This document shows, piece after piece, positions 1-64,000 of a stretch of 64,000 nt of DNA. Positions within the stretch are counted from its first letter, which is position 1. Each line of letters starts with the position of its first letter. The notes beneath the pieces were generated by a model. The model was not told where the DNA came from. It did not search any database and worked only from the letters and a program-made list of their open reading frames with translations. The stretch lies in the NCBI GenBank assembly GCA_963969365.1, contig OZ017749.1, positions 1,364,001 through 1,428,000 on the forward strand, read 5' to 3'. The stretch is from Asterochloris sp. CNOR1. Taxonomy: Eukaryota > Chlorophyta > Trebouxiophyceae > Trebouxiales > Trebouxiaceae. The position numbers and the translations under genes were made by a program.

Positions 1-1258
1 CGCGCTCACATGAACAGTACAACTGTCCCTGGCCAGGCACTCGTGCACAGGGCCAGGTGGGGCACTCACTGCGCTGGGCCTCTGCTGGGGCCATAGGTGG
101 CACCATTGGCATGTTCACTGTAGCTGGGGCCAGGCTGGACACTGTAGCTTGGGCTTGGCTGTGTGCTATAGCTGGGAGCTGGCTGGGAATCGTGTATCCT
201 GTAGGCTTCATTGCTTGGGTGCTCAGGGTATGCAGCCTGGCCAGAGTCTGAGTTGTCTGCTGCTGCATAGTCTGCAGAGGGGCCCACCACCCGCATGGCC
301 GCCCTTGCGCCAGACCCAACCCCCTGCAGCAGGCGACGGGCCACAGGCCTCCTTCAAAAGCACTCAACAGTGGCATGCTGGAGCAGGCAGAGCGGAAGAT
401 CATCTGACAGTCATGCACAGGACACCATTGCAGGAGCCAGCAGCCGCCTGTGTGACTGCTGCAGGGCTGGCAGGTCCACACAGGTGAGCAGCCCAGCTTG
501 CAGGCCTGTACCAGGCTGGTGCAGCCTTGACGTTGTTGTGCAGGGCTGCCCTGCAAACAGTTCATGTAAGAAGGTGCAGGAGCACAAGGTCCATGAGCTA
601 CATGTGGAGTGCTGCAAAAGCGCTGCCAGGCCAGCACACACCTGTCCAGCGCCAAGTCCCAGCACGGCAGAGGTAGGTTCAGCGTTCTGTGGCGGCGGGA
701 GAATGTCTGTCAGGCGGGCACCCTTCCCACTTAACACCTTGGCCTTTTTCGCAGGCCTGTTCTCCTGCACATGCAGGCAGCGACAGCTTGGTGGCAGACA
801 GTGGGTGTGATGATGCTGCTTGTTGCAGCTCTGCTGAAGGATGCATGCCACAGGCATTGTCTTCACCTGCACTCCACAGCTGGCAGAAAGCATGCCACAG
901 CAAGCTGCAGGGTCCAGTCACGCAGGAGGATGGCCGCAGCAAGCAGCACAACTGGTAGGGCAACAGCTGTGTGCTTTGGGACTACATGCCTGCATGCAGC
1001 TGTGCATACCTCATCATCGCTGTCAGGCAAAGGTGTCAGTGTGGATGCCAGCTTGATGGGCTGTCTCCTGCGCGCCGCTGCCTTGGGGGCAGCCAGGTTG
1101 CCCAGCAGGGAGCTAGACCCAGTCATGTTGGGCGCAGGCAGCTGTGAAAACAGGACCTCACTCCCCACAGGCTGAGGTCCAGGTATCTGCTCTGCTGGTG
1201 TGGGTGCAGGCTCCCTTTCTGATTCAGACTCTGATCCGTAGCCAGCCAGGCCTTCCAT
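1..1258 (-). CDS. PRCC-like proline-rich protein, N-terminal part (runs off left edge)
   Basis: The first exon is 1258-1010 and opens MEGLAGYGSESESE, followed by a Pro-rich stretch and a basic/acidic block (AAARRRQPIKLASTLTPLPD then SDDE). A donor (GATGAG|GTATGC) follows at once. A short N-terminal Tyr-Gly-Ser-acidic motif and a later K/R-P-x-I-x-L-Pro block are the layout of the PRCC (mitotic checkpoint regulator, MAD2B-interacting, spliceosome-associated) family. A second probable exon at about 326-66 encodes a low-complexity segment with three 8-residue repeats of the form QPxPSYSx. The conserved PRCC C terminus would lie off the window, so the family call rests on the N-terminal motif alone. 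It could instead be another disordered nuclear protein. The start is the first ATG of the conserved exon. Confidence 0.42.
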
Positions 1259-1389
1259 GAGCTCACAAACAGCTTGTTATAAGTCAAATAACACGGAAGA
1301 GGTATCAGATGGGAGGTGACCTATGAATTTCTTTTCTGAAAGTATTGCCATTGCCCTTGGCAGTCACTGCCGGCCGTGTTTCAGTCCAG

Positions 1390-4300
1390 ATGCAGGGCCC
1401 TGCTGCTTTGCTGGGCCGTGGGCACCAGCACTTGGCGCCAAAGAGGGGCCCGCAGCAGCTCCTTCCGACAGTAGCGAGAACGGGCCTGAGACATGCCAAT
1501 TGTAGATCTGGATCCTGGAGTGCAAGAGCTGCAGGCAGGGCGCTTATGCGCTGCATGCCTCTGAGATACCCAATCCCTCACAGCTCCCGCTGACAGCAGC
1601 CTGCTCCCATACCTTGCAGCTGCGACAGAGGCCCCGCCAGCCAGCTTTGCACAGGTGCAGTCTGAGGAGCAGTTCTTTGGCCTCATGAAGAAGGGCATTG
1701 AAGCCGGGCGCATCCACAAGGCACTGCTCCCAGCCTTCCAGGACTTCTATGCCAACTACAAGGCGGCAGTGCTGAGCAGCCAGCGACCCGGAGCTGATGA
1801 GAGGCTCGTGGCGGAGATCATGGGCGCCATTGCAGACAGGTGCCAGAGCTTTAGCAGTGTTGGCACTGGGCAGCAAGCAGGACTGCATTGCTCTTGTTTG
1901 ACAGTACACCCTCTCGAGGTGCCAGTATTGCTGTGTGTGCCACCCTGTAAGTGGGGATGTGGGGGGTCAAAAAGGCCGCTCGCTTGGGAGCTGGGCTGCT
2001 GCCCTGCTTCAGCTGCAGGGAGTCTTGCATCGTTCTGGAGCTTTCCGACACCACCTTGGGTGGCTGAGGTGCTGCAGGGAGCGCTGTCTCTTGGCAAGGC
2101 TGATATGCGCCAAATGCTGCACTGCATGGAAGGCCTGTTGGGATGGCACTGCGCCTCAACACAGATTGTATGGCGGACATGGAGCAATGGGCAGGCAGGC
2201 GCCACCTCATGCCTGCCTATGCGGTAGAGGGGCCTCAGCAGGACGCTCGGGGAACAGGCCCTCAGGAGCTGGCTGCTGTGCTGGCTGCTGTATGTTGGTT
2301 GTGGCATTCAGCATCTTGCATGCGGTGCCAATACGCCTGTTGCAGGGGTATGTGTCAAGCAGATATGGTGTAGGCTCACAAAATGTCACTACCTGTGCAG
2401 GTCGGTGCACGAGTTTATCGAGCCCTACACCTTCCCCAGCTACCACACGCGCATCCTGGAGCCGTACAACTACTATGAGTTTGGGCAGAATTACGTCCGC
2501 ACGCTCATCAATTTTGAGACCTCAGTGGTGAGCATTGCAGGCAACTTGCGCTGTGTCTGCTGTGGGGGTATGTGGCTGCAGAGTTGCTTGAGCTCATTCT
2601 CGTGAATGTCTGAAATCGACACAGCAACCTCACCAGCCGCTGCACTGGTCATGCTGTGATTAGCGCTGTGATGCCAGAATTGGAATGTGCAAGCTTCTTT
2701 GGAGAGCTACTTTGCTTGCTGTACCGAATTGTTGCCAAGTCTGACCTGCCAGACCACTGAACTGCAGACGCTGGCCTGCTGCCTGCAGGTGGGCCACTTG
2801 GAGCATTTTGACGCCCTCCAGGAGCAGCTGCAGCAGGGGCACAACGTGGTGCTCCTAGCCAACCATCAGACCGAGGCCGATCCAGGGGTGTGGGCCCTGC
2901 TTCTGGAGAGGACGCACCCCCAGCTGGCCACCGACATCATCTATGTCGCAGGTGAGAGGTATTGCATGTTGCCAGCATATGAAGGGGTCCAGTGCAGCTG
3001 GGAGCCATGCCAGCCGAAGCTGGCAAGGGCAGCTGAGGGCTCTGGCCAGGTCTCGGCATTGCTGCTCCCTGCAGTCTCAGAGCATGCATGCCCGTAATGC
3101 TGCACTGAGATGCAGCTTCAAGTTGCCGCTTTTGTTGCTCAGCCAGAAAGGCGTGAGGTTCATGCCAACTTTGCAGATGGGCCTGGCTGAGTCAGTCACA
3201 GCACACTGACTCATGGCTGGGTTTTGCACCCACAGGTGACCGCGTAGTGTCAGACCCCCTGTGTAAGCCCTTCAGCATGGGTCGCAACCTGTTCTGCGTA
3301 CACTCTCGGAAGCACATGGACGACCAGCCAGAGCTCAAGGCTGAGAAGCAGGTGGGCGGCGTGGAACGGCATGGTGTGATGCAACGGAGCTCTGGTATGC
3401 ACAGCGGTGACATTTGCAAAGAGCAGGCCGCGGTTTCCGTCCTGCAGGGTGGTCAGCAGCCACAAAATGTCAGCTGCTACCTGCATCTGCTGCGCATGGC
3501 GTGCTCTATGTCTGTGCGATGCTGTGAGAGTCCCCAGTCGCTGGTGCACCCACTGCTCAGGCCTTGGCCCCCTCCTGCAGGCCACCAACAGGAAAACTGT
3601 GGCAGCCATGATGCGCGAGATGAACAAGGGGGGCAAGCTGCTGTGGATTGCCCCCAGCGGTGGGCGAGACCGCCCAGATTCTTCAGGTCAGACCCTCCTC
3701 AGCGCTTTCCCAGTCATGTTTGCCTGTCAAGCCATTTGCTGGTATGCGTCCAGGTGCTGCAAGGGGGTCCCTGCTGCAGGGCGGGGGCTGCCCCTCATCT
3801 TTGGCCTTGACAGACCGGAGGGGGATGAAACAGCGTCCCGTAGGAATACAACATGATTGTTGCGTACATCGTACAGGCGCTCAGCTGCACTGCTGCGGCC
3901 AGCACTACCTCTAGGTACAAACTGTCGGGCAGCCACTGCGTTGCTGAGTAGGTGCAGGATGTCAGTGATTCCTCTGCCTGGAGGATGGTATCAGCCTGCT
4001 TGACATGCTGCTCTGGTGCAGGGCAATGGCTGCAGCACTGCTGAGACCCGAGTGGGATCATCCTGCTGCTTCTGAGAGAGCAGGAAGCAAGTTTCACCTG
4101 CCGCTGCTGCTGCTGCAGGGCGGTGGCTGCCCCACAGCTTTGACGCTGATGCAGTGGAGCTGATGCGGCAGCTGCTGGCAAAGGCCAAGCACCCAGGCCA
4201 CCTGTACCCAATGGCTATGTGCAGCTGGGAGATCATGCCACCGCCCGAGAAGCTTGAGAAGCATCTGGGGGAGCGACGGCAGACCAAACATGCTGGCACA

Positions 4301-5453
4301 GGTGCGCAACCTGGTGCTGCTGCATATGGAGTGTGTGTGTGCTCATGGGTCTCTGAGATTTGCCACACAATGAGTGCTACAGGTAACCAGCACGCCGGCA
4401 CAGAATGCTCTGCTGCATATATGGTGTGTGCGCTTACTGATGCTGTGTCTGCGCCTTGATGAGTTACAGAGGTAGCGAGGCTGAGTGCATGGTGGGCAGA
4501 AAGACTTTATGGGTCTAGCAGGCTGCCTGCCTGTTCAGTATGCAGGGTGTGTGGAAGGTTGCATGAACATTGCAGTGCAAGGCATCTCAGCTGGCAGGTA
4601 TGCCAAGTAAAGACGATCACGCCTGCCCTCACAGACATGCACCGTGTGGCAGCAAAGGTCGCAATGTCAGCAGAAGTGCACTTTACTGTGCTGGGCATGT
4701 GCTGTGTGGCGGCCACGCGGTTGCAACTGTGCACAGCTTCAAGCGTGTTCTGCTGCTTGAGTACTGCAGCGCCCTGGAAGCAGTGCCCCCAAATTGCGTT
4801 GCAGACGCGCTGGCTGCCAAACATAAATCAGTCTCTGCTGATGCCCTTCTGGGTGCTGCAGGTCTGGGACACCACTAATGCAGCGCAGGTTACCCTGCCC
4901 TCCCTCGACGGCTGCAGGCATCGGCTTGTGTGAGGTGATGCAAGGGGCTTCTGACATTGCCCTTTGCGCTGCATTGCTTCCTGCTAGTTCCCCCTGTTGA
5001 GATGCTTGCACCATTGTCCCTCCCATGGCTGCAGGCATTTTCAGGTGGCCATCAATCAGGATTGTGGTGCATGCACTGACGTGTGCCCCCTCCTTGTGAT
5101 GGCAGGCATCGTCCTGTGCAGGGACTGGTTGGGACTGCCATCAATGGCGGTCTCCAGGTCCCGTAGCTGAGATTCTCCTCTGTACGCGAGGAGCTGGACT
5201 GGAGATGAGTGGGCTGCCTATATGCTGCATAGGTACTCACACCTCCCCTGTTGCAGGAATTGACCTGTGTCAGGAGCTGAATGTGGAAGCCATCATTGGC
5301 GCCTTTGACCCGGCCCAGAAGGTGCAGCGCCAGAAAGCTCTAGCACATGCTGCCTGGCAAGCTGTGCAAGGTGCCTACCAGGCTCTGGAGGGTGCCATTC
5401 ACAGCAGCGACCAACGGCAGAAAGAGTGCTACTCGCAGCCCTGGCGGCAGTAA
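1390..5453 (+). CDS. ATS1: Plastidial glycerol-3-phosphate 1-acyltransferase, multi-exon
   Basis: Transfers an acyl group from acyl-ACP to sn-1 of glycerol-3-phosphate, the first step of plastid glycerolipid synthesis. Conserved exons: 1621-1838, 2401-2526, 2789-2950, 3235-3351, 3581-3686, 4119-4307 and 5257-5453. The acyltransferase blocks appear in order: NHQTEAD (NHx4D, catalytic His/Asp), [12 protein letters not shown] (block II), [10 protein letters not shown] (block III) and a downstream IMPPP motif. Upstream, [19 protein letters not shown] matches the helical region typical of plant ATS1. Exon phases join cleanly, for example [16 protein letters not shown]. The segment from ATG 1390 is Arg-rich with no Asp or Glu, as expected of a chloroplast transit peptide, but the first splice is not certain. 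The C terminus ends QPWRQ, like the QPW ending of plant enzymes. Introns 3687-4118 and 4308-5256 carry splice-site echo repeats. Confidence 0.9.
3687..4118 (+). repeat. Acceptor-echo repeats in GPAT intron
   Basis: The true acceptor plus exon start at 4110-4140 (GCAGGGCGGTGGCTGCCCCA) has a near copy at 3774-3800 (GCAGGGCGGGGGCTGCCCCT) and a partial copy at 4018-4040 (GCAGGGCAATGGCTGCAGCA). Weaker TGCAG or TACAG acceptor-like points lie at 3875 and 3957. Successive acceptor points are thus 3779, 3875, 3957, 4021 and 4118. The first and last copies are clear by eye; the middle ones are tentative. Confidence 0.6.
4861..5256 (+). repeat. Acceptor-echo repeats before last GPAT exon
   Basis: The authentic acceptor reads TTGCAG|GAATTGACCTGTGT at 5256. 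Similar strings occur at 4917 (CTGCAG|GCATCGGCTTGTGT), 5034 (CTGCAG|GCATTTTC) and 5105 (GGCAG|GCATCGTCCTGTGC), so the start of the exon is echoed three times upstream at irregular multiples of roughly 70 bp. Confidence 0.5.
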
Positions 5454-5846
5454 TAGTGACCTAATTCTATGTTGCCCACAGAGCCAATGCTTTGTCATGA
5501 GCCTAGCACCTGGAGTAGCTCCAAGCTCAGCGTTGGACCCCTAGTCCAATCTGTTGCAGGTTTCCCCTGCCCCCAAACAACCACTTAGCAGCTTCTAGAG
5601 CGTCCTGTGATACTGGGGGACCCTTGGAACCCTCATGGATCAAGCATGAACAATGTTCCACAAATTTTGATGCTTGTTTATTGAACATGTCTCCTAGCCA
5701 GGAAATCACTTATCTAGTCAAGGTTGAAGCCTGAGCATGTGGGAAAGGGTCATTGTGCACCTGAGTCCAAGCTGAGAGACTTGAAGAGATAGCCAGATAG
5801 TAGAGGATTCATGCGAATTTGTTACAGGGATGCCGATGTATACAGA
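5454..5846. other. Intergenic, convergent 3' ends (GPAT / DAO)
   Basis: No coding signal on either strand. GPAT and D-amino-acid oxidase converge here. On the minus strand a TGTAA pentamer (complement at 5822-5826), the polyadenylation signal commonly used by chlorophyte algae, lies about 20 bases past the DAO stop. I see no equally good signal for GPAT. Confidence 0.5.
5822..5826 (-). terminator. Putative TGTAA poly(A) signal of DAO
   Basis: TGTAA on the minus strand, about 20 nt downstream of the DAO stop codon. This is the usual chlorophyte near-upstream element. The motif is only five bases, so this is a suggestion. Confidence 0.3.
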
Positions 5847-8681
5847 TCACAGGCGGGCACCTGGACTGCTCTGAAGCGCCTCTTTCACCAGAGCAATGGC
5901 GTCACCTGCTGTGCCCCAGGCCAGGGTAAGGCCTGAGCCGCCATGCCCATAATTGTGCACCACAGGAAGCCTTTGGCTGCGGCCCTTCAGACTGACCTGC
6001 TCCAGCTTGATGCAAAGAGGCTCCCGGTACGGCCTCAGCCCTGCCCAGTCTGAGATTATCTCAGCACTGCGCAGGCTGGGCAATATGCGGCAGCAGCCCT
6101 CCAGGATGCGTTGTTTGTCCTGCACAGAATCCAGATGGAGGCAAGCCGCTGGGTTGTTGTGAGACTTGAGGCCCAGAGCCTGCACACTGCTGCATCAGAT
6201 CTGGAAGCAAAGCAGAAGGCAGTACACATGCCTGCTGATATTGCAACTTGTGCAAGCGCATGCCAAACGTTGGTGACCCATGCTGCTAGTCATTGCAGAT
6301 GCCATGTCTCTGGATGGCAAGCAATACCAGGCATCTTTTGCCAATGCAGCATTCATTTTCTAGCATGATGGCCTTTGCTCATAGATACTGCCACCAGCTA
6401 ACTGCCAGGATGCATGGCCATCACTAGAAGTCAGGCATATTTACACTCAGGGCAAGGCCCCCCTTTCAACAAAGTGCAGCCCTGGGTGGGCCATGCCCCT
6501 CTTCAAAGGGGTGGTTGGGTAATGGCCCTGATGTTGAAGCATTGTCACCAATTGCGACCCCCTTGGATCTGAATGTGGCCAGGCTGCCTCCATCCTCACC
6601 TCCTGGCTGACGGTGGTGTCCCAATTGCCCTTCTGTGTGGTGCCCCCAAGCACCACGCTGTCAGTGTTGGGTATGATGTAGTTTTCCATGTTTGCGTTCA
6701 TGTAGTGCTTCACCCAGGGAGCATGCACGCGGATCACTTGGCCTCTGCAGCAGCAAGGGGAGGCGTTGTGACCTGTAAGCTGCAGATTAGCACGATGAGT
6801 CCGAGCCAGCAAGCAGAGGCTGGCAGCTATCCAGCGCTGGCAGCCTGCACAGTTGATTTTGAAACACCTCTGAAATGACAAGATTAGCAGAAAGGTGTGC
6901 ATGCTGCCCCTGCAGGGTCCTGACTGCAGATGCACAAGCCTCAAACAGTTAGATAATGCTGCTGTGCCCTGGGGTGAGCCAGCTTTACTGGCAGAGCAAA
7001 GCAACAGATGGCTGCGCAGGGCCCTGCAGGGCCAAGGCCCCAGGAGCCTGCAGGAGTCAGCAAGCAGACGCCCTTTACAGTGTGCTCCAGTTCTTTGTGC
7101 CGCCAGAGGGACTGCAGCGCTCCAGCTGCAGATGCAATGTGGTGTCACAGCGCAGTGCCAGGGGTACTTACTGGGACTTGCAGGGCGGAGGCTTGACAGC
7201 ATGTCATGCAAGCCTGGCAACACTGCTGCAGTACACAGCATGAAGTTTTTGCCACAGGCTGAGGTGGCATCCTTGCAGGCCACATGCCCAAGCTTGTGGT
7301 TTGCTTTGCAGCGACGAGATGCCTCCTTGCAAGCCTGCTGCACCTGACAGGGACCATATTTTTATCGCTGCTGAAGAGCTTAAGAGACCCCAGCCCAGCG
7401 CAGTTGACCACAGCGTCGAAGTGCGCCAGCTCGTCAAGAGAGGCGACGTCTGCCTGCTGCACCCTGCCACCGGCCTGCAGTCACAGCAAGAAGCAAAGAT
7501 TGCTGGTGAGACACACAACCTCCACTTGTGTGTGCTCTTATACATTATGTGGAGCAAGGACGCAAACAGAAGCAACATGGATGCGCCTCTGCTTTGCACG
7601 GAAGCACATTTCTTGTGCGCCTTAGGCCTTTTGTGTGCAGTACATGCTCAGCGGTGGCAAGGTGCATGCAGCTGGAGTTCCACATCTGTGGGAGTGGGCA
7701 GCCCAGAAGACTCAGGCCAGCCACAGATGAGGCTGCTGCCTCCAGGCGCTGACAGCAGCAGTGCTGTTGTGGCAAGCTGCGCTATGCACAAGTGAATGGT
7801 GCTGCGTCTCGGCAGCACCTGCTTCTGGGCAACTTGACCAGAGCAGTCCAAGGCAGCAGCCTGCCCCTGTCAGTACCGTTCAGTGCTCTCACACACTTGC
7901 TTGAAGCGAGCCATGAGGTGCCGCAGGTAGCGGGGGGAGTCGCAGATGACGGTGGTGAAGCCCCAGCCATGCGTCCACTGTTGCTGCCCCCCAAACATGG
8001 ACAGCTCTGTTTGCGAAAGGTGCCTGAAGTGGGGCACCACATCCTTCCATATGGGATCAGGGGCAGGTCTCTGCAAGCAGCAGCCACGGTCTGTGAAGCA
8101 AGTGCTCCTGCTGGTGGCCATCAGGGGCAACAAAGCCTGTCAGGCAGTGGAGAGCAGTGGCACTGTCTGTGAGGCCAGCTGTGGCTGCTGGGCATGACTG
8201 CCACTGAGGCCTGTCAGGCAGCCACACAGCTGTGGCGTGGTCTTTGATGCCACTCATTTGAGCATGCACGGGCTGGTACCACATACCACACAAGCTGCAG
8301 CACATCACATGCAGGGGCAGCTCACATCCCACAGCTGGTAGGAGGACGTGAGTGCTGTGCCTGCCGAGCCAGCCTCAGGGGAGAAGTGGATTTTGAGCAA
8401 GTGCTGAAATGTCTCTGCCCCCCACCTCAGCACCAGCTCTGGGGGGGTCTCCCCTGCATAAGTGCAAGACACGTCAAATGTATTCAGCCCCTGATCTAGG
8501 ATCTGTTGCGTTGCTGCCCACCCAGGCTGTAGGGCTTCCACAGGCCACCTGCTCCATTGGAGGTGGTATCCTGGTCGAAAGCCTTGGCCACCAATGTCAC
8601 ATCAACTTCGCCCTCCTCTTGCAGGCGGACTGCTGTGGCCAAGCCCACGAAGCCGGCTCCCAGTGCGCAAACGTGCGGCAT
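5847..8681 (-). CDS. FAD-dependent D-amino-acid (or D-aspartate) oxidase, multi-exon, PTS1 C terminus
   Basis: Oxidatively deaminates D-amino acids to keto acids, ammonia and hydrogen peroxide. The first exon starts at ATG 8681 with MPHVCALGAGFVGLATAV, the GxGxxG dinucleotide-binding fold of the DAO family, and ends near NGAGGLWKPY. Later exons give WGAETFQHLL, DPIWKDVVPHFRHLS (8070 downward), DAVVNCAGLGS, RGQVIRVHAPWVKHYMNAN, YIIPNTDSVVLGGT (6745-6600) and, in the last exon, DWAGLRPYREPLCIKLE and VVHNYGHGGSGLTLAWGTAG. The GLRPYR arginine binds the substrate carboxylate in this family, and the HNYGHGG loop contacts FAD. The protein ends Ala-Arg-Leu, an acceptable peroxisomal PTS1 variant, which fits a peroxide-producing oxidase. 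D-Asp versus neutral D-amino acid preference cannot be decided. Confidence 0.9.
8071..8215 (-). repeat. Acceptor-echo repeats in DAO intron
   Basis: On the minus strand the authentic acceptor (TTGCAG|AGACCTGCCCCTGATCCC, boundary 8070/8071) is echoed upstream at 8136 (TGACAG|GCTTTGTTGCCCCTGATG) and 8210 (TGACAG|GCCTCAGTGGCAGT). Spacing is 66 and 74 bp. On the plus strand the repeat is easily seen as GCCTGTCAGGCAG at 8135 and GCCTGTCAGGCA at 8209. Confidence 0.65.
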
Positions 8682-9262
8682 GGCACATGTGATCTGAACC
8701 TACCTCCTATGAGACATAGCTATCACGCTGCTTGGGTCTTCAGGACCGCATCCCCTGCAGCTGGACTGGAGTCGGAGTCAATGCGTGCATGTGGGACCAT
8801 GCTTGCTGACGGCGCAGCAGAAGCAGAGGGACACAGAAGCCCCAGCCCATGCTGGGCTGCTCAGCGCATTAGCAACTCAGCTCTCTGCAATAGCAGCTCT
8901 CCTCCTAGGCCGCCCCATCCCACTGATGCTGGAAGTAGAGCTCCCCAGGGGAGCTTTGGAGAAGGGCCTCTCAACATTGTCTTCTAGATTTGTCTGTGAT
9001 CATAGCGTCAATGAAAGTGAGTGTTGAATCTGTGGCTGACCACAGCTGTGACTGACTGCAGTTCTGAGGCAAGCAATAGATTCTCACTCGGGCACGTCAC
9101 AGGCACTGCATTGCATCCTGGACACGCTGCGGGGATTAATCGGGACTGACATGCAAGATGCACTGCGGAGACGCTGCGGGGTTTTGGAGTGGTTCTGCAA
9201 GGACATGATACGGGCGCGGGATGGTTTCTAGTGAGGACCGACATGCAAGATGCACTGCGGGG
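8682..9262. other. Intergenic, upstream of DAO, with a 92-bp repeat
   Basis: No supported gene. It holds the DAO 5' flank and the first unit of a direct repeat: GACATGCAAGATGCACTGCG occurs at 9148 and again at 9240, and GACGCTGCGGGG-like strings lie at 9121 and about 9170. Confidence 0.5.
9148..9260 (+). repeat. 92-bp direct repeat
   Basis: A 21-base identical string starting GACATGCAAGATGCACTGCG is found at 9148 and 9240, giving a 92-bp period. The second copy runs into the 3' end of the putative minus-strand gene at 9263. Confidence 0.7.
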
Positions 9263-10194
9263 TCACCAGGGCAGCCCTACCAAATCCAAGTCATCGCCTG
9301 ACAGCGTTTCCAGGTATGGCATGTCAAAATGGACATACTCAAGCATTTGGCTGTTCCCCTGCGCTGCTGATATCCAGCTTGCGCCACCGCCGGCGCAGCC
9401 ATGGTGAAAGCTCTGCACCCAACACTTGTTGGTCATATGCTGGCCTCTGCCGTGGCACATGGTGCCCGGGTGCGGCTTGTATCTGCAGCCAGGGGCAGCC
9501 AGGGGCAGCCAGAACAGACAGTAAGACATGGCTGCGCACTCCCCAACAGCCTGTGCTGTGCGGAATGCAAGCAATGACAGCTTTGCACTCAAGATGTGCT
9601 GGCTGGTGTGTGTGTATTTTACGGGGCAAGCGGCTACTGACTGTGCAATGTACAAGCAAGTCATGCTTCACCTCCGTGTCCCCCCAGCCGGGTTGTGCCT
9701 GCTGGAGTGGGCCAGCAAAGGGGTTGGCCACCATGCCCATCTGCTGCTGCTGCTGCTCATCCAGTAGCAGGGCCTGCAGGCGCCACTGGCGCTGGTGCAG
9801 CGTCATGGACTGCACTGCGTTGCTGAAGCAGGCCCGTGGGACCACCCCAAGCATGCCAACCAGCTCCCTACAACAGCTGCTGTTGTTGCGGGCTGCCAGG
9901 GTCTTAGGGAGGGCCCAGGCTGGACATATTGATCAGGCGCCCGTGGCCAGATGACAGGAAGGGCGTGCTGTGGTGTCACGGCTCTGGCAGAGACTGCCCT
10001 GCTGAGCTGGCTGAGGCGCTTGTGGTGGATCTGAAGGCAGGTTCGGTGGCCATGTGACACAGGCTGGCTTTGCGGCTGCCCATGTCCACCAGGCGGGGTC
10101 CCAGCGCAGGAGGGCCACCCAGGCACGAGCTGCAGTCGCTGACCAGAATGTCAAGGCCTTTGCCTAGAGCTGCCCCCTGTAGACGAGGCAGCAC
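9263..10194 (-). CDS. Unidentified minus-strand gene, probable exons
   Basis: I do not recognise a family. Coding-like stretches on the minus strand are 10190-9960 (includes GLDILVSDCSSCLGG and ALGPRLVDMGSRK), 9850-9700 (VVPRACFSNAVQSM and HQRQWRLQALLLDEQQQQQM) and 9400-9263, which ends in an acidic tail (YLETLSGDDLDLVGLPW, then a stop). The frames do not join without introns, and I could not place the start. A Gln run and an acidic C terminus hint at a regulatory or adaptor protein, but that is only a guess. It may also be a chance set of open frames. Confidence 0.25.
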
Positions 10195-10845
10195 TGCAAT
10201 GCATGGCTCCTGGGATTTGCCTGGCCTTGAACATTCATTTGAAAAGCGCTGTCTGCCACATGCAGCCAGCGCTGCAAACCATTTTGCACATCAACAAAGT
10301 GAGTGTCTTGCTTGCCCCTGAGTGAGCCTGGATATTGCACTGCCAATGATGGCCAAAATATGCTTTGCTGAATGAGACTGCAACTAATGGTGATAATGGA
10401 CCGCGGTGTCTTTATTGCAACGTGTGCAATGCCTTGCTCTGTGTGGCATGTCACTTGTCTGCTGCTCTGCTGCTGCAGGTGGCAGGGGATAGCTTAGCTC
10501 AGCTGTGCAAAGTATATGATGAAGCATGAAGGAGATCTGAAGGGTTAGCACACCCTATCATGATCAAGCCGCACTGCCTGTGGTGTAGATCTGTTGAAGG
10601 AACTCATGAACCTTTTGAAGTTCCAAGGTCTGAAGATCCTGAACAGATTCAGCTCACGATCATCATCTTGAATTCAGATTTTCCGCAATCATCGGTCTAT
10701 GTCTGGATCTGGTGCCTCAATCCTGCCGGACATGCGCATGCTGTCATCAGCGGGCTGCCATCTCCCAAGAAAATGTTTGCAGATGCGCATGCCCTGCCAT
10801 CAGGCAGGCCCAGCCTTTGCCAGAGAGCCTGCAATTAGACGCCAC
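10195..10845. other. Intergenic, 5' flank of the AAA+/FeS gene
   Basis: About 650 bp, somewhat AT-richer than its surroundings between 10340 and 10690, with no conserved ORF on either strand. It probably carries the promoter of the gene starting at 10846. I could not identify a specific element. Confidence 0.4.
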
Positions 10846-13800
10846 ATGGTCAATGCTGAAATCCATGCAGGACCTCAGAGCACAGTGGTGCTCCCCAAGA
10901 TGAGCGACGATGCATGCCAACTGGCTGCTGAGCTGTGCAAAGAGGGGGCCCTGGCAGGTGTGGAGCCTTCGCTGGCACAGCGGCTGATCCATGCAATGAG
11001 ACAGCGCGATGTTGCAGCTGGGCAACAGCTCATGAGCGCAGGCGCTGCCGCAACAGCAGTCTGGCTGTTGCCACAAGACTCATGCAGTGGTAAGCCTCGG
11101 CATTGTCACCAAGGCTGCCCAGGCCACAAGCAGTGCTTTTGAGAGGAAAGCCTGCCCAGGACCTTATCACGTCTGTGCTGCAGGGCAGGGCCCAGGCCAG
11201 CCTGGCGGTCCCTTGATGCTGCTGGGCTGGCAGGAAGCCCTGACTCAACAGCCTGCTTCAGCCACCATCACTGTTGATGGGCCCACAACAGCACTTGCCA
11301 TCACCCCTTCAGCCTTCCTGCAGCTGCTCAGGGAGACACCTGCCCTGCAACACCACTTTGTGGTGGCAGCAGCTGCCGACTTCAGGCATGCTCAGGCAGC
11401 TCTGCAGGTGAGAGCTACGGCAAAGCTCTGGGCTCAGCAACTGTCCTGGCTGCGGAGGGCTGCCTGGGTGGCCCCGATTGGTACACATCTATGCAATCAG
11501 AGCTTTTCTTGACAGAGGTGGTGTGCTGGTAAGCAGGCCTTGCTGAGCAGCGCCAACCTGGTGGCCACAATCTGCACCACTGTAGCCCAACAATGGCATG
11601 TCTGCAGAATGGCAGTGGTGCCCTGCCGCTCTGGTAGGTGCCACTCTGCTTGGCAGTGCAGGCCACGGCCGCAAACTGAGACGGTCCTGTCTCTCAGCAT
11701 TACATCTGCAGGATGCAGCAGCGCCCTGCCTCCCTGCCTTACAGAACTCTGCATAGCAATGTAAACTTGCTGTTCTCAGGATGCAATGCTGCAGCCCGAC
11801 ATTAGAAGTCTGCAGGACCCTCTCTGCTCCTGGCGCCAACCTTTGGGCAGTGCGGTCCTGCTGGCCACTGGTGGCACCACTGCAAACGCACAATGGCATG
11901 CCTGCAGCAACGCAGCAATGCACATCAGTGCTCTTGGCGCCACCCTGCTGGGCAATGCCGACTTGCTGACCGCAGATTGCACCACTGCAAGCCCACAACG
12001 TCCTGTGTGCAGGAGCGCAGCCGTGCCTTGATGCCATTCTTGGTGCCTGCTCCCTCGTTGGGCATCATAGGCAATTCGTCGCTTGCAAAGCGCCTCAAGA
12101 ACAACATCCTTGCCGCTGCACAGGACCCCGGCAGGTGCAGCATGCTCTGGCCCCTGCTGCTTTGCACATTGAAGACAGGGCAGGTCCGTCATGCATGGGT
12201 GGCCTGCAAAGACGAGCATGATCATGTGCCTGGCGCTGCACACAGGATGCACCTCCTGTCAAGATCTGGCAGCTCTGTGTCCAAGTCAAGCAAGTGGCAC
12301 CAGTGGCTTGGCCTGAAAAGAAGAGCAGGCATTGGAGTGCAGGCCAAATGTACTGCGTTTTCCAGCAGGCTGCAACCTCAAACCCGGATGTCTGCAGGCA
12401 CCCTGTGCTGTTGGTTGGCGAGCCAGGCTTGCAGAAGCGTTCCATTGCAGCGCTTGTGCACTATGCCTCAATAGAGCAGCACAAGCATCCTGTTGTGGGG
12501 CTTGATGCTAACACCATGGGCAAGGACTGCGGGGCTCTTCTGGGACGTGGGGGCCACACCGGGCTGCTGGAGTGGTTGGGGAATGGCACCCTCATCCTCT
12601 CTAACACCCAGCAGGTGAGGGAGCACAAGCTGAGAGCCACCCTGTTGGGCAGAGACTGCGGGACGCTTCTGGCCTGGGGGAGGCTGCTGCCTTGGCTTGG
12701 GGACAGCATGCTTATCCTCTCCAGCACCCAGCAGGTGAGGGAGTGGGGGCTGGAAGCCAACATCTGGGCAGAACTTTGAGGTGCTGCTAGGGGCGCGGGG
12801 ACCATGCCTGGCGCTGCCGGCTTGCCTGGCACGCACTTCTGTCCAACCCCCGACACCTGAGATGGCAGTGTCTGGCTTTCTTTGCGTGTCAGGCACATGA
12901 AGACTGTGGATCCTGTTCATGTGATGCTGCCTATCTGAGAGGCAAACAGCTGTCCAGCTCTGACCAGTGTTTGATAAACTTAGGGGCAGGAGCTGCAGGG
13001 TGCAAGGGCATCCTGCAGCTACATACTGTCAAAGACTCAGCTGGTGAGTTGCAGCCTTTGCTTGAGATGCAAGGTCTCTCTGATGACTAGTGGCCAGCCT
13101 ACAACACAGCCTGAAGGCAGTCTCAGTTTGTACCTAATGTGGGAATTTGTAGCCGTCCCTGGTCCATGTAATCGACCACACATTGGGACAATCCATTTCA
13201 TGATTTGATTGTCGCCTCAGCATGCATCTGTGCATTTGCACTGCCGCCGCAACGCATCAGCTGCAGCTTTGCCAGCTGAATGCTCAATGCTACAGACCGT
13301 TGCCAGCTGGGTGCCTGCTGCTGCAGGCCAAGCCAGAGCTGGTCCTCCTGTTGGGCAACCTACTTCGAGAGAAAGCCCTGCCCAGTGGGCAGCCCTGCCC
13401 GGCCAGATTTGTGTTTACAGCAGAGGCGCCTGTGGAATGGCTGGCTGAGCTGTGCACGGTCATCAAGGCAAGCATCTTGACGATGTCCTGCACTCCTGCC
13501 TGACTTCTCAAGGATCTGCCACTGCAATGTGCTCAAGCTGCCACAGACATAGACAGTAAGAACGCCAAGCCTTCTCCTCCAGACAATGAACCGCAAGGCT
13601 GCCATATACAGCTGCCTTGCTGCGCACACACTGCAAGATGGGGTGGCAGCGCCCTGCATCCCTTCACTGCCTGATTAGATAGACTACACCAGAAGATGTT
13701 CAAGCTCCTGAGAGGGTGTTAAGTTCTGCCACCCGCAGCCGCACTCTGCGATGCCCTCCCAGGTTCATTGCAGGTGCCTCCCCTGCGGGTGAGACCCGGG

Positions 13801-16800
13801 GACGTGCCAGCGCTGCAGAAGCGCTTCCTGAAGAGGGCAGCGCGCAGATTGGGGCATCCCCTGGAGATGACACCAGCAGCTGTCCGGCGCCTGGAGGGCC
13901 ACTCGTTCTATGGCAACATCACGGTAGGCCTTGATCTGCCTGCACAGGCTGGCCTAATAAAAGCCAGTGAGGTCGTAGACCTGCATGGTGCCGCCTGGTA
14001 CTGATACGTGCCAGTCCACACAGGTTTGGCTCATTTCTTGATCCCCTGGACAGAGATAATAGATGAGGGGCAACTGAGTTGTTCACCAAGATCAGCGATG
14101 GTTGCATGGGGCACATGAGCTACATGAGCACACTCAGGATGTAGGCTGGGTAAGCCCAGGGGGTGGCCCCTACACTCAAATTGAACCCCGGGTGTGCTAT
14201 GGCCCTCTCAGGAAAGTCAGGGCTCATCTGGTTCTGGGGGCAAATGAAAAGTGCTCTGGGTCTTGCGGCTGAAGGCATCTGGAAATGTGTTTGACAACAT
14301 CTGCAATGTAGCCAGGGCCTTGGGGCGCCAGGAGCTGCCTTGCAAAGCTCACTGGGGCGGCTTACCCCAGATCTGTCTGAAGTTGGGCATCGTACAGGAG
14401 GGCAGCGCCATGACCAACCCAGACATGTGCACTATACCGAAGGAAAAGAAAACAGCTATTTTGTGGAGAGCGGCTGACATGGCATAAGTTCTTGGCCGGC
14501 AGTGGCACCATTGCACGCCAGCGCTTTGGATGTTCACCTGCCATGCTCTGTCTCCAGTTTCACAGCGCAGCATCTGCGTGTAGAGCTGCCTGCTGGGGGT
14601 CAGCCCTAACTTTCTGGCTTCAGGAGCTAGTACGCCTGTGGCGCTGTCTGTGACTGGCATGGAGTAACCTCACAACTTTGGCAATTGGCTCAATGCTGTA
14701 TTGCCACCTGGGAGGTGCCGTCAAAAGCTTGATGCTCAGCCACACTGTGTCCATCCACCCTTGTGATTGCCAGCCCTTGTTGTGTATCCAGCCCACAGGT
14801 CAGCCTCAGTGCTGCAAGTTGCCTGCAGGAGCTGGAAGCCACTTTGGAGCGTGCGGTGGCACAGGCCAGCCCAGGAGCCACCGAACTGACAGAGGACATG
14901 TTCTGGTTTGCTGGGCCCACCCCTGCCAAAGCACAGCGCACCAACCTATTCGCGCTGCCCTGGCTGAAGGCCGCCCTGCGCAGGTGTGGCGTGCTACAGC
15001 ATGCAGCTGACTGCAGGTTTGTGATGCAGGGAGGGCGGCTCTATCCCCCTCCACTTGGGACATTTGCCATCTTTCCGGGATCAGTGGCGTTTTATGCATG
15101 CCCATGCCCACACTACCAGCCGCAGCAAGACAGTGCTGCAGGACTGCAGCGGTCCTGCCACCCCTTGAAGGCCCTGTCATCCCACAAGCCGGGCAGGCAG
15201 ACGAGCTCTGCGCCAAGGTGGCACAACTGTCCAGGGCTGCCTGACAGCCTTGCCTTCTGCCCATGCAGCGAATGGTGGCCAGAGAAGCTCAACTTCCAGA
15301 TCATTGCCCCTGTCTATGCCCTTACCCTGGCGGTGCTGTTCCTAGGCCCGCAGACAAGGCATGACAATGTGGCGCTGACCGTCTTCTGGGGCTGGTGGTG
15401 GGCTGGCAGCTTCCTGGTCTTCCCCTTTTTGGGAAGGATCTGGTGCTCAAGTGAGGCTGCACAGGCTGCACTCAGGCTGTCTGCTTGACTGTGCAGCACA
15501 GCGCAGTGTACACCCCTCCGCGGGTGTGCCGCCAGGACGCTTTGCTTGAGGCACAGAGGCCCTTCTTTCTATTGGGGACGTTGTGCTCGATGCTTCTGAG
15601 CGCATGTCAGTACAGGTGCTGGAGCTGTCTTGCTTCGTCGTCCAGTTTGCTTGATAGCATGCGCTGTACACGTGGCTGGGCCTGGCTCTGCACTACTCGT
15701 GCCTGCAAGTGCATGTCCAATCAGTGCAAGGCGCCATCTCTGTCCCATTTACAGGGAATTTGTAGGGCCCTAATCTCACATGGGACATTTCACTTGAAGT
15801 GTTGTCTGAGCAATTGCAACGGCATGTTTCATAGACAGCCATCCCTGCAGGCAGCTGCCTACCTTATGCATTTCTCTTAGTCTGCAGTCGGACTGGGCTT
15901 TTTCAAGCCGCCACTGCACTCAATGGAAGGGAATCTGTTGCTGAGCCGGCCTGAGCCCACAGATTGCAGGTGCTGCCCACCTGCTGGAAGCATCTAGGTC
16001 ACTCACCCGAGGGTTCGGCCGCCTTTGTACCCAGATGCTTTGGACTCGGCCCAAGCCCCTGAAGCGAGCTTGCTACTGTATGGGTGCTGCAGTCTGCCCC
16101 TTCATGATCTATGGAGAGATTGTGCAGCGCTGGCGCCTTGCTCAGGGAGCAGTGCTGCGGAAGTGGCCCCGTGCACAAGGTCAGTAATGCTACAATTCCT
16201 GGCTTTGCCCTCAATGCATGATGATCAGAGGCACATTATTGGCAGCCTGCATCTGCATTTGGGACCCGCTGCTGTTGTGTGCGGTGCTGCACATGATACC
16301 TGGATGGCAGCCTGCCGCTGCCCAATTGATTTTTGCTTCACATGCCTGTGTCCTGCGCTGGGCTGGGTGTCTACCATCCCAGGCACAACAAGCAGAGGTG
16401 CTGCTGCTTGTGCCAGCATGCTAATGTCCTTCCGCTGTGCCACCTGCAGTGGAGCAGTGGGGCCCCTGGTTCCTGGTCTCCCTGTTTGCTGGCATTCTAG
16501 TGTGGGAAGAGGTGTGGCACCTGCCAGACAGCGCCGCTCTCAGCGCGTGGCTGCTGCTGCTTATCACTGCGGGCGCTGTGAGTTGCTCGTGGTGAGTGTA
16601 CTGGCTGGGCGTGAGAGAGGTGTCAAGCTGCATGGCTGCAGTCCGCCGCCTGCTTGTTGTCCTAGCAGGTCAGCAATGCTCTCCCACAGCTCCAGCAGTG
16701 GTGGGGAGCAGGAGCTGCGGATAGGGCCCCAGTCACCTTCTTAGATGTGACAGTCAGGCTGGTTAGGAGCTGTCTGCTTGCTGCGCTGTTTTGGTTGCAG

Positions 16801-19623
16801 CAGGTGTGGAAGGAATTGCTGGCCTGCTGTGACGGACAGGTCAAACTGCAAGGCAACACTCTGCCAGCTGGACCTGCGTGCTGATTGTTGTGAGCTCGCA
16901 AGGTCAAGCTTCTGGCCAGCAGGGATCCTCTTGGTGCCAGTCCTGCAGTGTCCCCATGAAGTTGTTGTGTGAGGCAGAGGCCAGCAGCCTGACGCCCTGT
17001 TGCAGCTGCATGGACACAGGGCCCTGCACCCTTGACAGGCAGAGCTGCGCGCTCAAGACAAACCGCTGCTGCTCTACTTGCAGGGTTTTCGAACGCAGAC
17101 TCTGGTGCCGCTTCCTGTGTCCCATTGGGGGCATGAATGGCATGTTTGCCAAGCTGGCCATGACAGAGGTGCGGGCCTCGCGGGGCGTCTGCGCAGGTGC
17201 GCGTGTGGTGCTGCTGAGTAAGTGGCCCTAGAGCTGCCAATCCTAGATTTGGGGTGGTGGTGAACTGAATCAGGTTCAGCTCCGAGTTTCCTGAGCCCTT
17301 CCTGGTTAGAAGCAAATGAGCACGGGCCATTCTCCAACAGAAAGAGCATGGCGCACCAAGGATCAGATCAGATCTGAGTGGAGCAGCTCTACTGTCCAAC
17401 CAGGCCTGACTCTCTAGCATGCTCCCTGGAAGGCACATTTCCCTGTTTTGTAATAGTGTTGTGGCTGGTCTGACGACGGTGGGTGAACCTGGCCGCCTAG
17501 CATGGAGCGTTGCAGCAAGCATCACTGCAAACCTGCATGTGCAATTGAGAGGAAACATGTTGCCGTTTATAGATAGTCGATAGTAGCTACTGCCAACTGT
17601 TAGATGCACCTTGTTGTTTTTTGCAGGCAACTGCAGCACGTACCACTGCCTCAAGGGTGGCCCAGCAGAGCCACCAGAGGGGCTGGCGACATCTGGCTGC
17701 CCCCTGCACAGCCACCCTGCCCAGCTGACAGACAACAAGGACTGCACCTTGTGCATGACCTGCGTGAAGGCTTGCCCCCACCAGAGGTAGGTCTTTGAGA
17801 CCAGCGTGAAGCTTCCTGCACTGCTTAAGTACTGCACAGCGCCTGCTTTGGGCTGAAAGCTAGTTGTATGGCTATTCGGCAGCATGCAGAGCAGCTGCTG
17901 CCGCAGAGGGTCATGTGCTGCCTGGGACATCCACTGCTTTGCGGGAGGTGCATGCAATGTACGGCGTATGATCAGGTGTTCAAAACAGACTACAATGTGC
18001 TCTTGCTGCAAATGGTGCAGCCTGCTCCACCTGCGCGCAGGGAATACTTTACAGGCTGCGGCTGTGCTGGCTGGTGGCTGCAAGCTGCCGAGTTTCTGCT
18101 GCAGTGTGGGGCTGTATCTGCGGCCGCTGGGCACAGATCTGTGGAGCGGACGAGCAGGCACAGCTTCTGAGCTCAGCCTGATGTTTCTCCTCTTGGGAGC
18201 AGGTGGGAGCCTCACGCATGCAGGGCAGCAGGGGTCTGCATGCGAGTCCAGAGGCTTGTCCCTTCAGCGTCTGCAGAAGCTGCATGTGACTGTGCGACCA
18301 CTGCCTTGAACCAGCCATGCTGCTGCTGTCTTGTCAGCTTATGTATCTCAGGTCCTGCTGCTAAGCCCCACCTGATCACCCCCCCCATGCCCCCCCTCTG
18401 CACGTGTAAGGTCCTTATTGGCCGGTTGCCAGATCCCCCTCAGAGGCTCCACTGTGCAGCTGCCTGCATGTGGTAGTATCCCTCCTGTCCCCTGCATTGT
18501 TCAACTGCCTGCCATGCCATAAGAATGCTCAAGGTGGCACAATGACCATTGAACTGCCTTGCAGAAAGGCCTTTCTGGACTGTGGCCCCCAGCGCCATGA
18601 TTATTCGCTACTTTCCCCTCTTAACGCTGATGCAGACCTCATGGCCCTGCAGTGGGGGCTCACTGCGCACCAGCCATCCTGAAGCAGGTTGGTGCTGACC
18701 CCCTGCTGGTGACTCAGCAGGGCAGCCACCTGGCAACCACAGCTGTGCTGCTGGTCGGACCGGGGCTGGCCCTGTGGGCCATGGATGCTGCAACGCGCAG
18801 ACTGCTGGGTAAGCGCATCCTGCAGAGGCTTTGCAGACATGTTGCACTGGCAGGTGTGCTACCCCCGGTGCTGCATGTCACAGCGGTCATCATGGCCACA
18901 TGGGTCAAAGGGATTCCTGCGTGTGGCCTGGCCCAGTCAAAAAAACCACAATACGCCGGGGCTTCTTCCCATGATGCAGCTGCCTAAGCATGCAATGCCA
19001 GCTGAGATGCCAGCAGTCCGTTCCATCATGCTTGCTGGTGGGCAGCACACATGTTTGCTGTCATGCAGGAACTCCACCGGCGCCATTTCTGAAGCTGGCC
19101 TACTCATACATGCCCCTTGTCTGGGCTATCAGCTTGGCGTACTGGCTGGGCATCTCCCTGTCAGAGAGCGGGACCTTGTTACCAGTGAGGCTTCTGCCTT
19201 GTACATAGCAAGGCTGAGCTGCACTGGACTGCAGCAGGCCTGTACACGTGCTTGCACAACATGTGTCATGACCTTACACAGCGAGAGCTGCTCCTGCAGC
19301 ATGGTGCATGTTGTTCCTGCATTGCTTACATGCATCGCATACACACCCACTTTGACAATGCTGCACATCATGAGCTCTGCCATGCTGTTGTCATGCAGGC
19401 TACAGCTCGCACAGTGGGGCTTGGAGGGTTGGCCAGCTGGCTCCCATCAGTCCAGGCAGAACCCCACGTGGCCTCATTTGTGCGCCACAGCGTGCTGCTG
19501 GGAGGCTTTGTGCCCAGTGTGGTGCTCCTGCGACGACTGGGCGCAGCGACCTGGGCAAACCTGGTACCTCACGCAGCTGCCATGTCTCTGTGCACTGCAG
19601 AGATGTGGTGGCTTATACCTTGA
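10846..19623 (+). CDS. Fusion protein: CNB-like domain + sigma-54-activator-type AAA+ + NapH-like membrane 4Fe-4S domain
   Basis: Exons placed by frame and splice sites: 10846-11089, 11184-11407, 12013-12134, 12397-12614, 13327-13467, 13774-13923, 14829-14983, 15269-15450, 16093-16179, 16450-16591, 17084-17196, 17627-17786, 18105-18202, further exons to about 19182, and 19399-19623. Residues 1-150 resemble a cyclic-nucleotide-binding fold. The AAA+ part has a Walker A (GEPGLQKR), GLLEWLGNGTLILSN in the Walker B area, and VPPLRVRPGDVPALQKRFL, LEGHSFYGNI and ELEATLERAV, as in bacterial enhancer-binding proteins. The usual GAFTGA sigma-54 loop is absent. The C-terminal half is membrane-bound: NFQIIAPVYALTLAVLFLGP, FWGWWW, WCSICPFMIYGEIVQ, ERRLWCRFLCPIGGMNG, then a 4Fe-4S motif CTLCMTCVKACPH. 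Proteins with this order are, as far as I recall, cyanobacterial, so an origin by endosymbiotic transfer and a plastid membrane location are inferences. Intron 13468-13773 uses a GC donor. Confidence 0.8.
11516..12012 (+). repeat. Five-copy acceptor-spanning tandem repeat (period about 100 bp)
   Basis: Almost the entire intron 11408-12012 is made of degenerate units, each ending in an acceptor-like TGCAG followed by echoes of the next exon start. Acceptor points fall at 11607, 11711, 11814, 11907 and the genuine 12012, so spacings are 104, 103, 93 and 105 bp. GCACCACTG precedes the acceptor at 11574, 11874 and 11979. GGCGCCAAC or GGCGCCACC opens units at 11832 and 11937. The last two units and the unit at 11574 are clear; the two in between are more decayed. 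Confidence 0.75.
12512..12860 (+). repeat. 120-bp tandem duplication of an AAA+ exon with its donor
   Basis: The exon segment 12515-12614 with its donor (CAGCAG|GTGAGGGAG) is followed at once by a diverged copy ending in the same donor context at 12734/12735, 120 bp later. The copy keeps TGCGGGACGCTTCTGG, TGGGGACAGCATGCTTATCC and CACCCAGCAGGTGAGGGAG. A third, weaker copy ends near 12855. Only the first copy fits the protein family; the others lie in the intron. Confidence 0.8.
13468..13773 (+). other. GC-AG intron
   Basis: The exon ends with the codons for CTVIK and the next opens VPPLRVRPGD, which is contiguous in the protein family. The intron therefore starts GCAAGC rather than GT and ends TGCAG. 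AG|GCAAG is the known consensus of U2-type GC-AG introns. Confidence 0.75.
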
Positions 19624-20039
19624 CAGCAACCTGCAACCCCCTGCACTGAAAGCCCTGCGCCTTGGATAGATTTCGACTTTGTGATCTGCTTGTCCTGGAG
19701 GCACTCTCAAAGGGTGCCACTAACCCCCATGTTTTTGTCATCGTGCTGTACAGTGCCCAATCTGTCTCCTGCCCTTCAATATATGCCTGCACCCATTTCA
19801 GTCTGCAAGTCTGCAACTTTTGATCAAACATTCTGACCTCGCGTACCATCGTACCTCTGCCACATGCTGAGTTCTGGCACTGCGATTCAATGATTCATGA
19901 GCCAGCTTCTTCCTGCACCAGGAGACCGAAATAACGAATACAAACATTATGCCCAGGCTTGCGCAGGTGGACTGCCACCCATCAGATAGGAGCCTGTGGG
20001 GTTCTTCAGGGGACTTACAGCCAAAGAGAGCGTGCCGCG
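19624..20039. other. Intergenic, 5' flank of UXS
   Basis: No gene seen. It holds the 3' flank of the AAA+/FeS gene and the upstream region of UXS, including an AT-richer stretch at 19920-19950 about 100 bp before the UXS start. Confidence 0.4.
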
Positions 20040-23000
20040 ATGAACAAAGTGCCCAGTGCAGATGGACTGGAGCGCCCGGTGAGCCTCGATCTGCAGTGCG
20101 TCTTGGCAGTTGTGGATCCATATTGCAACTGAACTGCTGTGTCTTGCCGTTTGCTCCGCCTGTCTTGCTGTCAGCTGCCACGACATCTGGCGCTCTGCAG
20201 GCAAAGCAAGCATCCATGCAGCAGGGCAACCACCCTGCCACACCTGTGAAGACCAAGCCTCGCATCGAACGTAACCGCGTCCTGGTGACTGGAGGCGCAG
20301 GATTTGTTGGCAGCCACCTATGCACCTTCCTTGTGGAGCGTGGTGACCATGTGTGCAGCTTGCCCGTGGCCATTTCCCTGCTTGGAGGGGTCAGAACCTG
20401 ACTCACATAACGCTTGTTGGCCTGGCGATATTGCTTGCCAAGACACCCCTTCAAAGCTCGGGCTAGTCTGTCTGCATAGGCAGCCCGTCAGGTAGAGCTC
20501 GGCACTGGGCAGGGTCCCTACCCACAGCTGCCTGCGGGGCTCTGTGCCCCAGCCACTGGTGTGCCTGATGGTAGCACCCTCAGGTGCCTGACCCTTGGCA
20601 CCTGATCCTTGGCAGCAACAGGTCCATGCAGAGGGGCCCGGACACGCACTTCTGCAGAGGCTTCCCATGCTCCTGCATGAAGGCCCTACTCACATCTTTG
20701 CGCTCTATAGCCTGATAGCGCAGGTGATCTGCCTGGTGGGCTGGAGCAGGGATGGGCTGCAGCCTGTGGTGTCAGGCACAATGGGGCGCTCACACCTGAT
20801 CTCAGCTGGGATCTCAGTTGTCTGGCTGCGCAGTTGATCTGCTTGGCAGGACTTGGTGGCACAGGGCTTGGAACCTCAGCCAGGCCCACGAGAGGTAGGG
20901 CAAGAGCGGCCAGGAGTCAAAGCTCAGCCCTTCACTTGACGAGGCTCGAATCGCTGCTTGGCTTGTGGTGCAGGTCATCTGCCTGGACAATTTCTTCACG
21001 GGCTGCAAGGAGAATGTGTTGCACCTCATTGGCAAGTCCAATTTTGAAATGGTGCGCCATGACATCACAGAGCGCATTCTGCTGGAGGTGGACCAGATCT
21101 ACCACCTCGCCTGCCCAGCCTCGCCCATCCACTACAAGTGAGCAGGCTTCATGACGCAGCAGGACTAGGAGTAGGCACGCGGCCCCAAACATGTTGACAG
21201 CCTGGGCGCCCTCACCTGAGGCAGGACATATATATCCATCCCAGGCTGGGCTGTGTTATCTGATGCATCTCGCCTTTCAGCAAGCCATGCTCTCCACATC
21301 AACGCTGCAAGAGAAGCTCTTTCTTAATGCCATGTTTGCCTGTCTTTGGGACTCCTCCAGGGCCATCGAGGCCTGTCACCAAACAGGTGGCTCGCACTGT
21401 CCCGACACGCGCCAGAACCAATGGCAGGCACTGTCCTTCACCAGCCAGAACCTGCCTGCCAATGCTGCGGCGCTTGCTGCAGATTCAAGCACACGAAGAC
21501 TTGTACTGTGCAGCAGTGCAAGGCGGCTGTAAATGGCCATCAGCCATCTACGTTGCTGGGTGGGCCTGCTGCAGGTACAACCCCATCAAGACAATCAAGA
21601 CTAGTTTCCTGGGCACTATGAACATGCTGGGCCTGGCCAAGCGCACCGGGGCACGGTTCCTCATCAGCTCCACATCTGAGGTCGGCAAGAGTTCTTTTGG
21701 TGATCTGCTGTTACTAGCGAGGAAGCTTGCAAGTTTGCTGGCCGCTTATCAGCTCCACCGCTAAGGAAGGCTAAGATGTCTGGGGACGACCACAAAGAAT
21801 TAGCCAGATTTGTGTCGCACCTGGCAATGCTTGCTCTACATCTTGACAGTGGAAACCCTGCTGACAACAGTGGGGTGCCGAGGCAGTGCAGCTTCTTATC
21901 AGCTCCACCAGCAGTGTCAGCTGTGATTTAGAGGCATGTTGTGGGGTGAGCAACACATGGATTTGGACCTGGCTGTTGACGAGGAGCAGTTGGTATGACA
22001 GTGCTGTCGCCTCGTGAGACCCATGAACTCTGTCAGGGTGATCAGGTCGTCCTGCAAAGGTCTTGCTTTTGACAGTGGTATCCCTGGCGTGAGCAGCAAC
22101 GTGCTTCAAGACTGTGCTTTCCATCAGCTCGCTTATCTGGCTTGTTCAGCAGTCTTACCCAATGTGCGTGGACAAGTGAGGTGCTGTGTAAGTGGCTTGC
22201 TCATCTGCTCCACCAGGCAGGTCAGCAGGCAGGGCTGCCCATGACAAACATACCAACACCATGGCCAGCACCTGCCTTTTGCAGCTGATGGCTGCTGTGC
22301 CCACTCAAACCTGCTGCTGTGCCTGCTGAACCTGCTGCTGGGATATGGTGCAGCCTGGGTGGGCACAGCCTGCAAGGCAGGGCTGAACCTGCAAGGCAGG
22401 GTTGCTGCTATCCCACTGGAGGTACACCACTCCAGCTTGCCTAGACCTGACCAGCACTATCCCCATACAGCCTGCAGCTCTGCATAACAATGCGGCCTCT
22501 GACAAGGTGTACAATAAGCACCTGAGGCCTGCTGCCCTGAGCTGTCCTGGTTGAGTTGTGAGGTGAGCTCACTTTCCACTGCCAACTATTGCAGGTGCAT
22601 GGCAACCCATTGCATGACCCTGTGATTGAGGAGTCTCCCGTACAAGGTACATCTCAGACTGCAGTTGCAGTTGCTGAGTGGCCCTTGCCCAATCTGCAGG
22701 TCTACGGCGACCCTCTACAGCACCCTCAGACTGAGAACTATTGGGGTAATGTCAACCCGATTGGCGAGCGCAGCTGCTACGACGAGGGCAAGCGCGCTGC
22801 AGAGTGCCTGGCCTTTGATTACCAGCGCGAACACAACTTGGAGGTGAGACACCGCATGCTTTGCCCCTCCCTTGTGGGAGCGGCCGCAGCGTGGGGATGC
22901 AGCAGTGTTACGGCCTTCGACATGCAGCGCAAATGCAACCTTGGAGACTAATGGTGCTCAACCTCAAGACACCCCTCCCACCTAGGCAATGCTCTGATTG

Positions 23001-24600
23001 CACCTGCTCATTGCCAGTGCCTGTGGCCAAGGCATCAGTGCTGAGCAACGAGTGGCCCTCGAGGACACAGGCCTTGCTGGGAGGGGACTTTGCTTTAACT
23101 CAATGCTGTGGATGGCAGGCCTCTGCACAAGTGACTATCTTGCCCATCTAAAGTGCCTGCCTCTTCTGCACATGGTGGTGCACGTCTTGAACACCTCTGA
23201 TGTAGCTAGTTTAGTTTTGAAGGTTACGCTCCACCCCTGCAGATCCGGGTGGTGCGCATCTTCAACACCTATGGGCCCCGTATGGCACTGGACGATGGCC
23301 GCGTTGTGAGTAATTTTGTGGCCCAAGCCCTCATGGACCAGCCCCTCACCGTGTATGGGGATGGCCAGCAGACACGCTCCTTCCAGTATGTGTCTGATCT
23401 CATCAGGGGTGAGGCTGGGTGGTGCATTTCTGCGCAGTCTTACTCATTTGCCCAGAATGCACATGCCTTCAGCAGCTCCTCATCAGAAGGCCCTAAGATT
23501 CCTCAGAGTGATGGTAGCTTGTGCCAGGCTGCACCGCCACTCACTGTGATGGAGACAGCCACCAAACCAGATCCTTCCAGTGGGTGTCTTCAGGGGTGTG
23601 GCTGGGTGGCGCCACTCTGCCCAACATCTCTGCACAGCCACTCTGTGGCCCCAGATTGTGCGTGCAGTCTGTCGCAGGGCACTTCCACAGTGTCCATTGT
23701 GCTCCTGTCCCCTGCGGTATTGTCACACCCTTCCAGGATTGCGGTGGGCCTTCAACTGACACAGTCTTCCAAGTTTTTTACGCTGATATTGCTAGAAACT
23801 GCCTGCAGGGTTGGTGGCCGTGATGGATGGCCCTGAGACTGGTCCCTTCAACGTAGGCAATCCCACTGAGTTCACGATGCTGGAGCTGGCAGAGGTGGTC
23901 AAAGAGGTTGTCAACCCCCATGCAAAGATTGTGTACAAGGAGAACACTGCAGACGACCCATCTAAGAGGAAGCCAGACATCACCAAGGTCTGTCGGCCTG
24001 TCTGGAATACGAGGCTCGAGGAAGGGTTTCCAGGTCCACTGTGAGGGATTCAGCTGCAAGCTGTGACAGTCTTACTGGGTCCTGCAGCCTGCTAGCAGCC
24101 GGCAAGCGCATTGCAAGCAATCAAATTCCAGGATGACATGGGGGATTGGCCATGCCAACACGTGCCAGCCTGCTCAAACAGAACTTCAAGGCCTGTCAAG
24201 GATGCTGTGGCTGTGCTGCCACTGCCTCTGTTGTGAACAGGCCATTGCTGATCTGAAAGTCCTCCACGCTGCAGGTCAAGAAGGCTCTGGGGTGGGAGCC
24301 AAAGGTCTCTCTGCGTGAAGGGCTGGCACTCATGGTTGAGGACTTTGCCAAGAGGCTAGGGTGAGAGATTGCTATTGTCAGCATTGTAGATGTATCTGCC
24401 ATATGTTGACCCTGCACGCATTGCCTGGCAGCAACACAGCACATCTGCCTGCCTGGTGTCTGGCTCTTGTTGCAGATAATGACACCTTTGTCCCAGCACG
24501 TGCTCTCCATCTGCATGGCACCAACCTCAACCTTTTCTGCCTCTGCAGGGTATCTGTGAAGAACAACCCTGAGGACACCCTAAGAAAACTTCAATCGTGA
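20040..24600 (+). CDS. UXS: UDP-glucuronate decarboxylase (UDP-xylose synthase), cytosolic type
   Basis: Converts UDP-glucuronate to UDP-xylose by an NAD-dependent oxidation/decarboxylation. Nine exons join in phase: 20040-20078, 20201-20350, 20974-21137, 21575-21680, 22700-22843, 23243-23408, 23809-23987, 24275-24360 and 24549-24600. Motifs in order: [10 protein letters not shown] (NAD-binding GxxGxxG), [38 protein letters not shown] (catalytic YxxxK), [10 protein letters not shown], and [18 protein letters not shown]. The C terminus ([26 protein letters not shown]) fits short-chain dehydrogenase UXS proteins. There is no N-terminal membrane anchor, so this is the soluble class, like plant cytosolic UXS. 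The start ATG at 20040 leads a 13-codon exon. Its substrate is the product of the dehydrogenase at 36154-40698 on the same strand. Confidence 0.93.
21660..22290 (+). repeat. Donor-echo array in UXS intron 4 (period about 75-85 bp)
   Basis: The exon end CTCATCAGCTCCACATCTGAG (donor boundary 21680/21681) is echoed through the intron as CTTATCAGCTCCACCGC (21745), CTTATCAGCTCCACCAGCA (21895), CCATCAGCTCGCTTATC (22121) and CTCATCTGCTCCACCAGG (22200). The AGCTCC core starts at 21666, 21751, 21901, 22125 and (as TGCTCC) 22206. Gaps of 85, 150, 224 and 81 are close to 1, 2, 3 and 1 times 75-85 bp. Confidence 0.65.
22592..22740 (+). repeat. Pseudo-exon copy of UXS exon 5 start
   Basis: The acceptor plus first codons of exon 5 (boundary 22699; [13 protein letters not shown]) has a diverged copy 105 bp upstream (boundary 22594) that could encode [13 protein letters not shown]. 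About 24 of 39 bases agree without gaps. Only the downstream copy joins a conserved exon. Confidence 0.65.
23335..23620 (+). repeat. Donor-spanning copy of UXS exon 6 end (187 bp apart)
   Basis: The exon end and donor (GGATGGCCAGCAGACACGCT, CCTTCCAGTATGTGTCT, then GGGGTGAGGCTGGGTGG; boundary 23408) recurs in the intron at 23548-23610 with GGAGACAGCCACCAAACC, CCTTCCAGTGGGTGTCTTC and GGGGTGTGGCTGGGTGG (boundary 23595). A decayed intermediate lies near 23500. Confidence 0.75.
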
Positions 24601-24902
24601 CTGGTTCTCCAACCCTCTACATGCTTCAGTCTCCTGGCTCAGTAGTGCTTTATAATTCGTGCGCTGAAGCTCAACATAAGCTGTGATGCCCACCCTTTCC
24701 AAGCCACAGCATTGCACTTTTCCCCCGCCTTGTATATGCAAGACCTTGAATGCGTCTTCATTGCCGTGCAATTGTGTGGCTCTGTTGCTGAAAGCCTTCT
24801 ATTTGGTTTGTTTTCCAGCACAGCACCTGGCCAGCAACATGTACCATGTACACTGAACACTTGACACAGCACACTTAGGCCGTGAATGAGGGTGGTGTCG
24901 CA
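24601..24902. other. Intergenic, 3' of UXS
   Basis: AT-richer than the genes around it. No gene supported; 3' flank of UXS and downstream side of the Cas1-like fragment. Confidence 0.4.
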
Positions 24903-25025
24903 TGGAGCCAGGTAGGTTGCGCAGGATCACCCAGAGCGTGATGGGGATCCAGGAGGTGTATGGGTGCACTGCATTGTACTTTCACTTAGGCAGCACATAG
25001 ATGGTCTTGTACCACCATGTGAGAG
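24903..25025 (-). pseudogene. Broken Cas1p/RWA-type polysaccharide O-acetyltransferase fragment
   Basis: After an acceptor-like GCGCAG (boundary 25025) the minus strand reads ALTWWYKTIYVLPK, then an in-frame TGA at 24982-24984, then KYNAVHPYTSWIPI and TLWVILRNLPG. In Cas1p/RWA/CASD1 proteins this region reads W-Y, K, about ten residues, Y-N-x-x-H-P-Y-T-S-W-I-P-I, then L-R-N, with a sense codon at the TGA position. The match stops after the LRN motif and the expected following helix is missing. The fragment is therefore truncated and interrupted. Upstream, the minus strand to 25250 has a hydrophobic open stretch (LLLTLALACNAV) that could be a decayed membrane exon. The family adds O-acetyl groups to cell-wall or capsular polysaccharides in the Golgi. 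An intact gene with unusual splicing is less likely. Confidence 0.5.
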
Positions 25026-25250
25026 CTGCGCAGACAGCTGAAGGTCAGGGCAAGGAGCCAGGTCAGACAATATGCAAGGGGAAAGCAACGCTGACTGCCA
25101 ACCAGGTGTAGCGTGCAAAGCAGCAGGTGCATGATTGCCAGATGTGGAGGCCACACAGACAGCATTGCATGCCAGGGCCAGGGTCAGAAGCAACTGCTTG
25201 TGCTTGAAGTAAGCAGCCACAGCCGTAAGGCTGTATCTGGTGGCAGACAA

Positions 25251-26061
25251 GGCAGCTAGCAGGCACCTGCTTGACTCCTCTCATGGCTCATGAGCACACT
25301 GCCACCTGGAAGCTGCCCAGGGACGAGTGGTGGGAGCCGCACTGATGCATGGAGTTAGTAGTATGGACTGAGCTAAGCAGGTTCAGGCCCAGGGCTAAGC
25401 CAACACGACATGCGTCGTCGTGCATCGTACGGCAAACGGCAAACGTCTTCTTTCTTTCCGACAGGGGTCAGATCTGACGGCAAAAGTCAGGTTAAAGTAA
25501 CAGTTGCTGCAACAGCTGCAAGCCAAGGCCCCACTGTTTGACCACGAGGGCCTCAGGTCGACCAGGTGGGCCACCACAAAAGGCATCACAAAAAACCCAG
25601 CCAGCCTAAGGTGCATGCCAAAGGTGCATGCCTAAGGTGTTGTAGGCAGCCACTGCCTGAGAGCAGTCCCTGGTCAGGGGACAAGGCATACAGTCAGTCA
25701 ATGGCCAAGTTCAGGTTCACGCCCCTTGTGCCTGTGGGACTGCTAGGCGGACCCCCACGGGTTGTGGGTCAGCAGCTGCCGCTGCAAAGCCCTGCATGCC
25801 TCCCCTGCCCAACACTTGCAAATTTCAGGCAAACAAAGCGGCCTTTCAGCCCTGTGACTTCCTGGTTGGCCACTGGCTTGCGTTTGGACTGACCAGCTCC
25901 GTGCTCTGCAGGGTTGCGAGCAGGCTCCTGGAACCCAAAGGCAGAGGATTGAAGTAGTGGCCAGGCCTCAGGTGTGGGTCTAGGCAGCTGGGTCTGCTGC
26001 ATCTGAGTTGATCTGCAGGCCACAAGTCCCCAATGGTGCAGGGACAGATAGGCCAACCTCC
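25251..26061. other. Intergenic, 5' flank of DUF3431 gene
   Basis: No gene recognised. A locally unusual stretch at 25400-25500 has several CG-containing repeats (ACGGCAAACGGCAAACG) next to an AT-richer patch, which may be promoter sequence. Confidence 0.35.
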
Positions 26062-26889
26062 ATGAGCTTCCTGGAACGACTGTGCACATGGCTTGCTGTG
26101 CTCACCATCGTGGGTGCGGCCAGTCACAGGAGCCTTGAAATCGTGATTGCCAAGCACCACAAGCCCACCAGCGTGCTCTTGCCGTGGCTCAAGGAGCTGA
26201 CCACGCTGGAGGCCATCGACGACATCTACACCACGGTACTCATATTCAACAAGGATGAAGAGTTTCGTCCTAACATCGAGTACGAGATGCGTCAGGAGCT
26301 CAACCTGGCGGTGCCCCTGCACGTTCAGCAGCTGCCAAACGTGGGGAGAGAGGTGGAGACATTCCTGAGATACATTGTCCACCGCTACAACAACCTGCCC
26401 ACACATGTCCTGTTTGTGCAAGATGAGCCTCACCACACTGGTGACCTGCTTGGTGGGGTCCAAGGCACCTTCAAGCCAGACACAGAGTATCTTGCCCTCA
26501 ACTTACTCACAACAAGGATGACAGCAAGTGGTGATGAGTGGCAGCAGTTTGAGCCCCACGTCGTGCCCTACTTGTGGGCAGTCAGCACCCAGACGTTCTT
26601 CCCTCACGATGGGTACCTGGCCTCATATACGTCACAGTTCCTGGTGTCTAAGAGCAGAATTTTGCACAGGCCCTTGTCAGCCTACAAGTTTTTGCTTAAT
26701 GTCTTTCATCAACCTGTCGCTGACCCCATGTTGCCAGATACAGAGCTAGCTGGCTACGTGATTGAAAGGCTGTGGACTGCATTGTTTGACTGCTGGGATG
26801 TGGAGAGCTTCCATTGTGTGAAAGGCCACTTTTCTTCATCAAGCATACCAGAGCCATGGATTGTGCACCCTGACCCCGCACGTCCCTGA
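26062..26889 (+). CDS. DUF3431 family protein, intronless, secretory
   Basis: A single uninterrupted frame of 275 codons, unlike every other gene here. The start at 26062 gives MSFLERLCTWLAVLTIVGAA, a good signal peptide or signal anchor; an upstream in-frame start (26008) would bury it. The body has the DUF3431 signature LPNVGREVETFLRYIVHRY, then LPTHVLFVQDEPHH, and later aromatic-rich motifs (FFPHDGYLASYTSQFLVSKS). DUF3431 proteins occur in fungi and algae, are secretory, and resemble glycosyltransferases in layout, but I know of no proven activity. The frame is intact to the stop. The absence of introns suggests a retroposed or recently gained gene. It lies between UXS and the sugar-nucleotide-type transporter. 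Confidence 0.8.
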   Translation: MSFLERLCTWLAVLTIVGAASHRSLEIVIAKHHKPTSVLLPWLKELTTLEAIDDIYTTVLIFNKDEEFRPNIEYEMRQELNLAVPLHVQQLPNVGREVETFLRYIVHRYNNLPTHVLFVQDEPHHTGDLLGGVQGTFKPDTEYLALNLLTTRMTASGDEWQQFEPHVVPYLWAVSTQTFFPHDGYLASYTSQFLVSKSRILHRPLSAYKFLLNVFHQPVADPMLPDTELAGYVIERLWTALFDCWDVESFHCVKGHFSSSSIPEPWIVHPDPARP

Positions 26890-27479
26890 AGTGTAATGGC
26901 TACCATGTGTTGCAAACTCGCCCAGGCACTGATGCACAGCGCAGGTATGGCACAATGCCGTGTCCAAGCACGGAGCTACAACTGATCAAGCCTGGGCTGA
27001 TACACTGCTGTGTGCCACCATGGATATGAGCGCGCTTGTACCACATGTGAACAAAGGCTGGGGCAGCCTCCTGCACTTGCTCAGCCCTCATCTCTGTACG
27101 TCTAGGAGAGCTGAATGCACGTGTCTTTGAGCAGACTGTGGCGTTTGATTTAGGGTACCTGAGCCTGCTGCTGCAGTTAGGTGTGGGGGTGCGCATTGGA
27201 AACATGCATAACCATGTGGACATGGCAGCTTTTACACTTTGCTGTACACGGGGACTGGCACAACATCATAACAGCCAACACTGAAGAACTTGCTACATCT
27301 AGGGACTGGCACAGCGTTGTTCAGCAAAGACCCACACACCTTGTTATAGGTAGAGCCTGGCGCAACGCCGTGGTAGTCAAATGCTACATAGCTCACTGCA
27401 TATAGGACAAGGCATAGCATGTTGCCAGCAAAAGCTTCTACAGCTTGATGCTGGAAGGGGATGGCCCAGCATCGTGCCA
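26890..27479. repeat. Degenerate GACTGGCACA repeats
   Basis: No gene supported. Between 27249 and 27480 a loose repeat recurs: GGGGACTGGCACAACATC (27249), GGGACTGGCACAGCGTTG (27302), GAGCCTGGCGCAACGCCG (27354) and GGGATGGCCCAGCATCGTGC (27459). The first three are 53 and 52 bp apart. Confidence 0.55.
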
Positions 27480-29600
27480 GCAATCATGGCAAACGGGCAT
27501 GGCAGATGGGGCGCTGAGTCAGTGCTGAACAGCATGCAGGATGGCCTGAGGGCCATGGCAGCGCAGCTGCATGAGAGGACAAGGATCACGCCACCCACAC
27601 ATCTGGACACAAAGTACACACACCAAAACATCATGATGTCCCATAAAGTGCCAGCTCACCTCAGCCTGGCCTCACAAAGGGCGTCCAAGCTGGCTTGCGT
27701 ATGCTGCCGCATGTCCCGCAGATGCACCCACTCCAGCAGAGCTGCATCAGTGTACGAGTCTGCTCAGTAAGACCCCGGTGTTGACTGACTGCGCACAATG
27801 GCCTGGCACCGTCTAAAGCCCCGTACACCGTGTCCAGTGACTCAACGGCCTGGATAGCTTGCAAAGCATGCTCAAACAGGTCTACATGCATGCGCATGCT
27901 ATGCATCATGACACCCACAGGCAGTGCTGTAAGGAGGCCTTAACACAAAGCGCTTTTTATCTGTGCTAGTCAGCTGATTTCAGGTGACCAATTGGGTGTA
28001 CAGTGCATGCAGCCTGCATACATTGCCCAGGAATCATACCTGTCCAGGCGGCTATACAGGGCACCATGTCAATCAAGTGAATCAGGCACACCGGCATGCA
28101 AGCTCCCCAGCTATACTCTGGGCAACTGTGATGTCCTTGGTCAACAGTCGTTTGGCTGGCAGGTGCAGTTCCATGAAAGACAGTAGCTGCTTGAAGTGCC
28201 CCTTGACTTTGTCGTGCTGGCTGCTGCTCCAAAGCGCATTCTTGTGAGCTCCAGCAGGGGCATGGACACTGCCCTCTTGGACACTGTCCTCTAAGCAGAT
28301 GTAACGCATAGCATCTGGGAAGATGAGGCAGTGGCAGCCTGTGTTGAAACCATCCAAGAGGGTCTGCAGTAGATGCAGTGGCTGGGCTCCAGAGCAACAG
28401 TGACCACAAAAGCGCACCACGGGCACGCTTGCAATCATTCTGGTGGAGTTACATGGCAGCCTCTTTAACCAGAATTACTACGAGCTCTGTGCAGCTGTGG
28501 CGCAATCCCACAAGCCTGCTGCATTACTGACTGCTGCCCATCCACCCGCCAAGTCCTTGAACATTGGAGCACAACACTGCCGGTGAGTGTAATCCCTGCC
28601 AAGCTGACTTAAAGAAGCCTGCCAGCAGCATCCTGAAGGCACCTGCAGCCCTGCTGAGGTGCAGAATGTCTGACAGGGTGCTGACAGTGACAGCTTGGAT
28701 GCAGCCGCTGCTCTACATTCTGGATTATAATAGCAGAGGCCAGCATTGCTACTCTACTGTCACATGTGGCCGCCATGTCGACAGCAAGGCCATAGCGCTC
28801 ACCGTGTCAGGTGTGTGCAAGGAGTACTTATCAAGTCTCCGGCTGGCCTTTGGATGGTTGTCCTTGTCCATGAGGTCCTTGGTGCCTTCAATGACCTGCA
28901 GCCATACCACTAGATGGGGTTCCTTTGGTCAGAATTTCTGGCCACTATATCATCACTGGGAAGGTGTGTGCAGCGGCACTTTGCCCAGTATGATGCCTGC
29001 TTCCAGCAGAACGAAGTCACTAACTTAGCCTGACAGACAGTCTGGACAGCCCAACAGCTTTGAGGTGCCACGTTCATACATTTGAGGGACTGAGCAGTAT
29101 TCTCACCTGCCGCTTTTTAGCTGCTATCCTTTGCCTAAAGGCCTTCCGCGCGGATATTGTGCATCTCGCGATGGTGCACCAGGGTCCAGGTATACAATAT
29201 CTAGCTAGCCAGTGCTTGACATCGAGCATGGCGTTAGGGCCCTTGCGGTCAGCTATCCAGAACGCCAAGACTCAGAGCTTGCGGCAATTTGCACACAATG
29301 TGCCTCAGGCAGTGCTGATATGTAGCAGCATGGCTTACTAAGGGTTGGCCTCCCTCCAGAGTGCCAGGATGATTGTCATGCTGGCCACGTCTGCATCCTG
29401 ACAAGTATTTCCTGACAAGTATAGTACTCTCACCCCAAGTTCCGAGGTAGTGTATGCTGACTGCAGAAGTCCGGCCTGCACAGGCAGTGGATTCACCTTA
29501 TTAACGCCATCATGCAGCATGACAACAGCAAGCTGTTTTATGGCGAGGACATGTGCTGATGCCATCCCAGCAAAGAAGCAGGAGTTCATAGCTGGGATGC
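27480..29600 (-). CDS. Unidentified minus-strand multi-exon gene or relic
   Basis: Two stretches look like real exons on the minus strand. About 27910-27803 encodes LPVGVMMHSMRMHVDLFEHA then LQAIQAVESLDTVYGALD up to a GT donor. About 27759-27660 encodes SYTDAALLEWVHLRDMRQHT and QASLDALCEARL up to a GTGAGC donor. Joined, they give one helical, Leu/Ala-rich reading frame. Other coding-like parts are 28390-28120 (LLDGFNTGCHCLIFPDAMRY, KVKGHFKQLLSFMELHLP), about 29200-29105 (RQRIAAKKRQ before a GTGAGA donor, with an apparent one-base frame break just upstream) and 29580-29510 (HVLAIKQLAVVMLHDGVNK before GTGAAT). I cannot name a family. The frame break suggests it may be decaying. Confidence 0.35.
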
Positions 29601-31780
29601 CGACATGAGAGCAAGGGTCTCAAACAGACAGCTAACACTTCTACTCCAGCCAAAGCTAGGAGCAATCACCTTCTTGCTGCGTGCAATCTCATGCAGGACA
29701 TCTGAAGACTTTCTGAACCACAGCTGAAGCTGGACAGAAAGCTAATCAATACTCACGACATTGTTGAGACACTGTGGCTGCCTCAGTATACCACAGATGC
29801 CCAGCTGAGCAATGCTTTGCAAAAGGGTCAGCAGCTAGCTACAGTCAGCAAGTACAGAAAGAGAGGCCAGTTGCACAAGGCATCTGCCAGAAGCTCACCT
29901 GAGCACTAGTGCTGTAAGAAGCATTAAGCTCAGCTGTCCTGTGACAAGGCGAAGGCTGTTGCTGCTGCAGCTGATTGTTGAATGCCTGCCTTCTGCAGCA
30001 TGGAAGTGGCCTGCAGTGTCTCAGGCAGCTCTGCTGGCACTGCAATCCCCCTGCTGGCCTACCTCGGTGAGCCAGTGAAGCCACAGGCTTCACAGCTGAT
30101 GACAGGCACAACCTGTAACCTTTCTATGTTGCTGCAGCCTGCAAATGCCTCAGTTGAGCTTCTCATCGGGCAGAGAGTCCAGCAAACCGAGGTTGATGTG
30201 CTGCTTGATGCGGTTTACCATCACCCACTACCACATTGCTGAATGAAGCTCACTGTCGCGTTCTCTGTGCGTGAGTGATGTTGTTGACTTACTCCTAGGT
30301 CATACTTGCCAACCAACACTGTGTGGTGCGGGTGAGGTTGTGGTGGCGCAGCAGGGCCTGGGGAACCAGCCTGTGCAGCAGGCACCTGAGGCTGAGGTAC
30401 CACTGCAGCAAAGCTGATTACAGCTGCTAAGGGTCGAACATGCCGCAACAGGTTGCCAACAAAAGCTGCAGAATGGGCTGCCATGCTTTGGCAACAGGGA
30501 CCGTAGGCTGGGCTCAGGTAAGCTGAGTCTAGCACGCTGCCAATGTCACGCACCGCCCCTCATCCTGCTGCACTGGTTGGTCAGAGGGGCCAGGGCTGTC
30601 GACCAGGCCTATGCTCAGTGAGCAGTCTGGCCAGAGCATGGACAGCGGCTGACATGAAGGAGTCTGGGGACCGCAACATGGCATTGCTACCTTTGCAGCA
30701 GCTGAGTTGTTTGCTGGGAGCCGCCCCGCTTGATGCAATTGCTGAAGGATTGGGGGGTTGACAAGGGCACTGGAGTGAGCCTCCTTACAGTCCTTCCCTG
30801 GACACACTTATGCCCTTTGTCATCCTGGTGCTCTTGCAGGCCTGTACCATCGGCACCTGCATCGATGAAGATTGCAGCCATGTCCGGCATGACTGGCGGT
30901 CACATATTCTGGCCTGCATCCCCTCAGTCCTGCTGTGTGAAATGTAGCATTGCGCTGCTCATGCTCAGGTTGTCACAGCAGGCACTGTCGGTCTCAGTAG
31001 CCTTCTTAGACCACTTGGCAATTTGCCACTCCTGGTGCCTTGACATATGGCAGTTTGCTACTCCTTGCAGGCAGCCTGAGCTGTCTTTAACAAGCTGGTT
31101 GTCAAGCAACCCCTGGGAAGCCTTGCAATCAACTCATGCCACACATTCTTTCTGCACGCAGAGGAGTTGCATTGGTCCCTGGCAAAGATTGTCCACTTGG
31201 AAAGCACTGCATGTCAGCGCACCTCCTCTGTGTCCTTTGCATCAGAAGTCAATGCACCCTAGGATTCAGGCTTGGCCGCGTGACAGGCTTGCACCCGATA
31301 CCCAGCAAATCTGCTTAGCCTTGAGGACCCTGCAGCAATGCTGCTACACAGCAGACTTGAAGTGGACAGGTTGCTGTAACAAAACAGCAGCTATGCAAGC
31401 AGCACCTGACTGGGAAAGCAGCAGATCAGACAATGCGACCATGCTCAAACCTGACAGTAGCTGTGATCCTGGCCTGCTGCTCAGCAGTTCCAACGACAGC
31501 ATTGAAGTGCACCCAGGCATGCAGCCTTTAATGCACCCAGCAGGGCGTGTCTAGTTGAGACCCGCTACAGCTTCCGCTATGTGCGCTGGCTGGTGCTGTC
31601 TTCTGATGTTGTTGGAACCGGGCGTATTCTTCCTCTTGAGCTGCGGGCCATGTGATGCAGGCTCTTTGCAAACGGCATCCTGCCTGCCACAGGCAGCTCA
31701 GCAATGATGCAGTAAGCCTCACCCTTCTTGGCCCTGCTGGCCTCAGTCATGCAACACTTGAGGCATGAGGCGGCTGGCAA
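29601..31780 (-). other. Possible upstream exons of the unidentified minus-strand gene
   Basis: Weak coding signals on the minus strand at about 31760-31600 (TEASRAKKGEAYCIIAELPV, AGRMPFAKSLHHMARSSRG), 30490-30310 (Pro/Ala-rich, low complexity) and 30870-30800. No conserved domain seen. The 825-base plus-strand open frame at 30730-31554 has a composition typical of chance frames (many Cys, Trp and Ser) and is not called. A short repeat (TTGGCAATTTGCCACTCC at 31015, ATGGCAGTTTGCTACTCC at 31047) lies inside. Confidence 0.2.
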
Positions 31781-31984
31781 CTGCAGTTGTCTGGGGCACG
31801 GCTGCTGGCTGCAGCATGCAATGCTTGCACGGGACTGTCATGTCATCAGGTAGCCCAGCTGGCCTGCAAATGGCGGTGCCGGCAGATTATGCACATGCTC
31901 CACAATATGGTATGCTCAGCCGCCAGAGGCAGCCACAAAGCCTCTGTGACACGGCGTGTAGCCCGCGTGGACATGTTGAGCCCC

Positions 31985-32050
31985 CACAAAAGCCTCTTGT
32001 GTACATTCATTGAGGCCCCACAAGAGCCTCTTGTGTACATCCAGTAAGAG
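31985..32050 (+). repeat. 34-bp tandem duplication
   Basis: AGCCTCTTGTGTACAT occurs at 31991 and 32025 within two adjacent units, each preceded by a CCCCACAA string. The region between 31781 and 32273 otherwise shows no gene and includes the 5' flank of the transporter. Confidence 0.75.
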
Positions 32051-32273
32051 GTCAGGAGACAGCATACGCCTGCCAGCCCCTGTTCAGCTTTGCAAGGCGC
32101 GCCCCACAACCGCAACTGCCAACGTACGCAACCTCCGATAGGTCACCCAAGCAGTTTGAAACCACGCTGAGCTGAAAAGTCCTTGTTTGTTGCTCTGGAG
32201 AAGATAGCTGTCTGATATCTGAACAGGCGTGTACGGCGTGTCAGTCCATAGTGGCCAATCCGGCTGGGTGACC

Positions 32274-35200
32274 ATGACAGGAAACTGGATGGAGATCAAC
32301 CTCACAGCGTTGCTCATCGTAGCCTTTCTGGTTCTCAACTCAGGTGTGCCACTTCGCATGACCATGATCTTCCCCCCCGGGCCCCTCCCCACCTACTACC
32401 AGTAACACCAGCTGCGCATCTCTCTGCAGGCATGAATTTGATAAATAGATGGGTAAGTAGTGCTGGCAAACTTGTTTGTCTTGCAGATGGAACTTGGGCT
32501 CAGTTTGACCCCGTGTTCTATGTTACAGGTGCTAGGCATTCATGGCTTTGCCTTTCCCCTGCTGCTGACGAGCTGCCACATGGGGTTCAGCTTTCTCGCC
32601 CTCCTGCCCTTGATGCTGCGCGAGCCCTATGTCAGCAGGCACATGCCCACCTTGAAGCAGCAGTGGAAGGGTCTGGTGGCTATTGGTGAGGCCTGCCTGC
32701 TGACTTGCCTGCAGTGCACACACTGTCCAGTGGTGTGGCTCAGGCCTTTGCTGAGCCCTGCAGGACTCTTTTTGGCTGCCAACATCTCCCTGAACAACTT
32801 GAGTTTGGTTCTCATCACCCTGTCCTTGAACCAGGTCATTAGGTGAGCCTGTTGGCATACCAGAGCACGCCGCTGTGATATTACTTGTGCCTGTAAGCCA
32901 CAGCACTGCCCCACATTGCCCATTGAGAATGCCCAACTTGTGCTTGGTTGCACTTGCTACTGAGGCCAAGCAGCCCTGCTAAATTCCTGGTGGAGCACAT
33001 GGAACCCCCAACACACTGCAGTATGGAAGATTGCAGAACCTGTAGCAGCACTTGTTCTCTGCGCCTGGCATCATGAGATTGCTTGGGATACCCCGGCATG
33101 TTGCTGAGCTGTACAGCCCCTACTACCCTCTGATGAAGCCCCTAGGGATCTGTTGTTTTGTCCACTCTGCTGTGAGGAGCGCCTGTGTTGCAGGTCTGCC
33201 ATGCCCGTGGCAGTGGCCATGCTGTCGGCCGTGATTGAGCATAAGATCCCCACACTGACTGAGGTGGCAGCGCTGACAGTCCTCAGTATTGGCGTGATGA
33301 TCGCCGTTTGGGAGGGTTCAGTGACTGGCAGTGTCACTGGTCTCATACTGTGCATTGCAGCACTGTTTAGCAACGCCGCCATGATTTCCACCACTGGAAA
33401 GGTGCGCAGACAGGCTTCCCACCATGACCAGGCAGTACCGCAGGGGCTGTGCTGCAATCGGCATGCCACTGTGAAGCTGGACCATGTCAACCAGTCCACC
33501 AGAGTTTTGAGATGTACCGTAAAGACAGGTTCAGCTGCTCTCAGAAGCGCCCACCCTTGGGTAGGTGGTGTGCTGGTCTACAACATCAGAACTTGCATCA
33601 GAAAGGTGGTTCCTTTTCAGCTGCTGCTGAGTCTGCAGCAGGCTTGCAAAGTGCTGGCTTCCAAGTGCACCCACTTTCTGCAGAAAATGAGAGTGGACTC
33701 TGCAGGCCGTTGTTTGAGCAGTGCGCTGCGTTTCTACTCCCGCAGTCCATTGGCACATTTTGCACACCTTCTCGCCATGCAAAAATTGCAGGTCCCGTCT
33801 GACAACTTGGCCGGCTGCTGCTGTTTTCCCTGGCACTCAGCACTTGCCACGTGTGCCTGGCAAGCATTTACAAACAGTCTCCAAGAAGCTGCTATCTAGT
33901 CCTGCTATCAATGCCTAGCCAGTGTTCCAACAGGACTACGGCTGCTGCAGGTGCTGTCTGAGAAGCTGGACGTGCTTCGCCTGGCCTTCTACACAGCCCC
34001 CATCTCCTGCTCAGTCCTGCTGCCGCTGTTCATTGTCAGAGAGGTGGGGATGCTGCTCATCAAGCATCATAGGCTTGCCGGGGTGGCAACTTGTGCAATG
34101 GCGCTTTGAAGACGCTACCCTGTTTGGTGGGGGTCTGCCCAGCAGGGTGCGGCACTCGTGCCGCCCGCGCATGTGGCGGATGTGCAAGGGTACTAACAGA
34201 CATGTCTCTGGGACCTGCTGTCAGTGGTGGGGCCACTGTCTGTGCAGTCAAGTCGCTGGCCCTGCTCCAAGGCACCTGCTGGCGCGGGCATGTCATTTGC
34301 AGGCACAACTGCATTGCATCCAGTCAAGTGAGGACGCTGTCCATTGCAGACTGAACCCCCATTGCTGTGCCCTGCAGCCTGCGGGGGACTGTTGCACTGC
34401 ACTCAAGCATGAGCAAATGCAGCTACTGGCCTGCACTGCTCTCAAGGAGTGAACAGGTGCCAGCCTGTCTGAACAGGTGCCAGCTGACTTCACAGAGGCT
34501 GCTATCCCTGGCGCCTGTGCTCATTCAGCAGCCACAACCTGAACTTTTGTCAAGCACTGAAGCCCTACAGCATGCCGTCCATGCAGGCTGCTGTGCCAAA
34601 GCTTGTACATGCAGCCATGTACTGCAACCACAGGGCTGGTGCCCTGCCACCCAACGGGCTTTGCAGCATACTAGCATTGTTGGGCCTCTGGCATGGCATA
34701 CAGCACACACGCTGCAGCAACGCTCACCCAAGACTGAAGCCTTGACAGTCTGCATCACAGCCTGCTAACCTCTTGCACAGGCGTCAGTGCCTGCCCTTAT
34801 TCTGCAGCCGGCCCAGGAGTGAAGCCCTGCCTCCCTGCCCTGCAGCATGGCCATTTTGTTGTGTACCAAAAAGGCAGGGGGATTCAAGAGGTGGCTACCA
34901 TCCTGGCGTGCAGCAGCGCAATTGCGCTGGCCTACAATGTGGTGCATTCCATGATCATTCAGCGCATATCCAGCACAGGTTCAGCTGTGCTGGGCGAGAT
35001 CAAAGTGCTGGCCCTGCTGGTCGCCAGTGCTTTGCTCTTTGGTGAGGTCCTGGCCAGCGTGCGCATGTGTGTGTGTTGTGTTTTCAGGGCAAGCGCAGAG
35101 CCTGTGGTAGGGCATCGGCCTTGCGTGCATGTTGCCGTGTGCTTGCTGCACCCCTGTTGCCACTGGGGACCCATGAGGCCATGCCTGAGAAGGGGCAAAG

Positions 35201-35628
35201 CTCATGCTGCCAAGCCCCTGCTGCATAGGCTGGGCCAAGATTGGTGTGCCACCCCTCCTGTCACATGCTCATGCTGCCAGGCCTATGCGGTCTGAGAGGG
35301 TGGTCCCCATGTGCAGAGTCTGTGCTGGGATTGAGGTGCCACCTGTGTGTCAAGTTCTCTGGCTCACGTACTGCAGCATTGAGTGCACCCCTCACATATA
35401 GATTGAGTCTCCTGAGGTGCCCAGTTCCTTTGTGCAGATGAAAAAAGGACCTTCACACCCAGAATGAGCTTGGGCATTGTCCTGGCCCTTGGTGGCTTCT
35501 TCATGTTCTCACACATCAAGCTGGCGCAACAAAAGTCGGCCAGCAGCGGCCAGCTCTGTGATGCTCCCAAGGCTTCTGGCCTGTCGCCTGATTCCAGAAC
35601 TCCCCTCCTCAGTCCTTCCAAAGTTTGA
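32274..35628 (+). CDS. TPT/nucleotide-sugar-type transporter (drug/metabolite transporter superfamily)
   Basis: Eight exons join in phase: 32274-32343, 32430-32452, 32529-32685, 32764-32842, 33194-33401, 33951-34043, 34846-35041 and 35438-35628. The joined product begins MTGNWMEINLTALLIVAFLV, then an asparagine-rich NSGMNLINRW junction like the N-K-x motif of triose-phosphate/nucleotide-sugar transporters. FPLLLTSCHMGFSFLALLPL, NISLNNLSLVLITLSLNQVI, RSAMPV, and GEIKVLALLVASALLFG followed by a basic turn (EKRTFTP) are the usual repeat landmarks. About ten hydrophobic segments are expected. The C-terminal tail is hydrophilic and contains no KKxx retrieval motif. Position between UXS and UGD suggests UDP-xylose or UDP-glucuronate as substrate, which is inference only. 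Confidence 0.85.
34451..34490 (+). repeat. 20-bp tandem duplication in transporter intron
   Basis: GAACAGGTGCCAGC at 34451 and 34471. Confidence 0.8.
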
Positions 35629-36153
35629 ATCACTGCATGCTGAACCCCACTGTTTGCTTCTGTTATGGTCTCTTTCATTGGCAATGGCCCACATCAGTTC
35701 TGTGCAATGACTAGTGATGAAGGACCGTTCCCAAGCTCTGCAGCTGCTGGTCACATGGTCTGGCCAGTCGTCGTCGACCCTGTTCCATGCTACTACTATG
35801 TATGCACCATTAAATGCCAGCAAAGCAACTTGCCAGTCACATGCATCTGCAGTTACCACTAGTAGGAAACAAACACACATGTAGTCGCTAAGGTGTCACA
35901 CTCGTTTCACCTCTTTTTGCTGTGAGTGCACGTTTTGACACCCCTGGGCTGCCAAGGCGTGGGTGGTGCTCCATGCTTATGGCTATTAAACATATGAGAC
36001 CTAAGTCAGTTCCTATCAGAGTTTGGTAAGAACACAAATTGCAGACTCTGACAGGCCGGGCACTCCGGTTCTACAGCAACTCACCTGCTGCAGTCAAGTA
36101 AGTTCTCTCTCCCAAGCCTCTGCCCCCCCTCCCCCGCCTCATCATACGCCAAG
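35629..36153. other. Intergenic, 5' flank of UGD
   Basis: No gene. AT-richer between 35860 and 36060, then a pyrimidine-rich stretch (CTCTGCCCCCCCTCCCCCGC) just before the UGD start codon at 36154. This is likely the UGD promoter and leader. Confidence 0.45.
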
Positions 36154-39100
36154 ATGACGGCCACGGGCCCCTACAAGCTGAGAATCGCGTGCATAGGTGC
36201 TGGGTGAGTTGACCTCAAGCTGTGGCTGTACTGTTGGTAATTCCCCTCAAATCTTAATCGCTGGGGGACACCTTCTGTGCACCCCTTGAGGTAGTGTCTG
36301 CTGCAGCATTTGCTGCTTGCTCAGTCATGGCTGCGCGGGCGGGGAGGCCTTGTGTTGCTTCACGTTACTGGGGCCGCACACCCATCTGTGCTCAGATCCA
36401 CCATCTTCCTGCAGCATGCTGCCATCCTATGAGTGCCAGCCAATGTCCACTGATTTTGTGTGACTGCTGATGGCAAAGTCACTGGCAAGTGCCTTCTTCC
36501 CCCCTGCAAAGAGAGCGTCTCCTGCTGGTCAAACGATCCCTTTCTCTGGCTGCGCTGCAGGTATGTTGGTGGCCCTACCATGGCAATGATGGCTCTAAAG
36601 TCCCCTTCTGTCATGGTGACGGTGGTGGACATCAATGAGAAGAGGCAAGCATGTTAGCTAACACTTCTGTCACGCTGCCAGGTTAGGTACAACAGTATAC
36701 AGCAAGCCATATGCGCCATCGCTGCTGAATCACTGCCCAGAGCACAGAACATGAGTGGCTGATTGTTCTTCGCCACACGGCGCAGAGGTCCTTGGTGCTG
36801 CAGTGCCCCTGTCCTTTTCTGCCATCAACAAGCTCTTGCCCCAGTTGTGTTCACTGCAACGCCTGCCGCTGCCATTGTTGTAAAGGTATGCTTGAATGTT
36901 TTTATGGGGTATTCACTCCTGCTGAGGCATGACGCTTGCTGGAACCTCCCTCCCCTCTGCAGGATTGCTGCCTGGATGAGCGACAAGCTGCCTATCTACG
37001 AGCCAGGCCTGGAGGAGGTGGTCAGGGCTTGCCGCGGCCGTAACCTCTTCTTCAGTACGGATGTCCACAAGCATGTTGGCGAGGCCGACATCATTTTTGT
37101 CAGGTGCCACACATTGCCCTGCCCAACTGCTGTGCTGCAGCTTTGCCCCTCCAGTGGGCACTCACTGCTGTAGGCGAGGCCTGCAACCGCCTGGAGCCTA
37201 CTGGCAGCAGGGTCAGGCCCAGGCTGCTTACTGTTGTGTTGTTGAATGGAGGTTTTTGAATTGGAGCCTGCCAGCTTGTCTGCTGCCTTGACCACCAGGA
37301 TGCATGCATGCTACGTGCGTGTTGCAGAGGGCTGTGGCAGCCTGATGGGGTGTTGAGCATCAAGCTAAGCAGTGGCTGACATTCTGCCTCCTGCCCTGCA
37401 GCGTCAACACCCCCACCAAGACCAGCGGTGTGGGCGCGGGCAAGGCAGCCGACCTGACCTACTGGGAGGGGGCTGCACGCATGATCGCCTCTGTCTCCAC
37501 AGGCAGCAAGATTGTGGTTGAGAAGAGTACCGTGCCCGTCAAGACAGCAGAGGCCATCGAGAAGGTGGGATGAAACGCTCTTGTTGTGCCCAATGCGCAT
37601 CAGTTTTCGAGAAACCACATGTCTATGCATGTAGCCCATAGGTCGAGACGAAGGGCAGTCAAAGACCCTCAGACCTGTCTGCCAAGTGCGATTGCGGCTG
37701 ATAGGGGAGCACTGCTGCACCCACAAGGACATGATCATGTATGCGGCAGTATACAAAGAATGGGTGCAGGCACATACACAGCAGTATGCTCTGCACCTGT
37801 ATGGCCCTTCCCGCACTGGCACCGAGCCCTTGCCGCAACTGCCTCGAGAGCTGCTTGTGTAAACATGCCCTGCAGAAGCATCCCGACCCAGCTTGGGCCG
37901 CATGATACTGTTGCTGACACGCCCTTTCTGTTGACCTGCTGCAGGTGCTGCGCCGGAACTGCGCCCACCGCAATGTTCATTTTGAGATTCTGAGCAACCC
38001 CGAGTTCCTGGCAGAGGGCACCGCCGTGGCAGACCTCCTCAACCCTGACAGGGTGAGGCGCAGCTGCAGATTTCCCGCTTGCCAATGGTGGCAGGCATGC
38101 TCTGCCGCGTCTTGGCCACCCCTGCAGCCCAGCACAGCCTCCCAGCAGGGTGAACTAGATCTGTGCTGCCGCACAGATGTCCTCACCCTGCTGCACAGCT
38201 GTCGTCACAGCAGGTTGTCTGCCTGCAGGTGCTGATTGGAGGCAAGGAAACTGAGTCTGGCAGGCGGGCCGTCCAGGTGCTCAAGAGCGTCTACCAGCAT
38301 TGGGTGCCCTCAGAGAAAATCCTGTGAGCGGCCTGAGGCCAGCCCCTGAGTGTATGGCCTGCGTGACTGACGGCCTCTTCCAGGCTTGTTGCATGGCCTG
38401 CGCTGCATCTCAGCTGCATGCTATCTTGCTCTTGGTCTTCAGCAGTCCAGATAGACGTCTGTTCTTGTGTTTGGAGACGGCAGCACTCGCTGCTGCTCAC
38501 CTGCCACAACTCAAAATGCACTTTCTCTGCCCAGGCTCAGACATGCATGCACACTTGCTTTCCATCCTGTCAGCTGCCGCTGTCTGCCTGCTTGGCAACG
38601 GGGGCCTGTGTGGCACCCTGGATGTGCTACGCTTGCCAGCATCGCTTGGCCCGCTTCAGCTGTCGTCTGCCGAGTGCAGGTGCATGCACGCCCTGCCTGT
38701 CAGGCTTGCCCTACGGCCACCTGAGTCTCCCAGCTGCCACTGCTTGCCTGCTGCAGGTGCTCAAACCTGTGGAGCGCCGAGCTGAGCAAGCTGACTGCCA
38801 ATGCCATGCTGGCCCAGCGCATCAGCTCCATGAACGCCATCTCAGCGCTGTGCGAGGCCACGGGGGCAGATGTGCAAGAGGTCGCCCGCTGCATCGGAAC
38901 CGACAGCCGCATTGGGCCCAAATTCCTGAACGCCAGCGTGGGCTTTGGAGGCAGCTGTTTCCAGAAGGACATTCTCAATCTGGTGAGCAGCCTGTACAAT
39001 GGTCAGCTCTTGCTGCAGCGCTGTCTGAAGCATGGCCGGCTGGCCTATCATGACCTGTGAGAAGGCAATGACTGCAAAGCAGCAGACCAAGCATCAGTGC

Positions 39101-40698
39101 TGCAACACTTCCCAGGCCGGACTGCCTGGCCTGCACACGTGCCACTGGCTCGCATGCTGCCTTGCATGACTAGCTTGCTTCAGAAGGTGCGCCTGTCTGC
39201 AGATCTGCAGAGCCTCTGTAGTGCAGCATGGGTGCTGCTGCATTGCTGAGCCAGACTTCCCTGCTGTGCTCAGCCTTGGGAAGTAGGGGCTGCCGCAGTG
39301 CTCACTCTGCCTCCCAGACCTCTGCAGGTGTACATCTGCGAGCAGCAGGGCCTGCAGCAGGTGGCCGATTACTGGCACTCAGTTGTGAAGATCAATGACT
39401 TCCAGAAGCAGCGCTTTGTGGGACGCATGATTGACGCCATGTTCAACACCATCTCGGGCAAGAAGATTGCTGTGCTGGGCTTTGCCTTCAAGAAGGATAC
39501 AGGGGACACTCGCGAGACCCCAGCCATCGACGTGTGCAGGGGCCTGCTGGAAGACAATGCCCAAGTAACCATCTACGACCCTCAGGTCAGCCTGCAGATT
39601 GCCCTTCGGGGGATGCTCATTGCACATTAGCCGTCGACCTCCGCCAGGTTCTGCTGGCGGGACACCTTGGGATGCCAACTGCAAGGCCAGATGAGCTTCT
39701 GCATATGGTTGTCGTGTGGCCCAGGCATGCTGGCCAGCTGTCTGGACGGCCCACCTTCTTGCATCACTCCATAGCTGGCTGGACATCAGCCTCTACTGGC
39801 CCCTTGCGCTCTTGAGCTTGCAGAGCTCCCAGACGGCCTGTCACCACTTCTGCTACTGAACGTGGACGGCATTTGCGCCGCTCTTAGTCCCAGCACATGC
39901 TATTGACCTTTGCTGCCACTTTCATCTCGGCACCAGCCGTTGGGCACTTGCCTGACGCCACTCAGTCCCCCTGAGACCCTGGAGATGTGGCTGCAGGTGT
40001 CCGAGCAACAGATCTGCACCGACCTGGCCACGCCCCCCCTGGAGTGGGACAAGCCCTTCAGAGCCCCTCACCATTGCGCAAAGAATGTGACTGTTGCCAC
40101 AGACCCCTACACCGCCTGCGCGGGCTCCCACGCCATTGCTGTCATGACTGAGTGGGATGAGTTCAAGAGTTACGACTGGAGCAAGATCTACAGCTCCATG
40201 GTTAAACCCGCCTTCCTGTTTGATGGCAGGTCAGAACCTAGTGTTGCCACATCCAATACGATCAGCAAGAACTCAAAGGCTGCTGCTGCAGAGGAAGAGG
40301 GGTGCATGGCAGTTCTGCAGCTGGCATTGGCCTGTTCAAGAGCTGTTTGTGGGCACTTTGGCGCTGTGGCTTGATGCTGACCTTGAATGCCTTTGTTGTG
40401 CAGGAACTGCCTAGACCATAACCTGCTCCGTGACCTGGGCTTCATTGTGGTGAGGCACCTTGTGATGTGCTTGAGGCAGCATGGGCCTCACTAGCATGGG
40501 CCTCCCTCCAAATCCTCAAGATCTGTTTGTGCTGCATGCCCCTGCTTAGGATGCATGCTGCGCTCTTGAATGGGGCCTCTCAAAGGTCTGCACACACTCT
40601 GGACTGGTGGTCTAGGCGCTCCCTAAATTGACTTGTCTTCTGCGCAGTTTGGCCTTGGCAAGCCTCTGGACCCCTTCATCCAGAAGGCCAGCATCTAG
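36154..40698 (+). CDS. UGD: UDP-glucose 6-dehydrogenase
   Basis: Oxidises UDP-glucose twice with NAD to UDP-glucuronate. Eleven exons: 36154-36203, 36561-36644, 36963-37103, 37402-37564, 37945-38052, 38229-38323, 38757-38982, 39328-39585, 39997-40229, 40404-40449 and 40648-40698. Motifs: CIGAGYVGGPT (NAD fold, split by intron 1), [47 protein letters not shown], and the catalytic cysteine in [17 protein letters not shown]. The C-terminal domain has [40 protein letters not shown] and [10 protein letters not shown]. The whole protein reads through to the stop, so it should be functional. Intron 2 uses a GC donor (AAGAG|GCAAGC at 36645). It supplies the substrate of UXS at 20040-24600. Confidence 0.96.
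36645..36962 (+). other. GC-AG intron in UGD
   Basis: INEK plus a split Arg codon (AG|G) continues as [10 protein letters not shown] in the next exon, contiguous in every UGD. The donor must therefore be GCAAGC at 36645, not a GT. This is the second GC-AG intron in the window. Confidence 0.75.
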
Positions 40699-40879
40699 AG
40701 CAGCACCAGACCTTTGATCACTGCTGCTCATCACGTCTGTATCGTGACTTTCTGCGCCTCTGGTACGCCAGAGCCGCCCCACAGCATTATTGTTGATGAG
40801 CAACATGTTCCTAAGACGGCCAGCTTTCAGACCTCTTGGTCTTCCAGGTTTCACATCCCCTCCGCTTGCACTGTTCTGC

Positions 40880-40955
40880 CTTGGGTCTGCTTGCTGCCCT
40901 GTTGACAGCAGTGTCATGGGTCTGCTTGCTGCCCTGTCAACAACAATGTCACGGG
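40880..40955 (+). repeat. 35-bp tandem duplication downstream of UGD
   Basis: GGGTCTGCTTGCTGCCCTGT begins at 40883 and again at 40918 and is followed in each copy by a similar TGACAGCAGTGTCA-like tail. It lies in the 3' flank of UGD. The stretch 40699-41250 shows no gene. Confidence 0.8.
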
Positions 40956-41252
40956 GTGGCACACCATGACGCTGCTGTAGGTGAGCCCCATGATGATACA
41001 CCTGTGCCTCTGTAGCTCCGCATCTTCTGTACTAGCCCCTTTCCTCCAATGTGCATCCTGCTAGCTCGTTCCCTCTTGTAGAACCTGGTTTTTAGAACAG
41101 GAAGCCACAATATCAAGAGCTGCCATCCACCACCTGTTCCCTCATGTCAAGTTAATTTCAATGACGCTCTGAATTGTGTTACTGATTGTCACCGCTAACT
41201 GCCTCAATATCATGTGATTGACATGTATCTAAAAGGCACAGTAATCTCATTT

Positions 41253-41708
41253 CTAGGACTCCCCAGAAGCTTCAAGCGAGCATGGCAGGAGGACAGGGCT
41301 GAAGCAAACGCAGAGCTGGACAGTGCTGAAGCAACTGTGCTCAGACGAGTGAATTCTAAGACTGGCAGCGCAATGCAGCTGCGCAGCGCAGGCTGGGCAT
41401 CCTGTGACCCATAAGGTGCACATTGTTCTCTGTACGCTTCCAAATCGAAATAATTCATGGCTCCAGATGAACCCCTTGAACAGCAAGGAGATGTAAATGC
41501 TGATGTGTATGATTTGCAACTGGAGGGCTTTGTCTGATGTACAGAACGGGATTGCGTTTCTGATATCCTTCACTGCCTCAATGAAGGGTTGTAGGAATTT
41601 CAGGAAAACCCAGTGCAGAGGGAATTCTGTGACTTGATGGAGTGAGATCATGTCTACCAGACGCCATTGTACTTGCGCACAGGTCTCTTGAGCTGGCTGC
41701 CCTCGCAT
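41253..41708 (-). CDS. Hypothetical minus-strand ORF, AT-rich
   Basis: An open frame of 151 codons in a locally AT-rich patch. Its N-terminal two thirds (MISLHQVTEFPLHWVFLKFL, QPFIEAVKDIRNAIPF, HISIYISLLFKGFIWSHELF) look protein-like, with a hydrophobic stretch, and unlike the Ala/Ser/Cys-rich chance frames elsewhere. I recognise no domain. The last 45 codons are Cys/Ser-rich and less convincing. It may be a fragment of a decayed element or a lineage-specific gene. There is no splice or homology support. Confidence 0.25.
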   Translation of the reverse strand: MRGQPAQETCAQVQWRLVDMISLHQVTEFPLHWVFLKFLQPFIEAVKDIRNAIPFCTSDKALQLQIIHISIYISLLFKGFIWSHELFRFGSVQRTMCTLWVTGCPACAAQLHCAASLRIHSSEHSCFSTVQLCVCFSPVLLPCSLEASGES

Positions 41709-43010
41709 ACAGCTGGGCGCCCCATGGCAAGCAAGCTAGGCACGGGTTCTTGGGCTGTCTGCAAAGCCTCTAGGAGGTAGACCCTGCTGCAGTGAAAACT
41801 GAAGAGTGCACTGCAGCTGCTGGAGCACCTCAACCTTTCAGGGAACGCCGTCCCCTCATCCCCTTGTCATCTGGGCTGCAAATTGCTCCCTGCACAATGT
41901 GCTACAGGCTGTGCCTGGCAAATGCTCATCAGGCCTTCACGCACATTGGCATGCTGCATCTGGAAGCCGCACCTGACTACGCCTTCATTGCGCTGAAGCA
42001 AGGCCACCTTGCAGCCTTGGCACGTCCCTCTGCCTCCGCAGCATCTTTCAGCAGCTGACCCTCCATCATGCTGAGCCTGACGCAAGTTTACAGCCCTTCT
42101 GCCAGGCCAGAGCTGCGTTCAGCACTCCACTGTGATGAGCCCTATGCCAGCTTGCTCTGGCTGCTGGCATATCTGGCTGGACCAATGCCCAATGCCCTGC
42201 CACAGGTAGTGTCGCCTGGGACGTCATCTCTGCTTGTTAGCATATATTGGTCACAGCACCTCTTGCTGCTTTGCTCACCCTGCAGATCGAAAGTCCAGAG
42301 TAAGCAGGAGTTGATATGATATACACCATAAGGTATGGTGCACGATATGCTGTCAGGTATCTGCTGTCAAGGCTCTCTGAACATACAGATGAAGAGGGTT
42401 GCCAAATAGCAGGGCCAGTGTATATCACGCTGAGCAATTGCTAGCCAGCTGCAGTCAGCGCAACATACACTGGCCCTGCTATTTGGCAGGTGAGTGCCAA
42501 GCCACCCAAAGTGCTGTTCAGGCAAACCGTGCAGCTGCTGCAAGCCCTGTCCAAAAGCAGTGGAGCAGGCTTGGACTGCTGCAGCAAGGCTGAGAGCATG
42601 CTCTGCACCGCCACAAGGGCAGCCTCTACATACAAGAAGCAAAACCAGGTTCCTTGCCAGCAGCCAGCCTACAAGGCCAAGCAGCAGAAGCCTCTCTGGA
42701 AGGCTTGGGCCAATTGAATGCTTGCCAGCACCTTTGGCTGGCTAGACTGCCAGCGCAATGTGTTCCCTGGTGCAGCCCCATGTCTTGGTGGCTGTATGCT
42801 GGTGGATGCTTCTCTGTGTCTCGTCTTTCAAATGTGAAACAGTGCCTGCTGCCTTGTCTCAGCACTGACACCAACCTGTCTGGACTAGCCTATCTGACAC
42901 TGTACTCTGACTGGGTCTCAATAGCCTTGCTTGGCTATTTGCTTGAGCACCTCTGCCACAAAAAAACCCACTCGCCAGAGGCTGGACACACCTCAGGCCA
43001 AGGTTGAATC
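41709..43010. other. Region between UGD and MPC1, possible exons
   Basis: Plus-strand stretches at 42068-42206 (CDEPYASLLWLLAYLAG before a GTAGTG donor) and 42491-42717 (SAKPPKVLFRQTVQLLQALS to a stop) could be exons of a small unidentified gene, but no start or family is clear. The hairpin at 42400-42488 lies between them and its right arm abuts the second stretch. Confidence 0.2.
42400..42488. repeat. Perfect 24-bp inverted repeat (hairpin)
   Basis: The arm TGCCAAATAGCAGGGCCAGT plus GTAT at 42400-42423 is exactly complementary to 42465-42488. Allowing about three mismatches, the stem extends inward to about 33 bp with a loop of some 20 bases. A small palindrome (CACCATA, AGG, TATGGTG) lies upstream near 42327. 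The fold could be a small-RNA precursor, a MITE relic or the result of a template switch. Confidence 0.85.
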
Positions 43011-44074
43011 ATGAATCGCCTTACAGCCCTCTGGAGTTCTCCCACAGGCTTGAAAACCACGCACTTCTGGGTGAGCAGGGCTCTGTGATTCGTGGAAGTA
43101 AAGACAGGATGAGCAGGGCGGTGTCAAGGAATCCACATGGTGCTGCAGGGGCCAGCAGGTACCGCTCGCGTTTGATCATCCACCTTGCAAGACAGTGACG
43201 CAACTCAAGTAGTGGTTTCACCCTTCTGTTCACCCCGTGCATGTACTGATGCTGTCTTGTCTGTGTAGCCAACTGGGGCTTTGTAGTAGCAGGTCTCTGC
43301 GACACCATGACCAAGCCTCCCGAGAAGTGCAGTGCCAACATGACAGGCGGTGAGCCCTGCATCACAGCAAATCTGCCCTTGGCAAAAGCGGCCTGTTATG
43401 CATGCCTGCACTCATGGCTGGGGCCCGCTCTGCCAGGGTGGAGTGCTTCAGAGCTGCTTGGCAGAATCAACCCTTCTCATGCCCTGCCCAGCCCCAGATC
43501 TGCATACAGCTGTGTGCATCTTTGGTGGCTGCCTGCCCTTATAGTGGACTCTGCCACAGCGGCCTGCTCTCATCTGTGGGCTATGCCCTGCAGTGATGTG
43601 TCTCTACTCTGCGCTGTTCATGCGCTTTGCCCTGGCTATCCAGCCCAAAAATTACCTTCTATTTGCCTGCCATGTATGCAATGAGGCAGTGCAGCTGAAT
43701 CAGACCAGGAGAATACTTCAAGTCAGGGACTGGAGGACGGTGAGCCTTCAGAGAATCCAAGGCACCCAACGTTGCTGCACAGTTACTGTATGACTGCCAG
43801 CAGCATATTATTGTGTGCCACAGCAGGTTGCTGCCAGCGTTCAGAATCCCAGTCTTGTTTGCATGCCACTTGTGGCTGCAACCCTAATGTCCTGGGAGCT
43901 GCAGCTGCTTGTTCTAGACGTTGATGCATGACAGCTGTTACAGTCTCTGTTGTTAGTGACCACTTGTTGCTGCTGCAAATGGACTTCGTGACCATTCAGG
44001 GCGAGCTGTACTCAAAGCTGGAGGACCTGCAGGCCTCAAAGGAGGCTCACAAGGCCATGCCATCGTCAGCATGA
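43011..44074 (+). CDS. MPC1: Mitochondrial pyruvate carrier subunit 1, with a 10-nt micro-exon
   Basis: MPC1 with MPC2 imports pyruvate across the mitochondrial inner membrane. Exons: 43011-43070 (MNRLTALWSSPTGLKTTHFW), 43149-43158 (micro-exon), 43269-43349 (ANWGFVVAGLCDTMTKPPEK, CSANMTG), 43594-43738 (VMCLYSALFMRFALAIQPKN, YLLFACHVCNEAVQLNQTRR) and about 44004-44074 (GELYSKLEDLQASKEAHKAM). The family core is THFWGPxANWG, then KPPE, S-x-x-M-T, LFMRFA, QPxN, LLFACHxxNE. Only with the micro-exon GGGCCAGCAG does W|GPA|ANWG become contiguous. The total of about 120 residues fits the family. The fifth exon is placed by phase and an ATTCAG acceptor and is the least certain part; otherwise the frame would end at 43793. 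Confidence 0.9.
43149..43158 (+). other. 10-nt micro-exon of MPC1
   Basis: GGGCCAGCAG, preceded by GCTGCAG and followed by GTACCG. It supplies the Gly-Pro-Ala and first base of Ala needed between THFW (ends 43070, phase 0) and ANWG (starts 43269). MPC1 proteins from animals and plants read THFWGPVANWG at this point. Confidence 0.85.
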
Positions 44075-44234
44075 AGCAGCCCATCACCAGAGCTGAGGGC
44101 TCAGTGATTTTCTGCATGAAACACAGGCAAATTGCAGACAAGTAGATTGTCTGCCTTGGTCAGTGATTTCATTGAAACGCGTTTGCAGGCGCTGCTGTGA
44201 TGCAGCATCCTTTCAGGAGTCCAACAGAAATCTA

Positions 44235-47200
44235 TCATGAGGACAACATGCCACTGGCTGCCCCAACTGGCTGTGCCTGCTGAAGGCCATCCTGATGATG
44301 GACATCCCTGTACAAACCGTTTGAGTGGATGTAATCAATGATGGCGTCTGGTGTCAGGTACTTGACTGAGTGACCCTGCAGCAGCATGATAGCAGCATGG
44401 CATCTGGGAGTCATTGAAGCTGGCTTAGAGGTGGCCAAGACTTTGCCAGATATGCACTGGAGGGGCCACGCCAGCCTGATGGAACTGCCTTGCATGCCAT
44501 GCAGTGTGCTGACTGCTTGCCAAGATGTGGACACAGCAACTCAGTGTCAGCAGCTAGGCGGCAGGTGCAGGCGAGGCGATGACAGCCTTGGGAGCTGCCT
44601 AGGCTTGTCATGAAGTGCGCTGGCTGGTTACCTTGGCTAACTCATTGCGTACAGATGTGGAGCTGATGCTGCTGGTGACCGGGTCTGTGACAATGTGCAC
44701 CCTGTCACGATGCTGCCACAGCAGGGAGCCCTCCTTCTTCAACAGAGAGGCTGCATCTGTGCTGTCCCTGTGGACAAGAGCAGGACAGTCTCCAGCATGT
44801 GTATAGCACAACACAACTGGTGTCCCTCAGCATGTGCCAACTGGCCAAGTGCCTGTCTGGCAGCTGAGGCTTGCTGTGGGGCACCAGACCCAGAGGCACT
44901 AAGCCTGACTACAGAAATGAAGGTGTCAAGATTGAGTCATCCCAGCTGCTGCCACGGTGAACGGAGTGCGACCCCACATGCTGCAGTAACATCCAACAGG
45001 AAACCCACCTGGCGATGCAGACAACGCCATGCTTCCCCAGGATCTCCTCCACATGCTCAGGAAACCAGACCCCAGGCTTGATGAATGACTCCAGCATGTC
45101 AGCCCCGCACAGCAGCATGGTGGTTGCGCCACCTCTGCTGCCAGGCTCTACATGCTTTGCAGCATCCTGCTCAGGCAGCGCCGGAGGCTTCGGCCGGCGC
45201 TGGGTGTCCTGCACATGGTGCCAGTAATGCTACTGAATTTTTGATCAGCTGGGGTTAGCTGTGAAAAGCAGGTAGGCAGAAGCCCCATAGCCGCGCTGCA
45301 TCCTGGAGAGTCACTGACCTGCACAGGCTCTGCAGGCATTGCCTTGCCACTACGCTGCCTCAATGAGTGATGTTTGAGATCAACAGCTTGAGAACTTGAA
45401 AGCAGCCAAGCGTTGATGCAGACTGCTTGGTGTGCATGCTGCAAGCTGCCTGGCCTGCTTTTGCAGCAGTCTCCATCCTGCACAGCAAGAACACTATGCC
45501 GGGTAAACAGGTGCACTCTCTGTGAGCTAGTTGTGATCCCAGCACAGATGCAGCCAGCCAACCTGCCAGCCAACCTGCCAGCCAGCCTGTTGTGCACGCA
45601 TATGCGCCTTGACAAGACAGCACTGCAACAAAGCTGCAGGCCTGCTCGGCTGACAAGGCGCCCCAGCACAGGCAAACGGTCCTTGCGATGATCTTGCTTG
45701 TGCCTGTACCCAAGCCTACACTCAAACCTGCACTGAAGCAGACGCACTAGGCAGACGAGCTTACCTCACACCAGCAGGCACAGTCACGCAGTCCTTGAGA
45801 GGAGTTGGCGGTTGCCTGCACCCAAGCTTGCACCCAAGCAAGCTCACCTAGCAAGCTATCTGCTGCGCACCAGCAGGCACATTGACACACTCCCTGAGAG
45901 AAGACTGCAGGCGCCTACACCCAAACCAATGGGCAGCCCACTGCGCACCAATGGGCACAGTCATGTGATCACCAAGAGTGCCCTGCCTGAGCCTCCATGT
46001 CAACAAGCCCACCTCACGGGCAGCCTGCTGTGCGCTGTGCCTCGCCTCCAGGTCTGCCAAGTTGTCCAGGAAGCTGCCTGAGCGCAACACGCCCGGCGCG
46101 CGTGTGTTGCTGTCCAGTCCTGACCTGCTTGGCAGGACACGAATCTGCTCCTCACTCCCCCCCGACTCGGCCTCCGGCCTCTGCGCGTGGTCCCCCCGCT
46201 CCCCTCTGTCTGTGTCGCTGCTGGGGGAGCTGTGCAGGGCTGGGGGGCACGAGGGGGCTGCGCTTGCCGCCGCCTGGGCCTGCTCCACCTCTGCAGTAGA
46301 ATCCCAGGCCGGAACGTTGCTGAACGGCGACTCAAGCTTTGAGATGGGGATAGCGGCTGGATGCGAGCTGGCGAAGCGCCGCGCAGCGGCACAGATCCCA
46401 TCTGTGGCCTGTAGCGCTGCTGCTGCCTCGGGTTCTGCCTGGCTTTTAGCGGCAGTGGTGCCACTGCTGCTGCCCTGGGGGCTGGGAGAGCCCTCTGCAG
46501 CGCCCTGCGGAGCAGCAGCAGGCTGGGAGCCATCTGAAGCCGTCTGCTGCGCATGCTGCTGATGAGCTTGGAGCAGGGCGGCCTCCACCCGCCGCAGAAC
46601 GAGCAGGCTGCGCTGAGCCTCCGGCTGGGCGGCCTCCCAGGGATCCACCATCAGGCGGGGGTGGGTGCTTGCGGCTGCGCGACACATCTGCAGGCGGTGC
46701 GCTGCCGGCAGTAGTTCTGGCTTGATGTAGGCATCATTCACTGGGGACATGTAGCCGCCTACCACAAGGATGCCCCGCTGCAGCAGCAGACGGGTGTGAT
46801 CAGTGCCTGCCAGCTGCTGCAGCAAAATGTAGCTGTAGGGAAGCAGAGCCTGCACAAGAATGGCCTGCTGGAGCAGCAGAAGGGGTTGCTCATTGTCAGC
46901 CGCAGGGTTCCCAATCAGCCACCTTGGGCAACCATCATCGGGCCCAAGCAGCCACCATGGGCCACATCTGTTGCTACTACACAACCACCATCTTGCAAAC
47001 CCAATCAGCCACCGTGAGCCACCTCAAGGTGGGCGTAGGTGTCTGATTGCAAGGTGCCGCTGTATTCAGCTGTTGCCGTGCCCATCACAACAATGCCATG
47101 TCTGGATGCACAGCAGCTTGGCTGCAGCTGTGTGCATGCAGACAAACAGAGCCCCGGTGGAGGTGCATTAATGGCGACACAGGCAGCCATTCAACGGCCT

Positions 47201-47859
47201 GACACATGAGATCAGACCATGGACGCAAATGTAATGTGCTGGTGCAGTTCGGGCATCACCACTTTGCTGGTCTTATTCAGGCACTGCCATCCCCCATGGC
47301 CCATGCTCTAGCTTCTGCCAGCCGGTGGCCCAGCCCCACCATTGGGGATAACATGCTTGGGACGCCAAAAGTACTGCCACGACTCACAGTCCCAGCTGTA
47401 GCTGCTGGCAGCCAGCTGCTGTCAACCATGACCCCGCAGCAATGGGTATCCTGTTGAACATATTCTGCTGCTAGACAGTCCCATCCCCACAAGCTTTGTG
47501 GCCAGCTGCCGCATAGCAGGTGAGCCCCATCACCAGGGGCAACAAGCTGGGCGCACCTCTCGCAAGGCCTGGGTGGCCAGGTCAAACATGCGCAGGTGCA
47601 TGATGGTTGGGGGGTTGAAGCTGCCGCAGCTGACGAGCACCACAGGGGAGGGGTGGTCTCCAGGTGCCAGCCAGTCTTCTGCCAGCTTGTCCACAGGCAG
47701 AGGGACGTCCACTGAGCCAGCGCTATCAACCCCGTCTGCCTGGGCTGCGGCAGGGCGGCCATCGCTGCCCCACCATGAGGAAAAGTAGCCCCAAAGGCCT
47801 GCAGGGCGTTTGCAGATCCACACCAGGAGGAGAGGTGAAAAGGCCCCCACAAGCCGCAT
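44235..47859 (-). CDS. NMNAT: Nicotinamide-nucleotide adenylyltransferase with long disordered insert
   Basis: Joins ATP and NMN (or NaMN) to make NAD(H) precursors. Minus-strand exons: about 47859-47557 (VVLVSCGSFNPPTIMHLRMF, DLATQALRE), 46777-46013, 45208-45009 (TMLLCGADMLESFIKPGVWF), 44750-44632 (LLWQHRDRVHIV, then SSISSTSVRNELAK) and 44375-44235 (GHSVKYLTPDAIIDYIHSNG, LY). The GxFNPxTxxHL nucleotide-binding motif, GGYMSPVNDAY, the LLCGAD motif and ISSTxxR are all present. The second exon carries, after SPVNDAYIKPELLPAAHRLQ and a conserved W-E segment, roughly 200 Ala/Ser/Pro/Gln-rich residues not found in typical NMNATs. The start is uncertain: the frame is open to an ATG-type start at 47859, but a further 5' exon is possible. 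Its donor at 46013 is followed by an unusual donor repeat array. Confidence 0.9.
45540..45592 (+). repeat. CCAGCCAA/CCTGCCAG simple repeat
   Basis: Short tandem repeat of about 12 bp (AGCCAACCTGCC) in three to four copies inside the NMNAT intron. Confidence 0.8.
45760..46040 (-). repeat. Four-copy donor-spanning tandem array (period about 83 bp)
   Basis: Minus-strand donor-like boundaries occur at 46012/46013 (genuine, GTGAG|GTGGGCTTG), 45926 (CCATTG|GTTTGG), 45847 (GCTAG|GTGAGCTTG) and 45764 (GTGAG|GTAAGCTCG). Spacings are 86, 79 and 83 bp. Each unit also repeats the exon tail as a GTGCGCAG-like string and carries TGTGCC or GTGCCTGCTGG about 20-30 bp before the boundary. Two or three of the copies would make acceptable 5' splice sites. 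Confidence 0.8.
46905..47020 (+). repeat. 33-bp minisatellite in NMNAT intron
   Basis: CCCAATCAGCCACC (46911), CCCAAGCAGCCACC (46944), ACAACCACCATC (about 46980) and CCCAATCAGCCACC (47001) form three to four degenerate units, the first two 33 bp apart. Confidence 0.7.
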
Positions 47860-48592
47860 GCATGAGGCACACGGAGGGGGACGTCATCAAGCAGCATGTG
47901 CAGCACTGGTGCTAGCTGCATGGGCAAAGCAGACCGCCAAGCTGTGTGTCAAAGCGCCACTGCCTGGCAGGCACTGACCAGAGAACGGGCTCCTGTGCAA
48001 TGCTGGCTTGCCTGTGTCAGCTGCCATGCCAAGCGGAGGGCCGCAGCTGGCCCTTCCAGGCTGGATCTGTTTCGACGCCATTCTCAGAGCAAAGCGTCTC
48101 CTGACCCCAGATGGCACTCTATGCTGGATCCTATGGTGCATAAGACTTCACCCCACCTCATCCAAAGTCAGATCCATGTCAGTCTCCTGCCACAACCCAC
48201 TTGAGTGTCAAGACTGTCTCGATTTGGCCTACAGAACAGCTGCCACATCACTACAGCAATGCTGAGGTACCAAATCAGACCAGTATGCATTTGTCACCTA
48301 CTCTGCCTGGCTGCTCTGTCAAAGGGAGCTGAGGTCCCAACCGCTTGTGGAGAAGGAAACTGGAAATGACTCTAGGGTGAGCAGCTGGCAGTTGGAGGGT
48401 GTTCCCGGACCGGAACAGTGCATCCCATTCTTCGTGCCGTCCCTCCCCATGGTGCACAGACGGCTTCTTTGTGAAGAGGTTGAGATCAGCTCCTAAATGT
48501 TGCCAACAGCCAGAGTGAGCTTGATGACAGGAGGCCAATGGAGCTGCTCCAGCCCCTGACAACATACAAGCCAGCTGCCTGTCCCAGACTTG
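47860..48592. other. Divergent promoter region (NMNAT / glycosyltransferase-like gene)
   Basis: The two flanking genes are transcribed away from each other. No conserved coding sequence seen in either strand. A missing first exon of NMNAT may lie near 47900-48150. No specific promoter element could be assigned. Confidence 0.4.
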
Positions 48593-51500
48593 ATGGCACG
48601 CCAGATACTGCCCGCCACAATCAGGCAGCGGCAGTCACCATTGGCAGGCCTTACCTGGAACAGGGGCCTCCCTGTTATAGCTGTGCTTGGCGTGGCCTGC
48701 TTACTCCTGCTCGTGCTGAGTGGGGACATCAAGTCTTGGATCAAAGCGCCACTCAGCAGCCCTAATGCCAGGAACTTGAGTGAGGCGCTATACAGGTCAG
48801 TTTGCAGAGCCTGCAGTAGGCCAGCAGCTGATTGAGGTGCTCAAAAGTCCTGCATGTTCACCAGCCTGCAGACCACTGCTGTCGTGGCCACACAGAGTTG
48901 ACAAACTTGCCCGCTGCAGCAGCCTGCCATCGATGCCAGCACTGCCCTCCTAAGCTGCTGCATGCCAGGCGATCACAGGCAAATTGCCGTTCCCCTCCTC
49001 CTGAGCCCTTGCCGCCACTGCCTGCAGCCATACCAGCCCCAGCAGCAAGGGGGCAGCCCTCGCCTCAGATAGTACAGGCGACGACACCCTAGTGCTCTAC
49101 CTGTATGACAACTCTGACCCTGTGTACAGCGATAACTTCCGGTTCTTCCTCCAAGAAGGAGTGGCAGCCCTCGATGGCTGCCAGTACATCATCGTGGTGC
49201 CAGACGCACTGCTCAAGGGCAAGGTGAGCACCTTTGCGGCACTAGTACCCAAGCTTTCTACCATCTCGTTGCAGTGCTATGAGACGCTGTCTCAGAAGGG
49301 GTCAGGCCTGCGCCGAAGAGGTGGCTAAGGGGTATTGGCAGGGTGCCACAATTTGGAATGAGCGCAAACGTTCCTGATGAGCTGGAAGCCTGCCTGGTTG
49401 ATGAGGGCAGCACCCTCCACCAGTGTGAAGCCAGGGGCATTGCTCTAGAGCAGAGTCAGTGCATCAATGTACTCCAGTGTGGAGTGTTCCAAGTGTGGCG
49501 CGGGGGGCTCTGCAGAAAGGCAAGGTGGGCACATCTGCAGGAGATTCTGACTGCTTGGTGGTTTGTGAAGCCAGCACCATTCTCGTGCTGGGGGCTTTGC
49601 TTCTGGCCTGAGGGAGGCACTAGCGTGCTCCACTGTGGGGCTGCCGTCTATGCTCACAGGCAGGATGGCTGCCACACCCTGCCTGCACAGCCTGGCGCTG
49701 CCACAGCTCAGCTGCCTATACTGCATCTAGAGCACCTCTCCATTGACGCGCAGCCAGTGGCGAAAGGCAAGGCGCCCCTTGCTCTCCTGTTTGTGTATGC
49801 TCAGGCCCCACCACAGCTACTGAGCAGCAGTTTCCCCTGCCTCGTCCCTGCAGCACCTGCCCAAGCTGCCAGAGAACGCCAAGTTCTTTCCGGTGGACCC
49901 AGCCGCGTGCCACTTTGGCATGGGCACCTTTGGGCTGGTGCTCAAGTCTGAGAAGATCAGCGACAACTCCTTCAAGCACTTCATTTTTGCCAGCAGCCGC
50001 GCGAGGGGGCCCTTCATGGCGCCCTACCTCCAAGTGAGCTGTGCTCAGGTGCCTGCAGGGCTGTGGGAGCATGACTACTTGCCTGCAGGGCTTTGAGCAT
50101 CTGCAGCACTTACATTTGTCCAAGTACAGGGGTGGGGTCCAAGCAGCAACTGTGCCAGCAGCTGTAGCGCATGTGCAAAGGTCTGGCATACACCTTGCCT
50201 GTGTGTTGTGCACTCATGGGTGACCAGCCTGGGCATCCTGTGCTCCTGACCGCCCTCCTACCATTGCATGCAAGCTGCAGCCTCTCAGCAACAGCTCAGG
50301 TGCTTGGAAGTGCTGCTGCACACCGCCATGTTGATCCCTCACACTTGCTTGAACGACAGCCTGCCAAGGTGCGGCTTGTGCTGCAGCAGAGCACCCTGCC
50401 TGCTCAATCAGCTGCCGGCTTAGGCTTGCCAGTGGCTGTGCAGAGCACCATGCACTGGACCCGCCTGTTCACGCGCCTGCTGAATGACGACGTCAAGCTG
50501 GTGGGGCCTACTGTGAGCTGCCAGAATGTCCTTCACGGTGTGGACCCTTCGCTCACAGTCAACCTGACGTCTGTGCCACACGTGCAGTTCACTGCCATGG
50601 CCACTGACCAGGTCAGTGGGGTCCTTTCTGTTTGAGTGGCTGCTTGAACAGAGCTGATGCAGGCACCATAAAGCATCTGCTGCCATGCGCAGTCTGGCAG
50701 GCATGGCCTCTTGACAAGAGCATGCAGGTTTTTGCTTGGTGGGGCAAAGGCTTGTGAGGCCGTCTGCCTTCTGTCGCTCAAGTGTCTTGCTCTTGCCAGC
50801 AAAGCTGACTCTTGAGCTATGTAAGTAGGCAGAACAGGCTGATCGTCTGACACACTGCCCACCACCTGCAAGGTCATCTAGATCCCTGCAGCAGTGATAG
50901 TGCGGTGGTGTCACCTTGACACGGGCCTGCAGTCACCAGCGTGACAGTCACCAGCTTGTCACTGCCTCTGCTGCAGGAGGGCTTCAGGTTGATGCAGCAG
51001 CAGCGCACCATCTTTGAGTGCCGCCATGCAGCCTGGGAGGACGAGTACTGGAGCGTCATGCAGGCCTCCCATGTCATGGTGAACAGCAGCCACAACCTGG
51101 CTGCCTTCATGGCGCGCTACCAGGGGGTGGACTGGCGCAACACCAAGAACTGGGACTGCAACTCCAGGTGGGGGCCTAGCTGGTCTGGCTACCAGCACAG
51201 CGGCCTTGGTGGCGCGTACCCCACACAAGCTTGTCCGGCAGTTGACATGCACGACTCACCTACAGAGACATCACAGCTGGGGTGTCTGCTAGAGACCACC
51301 TCTGCAGGTGGCCTGTGCTTGCCAGTCAAAGTCACATTTGTGTCCCAGGCAAACCTCCACCCCTGCACTGCTGCTGCAGGCTAAATCCTGTGGGAGAGTT
51401 CTTTTATGACGGCTCCACCATCACCCCTTTTGAGGTCATGTTCGTGACCATGAACAGCATGATTGTGGAGAACAACTGGTCCTTCGCTCGTCAGGCCTTC

Positions 51501-52147
51501 CTGTACCAGAACTGGATGTCAGCCCAGGTAGGTGGTGCCATGGCAGAAGGTGCCCAGACTGCAGTCGTTGTACGGGTGCTCTGGCGTGCAGGGCACTGTT
51601 GCTGCTCGGGACACCACAGCACCCCGAGGGTGCTCAGCTGCCTGCCTTTAGGGGTGCTGCATTGGCATTGAGCACGTCGCTCTCTGCACCAGCATCTGCA
51701 TAGCCTTTGTCTCTGCCATCTGTGCAGTTTTCAGCAGGGCATCCGCTGCCGCCTGCCTACTTTGCATGAACAGTTGCGCTGCCTGTTCTTCTGAGTGACT
51801 CAGCCTTCTTGCAGCCAGTTGCCACAAGTAAGCCAGTCCACGCAGGCTTTGCTGCTGGCCTATCCTCTGCCACACAAGCCTCTGCACCCGAATTGATGTG
51901 ATCGCTTGCCATGCAGGACACAGACACCCTGGACGTGAACACCAACTTCTGGGTGACAGATCCCTGGTCCATCAAGCATCAGCGCATTGCCTACATGCAG
52001 TCCCGGGGCCCCGGCTGCTTTGACCACCGCTATTACCTAAAAAAGAACCCTGACCTGGCAGTGCTCAAAACTGTGCTGGAGCTGTGGGATCACTTTGTGA
52101 TGCTGGGGCAGTTTGAGGGGCGGTCTTACAGGTCAGCGCTGCTGTGA
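48593..52147 (+). CDS. Type II membrane glycosyltransferase-like protein
   Basis: Exons: 48593-48794, about 49072-49223, 49854-50033, 50444-50611, 50977-51168, 51380-51528 and 51917-52147. The N terminus has a short basic cytosolic segment followed by one membrane anchor (LPVIAVLGVACLLLLVLSGD), the layout of Golgi glycosyltransferases. The lumenal part has TLVLYLYDNSDPVYSDNFRF, then HFGMGTFGLVL and HFIFASSRARGPFMAPYLQ, a motif like the N-S-S-x-R-G-P-F block of a family of algal, plant and bacterial glycosyltransferase-like proteins. KLVGPTVSC and HVQFTAMATDQ follow. The C terminus ends with YYLKKNPDLAVL and HFVMLGQFEGRSYR, resembling NPDL...HF...G..EGR modules of bacterial surface proteins. 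I can state a Golgi sugar-transferase-like role but no donor or acceptor. Confidence 0.65.
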
Positions 52148-53506
52148 GTTGTGATGCTGAGTAAAACGGCTGCTGTCCTGGCCCAAAGCTAGATGCTGTC
52201 TTCAGCAGAAGACTGCTGCCGCCACAGTTGTGCATGCTGCATAATGCCACCAGCTGAGAGCAGCCTCCCACCATGGCTGCAGATGGTCCTGCGATGACGA
52301 TCGTAAACTGCCCTTTTGAGGGCACAGGTTCAGCTCAATCTAGTCAGGACAATGCAGCTTGACTTTGACTACTGAATTGACGGGCTGTCCTGCGTGGCTC
52401 AAGACTGCCTGTGCTTGACGTAGTTGAAGATAGAAGCCGCACTAAGCAAGCGGGAAACCTGGCATTGACTTTACAGTGTACTAGTTTAATTTAGACTCAT
52501 GAGGCTGGTCAAGAAAAAGTAGTCTGGAGCGGGTCAGCGTGGTCCTGCAGCCCATGCAGCTCATCTGGATCGCAGCTACCTGTTTGTGGAAGCTGGGAAC
52601 TAGGCCTGTCCTGGCGAAGGATGCAGGCGGGACCTTGTTGTATTGCATGCATTCCTTGACTCATCAAGCTGGCAAACGGTTTCAGCTCCTGCAGGCGGTA
52701 AATTGGACCCTCAATCATTTTTGGAACAGCACTGCAACGCTGTCAAAGCAGATCATGCCTTTGCGGTGAGGCGTGGTACTGTGCATTGTGCTTGCACCAT
52801 CCGACATGGCAGAGAGTCGGTCAGAAGGCAGCAATGCGGCCATAAGCACACAGTGGCCCTGAATGCTCAGCTCTAGGCAGCTGGCACGCCCCACTGCGAT
52901 GAGCCATGTGACTGCTGTTCATCTGCGATGCATTTGCCTGCAGCTATTCCTGTCCCTGCCTCACAATCAGCATTGCTGAGCACATGAAGAGGATTCACAG
53001 AGTGTCTGACGCCTGCACGTCCAGCAATCACCTGCAATGTCAGCCCTCAGCATAGCTATCCATAGGAAGCATGACAGGCCTCCTTGCCTGCACTCCATCA
53101 TGTCTGGCCGGCATTGGCCTCGACAGCACTGGCAATAGTCTGTGCTCCGCCATCAGCCATCGTCTTGAACAATTTGCAACCTCTCCCTGCATGTGCCCCT
53201 GGGCAGGCTGACTGGAGCTGCTCTGGCTGGCCAGCAGTGCTGCAGGAAGACATTCATGCCAGTCCACAGGCAGCAGCCATCAGTTGCAACCAGCATGCTG
53301 TCCAGATGGCCACCTGTACCTGCAGGCCTTTACTTGTGTGGCTTGAGGGCTGCACAGCTGATGTGCAAAGCACCTGTAGCTACACAACACCACTCAGTCT
53401 GACCTGTTGCCATGGGGGCTGCTCATTTGGTCCATGCGCTGCATGCACCTGCCTCCAGACAGGCCGACTCCTTCCTGCCTGACTTGCGGTGCCCTATGCT
53501 GCGCAG
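52148..53506. other. Intergenic or 5' part of the GT90-like gene
   Basis: The N terminus of the next gene must lie here, but I could not fix its first exons. An AT-richer patch at 52350-52520 may be the promoter. No other gene supported. Confidence 0.35.
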
Positions 53507-56500
53507 GTGGACGAGTGGCTGCACCCCTTCCGTCCCTCCCTCAGCGCGCGCGACATTGTGACCTTCAAGCACCCAGAGTGGTGGTCAGCCACTCATGACG
53601 GGCATGCCAGGCTGCCCCTGTTGTTCAGCCTGGGCGGCCAGCTGCATTTGCACCCCACCATAGCAGAGACGCCAGATGGCCTCATTGTGGAAGCCAACAA
53701 CTACACGGTGAGACTCTGTACACCAGCCGGGGGATTAGCCTTTGGGTTGCGCAGGTCAGTGAGCAGGCTGTGCTGAAGAACCAGCAGGCGCCACTCCAGA
53801 ACAGCTTGGCACGGCTTAGACATGCACTCGGCTGGCATGTCCCTGCAGCCACACGAGCAGAGGACACCAGTCTGGCTCCAGTGATCTGCTTGCTTGTGCC
53901 TGCATGGCTGAGGCCTGCAAGGAGCCAGCCCTGGCGCCTGCTGCAGCTTGGGCAGCTCATGTCTGAGTGTTTGCCGGGGGTGCTGTGAGGCTCAGTGGCA
54001 GACCCTGGCTCTTTGCGCTTCACAGCTGCAGAGCATATGTCGGGCGCAGCGTGCCATGTTGCTGAAGCCAGCTGCAAGCTGTGATGCATGTTGCTGCACG
54101 ATGGGCAGCTGCTGTGACGGCACTGCTTGACCTGTGCGGCAATACTTGCACTGCGCCAGCTTGAACTCCCTGCTGCCTCTCAAAAATTGTAGTGCACTTC
54201 AGGGAAGGGGCAACATGGGCTGGTTCCACATCAATGTCCTGAACGAAGTCATGGAGCAGGTGGCCTTTGACGACTTTGTCTTGGCATCAAGCCCGTGTGA
54301 GTCAGCCAGCTTGGCACCTCACAACTTGTGCAGCCAGATCTTCAAGGCATGGTGCAGCTGCCTGCTCAGCCAAGCTGTGGCCAGCAAGTGCCAGCAAGCC
54401 ACATGACTCTGTGCTGGCTGCCAACTGATGTGACAAATCATTTGTGGCAGATGGCCCTGCCTGTGCAGCTGGTCACGTGGCACAGTATGGCTGCGTAAGA
54501 GACCAGGCCTGCAGCTGCATGCAGTTTTGGCATGCCACAGCCTTCACAGCTGCATACAGTTTTGATGTGAAGGCTGTGCTTGCAGATGCGATGCCTATGA
54601 TGGGACATCTCCAGCCAAAATTCCCCTACCTGTCCTGCTGCAACCGGCGAGGGTTCACCTCCACGCTTCTAATACCCTCAGATCTGAGGCCTGCTCAGTT
54701 TCTGGAGCAGCCCCTGAGGTCTGGTGCTGACGACGCCCGTGATCCGCGAGCCATTTTCCTGGGCAGCCCCACAGGTGACTTGGCTGCAGGCGCTAGACAG
54801 TTGCAAGACCTCTCTGTGGCTGAGGCCACTGCCCCAGGACCCGCTGCTGGCGTGCGGCTGATTGCATTCATGAGGAAAGACAGGAGAGCCAAACACTGCC
54901 CTGCCTATCGCCACAGCTGCCGTCGGTGTGCAGCATGTTGACGATGCGCCTGGCATGTGCCCATGCAAGATGCTTGTGACCTGGCAAGCTGCGTGCTGCA
55001 GCTGCATGGCAGGGGGCAGGCAGGGGTCGGTGCCCAGGTGAGGTGGTGCCAAATCCACTCTGCCTGCATGCTGCAAGCTGGAGTGGAGCTGATGAACGCC
55101 ATGGCCCCCATCAGGCTGCCTGCTGCTGTGATGTGTGTTGTGCCAGCACTGCAGAGCGCTGCACTCATTCGTTCAGTGCTGCTGCAGGCTGGGAGAATGG
55201 GAAGCGGCGAGCGGTCTGTCGGGCCGGTGCTGCGCATCCCGATGCCCTGTGAGTGTCTGCTGCTCAGCACACTCAATGCATACTTTAGGACGCTCTCCCA
55301 CACCTGCTGGCAGTCGCTGCTTTACCTACAATGGCACAGCTGGCAGTTATACGTTGATGGACTACCACTCAAACACAAGGGTTCGCCTTGAGTTGGTCCT
55401 TCTGCATTGCTGGGGGTGAGGCCAGCACTGCTCCACTATCAGCAGCTGGTGCCTAAGCAGTGTCATCTGCAAACACATGGGGCGCCATCTTGCCCATCGG
55501 CTGAGGCAGCCAGCATGCAGTGTCATCCGCAGACACAGGGGCGCAACCACAGCCAACACCCAATCTGACTCACCCTGCCTGGCCTGCTAGGTACACTGGC
55601 ATCACCACATCCCATATTGACGGGAGGACCGTGGACAGAGAAGAGGCCAAGCTATTTGTCAAGGAGGGGCAGACACTGCAGTGGCAGGTGGACCACTTCC
55701 AGCACATTGTGAGTACGCAGGACCATTCAAAGATCAAGCAACCTCAAATGGGAAAAGGCAGCTACCGCAGGGGCAGCTGCACGACTTCCACCGCATGGCG
55801 AGTCTTTAGCACTAATCAAATGAGGGCATCTTACTAATGGGCAGCTGGGCGCCTACTGCAAAGCGCCAGCCTGGTGTTCCGTTCTTGCGGGCTCTGGGGT
55901 GGACCACGTTAGCACATTGTGTGTCCAGCACCTCGTGCCACAGACTGAGCTGCCTGCAACATATGGCACAGGCTGCTGAGTCTTCTGTCCTGACTGACAG
56001 GTCCAGTGTTGGCCTGCATGGCGCATTCAGAAGCCTTCCCTGTAGCTGCGCATTCCTGGCAGGATGGAGCGATGTCAAGGCTGTGCAGACCAGCAAACGC
56101 AGGCTGAGCTGTGCATTCAGGCCGCGCCTGGGCCATGGTTGGGCAGCATGCTATGCTGCATTGAAAGCAGCCTACTGGGTCCAGGGCCTGAAGCACTTGC
56201 CGCCTGCTGCAGATCTATGCAGATGGGCACTGTGGGGCACTGCGCCAACGCGACTTGCTGAGCTCAGATGCCACCGTGCTATCCCTCATCAGCCTGCATG
56301 AGATGTGGTTCACCCCTCTGCTGCTGCCGTGGTGAGCTGCCGTCCCTCTCAAGATTAGTGGCACTGTTGCTGGGCTACCCTGGCTGTGAACCCTACATAT
56401 GAGAACACTCTTCCTGAACCAGGCAATTGCTGCTTGCCGTCTCCGGTAGGATGCCTGTGCTGAGCCAGGCTGGCAGCTCTTGTGGTGCCCTCAGCTGCTC

Positions 56501-56866
56501 GCGGCCACGAACGGATCCGTTTCTTTTTGCATGCGATGGCGGCTGGTGTCCGCGAAATTGATGTGACCCATGGCTGCTCTCTGCAGGACTCATCATGTAC
56601 CTGTCCATTACGAGCCTGAAATGTGGCCAGAGGGAAGCAATCTGTATGAGGCGTGGATCTGGGCCTCGCAGCACCCAGCCGAGGCAGCCATGATAGTGGG
56701 CAGCGCACGAGCCTTTTCTCAGCTCCATTTCACTCGGCTGGGGCAGACCTGTTACGTGGTGCATCTGCTGCATGAGTACAGTAAGCTGATGAGCGACAGA
56801 GCTCAAATCCCAGCGCTGCTTCATTACAACAGGCCCAGCACTCTAACAGGGCCCCCCATACCCTGA
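53507..56866 (+). CDS. GT90/CAP10-like glycosyltransferase, 5' exons not resolved
   Basis: Conserved exons: 53507-53706 (VDEWLHPFRPSLSARDIVTF, KHPEWWSATHDGHARLPLLF), 54203-54294 (GNMGWFHINVLNEVMEQVAF), about 54585-54770 (CNRRGFTSTLLIPSDLRP), about 55185-55250, 55591-55708, 56213-56331 (IYADGHCGALRQRDLLSSD, HEMWFTPLLLPW) and 56587-56866 (THHVPVHYEPEMWPEGSNLY, then VGSARAFSQLHF and CYVVHLLHEYSKLM). The D-G-x-x-x-x-x-R...LL.S pattern, the P-W-x-H-x-V-P-V segment and the EYSKL tail are the GT90 (CAP10/protein O-glucosyl- or xylosyltransferase) signature. Known GT90 enzymes use UDP-xylose or UDP-glucose in the secretory pathway. That fits the UXS, UGD and transporter genes upstream. The link of the first two exons to this protein is by position and frame. 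Confidence 0.68.
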
Positions 56867-57301
56867 TTGCCTCAGGCCCAGTCCATGTCAGTGTCCTGTT
56901 TGACAGCTCACAATTGATGTCAAGCAGCTCGTGAAGCTGGCTCAACGTTGCTGAGCCAGTGGAGAACATCTCAGAAATTGTCAGCCTCAGCCAATTATTT
57001 TGAAGCCAGACTGGACGATCAATTTTGTTTGCTTCCCTAAGACGGCTCTCTCTTTCATTCATGCATGACTTGCCAGACTTATACAGCCACTGTACACTTT
57101 GGCAATTTCTGCTGTCTGTTGCTGTTGCTCACTTACAAGCCGCCCAGCTTCCCATGGTGGGCCTGTCTGGTGATGTCTGACATCAGAGCAGAGAGAAGGG
57201 GGCAACATGTTGCAGTGACACTTGCAGAAGCAGGACTGAGCTTCAGATAGGTGGACAAGCCATCAAGCTGCCCAACGGGTACAAAGAGCGGACAAGCAAG
57301 C
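56867..57301. other. Intergenic, convergent 3' ends (GT90 / HECT)
   Basis: No gene seen on the minus strand. A short plus-strand stretch at 57262-57320 (AIKLPNGYKERTSKLKYRLW) looks coding but overlaps the 3' end of the HECT gene and has no partner exons, so it is not called. Confidence 0.35.
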
Positions 57302-60300
57302 TCAAATACAGGCTGTGGAGGCACCCAAGTCCTGGAATGCTATCATGCCAAGTCCTGTGCTGTTATCAATTGCAAGCAACAGCCTCTGTTGAAGGTACTC
57401 TTTGTCCTGCAGGGGCCAGCACAGCGTAACAGATGCAGCAATTGCAGGCCTGGCTCCAGGCAGCAGCAAAGCATCAGACCACAGCCACAGGCACCAGACC
57501 CCCGACCTTGTAGTCAGGCAACATGAGGTGGTTGAAGCAGGTGTGGGCGCTGGGTCAGAGTGCGGGCCTGCCCTGCTGATGGTGAAAGGAGGCTGCAGCT
57601 GGGCGAGGCCTTTGACTGGCACACGATCGCTGCCAGTTGCAAAAACCAGGAGCCTGCAGGTTGCAAGCAAGCAATCCTGTGGGTTGTTGAATTTGGCAAC
57701 TCGCCAAAGATCAGCAGAGCCACAGTGCATGTCAGGACAGCCGTAGCTGCAGGTGTTGTGGGCGGTCCACTAGCAGCAGGCACTTGCGCTTCTCTTCCCC
57801 GCGGAAGGCTTGAAGTACCTCACAGAACCACCTCACAACCTGCGCACAGAGGACGGCGCATCAGCTCTCACTTGCAGGGCTGCAGCACAGTCTGCAACGT
57901 AAAGTCGCTACTGCCTGCGCCGACTCAGAGCTGCCAGGGCAGACGCTCTCACAACAGCAGCAGCCCAGCATGGTAACATCTCCTTGTCATGGCTCACAGG
58001 CAGGTGCTACCAGCCAGGTGGCTCCGTGCACCCGCCTGGCGCAGGTGGTCGGCTCCCTCCCAGCAGGCAAGTATGCCAGTCACCCCTGCCTCACTGTCTG
58101 CTGTGTGGCCACCCTCAAGGCGGGGCTCTGCCTGCAGCTGGAGGTTGTCCAAGTGGGCCAGACTTTGACAATGTCCCCCCAATGCCAGTCCCTAAAGCTG
58201 GCCAATGAGCCTACCAAGCTGTCTGCTGTCTGCCCGTCACTGTGGAGGCCTCCTGCCTTTGGCTGGCCGACGTCCAGCTGGCATCAATTCTGACTGCACC
58301 CTCTGACTGCCAGTCCCCTGCATCAGTCCATGAGCCCACCTGGCTGTCTGCAGTGTACCCGTCATCATAGTGGGCGCCGGCCTGCAGCACGAGGGTGTCC
58401 AGGTGATGACTGCCGCACACCAACTGCTCCAATTCCTCAGCCCGGAATAGATGCATCACTGCCCTGTTGCACAGCTGCAGCAGGCCACAAAGGGTGATCA
58501 TCAGCCTATCTGCTCTTGTCTTTCCTACATGTTTCGTGAGGACCGTCACTGCGCCCTTGCGTGACTGCAGCAGCTGTGCTGCACGCCTCAACAGATGTGA
58601 GTGCTACATTGCAAAAGCAGCTGCCTTTCACAGCTTCAGCAGGGCAGTAGGGTATACCCTTACAGAAAGGCTGTCACAGAGTGGCAGGGTGGGCGAGCAG
58701 CGGGACTGTTTGCCATCCACCTGTGCAGTCTAGCCCTCAAAAGCCGCTTGGGATCAGAAAGCATGCCCGTGGGTCGAGCCCAGGGCCCAAAGGATGCAGA
58801 GTGAACAATAGCATATCAGCGTAAGCAAGACGCCATGCCTACTTGCTCTGCACAACGATATCCAAGAATTTTAGACAGCAGAATTTGGCTGGGGACCTGC
58901 TGCTGCATCAGGTGCCTGCAGACGCTGTCTGAATCTGCAGCTGACGCGCTGCCATGCCTATGCAAAAAGCTCCAGCCAGCAGAAAGGGCGCCTGCACTGT
59001 TTGGGGTAAGCTTTCTGAGACAGACGGGTGCTGCATCTCAGCCTGCGCCCAATACACAGGTGCTGCTCTGATTAAGACTCCTCTGCCAACCCCTCCATAT
59101 GCCAAGGCTCACCTGCCAAAAATTCCAAACCAATTCAGGCCAGCAACACTTGCACAGCCTAAACACTCACCTCTTCTGAGTGCAGCTGGCTCGTCAGGAA
59201 TGGATGCTGCAGGGCAGGCTAACATCTGGGCGCTGCATCTCAGACTGCACTAAGGTGCACTTAAGAAAGACGCGCTCCCCACAGAGAGCCACCAAAGACA
59301 AGTGTTCCGCAGAGAGTCACCAGAGACACATCCGCCACAGAGAGCAAGTCTGACACAACCGCCTGAATCGACAGGAGCAGGGAGCTCTGCAAAGCTGCCG
59401 TCAGCAGCTCACCTGGCGCCATCCTCGGGCAAAAGAATCAAACTGGGGCTGAATGGATGTGACCAGCAGGTGCTTATGGTACAGATCCACATACTGCCGG
59501 CGGTTGTCAGTGTCCACAGCCACATCAGCGCCTCCTGGCTGCAAGTCCACCAGCTCTGTGCCCTCCCCAAAGTCAGCCTCCTGCTCAACCTGCAGCTCAT
59601 CGCCACAAGTGAGGGACTGGGATGCTCCTTGCAGTGTGCTTCTGTCTGCTGCCCATATTGTGCTTCTGCAGAGGTCCGCTCCTCCCTCGACCAGCAGCCC
59701 ATTGCAGCACCTGACTGCTCTTTGCAAACGACACTCCCAGCGCCAACAGACAGCCTGACAGATTGACAACGTATCAGCTGTGCATGCGGCTCCCCTGGGT
59801 GCTTGCATGGGCTGCAGTTCGCCTGCTCCGCCTGCAGCAGGACCAACAGATCTGAGGTTCGGACTGGCATGCTCAATTGGGCTTCCAGGGGCATGCTGCT
59901 GTTGCCCCAAGTCTGCCTCCCCAAAGTTTGCCTCGTGCTCTGCCGGCTGTACACTTGAAGACAGGGACTGAGAAGCTTTGGGGGTTGCTGTCCTGGCTGA
60001 TTGTGGGCCGCACTCTGCCTCCCATTCCTGACAATACGGCGACGGACAGGGTGTGGGTATGAGCCTCAAAGCTGGCTGCAGCTGCTCATATCTGCCTGCT
60101 CGCTTGACTTGCAGCGCACTGCGGGAGGTGATGGGACAGGCTTATGTGCAATTGGCTCCTGCTGGCATTGTGCCTCTGCGTCAAAGTCAGCAACTTGCTG
60201 GCACCAGAGCACACAGCCCGCAGCTGGGAAGCTTGTCAATGGCCTCTCTGGCAGATTGATCACGGCTGTCAGTGACAGCACCCAGACAACACTGTGTCAG

Positions 60301-63300
60301 CAAGCCCATGGTCCTTGGAAGGCTGGCGCTTGTCTATCTTGAAGTACCAGCACAGGCCCCAAGACACAGCTGCCAGCACCCATCTGTCAAGCCCATTCGG
60401 CAGTGCTAGCACAGCACAACCTCTCAGGCCCACGCCCTTTGCTCTGCAAGATTTCTTCGAAGATGCAGAATGACGAGGGTGGTACAGGGGCTGTGCCTCT
60501 GGGCAAGCCCGGCGGCGGGCAGCCTGTGCTTGGCAGCATCTTGGGTGACTCCAGCGCTGCAGACATGCCTCAAAGGGAATGTGGATATGCCCCACCTGGA
60601 ACTTGAGCTCTAGGGCGTCCACTTCAGCTGCGCTCATGAGCAGCAGCTTCTGCAGACTGGCATAGATGTCTGGGTGGACATCCTTGAGGTCGTCAAATTT
60701 TGGCTGCTGCCCCAGCAGCTTCCTGCAGTCCATCAGGTTGGTCAGCGCTTGTACACTGCACGCAGCCGCATTGGGCGTCCATCTTGCAGCAGCCAGCAGG
60801 CTGCTACCTGCAGGTCTTTGCCCCGTAGCCCAGGTTCTGCAGGGCAGTGGCAGCCAGGAGGCCACTCTTGTAAAGCGCCCCAAGCGGCCAGGTGCAGCAG
60901 CACAGTGTCAGCGAGCAGCTACAGACTTGAAGGCACTTGGGCAGCCTCATCAGGCAGGGCACAGCCAGGGTAGAGGCCTGCCCTGCCCAGCCTGACAGAC
61001 GGGTGAGGCTTCAGCCCAACAGCCAGTGACAATGCAGAGATGTTGCACAATGTGTTGTAGCTGCAATCTTATAACTGCATGGCCATGTAGTCTTGGGGTG
61101 AATATTAAGACACACTGGAGCAAAAGCAAGTCAGCCCAGCAGTCACTCACTTGAAGACTACTTGGGGAAACTGAACTTGTATGATATGGTGATTGAAGCA
61201 GGCCAAGCCCATCATGGTCCCAATGAGGGGCTGCCTCCCAGATTGGGCTAATGAAGACTAAGGCAGCTGCAGAGAAGCAGCAGCGGAAGCGGCTGGCTGC
61301 CCATCAAATTAGGCAGGATCATTCAGAGTGTGCCAGCAGCCCTGCGGCAAGCGGCCACTTTGGACCTGTCCGGGAGAGCTGAGCTTGTTTCCAGACTCAG
61401 AGACGTTTGAGGTGTTATGCATGCAGGCAGCAGCAGGCTGCTCACCAGAGCAGGCGCGACTCCAGCTCGATGAACATCCCAAACTGCACCGCGCAGCACT
61501 CGTGGAAGAGGAGTTGCAGGAGCTCCTTGGACAGGCCACCCTCATCCACCCCCTGCACACGGGCAGCAGGACTGGATGGGCAGGTGCGTCCACCAGCATT
61601 CCTACAAGCCCAACATCCACTCCCTGCTCTGAGGCAAACTGAATTTGGGGGAGCTGGGCCGGGCATAAAGCAGCGACTCAGCAGACAAAGCACCCGACAT
61701 GAACAGCTGCTGCCCCCTTCCAGGATGCAGAGTGATGTTGGTCAGCATGGTGCATGCAATGCCTATATGCAGTCCTGTCAAACGATGCCATAGTGAGCCG
61801 GATATGATGACATGCTCCGGCAGGGGCACTTGCCAGCCTCAGACAGGTTGTGATGCGCAGCATGTCTGGCTGTTTTGCAAGACGTGACTGACGCTGGTGG
61901 TCAGCCAGGGCCCAAATACAGATTGTGATTAGCAAGTCAAGCGTGACAGGGAGCGGGGACTGCACCCGTCAAGGGTGGCAACAAGGAATGGCACTATAGT
62001 TGGCTCTACCAAGGAGCAGGCGGTGAAGCAGTGAGACAGCAAGGCGCACCTCCTCGCCAAGAAACTTGACCTTGAGCGGCTGCTTGAGCATGTGAGGTGC
62101 AGCGGCGTTCTGCACCTGTAGCAGAGTGTCGTGCACAAGGTAGGGTGGCCGGCGCACCTGCGAGCAGCCGACTGGCCAGAGTAGGTGCCATGTGTGACAG
62201 AGCTTTACATTGGGCGCTCAGTGGCAGACGCTTGTGGTAGGGGCTCGATGGCAGCCGCCAGCTGATCACAGCGTCACATGCAGCCCCTGGCCTTGCTCAC
62301 CCGCGACAACAGGACGAGGCCCTGTAGGTTTGTCCCCAGTGCTGCAATCAAATCAGCAGGGAGCAGCACCACGCAGTGCAGCATTGTGCAATGTCTGGCT
62401 CTCTGGATCAAGGTATGAGCCTTCCTGCTGCTGCAGGCAGCTTGGCATTGCAGCTATTGTTGTGAAGATCAACAGTGCAGCAGCAGGTAGGAGCGACCCC
62501 ATGGAGAGGCAGCATCTCTGCCACCAACAGCAGCAGCCGACCTGGGGCCTCACTTGCAGCAGCAGGCAGGGCCGCACAACTGACAGGCAGAATGCGCTAC
62601 CATGGAAAGCATCACTGTGCTGCAGGGCCTCACCCGCAGCAGCAGAAAGGGGCACCCTCCTGAAAGGATGCTGTCCATGAGTGCTGCATGGAAGGCGTCA
62701 CGCTGCTCCGAGGCAGATTCGTAGTGCAGGACGTCCACCTTGTGCGCCGCGTCATAGGCAAAGGGGAAGGAACAGAAGCTGAAGGCATGCAGAGACGAGC
62801 GGTGACGGCTGAAGCGCCACTTCTCATAGTCTACAGGGGCAGAGCAATGTGCCAGGTTAAAGGAAATGCTTGGAGACAGGTAAGCTGCAGGCTGCAGAGT
62901 TCTGTTGCTCACATCCTGCAGCCAGGAGGCATGGTGACAACACGTGGGGCAGGCTTGTGACATGGTAGACATGCAGGGCTTGCTGCTGCTTGCGGTCTAC
63001 AGTCCAGGATCAGGCAAGCAAAGGTCAGCTGCACACTGCTGTCATGGAAGCCATCATGGTGTGCAGGCTGGTGGCCTGGGAGGGCATGGCCGCAGGCAGC
63101 AAATGAAAGATGATCACAGATGCGTGGCTCAGGGGTGGCAGGGCCACTTGCGCTGCCTAAAGCGGTTGAATTGCATCATAGCTAATAACAAAGCTGAACA
63201 ATAGCCTCACACCAACCCCAAAAATGGTGGGTGCGAGCAAAGAGGGCATTGCGCCTATACTGCTGAAGGTCCTCGTCACAGGTGCGCCAGAACTAAAACC

Positions 63301-64000
63301 AACTTGGCCTGACAGCCTCCTAAGATGTGCAGCAAAATTTGCACACAACCCCACATTGGGCACAGCAGGCTGGTGCAGGACCACTGAGCACCTGTAGCAT
63401 TTCATCTGAATGACACCAGTAGGGCAGCAGCACAATCCAGACAGGAAGACGCTGCTAGCTTGAGCTGCTGTGCTGCAGTACTTGAGTGCTGGGCTCACCG
63501 TCTTGCCACGAAAAGTCCTTGTCCTGGTTTATGACATCCAGGTAGAAGCGACTGTACTCTATGGCATGGCTGTGGCAGTTGGCATTATAGGCCAGCTGCA
63601 GCATCTGCATGCCCGGCCCAATTGCATTGTCATACACCACACGTCAGAAGGCAGGGTTTCAAGATAGTGTGTGTTGAGTGACATCCAGCAGCCTGCTGCA
63701 TCGTGGCAGGGCAGGCTGCAGCGTTGCAGGTCAGGCTTGCACTATAAAGGTGAAGGAGGCAGTCTGGCATGGTGCAAAGCGCCTTTTCCTGCCAAGGACT
63801 ACACATACAAGCTGCTCATGTCCAGTGGCCGGCTGGCATATGCTGTGCAAGGGACCCCAGCTCACCACGCCATACTGCTCTTCTTGCCCTGGGCCAATGT
63901 CGATGATGCGCATTGTCACCTGAATAAGCATGAGATGGCTGAAGTGAAGTCTGCCAGCTTGTGCTGCCTCGTTCCTACAGAACAGTATGCTGTGGCGTTC
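57302..64000 (-). CDS. HECT-domain E3 ubiquitin ligase, C-terminal part (runs off right edge)
   Basis: Transfers ubiquitin from E2 through a catalytic cysteine thioester. Minus-strand exons: 63919-63866, about 63641-63499 (SHAIEYSRFYLDVINQDKDF), 62830-62634 (YEKWRFSRH, FCSFPFAYDAAHKVDVL, CPFLLLR), 62157-62050 (VRRPPYLVHDTLL, QPLKVKFLGEE), 61552-61446 (GVDEGGLSKELLQLLFHE), 61230-61151 (LIGTMMGLACFNHHIIQVQF), 60722-60596 (KLLGQQPKFDDLKDVHPDIY), 59589-59413 (ELVDLQPGGADVAV), 58474-58340 (LFRAEELEQLVCGSHHLD), 57839-57784, 57653-57507 and 57406-57302. Exons at 58340 and 57839 join without loss (DSQ|VVRWFCEVLQAFRGEEKRK). The catalytic loop reads HTCFNHLMLPDYK, but in a frame two bases off from the preceding FATGSDRVPVK...FTISRAGPHSDP. 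The gene end is DKEYLQQRLLLAID. The full HECT is present apart from that offset. Subfamily (UBE3-like) is tentative. Confidence 0.85.
58060..58360 (-). repeat. Exact 125-bp-period donor echoes in HECT intron
   Basis: On the plus strand CTGTCTGC recurs at 58094, 58219 and 58344, exactly 125 bp apart, each within a longer similar context (TGAGCCTACCAAGCTGTCTG at 58205, TGAGCCCACCTGGCTGTCTG at 58330). On the minus strand these are exon-end plus donor: genuine CAGACAGCCAG|GTGGGCTCA, first echo CAGACAGCTTG|GTAGGCTCA, second CAGACAGTGAG|GCAGGG. TGCCAGTC at 58183 and 58308 is also 125 bp apart. Confidence 0.85.
59282..59345 (+). repeat. 28-bp minisatellite
   Basis: CAGAGAGCC (59282), CAGAGAGTC (59310) and CAGAGAGCA (59337), spaced 28 and 27 bp, with similar ACCAxAGACA between them. 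It lies in a HECT intron. Confidence 0.75.
59560..59960 (-). repeat. Acceptor-echo array before HECT exon 59589-59413
   Basis: The acceptor and exon start (CTGCAG|GTTGAGCAGGAGGCTGAC, boundary 59589) recur upstream on the minus strand at 59691 (GTCGAGGGAGGAGCGGACC), 59831 (CTGCAG|GCGGAGCAGGCGAACTG) and 59946 (TGTACAG|CCGGCAGAGCACGAGG, then CAAACTTTGGGGAGG). Translation of the farthest copy (EHEANFGEADL) mirrors the exon (EQEADFGEGTEL). Spacings are 102, 140 and 115 bp. Confidence 0.75.

Follow-up and report, generated by a model that had tools for sequence, protein, structure and literature searches.

Worn copies of exon edges in introns of Asterochloris sp. CNOR1 as probable remnants of old local tandem duplications

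Exon-edge echoes in the window

The window is a stretch of 64,000 nucleotides from Asterochloris sp. CNOR1 (contig OZ017749.1, positions 1,364,001 to 1,428,000), and it carries genes labelled GPAT, DAO, AAA+, UXS, NMNAT, and HECT. An initial annotation had described degenerate direct repeats across 11 exon/intron junctions of these genes. The copies, which we call echoes, are direct and in tandem order, one containing the real splice site and the other lying inside the same intron, as in a boundary-crossing internal tandem duplication. For each junction, a 60-nt window was compared with its own intron, and significance was obtained from 1000 draws from introns outside the 64-kb window. The gene models are predictions of a purpose-written and purpose-trained gene finder that was blind to the repeats. 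Its training seeds were taken as plus strand, and 12 of the 25 loci used carry minus-strand matches; retraining converged.

The gene finder predicted splice sites at 10 of the 11 junctions (4118, 5256, 8070, 12012, 21680, 22699, 23408, 46012, 58339, and 59589), and a significant own-intron echo was found at nine of the 11 (Table 1). The annotation of the other two did not hold as described. The DAO repeat ends about 6 nt from acceptor 8070, inside the intron, and there is no significant echo of the junction itself (p = 0.21). The NMNAT donor 46012 has a weak echo (p = 0.049), and the strong one is at the opposite end of the same intron. In the AAA+ array, the last copy contains the real acceptor 12012 and the exon start. 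A UXS paralog in region C10 also has an acceptor pair with a lag of 106, and it shares the echo of donor 23408.

Table 1. Repeat copies at exon/intron junctions of the window (positions within the window, p from the junction echo test)
Feature	Span	Strand	Copies or echo; lag (bp)	Score	p
GPAT, real acceptor 4118 and exon start	4110..4172	+	3771-3834 (lag 339), 4007-4049 (lag 96)	57 and 45	<0.001
GPAT, real acceptor 5256 and exon start	5242..5301	+	~5089-5149 (lag 153)	43	<0.001
DAO, intronic tandem repeat, not junction-spanning	8076..8252	-	8076-8177, 8153-8252 (lag 77)	66	
AAA+, intron array	11538..12047	+	11538-11642, 11844-11921, 11943-12047		0.006
AAA+, exon end and donor 12614; in-frame copy with donor 12734	12517..12807	+		95	<0.001
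UXS, exon end and donor 21680	21660..21695	+	~21745-21781 (lag 85)	35	<0.001
UXS, acceptor 22699 and exon start	22686..22735	+	~22580-22630 (lag 106)	35	0.005 (second draw 0.012)
UXS, exon end and donor 23408	23334..23436	+	23530-23623 (lag ~196)		0.001
NMNAT, copies across acceptor 45816	45714..45926	-	45714-45827, 45814-45926 (lag 100)	85	<0.001
Donor 55708, exon end and echo, absent from the initial annotation	55668..55820	+	lag 89	56	
HECT, copies across donor 58339	58075..58405	-	period ~125		<0.001
HECT, acceptor 59589 and exon start	59557..59603	-	~59659-59705 (lag 102)	30	0.002
Donor 62633, exon end and echo, absent from the initial annotation	62476..62667	-	lag 79	79	

Are the gene models wrong, and the echoes genuine second exons that are used alone or alternately? 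The gene finder did predict an exon at the GPAT echo 3780-3839, and among 642 neighbouring exon pairs it found 10 similar ones. At the eleventh junction, 12614, it takes the echo donor 120 bp downstream instead. However, removing the second copy there lifts the Pfam Sigma54_activ_2 match from 25.9 to 33.1 bits and lengthens it, which favours donor 12614 and agrees, at the one place examined, with the annotation that a single copy fits the protein. Furthermore, for 26 of 30 kinase matches, predicted exons on the correct strand take in 80% or more of the match, and most echoes are too worn for selective maintenance. We thus regard second exons as very unlikely.

Prevalence and intron specificity

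The wider analysis covered 351 kb of the 56-Mb genome, with 669 of 693 introns retained as having 130 bp of flank; a large repeat-protein gene (C10, offsets 85.5-93 kb) was excluded from the junction statistics. Self-alignment of the 351 kb gave 270 degenerate local repeat pairs; simulated sequence, 254 kb in each of two runs, yielded 2 and 1. There are 103 junction pairs among the 669 introns, so that the border-crossing repeats are real and on a larger scale than first described. Exon-edge windows have an echo in their own intron in 7-10% of cases and intronic windows in 0.4-2.6%, while exon windows match other introns in at most 0.2%; in a second cross-intron control, matches were seen in 3 of 379 and 2 of 390 windows, compared with 35 and 30 for the own intron. 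Chance similarity in a TGCAG-rich background is excluded by the simulated sequence together with these controls. A minisatellite array does not describe the repeats either, which mostly have two worn copies and of which Tandem Repeats Finder detects few.

The echoes have a definite position. Exon ends are echoed in the downstream intron (35/379) and not in the upstream intron (0/390), and exon starts are echoed in the upstream intron (30/390) and rarely in the downstream one (2/379). Mid-exon windows gave 1/379 and 0/390, and six tests in inverted orientation gave 0 or 1 echo each. By gapped matching, the unit of duplication reaches the intron side of the junction in 29% of echoes at donors (control, 5%) and 17% at acceptors (control, 0%); the remainder have decayed or are without the intron side. 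Ungapped identity drops past the splice site to 0.28-0.30, and the oldest simulation gives a slightly higher value, 0.35. The sharp limits in this ungapped profile had suggested splice-bounded copies, but these mostly vanished under gapped tests and simulation. The lag modulo 3 tends to a remainder of 2 (36 of 73 echoes). Region C1 has echoes in 2 of 115 introns, far below the other regions, a point against the reading favoured below.

The introns themselves might have originated through the tandem copying of part of an exon or through introner insertion, and the CAG|G core common to donor and acceptor would suit such an origin. In the Rogers model, the intron arises when an exonic segment with AGGT is duplicated in tandem in the genome. 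However, the upstream exon end is found at the intron 3′ end in 1 of 482 cases and the downstream exon start at the 5′ end in 3 of 482, compared with 0.07% and 0.21% in controls. Introners would appear as near-identical copies in many introns; among the introns examined we found 12 similar pairs, 10 between UXS paralogs and 2 between nearby C10 introns, and a genome search with two introns found each in a single copy. The arrays are intron-specific, as annotated, with no dispersed element, and we consider this kind of origin extremely unlikely.

Decay, age and placement of the duplications

No pair among the 103 junction pairs and 37 intronic pairs is at least 90% identical. Five pairs in the whole 351 kb do reach this value, which weighs against a past episode; two of these join exon to intron, are short (24 and 33 nt) and belong to neither class. 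The suggestion that introns here are growing by duplication now is not borne out by these counts, nor by the UXS paralogs, where none of seven inserts of at least 12 nt copies its own flanks. A steady process was considered and rejected, since it predicts equal numbers of intronic and junction pairs with 14-17% at least 90% identical. An old burst simulated at about 0.35 substitutions per site, with the duplication rate chosen to fit, gave, per 100 introns, 17.3 pairs at junctions and 3.4 within introns. The observed values are 15.4 and 5.5, and at lags of at least 75 bp the intronic value is 3.3 (22/669). In the fitted model each intron (mean 261) accepts 0.66 duplications on average and gains 73 bp. 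Mean identity in the real pairs, 0.740, is higher than in this burst (0.705), which speaks against the fit.

Between the UXS paralogs, 7 of 9 predicted exons are 91.6-96.5% identical and the introns 74.9-80.6%, so that exons evolve about fivefold more slowly than introns, a ratio taken from this one gene pair. The UXS echo (75.8%) is not better conserved than its intron (76.6%). Within the echoes, GT is retained in 17 of 38 and AG in 14 of 35, where about half is expected under neutral decay. The echoes thus decay neutrally in the tests made, one gene and the splice-dinucleotide counts. Given this decay, it is highly improbable that selection maintains the echoes as decoys with a function or as alternative splice sites, as the in-frame echo donor 12734 and its choice by the gene finder might suggest.

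Echoes are commoner beside slow exons, as unequal decay of the two copies predicts: they occur at 14 of 61 junctions of kinase-domain exons, compared with 23 of 293 others (p = 0.0018), and by quartile of coding score at 4/266, 14/264, 29/264, and 30/263 junctions. The focus on splice sites would arise because the exonic half of a duplicated stretch remains identifiable for the longest time.

Are the duplications instead aimed at splice sites, with each intron growing as its own junctions are copied again and again? The raw echo peak lies at exon edges. Under random placement over sequence, 26.6 acceptor echoes and 71.9 intron-intron pairs are expected, and 42 and 38 were counted, with the repeat-protein gene still included. 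Lags below 75 bp occur in 2 of 103 junction pairs and 15 of 37 intronic pairs (p = 1.6e-8). Echoes also carry a shorter stretch of exon (median 45 nt) than expected from random breakpoints (62 nt, KS p = 8e-6), a misfit of the random-placement model; for windows at -60, that model predicts echoes in 5.2% and 6.7%, and 0.9% and 0% were observed. However, random placement with unequal decay reproduces both the peak and the junction:intronic ratio, and simulated junction pairs are likewise seldom at lags below 75 bp (10/337 in the 0.35 burst). Local direct duplication across splice sites, followed by decay, is supported; that it was aimed at them is unlikely.

We therefore consider it probable that the worn copies of the neighbouring exon edge are fossils of old local tandem duplications placed at random. 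Duplications mostly of 75-150 bp would have arisen long ago irrespective of splice sites. Those within exons would usually have been purged, whereas those inside an intron or across one exon/intron border may have been tolerated, the latter because the outermost splice-site copy still yields the same mRNA, and the intron would lengthen. Afterwards the intron copy would decay at the neutral rate and selection would keep the exon copy, so that exon-edge echoes could still be seen at an age at which most intron-intron copies could not. Such unequal decay would give the repeats the look of a preference for splice sites. By their ages the repeats suggest an episode in the past, not a steady process. 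A further reading, less likely than not, is that a single genome-wide episode of approximately 100-bp tandem duplication, followed by a near-stop, supplied about one-fifth of the present intron DNA, the exon edges retaining the record and splicing selection having left those survivors whose exon part is under about 60 nt.

Significance and related systems

Intron DNA decays so fast that its sequence seldom shows how introns have lengthened. If exon edges are the conserved halves of old duplications, intron growth becomes countable and datable from a single genome, and if the past-episode reading is true, their echoes would serve generally, whatever the genome, to date the growth of introns. 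There is also a warning: repeats may seem drawn to splice sites through unequal decay alone, so claims of this kind need a decay control.

The Rogers model resembles our case as a local tandem duplication that exploits the likeness of donor and acceptor, and differs in its signature, which was looked for here and not found (1 and 3 of 482). Introners shape introns in algae among others and are described as dispersed, near-identical copies (PMC9860276), whereas each echo here matches only its own intron.

The initial annotation knew of no named description, but this kind of event has been described before. The mechanism known as internal gene duplication (PMC3443670) is like our case in being a common tandem duplication within genes across exon-intron structure (PMC3443670, PMC4974935); its stress is on new introns, whereas here no new intron is proposed and the copy becomes intron filling. 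Single boundary-crossing duplications have been published, and nothing with this prevalence or age signature turned up in our literature search. A close parallel is the potato RdRp intron, formed by one tandem duplication crossing an intron-exon border, whose unit joins the 3′ side of an intron to the 5′ side of the downstream exon, so that both splice contexts were copied and a small formerly exonic piece turned intronic (PMC4974935). The echoes share with it the boundary-crossing tandem unit and the exonic piece made intronic. In the potato account, however, the duplication is recent and made a new intron in one gene, whereas in Asterochloris sp. CNOR1 existing introns appear to have been lengthened, long ago and in many genes, on both the donor and the acceptor sides.

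Gene models and self-similar pairs

The source genome comprises 56.4 Mb in 21 contigs, with the window at C4:1364001-1428000. The DNA analysed here, 351 kb in all, consists of the window plus 140 kb from contig C10, 50 kb from contig C1, and 30 loci with protein-kinase matches. Gene models were predicted, without annotation, by a purpose-written two-strand hidden Markov gene finder trained on these 351 kb, which gave 63 genes and 693 introns (median 255 bp). The consensus splice sites of the predicted introns are CAG|GTGAGC at the donor and CTGCAG|G at the acceptor. The acceptor is very rigid (position -5 is T in 90%, -4 is G in 94%, and -3 is C in 98%), and about 7% of the predicted donors are GC. 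The kinase-domain match was at least 80% covered, on the correct strand, in 26 of the 30 loci, and the predicted proteins are recognisable as GPAT (GPAT_N domain), DAO, AAA+/Sigma54, cytidylyltransferase, and HECT. The presence of plant-type genes, GPAT among them, suggests that the DNA comes from a green alga. Errors of the gene finder include fusion of the AAA+ and UXS genes and one exon call in GPAT (see table).

Ungapped self-similar pairs with a score of at least 18 number 31 in the window, versus none in five order-4 simulations. With gaps allowed, 270 pairs were found in the 351 kb, 195 of them within the long sequences (254 kb). Two order-5 simulations yielded 2 and 1, respectively.

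Positions of genes, echoes, and regions discussed in the text
Feature	Position	Observation
GPAT echo	window 3780-3839	called exon by the gene finder
AAA+ gene, named junction	window 12614	protein domain fits better with the copy left out
UXS gene	window 20019-24889	78%-identical duplicate with introns on C10
UXS duplicate	C10, about 2110293-2115324	neighbouring genes of UXS have no C10 copy; duplication confined to UXS
Large repeat-protein gene	C10, offsets 85500-93000 from 2050001 (L011-L012)	63-bp period over about 3.9 kb; many exon-exon repeats
Echo-poor region	C1, 1000001-1050000 (L047-L051)	2 junction pairs in 115 predicted introns

Echoes of exon edges in adjoining introns

The initial annotation had listed eleven splice sites whose exon edges are repeated, as worn copies or echoes, in their own introns. 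Nine of these have a significant echo, while the sites at 46012 (NMNAT gene) and 8070 (DAO gene) are not as described. For generality, 40-nt windows were slid across each junction and scored for recurrence in its own intron. Windows 10-20 nt into the exon recur at 7.2-7.3% of donor sides and 7.6-9.6% of acceptor sides; intronic windows from +20 onward recur at 0.4-2.6%, exon windows at -60 at 0.9% and 0%, and the control with other introns as targets gave at most 0.2%.

The echoes are also directional. Exon ends are echoed in 35/379 downstream and 0/390 upstream introns, and exon starts in 30/390 upstream and 2/379 downstream introns, with control matches of 3/379 and 2/390, respectively; inverted copies numbered 0-1 per class tested. 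Taking the best pair per junction, echoes mark 84 junctions, distributed over 78 of the 678 introns; this count includes a few pairs adjoining the border without crossing it. The lag between copies is 75-150 bp for 49 of the 84. Divided by 3, the lag leaves a remainder of 2 in 36 of 73 echoes, an excess that may be chance. Junction pairs number 8 per 103, 37 per 298, and 37 per 177 introns in the other regions, all far above C1, a disparity that fits poorly with the model given below.

Age and placement of the duplications

None of 103 junction pairs and none of 37 intronic pairs reaches 90% identity, versus 25/145 and 21/145 pairs in simulations of a steady process. This points to an old episode of duplication, young copies being missing relative to the steady expectation. 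Loss of young copies was ruled out as the cause by reasoning, because under constant births the number of survivors can only drop with age. Across the 351 kb, with the repeat gene excluded, five pairs have at least 90% identity. Two of them are essentially intergenic, one is a 12-bp microsatellite, and the last two are short exon/intron pairs, 24 and 33 nt long.

The UXS paralogs bear on this age. Of their nine predicted exons, seven share 91.6-96.5% identity and the other two 80-81%, and the introns are 74.9-80.6% identical (0.278 substitutions/site, 0.057 indels per substitution). The echo at 23408 is present in both paralogs and thus predates their split. None of the seven inserts of at least 12 nt between them copies its own flanks; this holds for the longest as well, which measures 201 nt and lies at the 3' end of the C10 paralog.

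In the simulations, duplicated units measured 108 ± 30 bp and were placed uniformly; those inside exons were rejected, and the remainder were aged with the exon change rate assumed to be 0.22 of the intron rate. A single burst aged 0.35-0.40 substitutions/site reproduces both the exon-edge peak and the roughly 1% recurrence inside introns, matching what is observed, whereas a uniform spread of ages between 0 and 0.45 gives 8-10% there, unlike the data. Once its rate is tuned to the data, a burst of age 0.35 yields 17.3 junction pairs and 3.4 intronic pairs for every 100 introns; the real values are 15.4 and 5.5 (3.3 at lags of at least 75). As the model forecasts, more echoes are visible beside slow exons. 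Uniform placement with unequal decay of exon and intron would therefore account, in this model, for the apparent targeting of splice sites.

Real pairs are slightly more alike than those of the fitted burst, and the exon part of the echoes is shorter than uniform breakpoints predict (median 45 vs 62 nt at lags 75-150, KS p = 8e-6). The short exon part could reflect gene-finder bias, long echoes being called exons (10 of 642 neighbouring exon pairs among the predictions are similar). Equally, selection may have removed copies that included a long piece of exon, or the breakpoints may have lain close to splice sites.

Function and earlier descriptions

The echoes show no sign of function. Compared between paralogs, the UXS echo is 75.8% identical versus 76.6% for the remaining intron, and so has no extra conservation. 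Splice dinucleotides are retained in 17/38 (GT) and 14/35 (AG) echoes, which fits free decay of each base. A literature search, with most subscription papers outside its coverage, found no account of exon-edge echoes across a whole genome. Individual cases of duplication across an exon/intron border are already in print, as is the gain of introns by duplication. Zhuo and others (PNAS, 2007) reportedly described human introns arising from tandem arrays.
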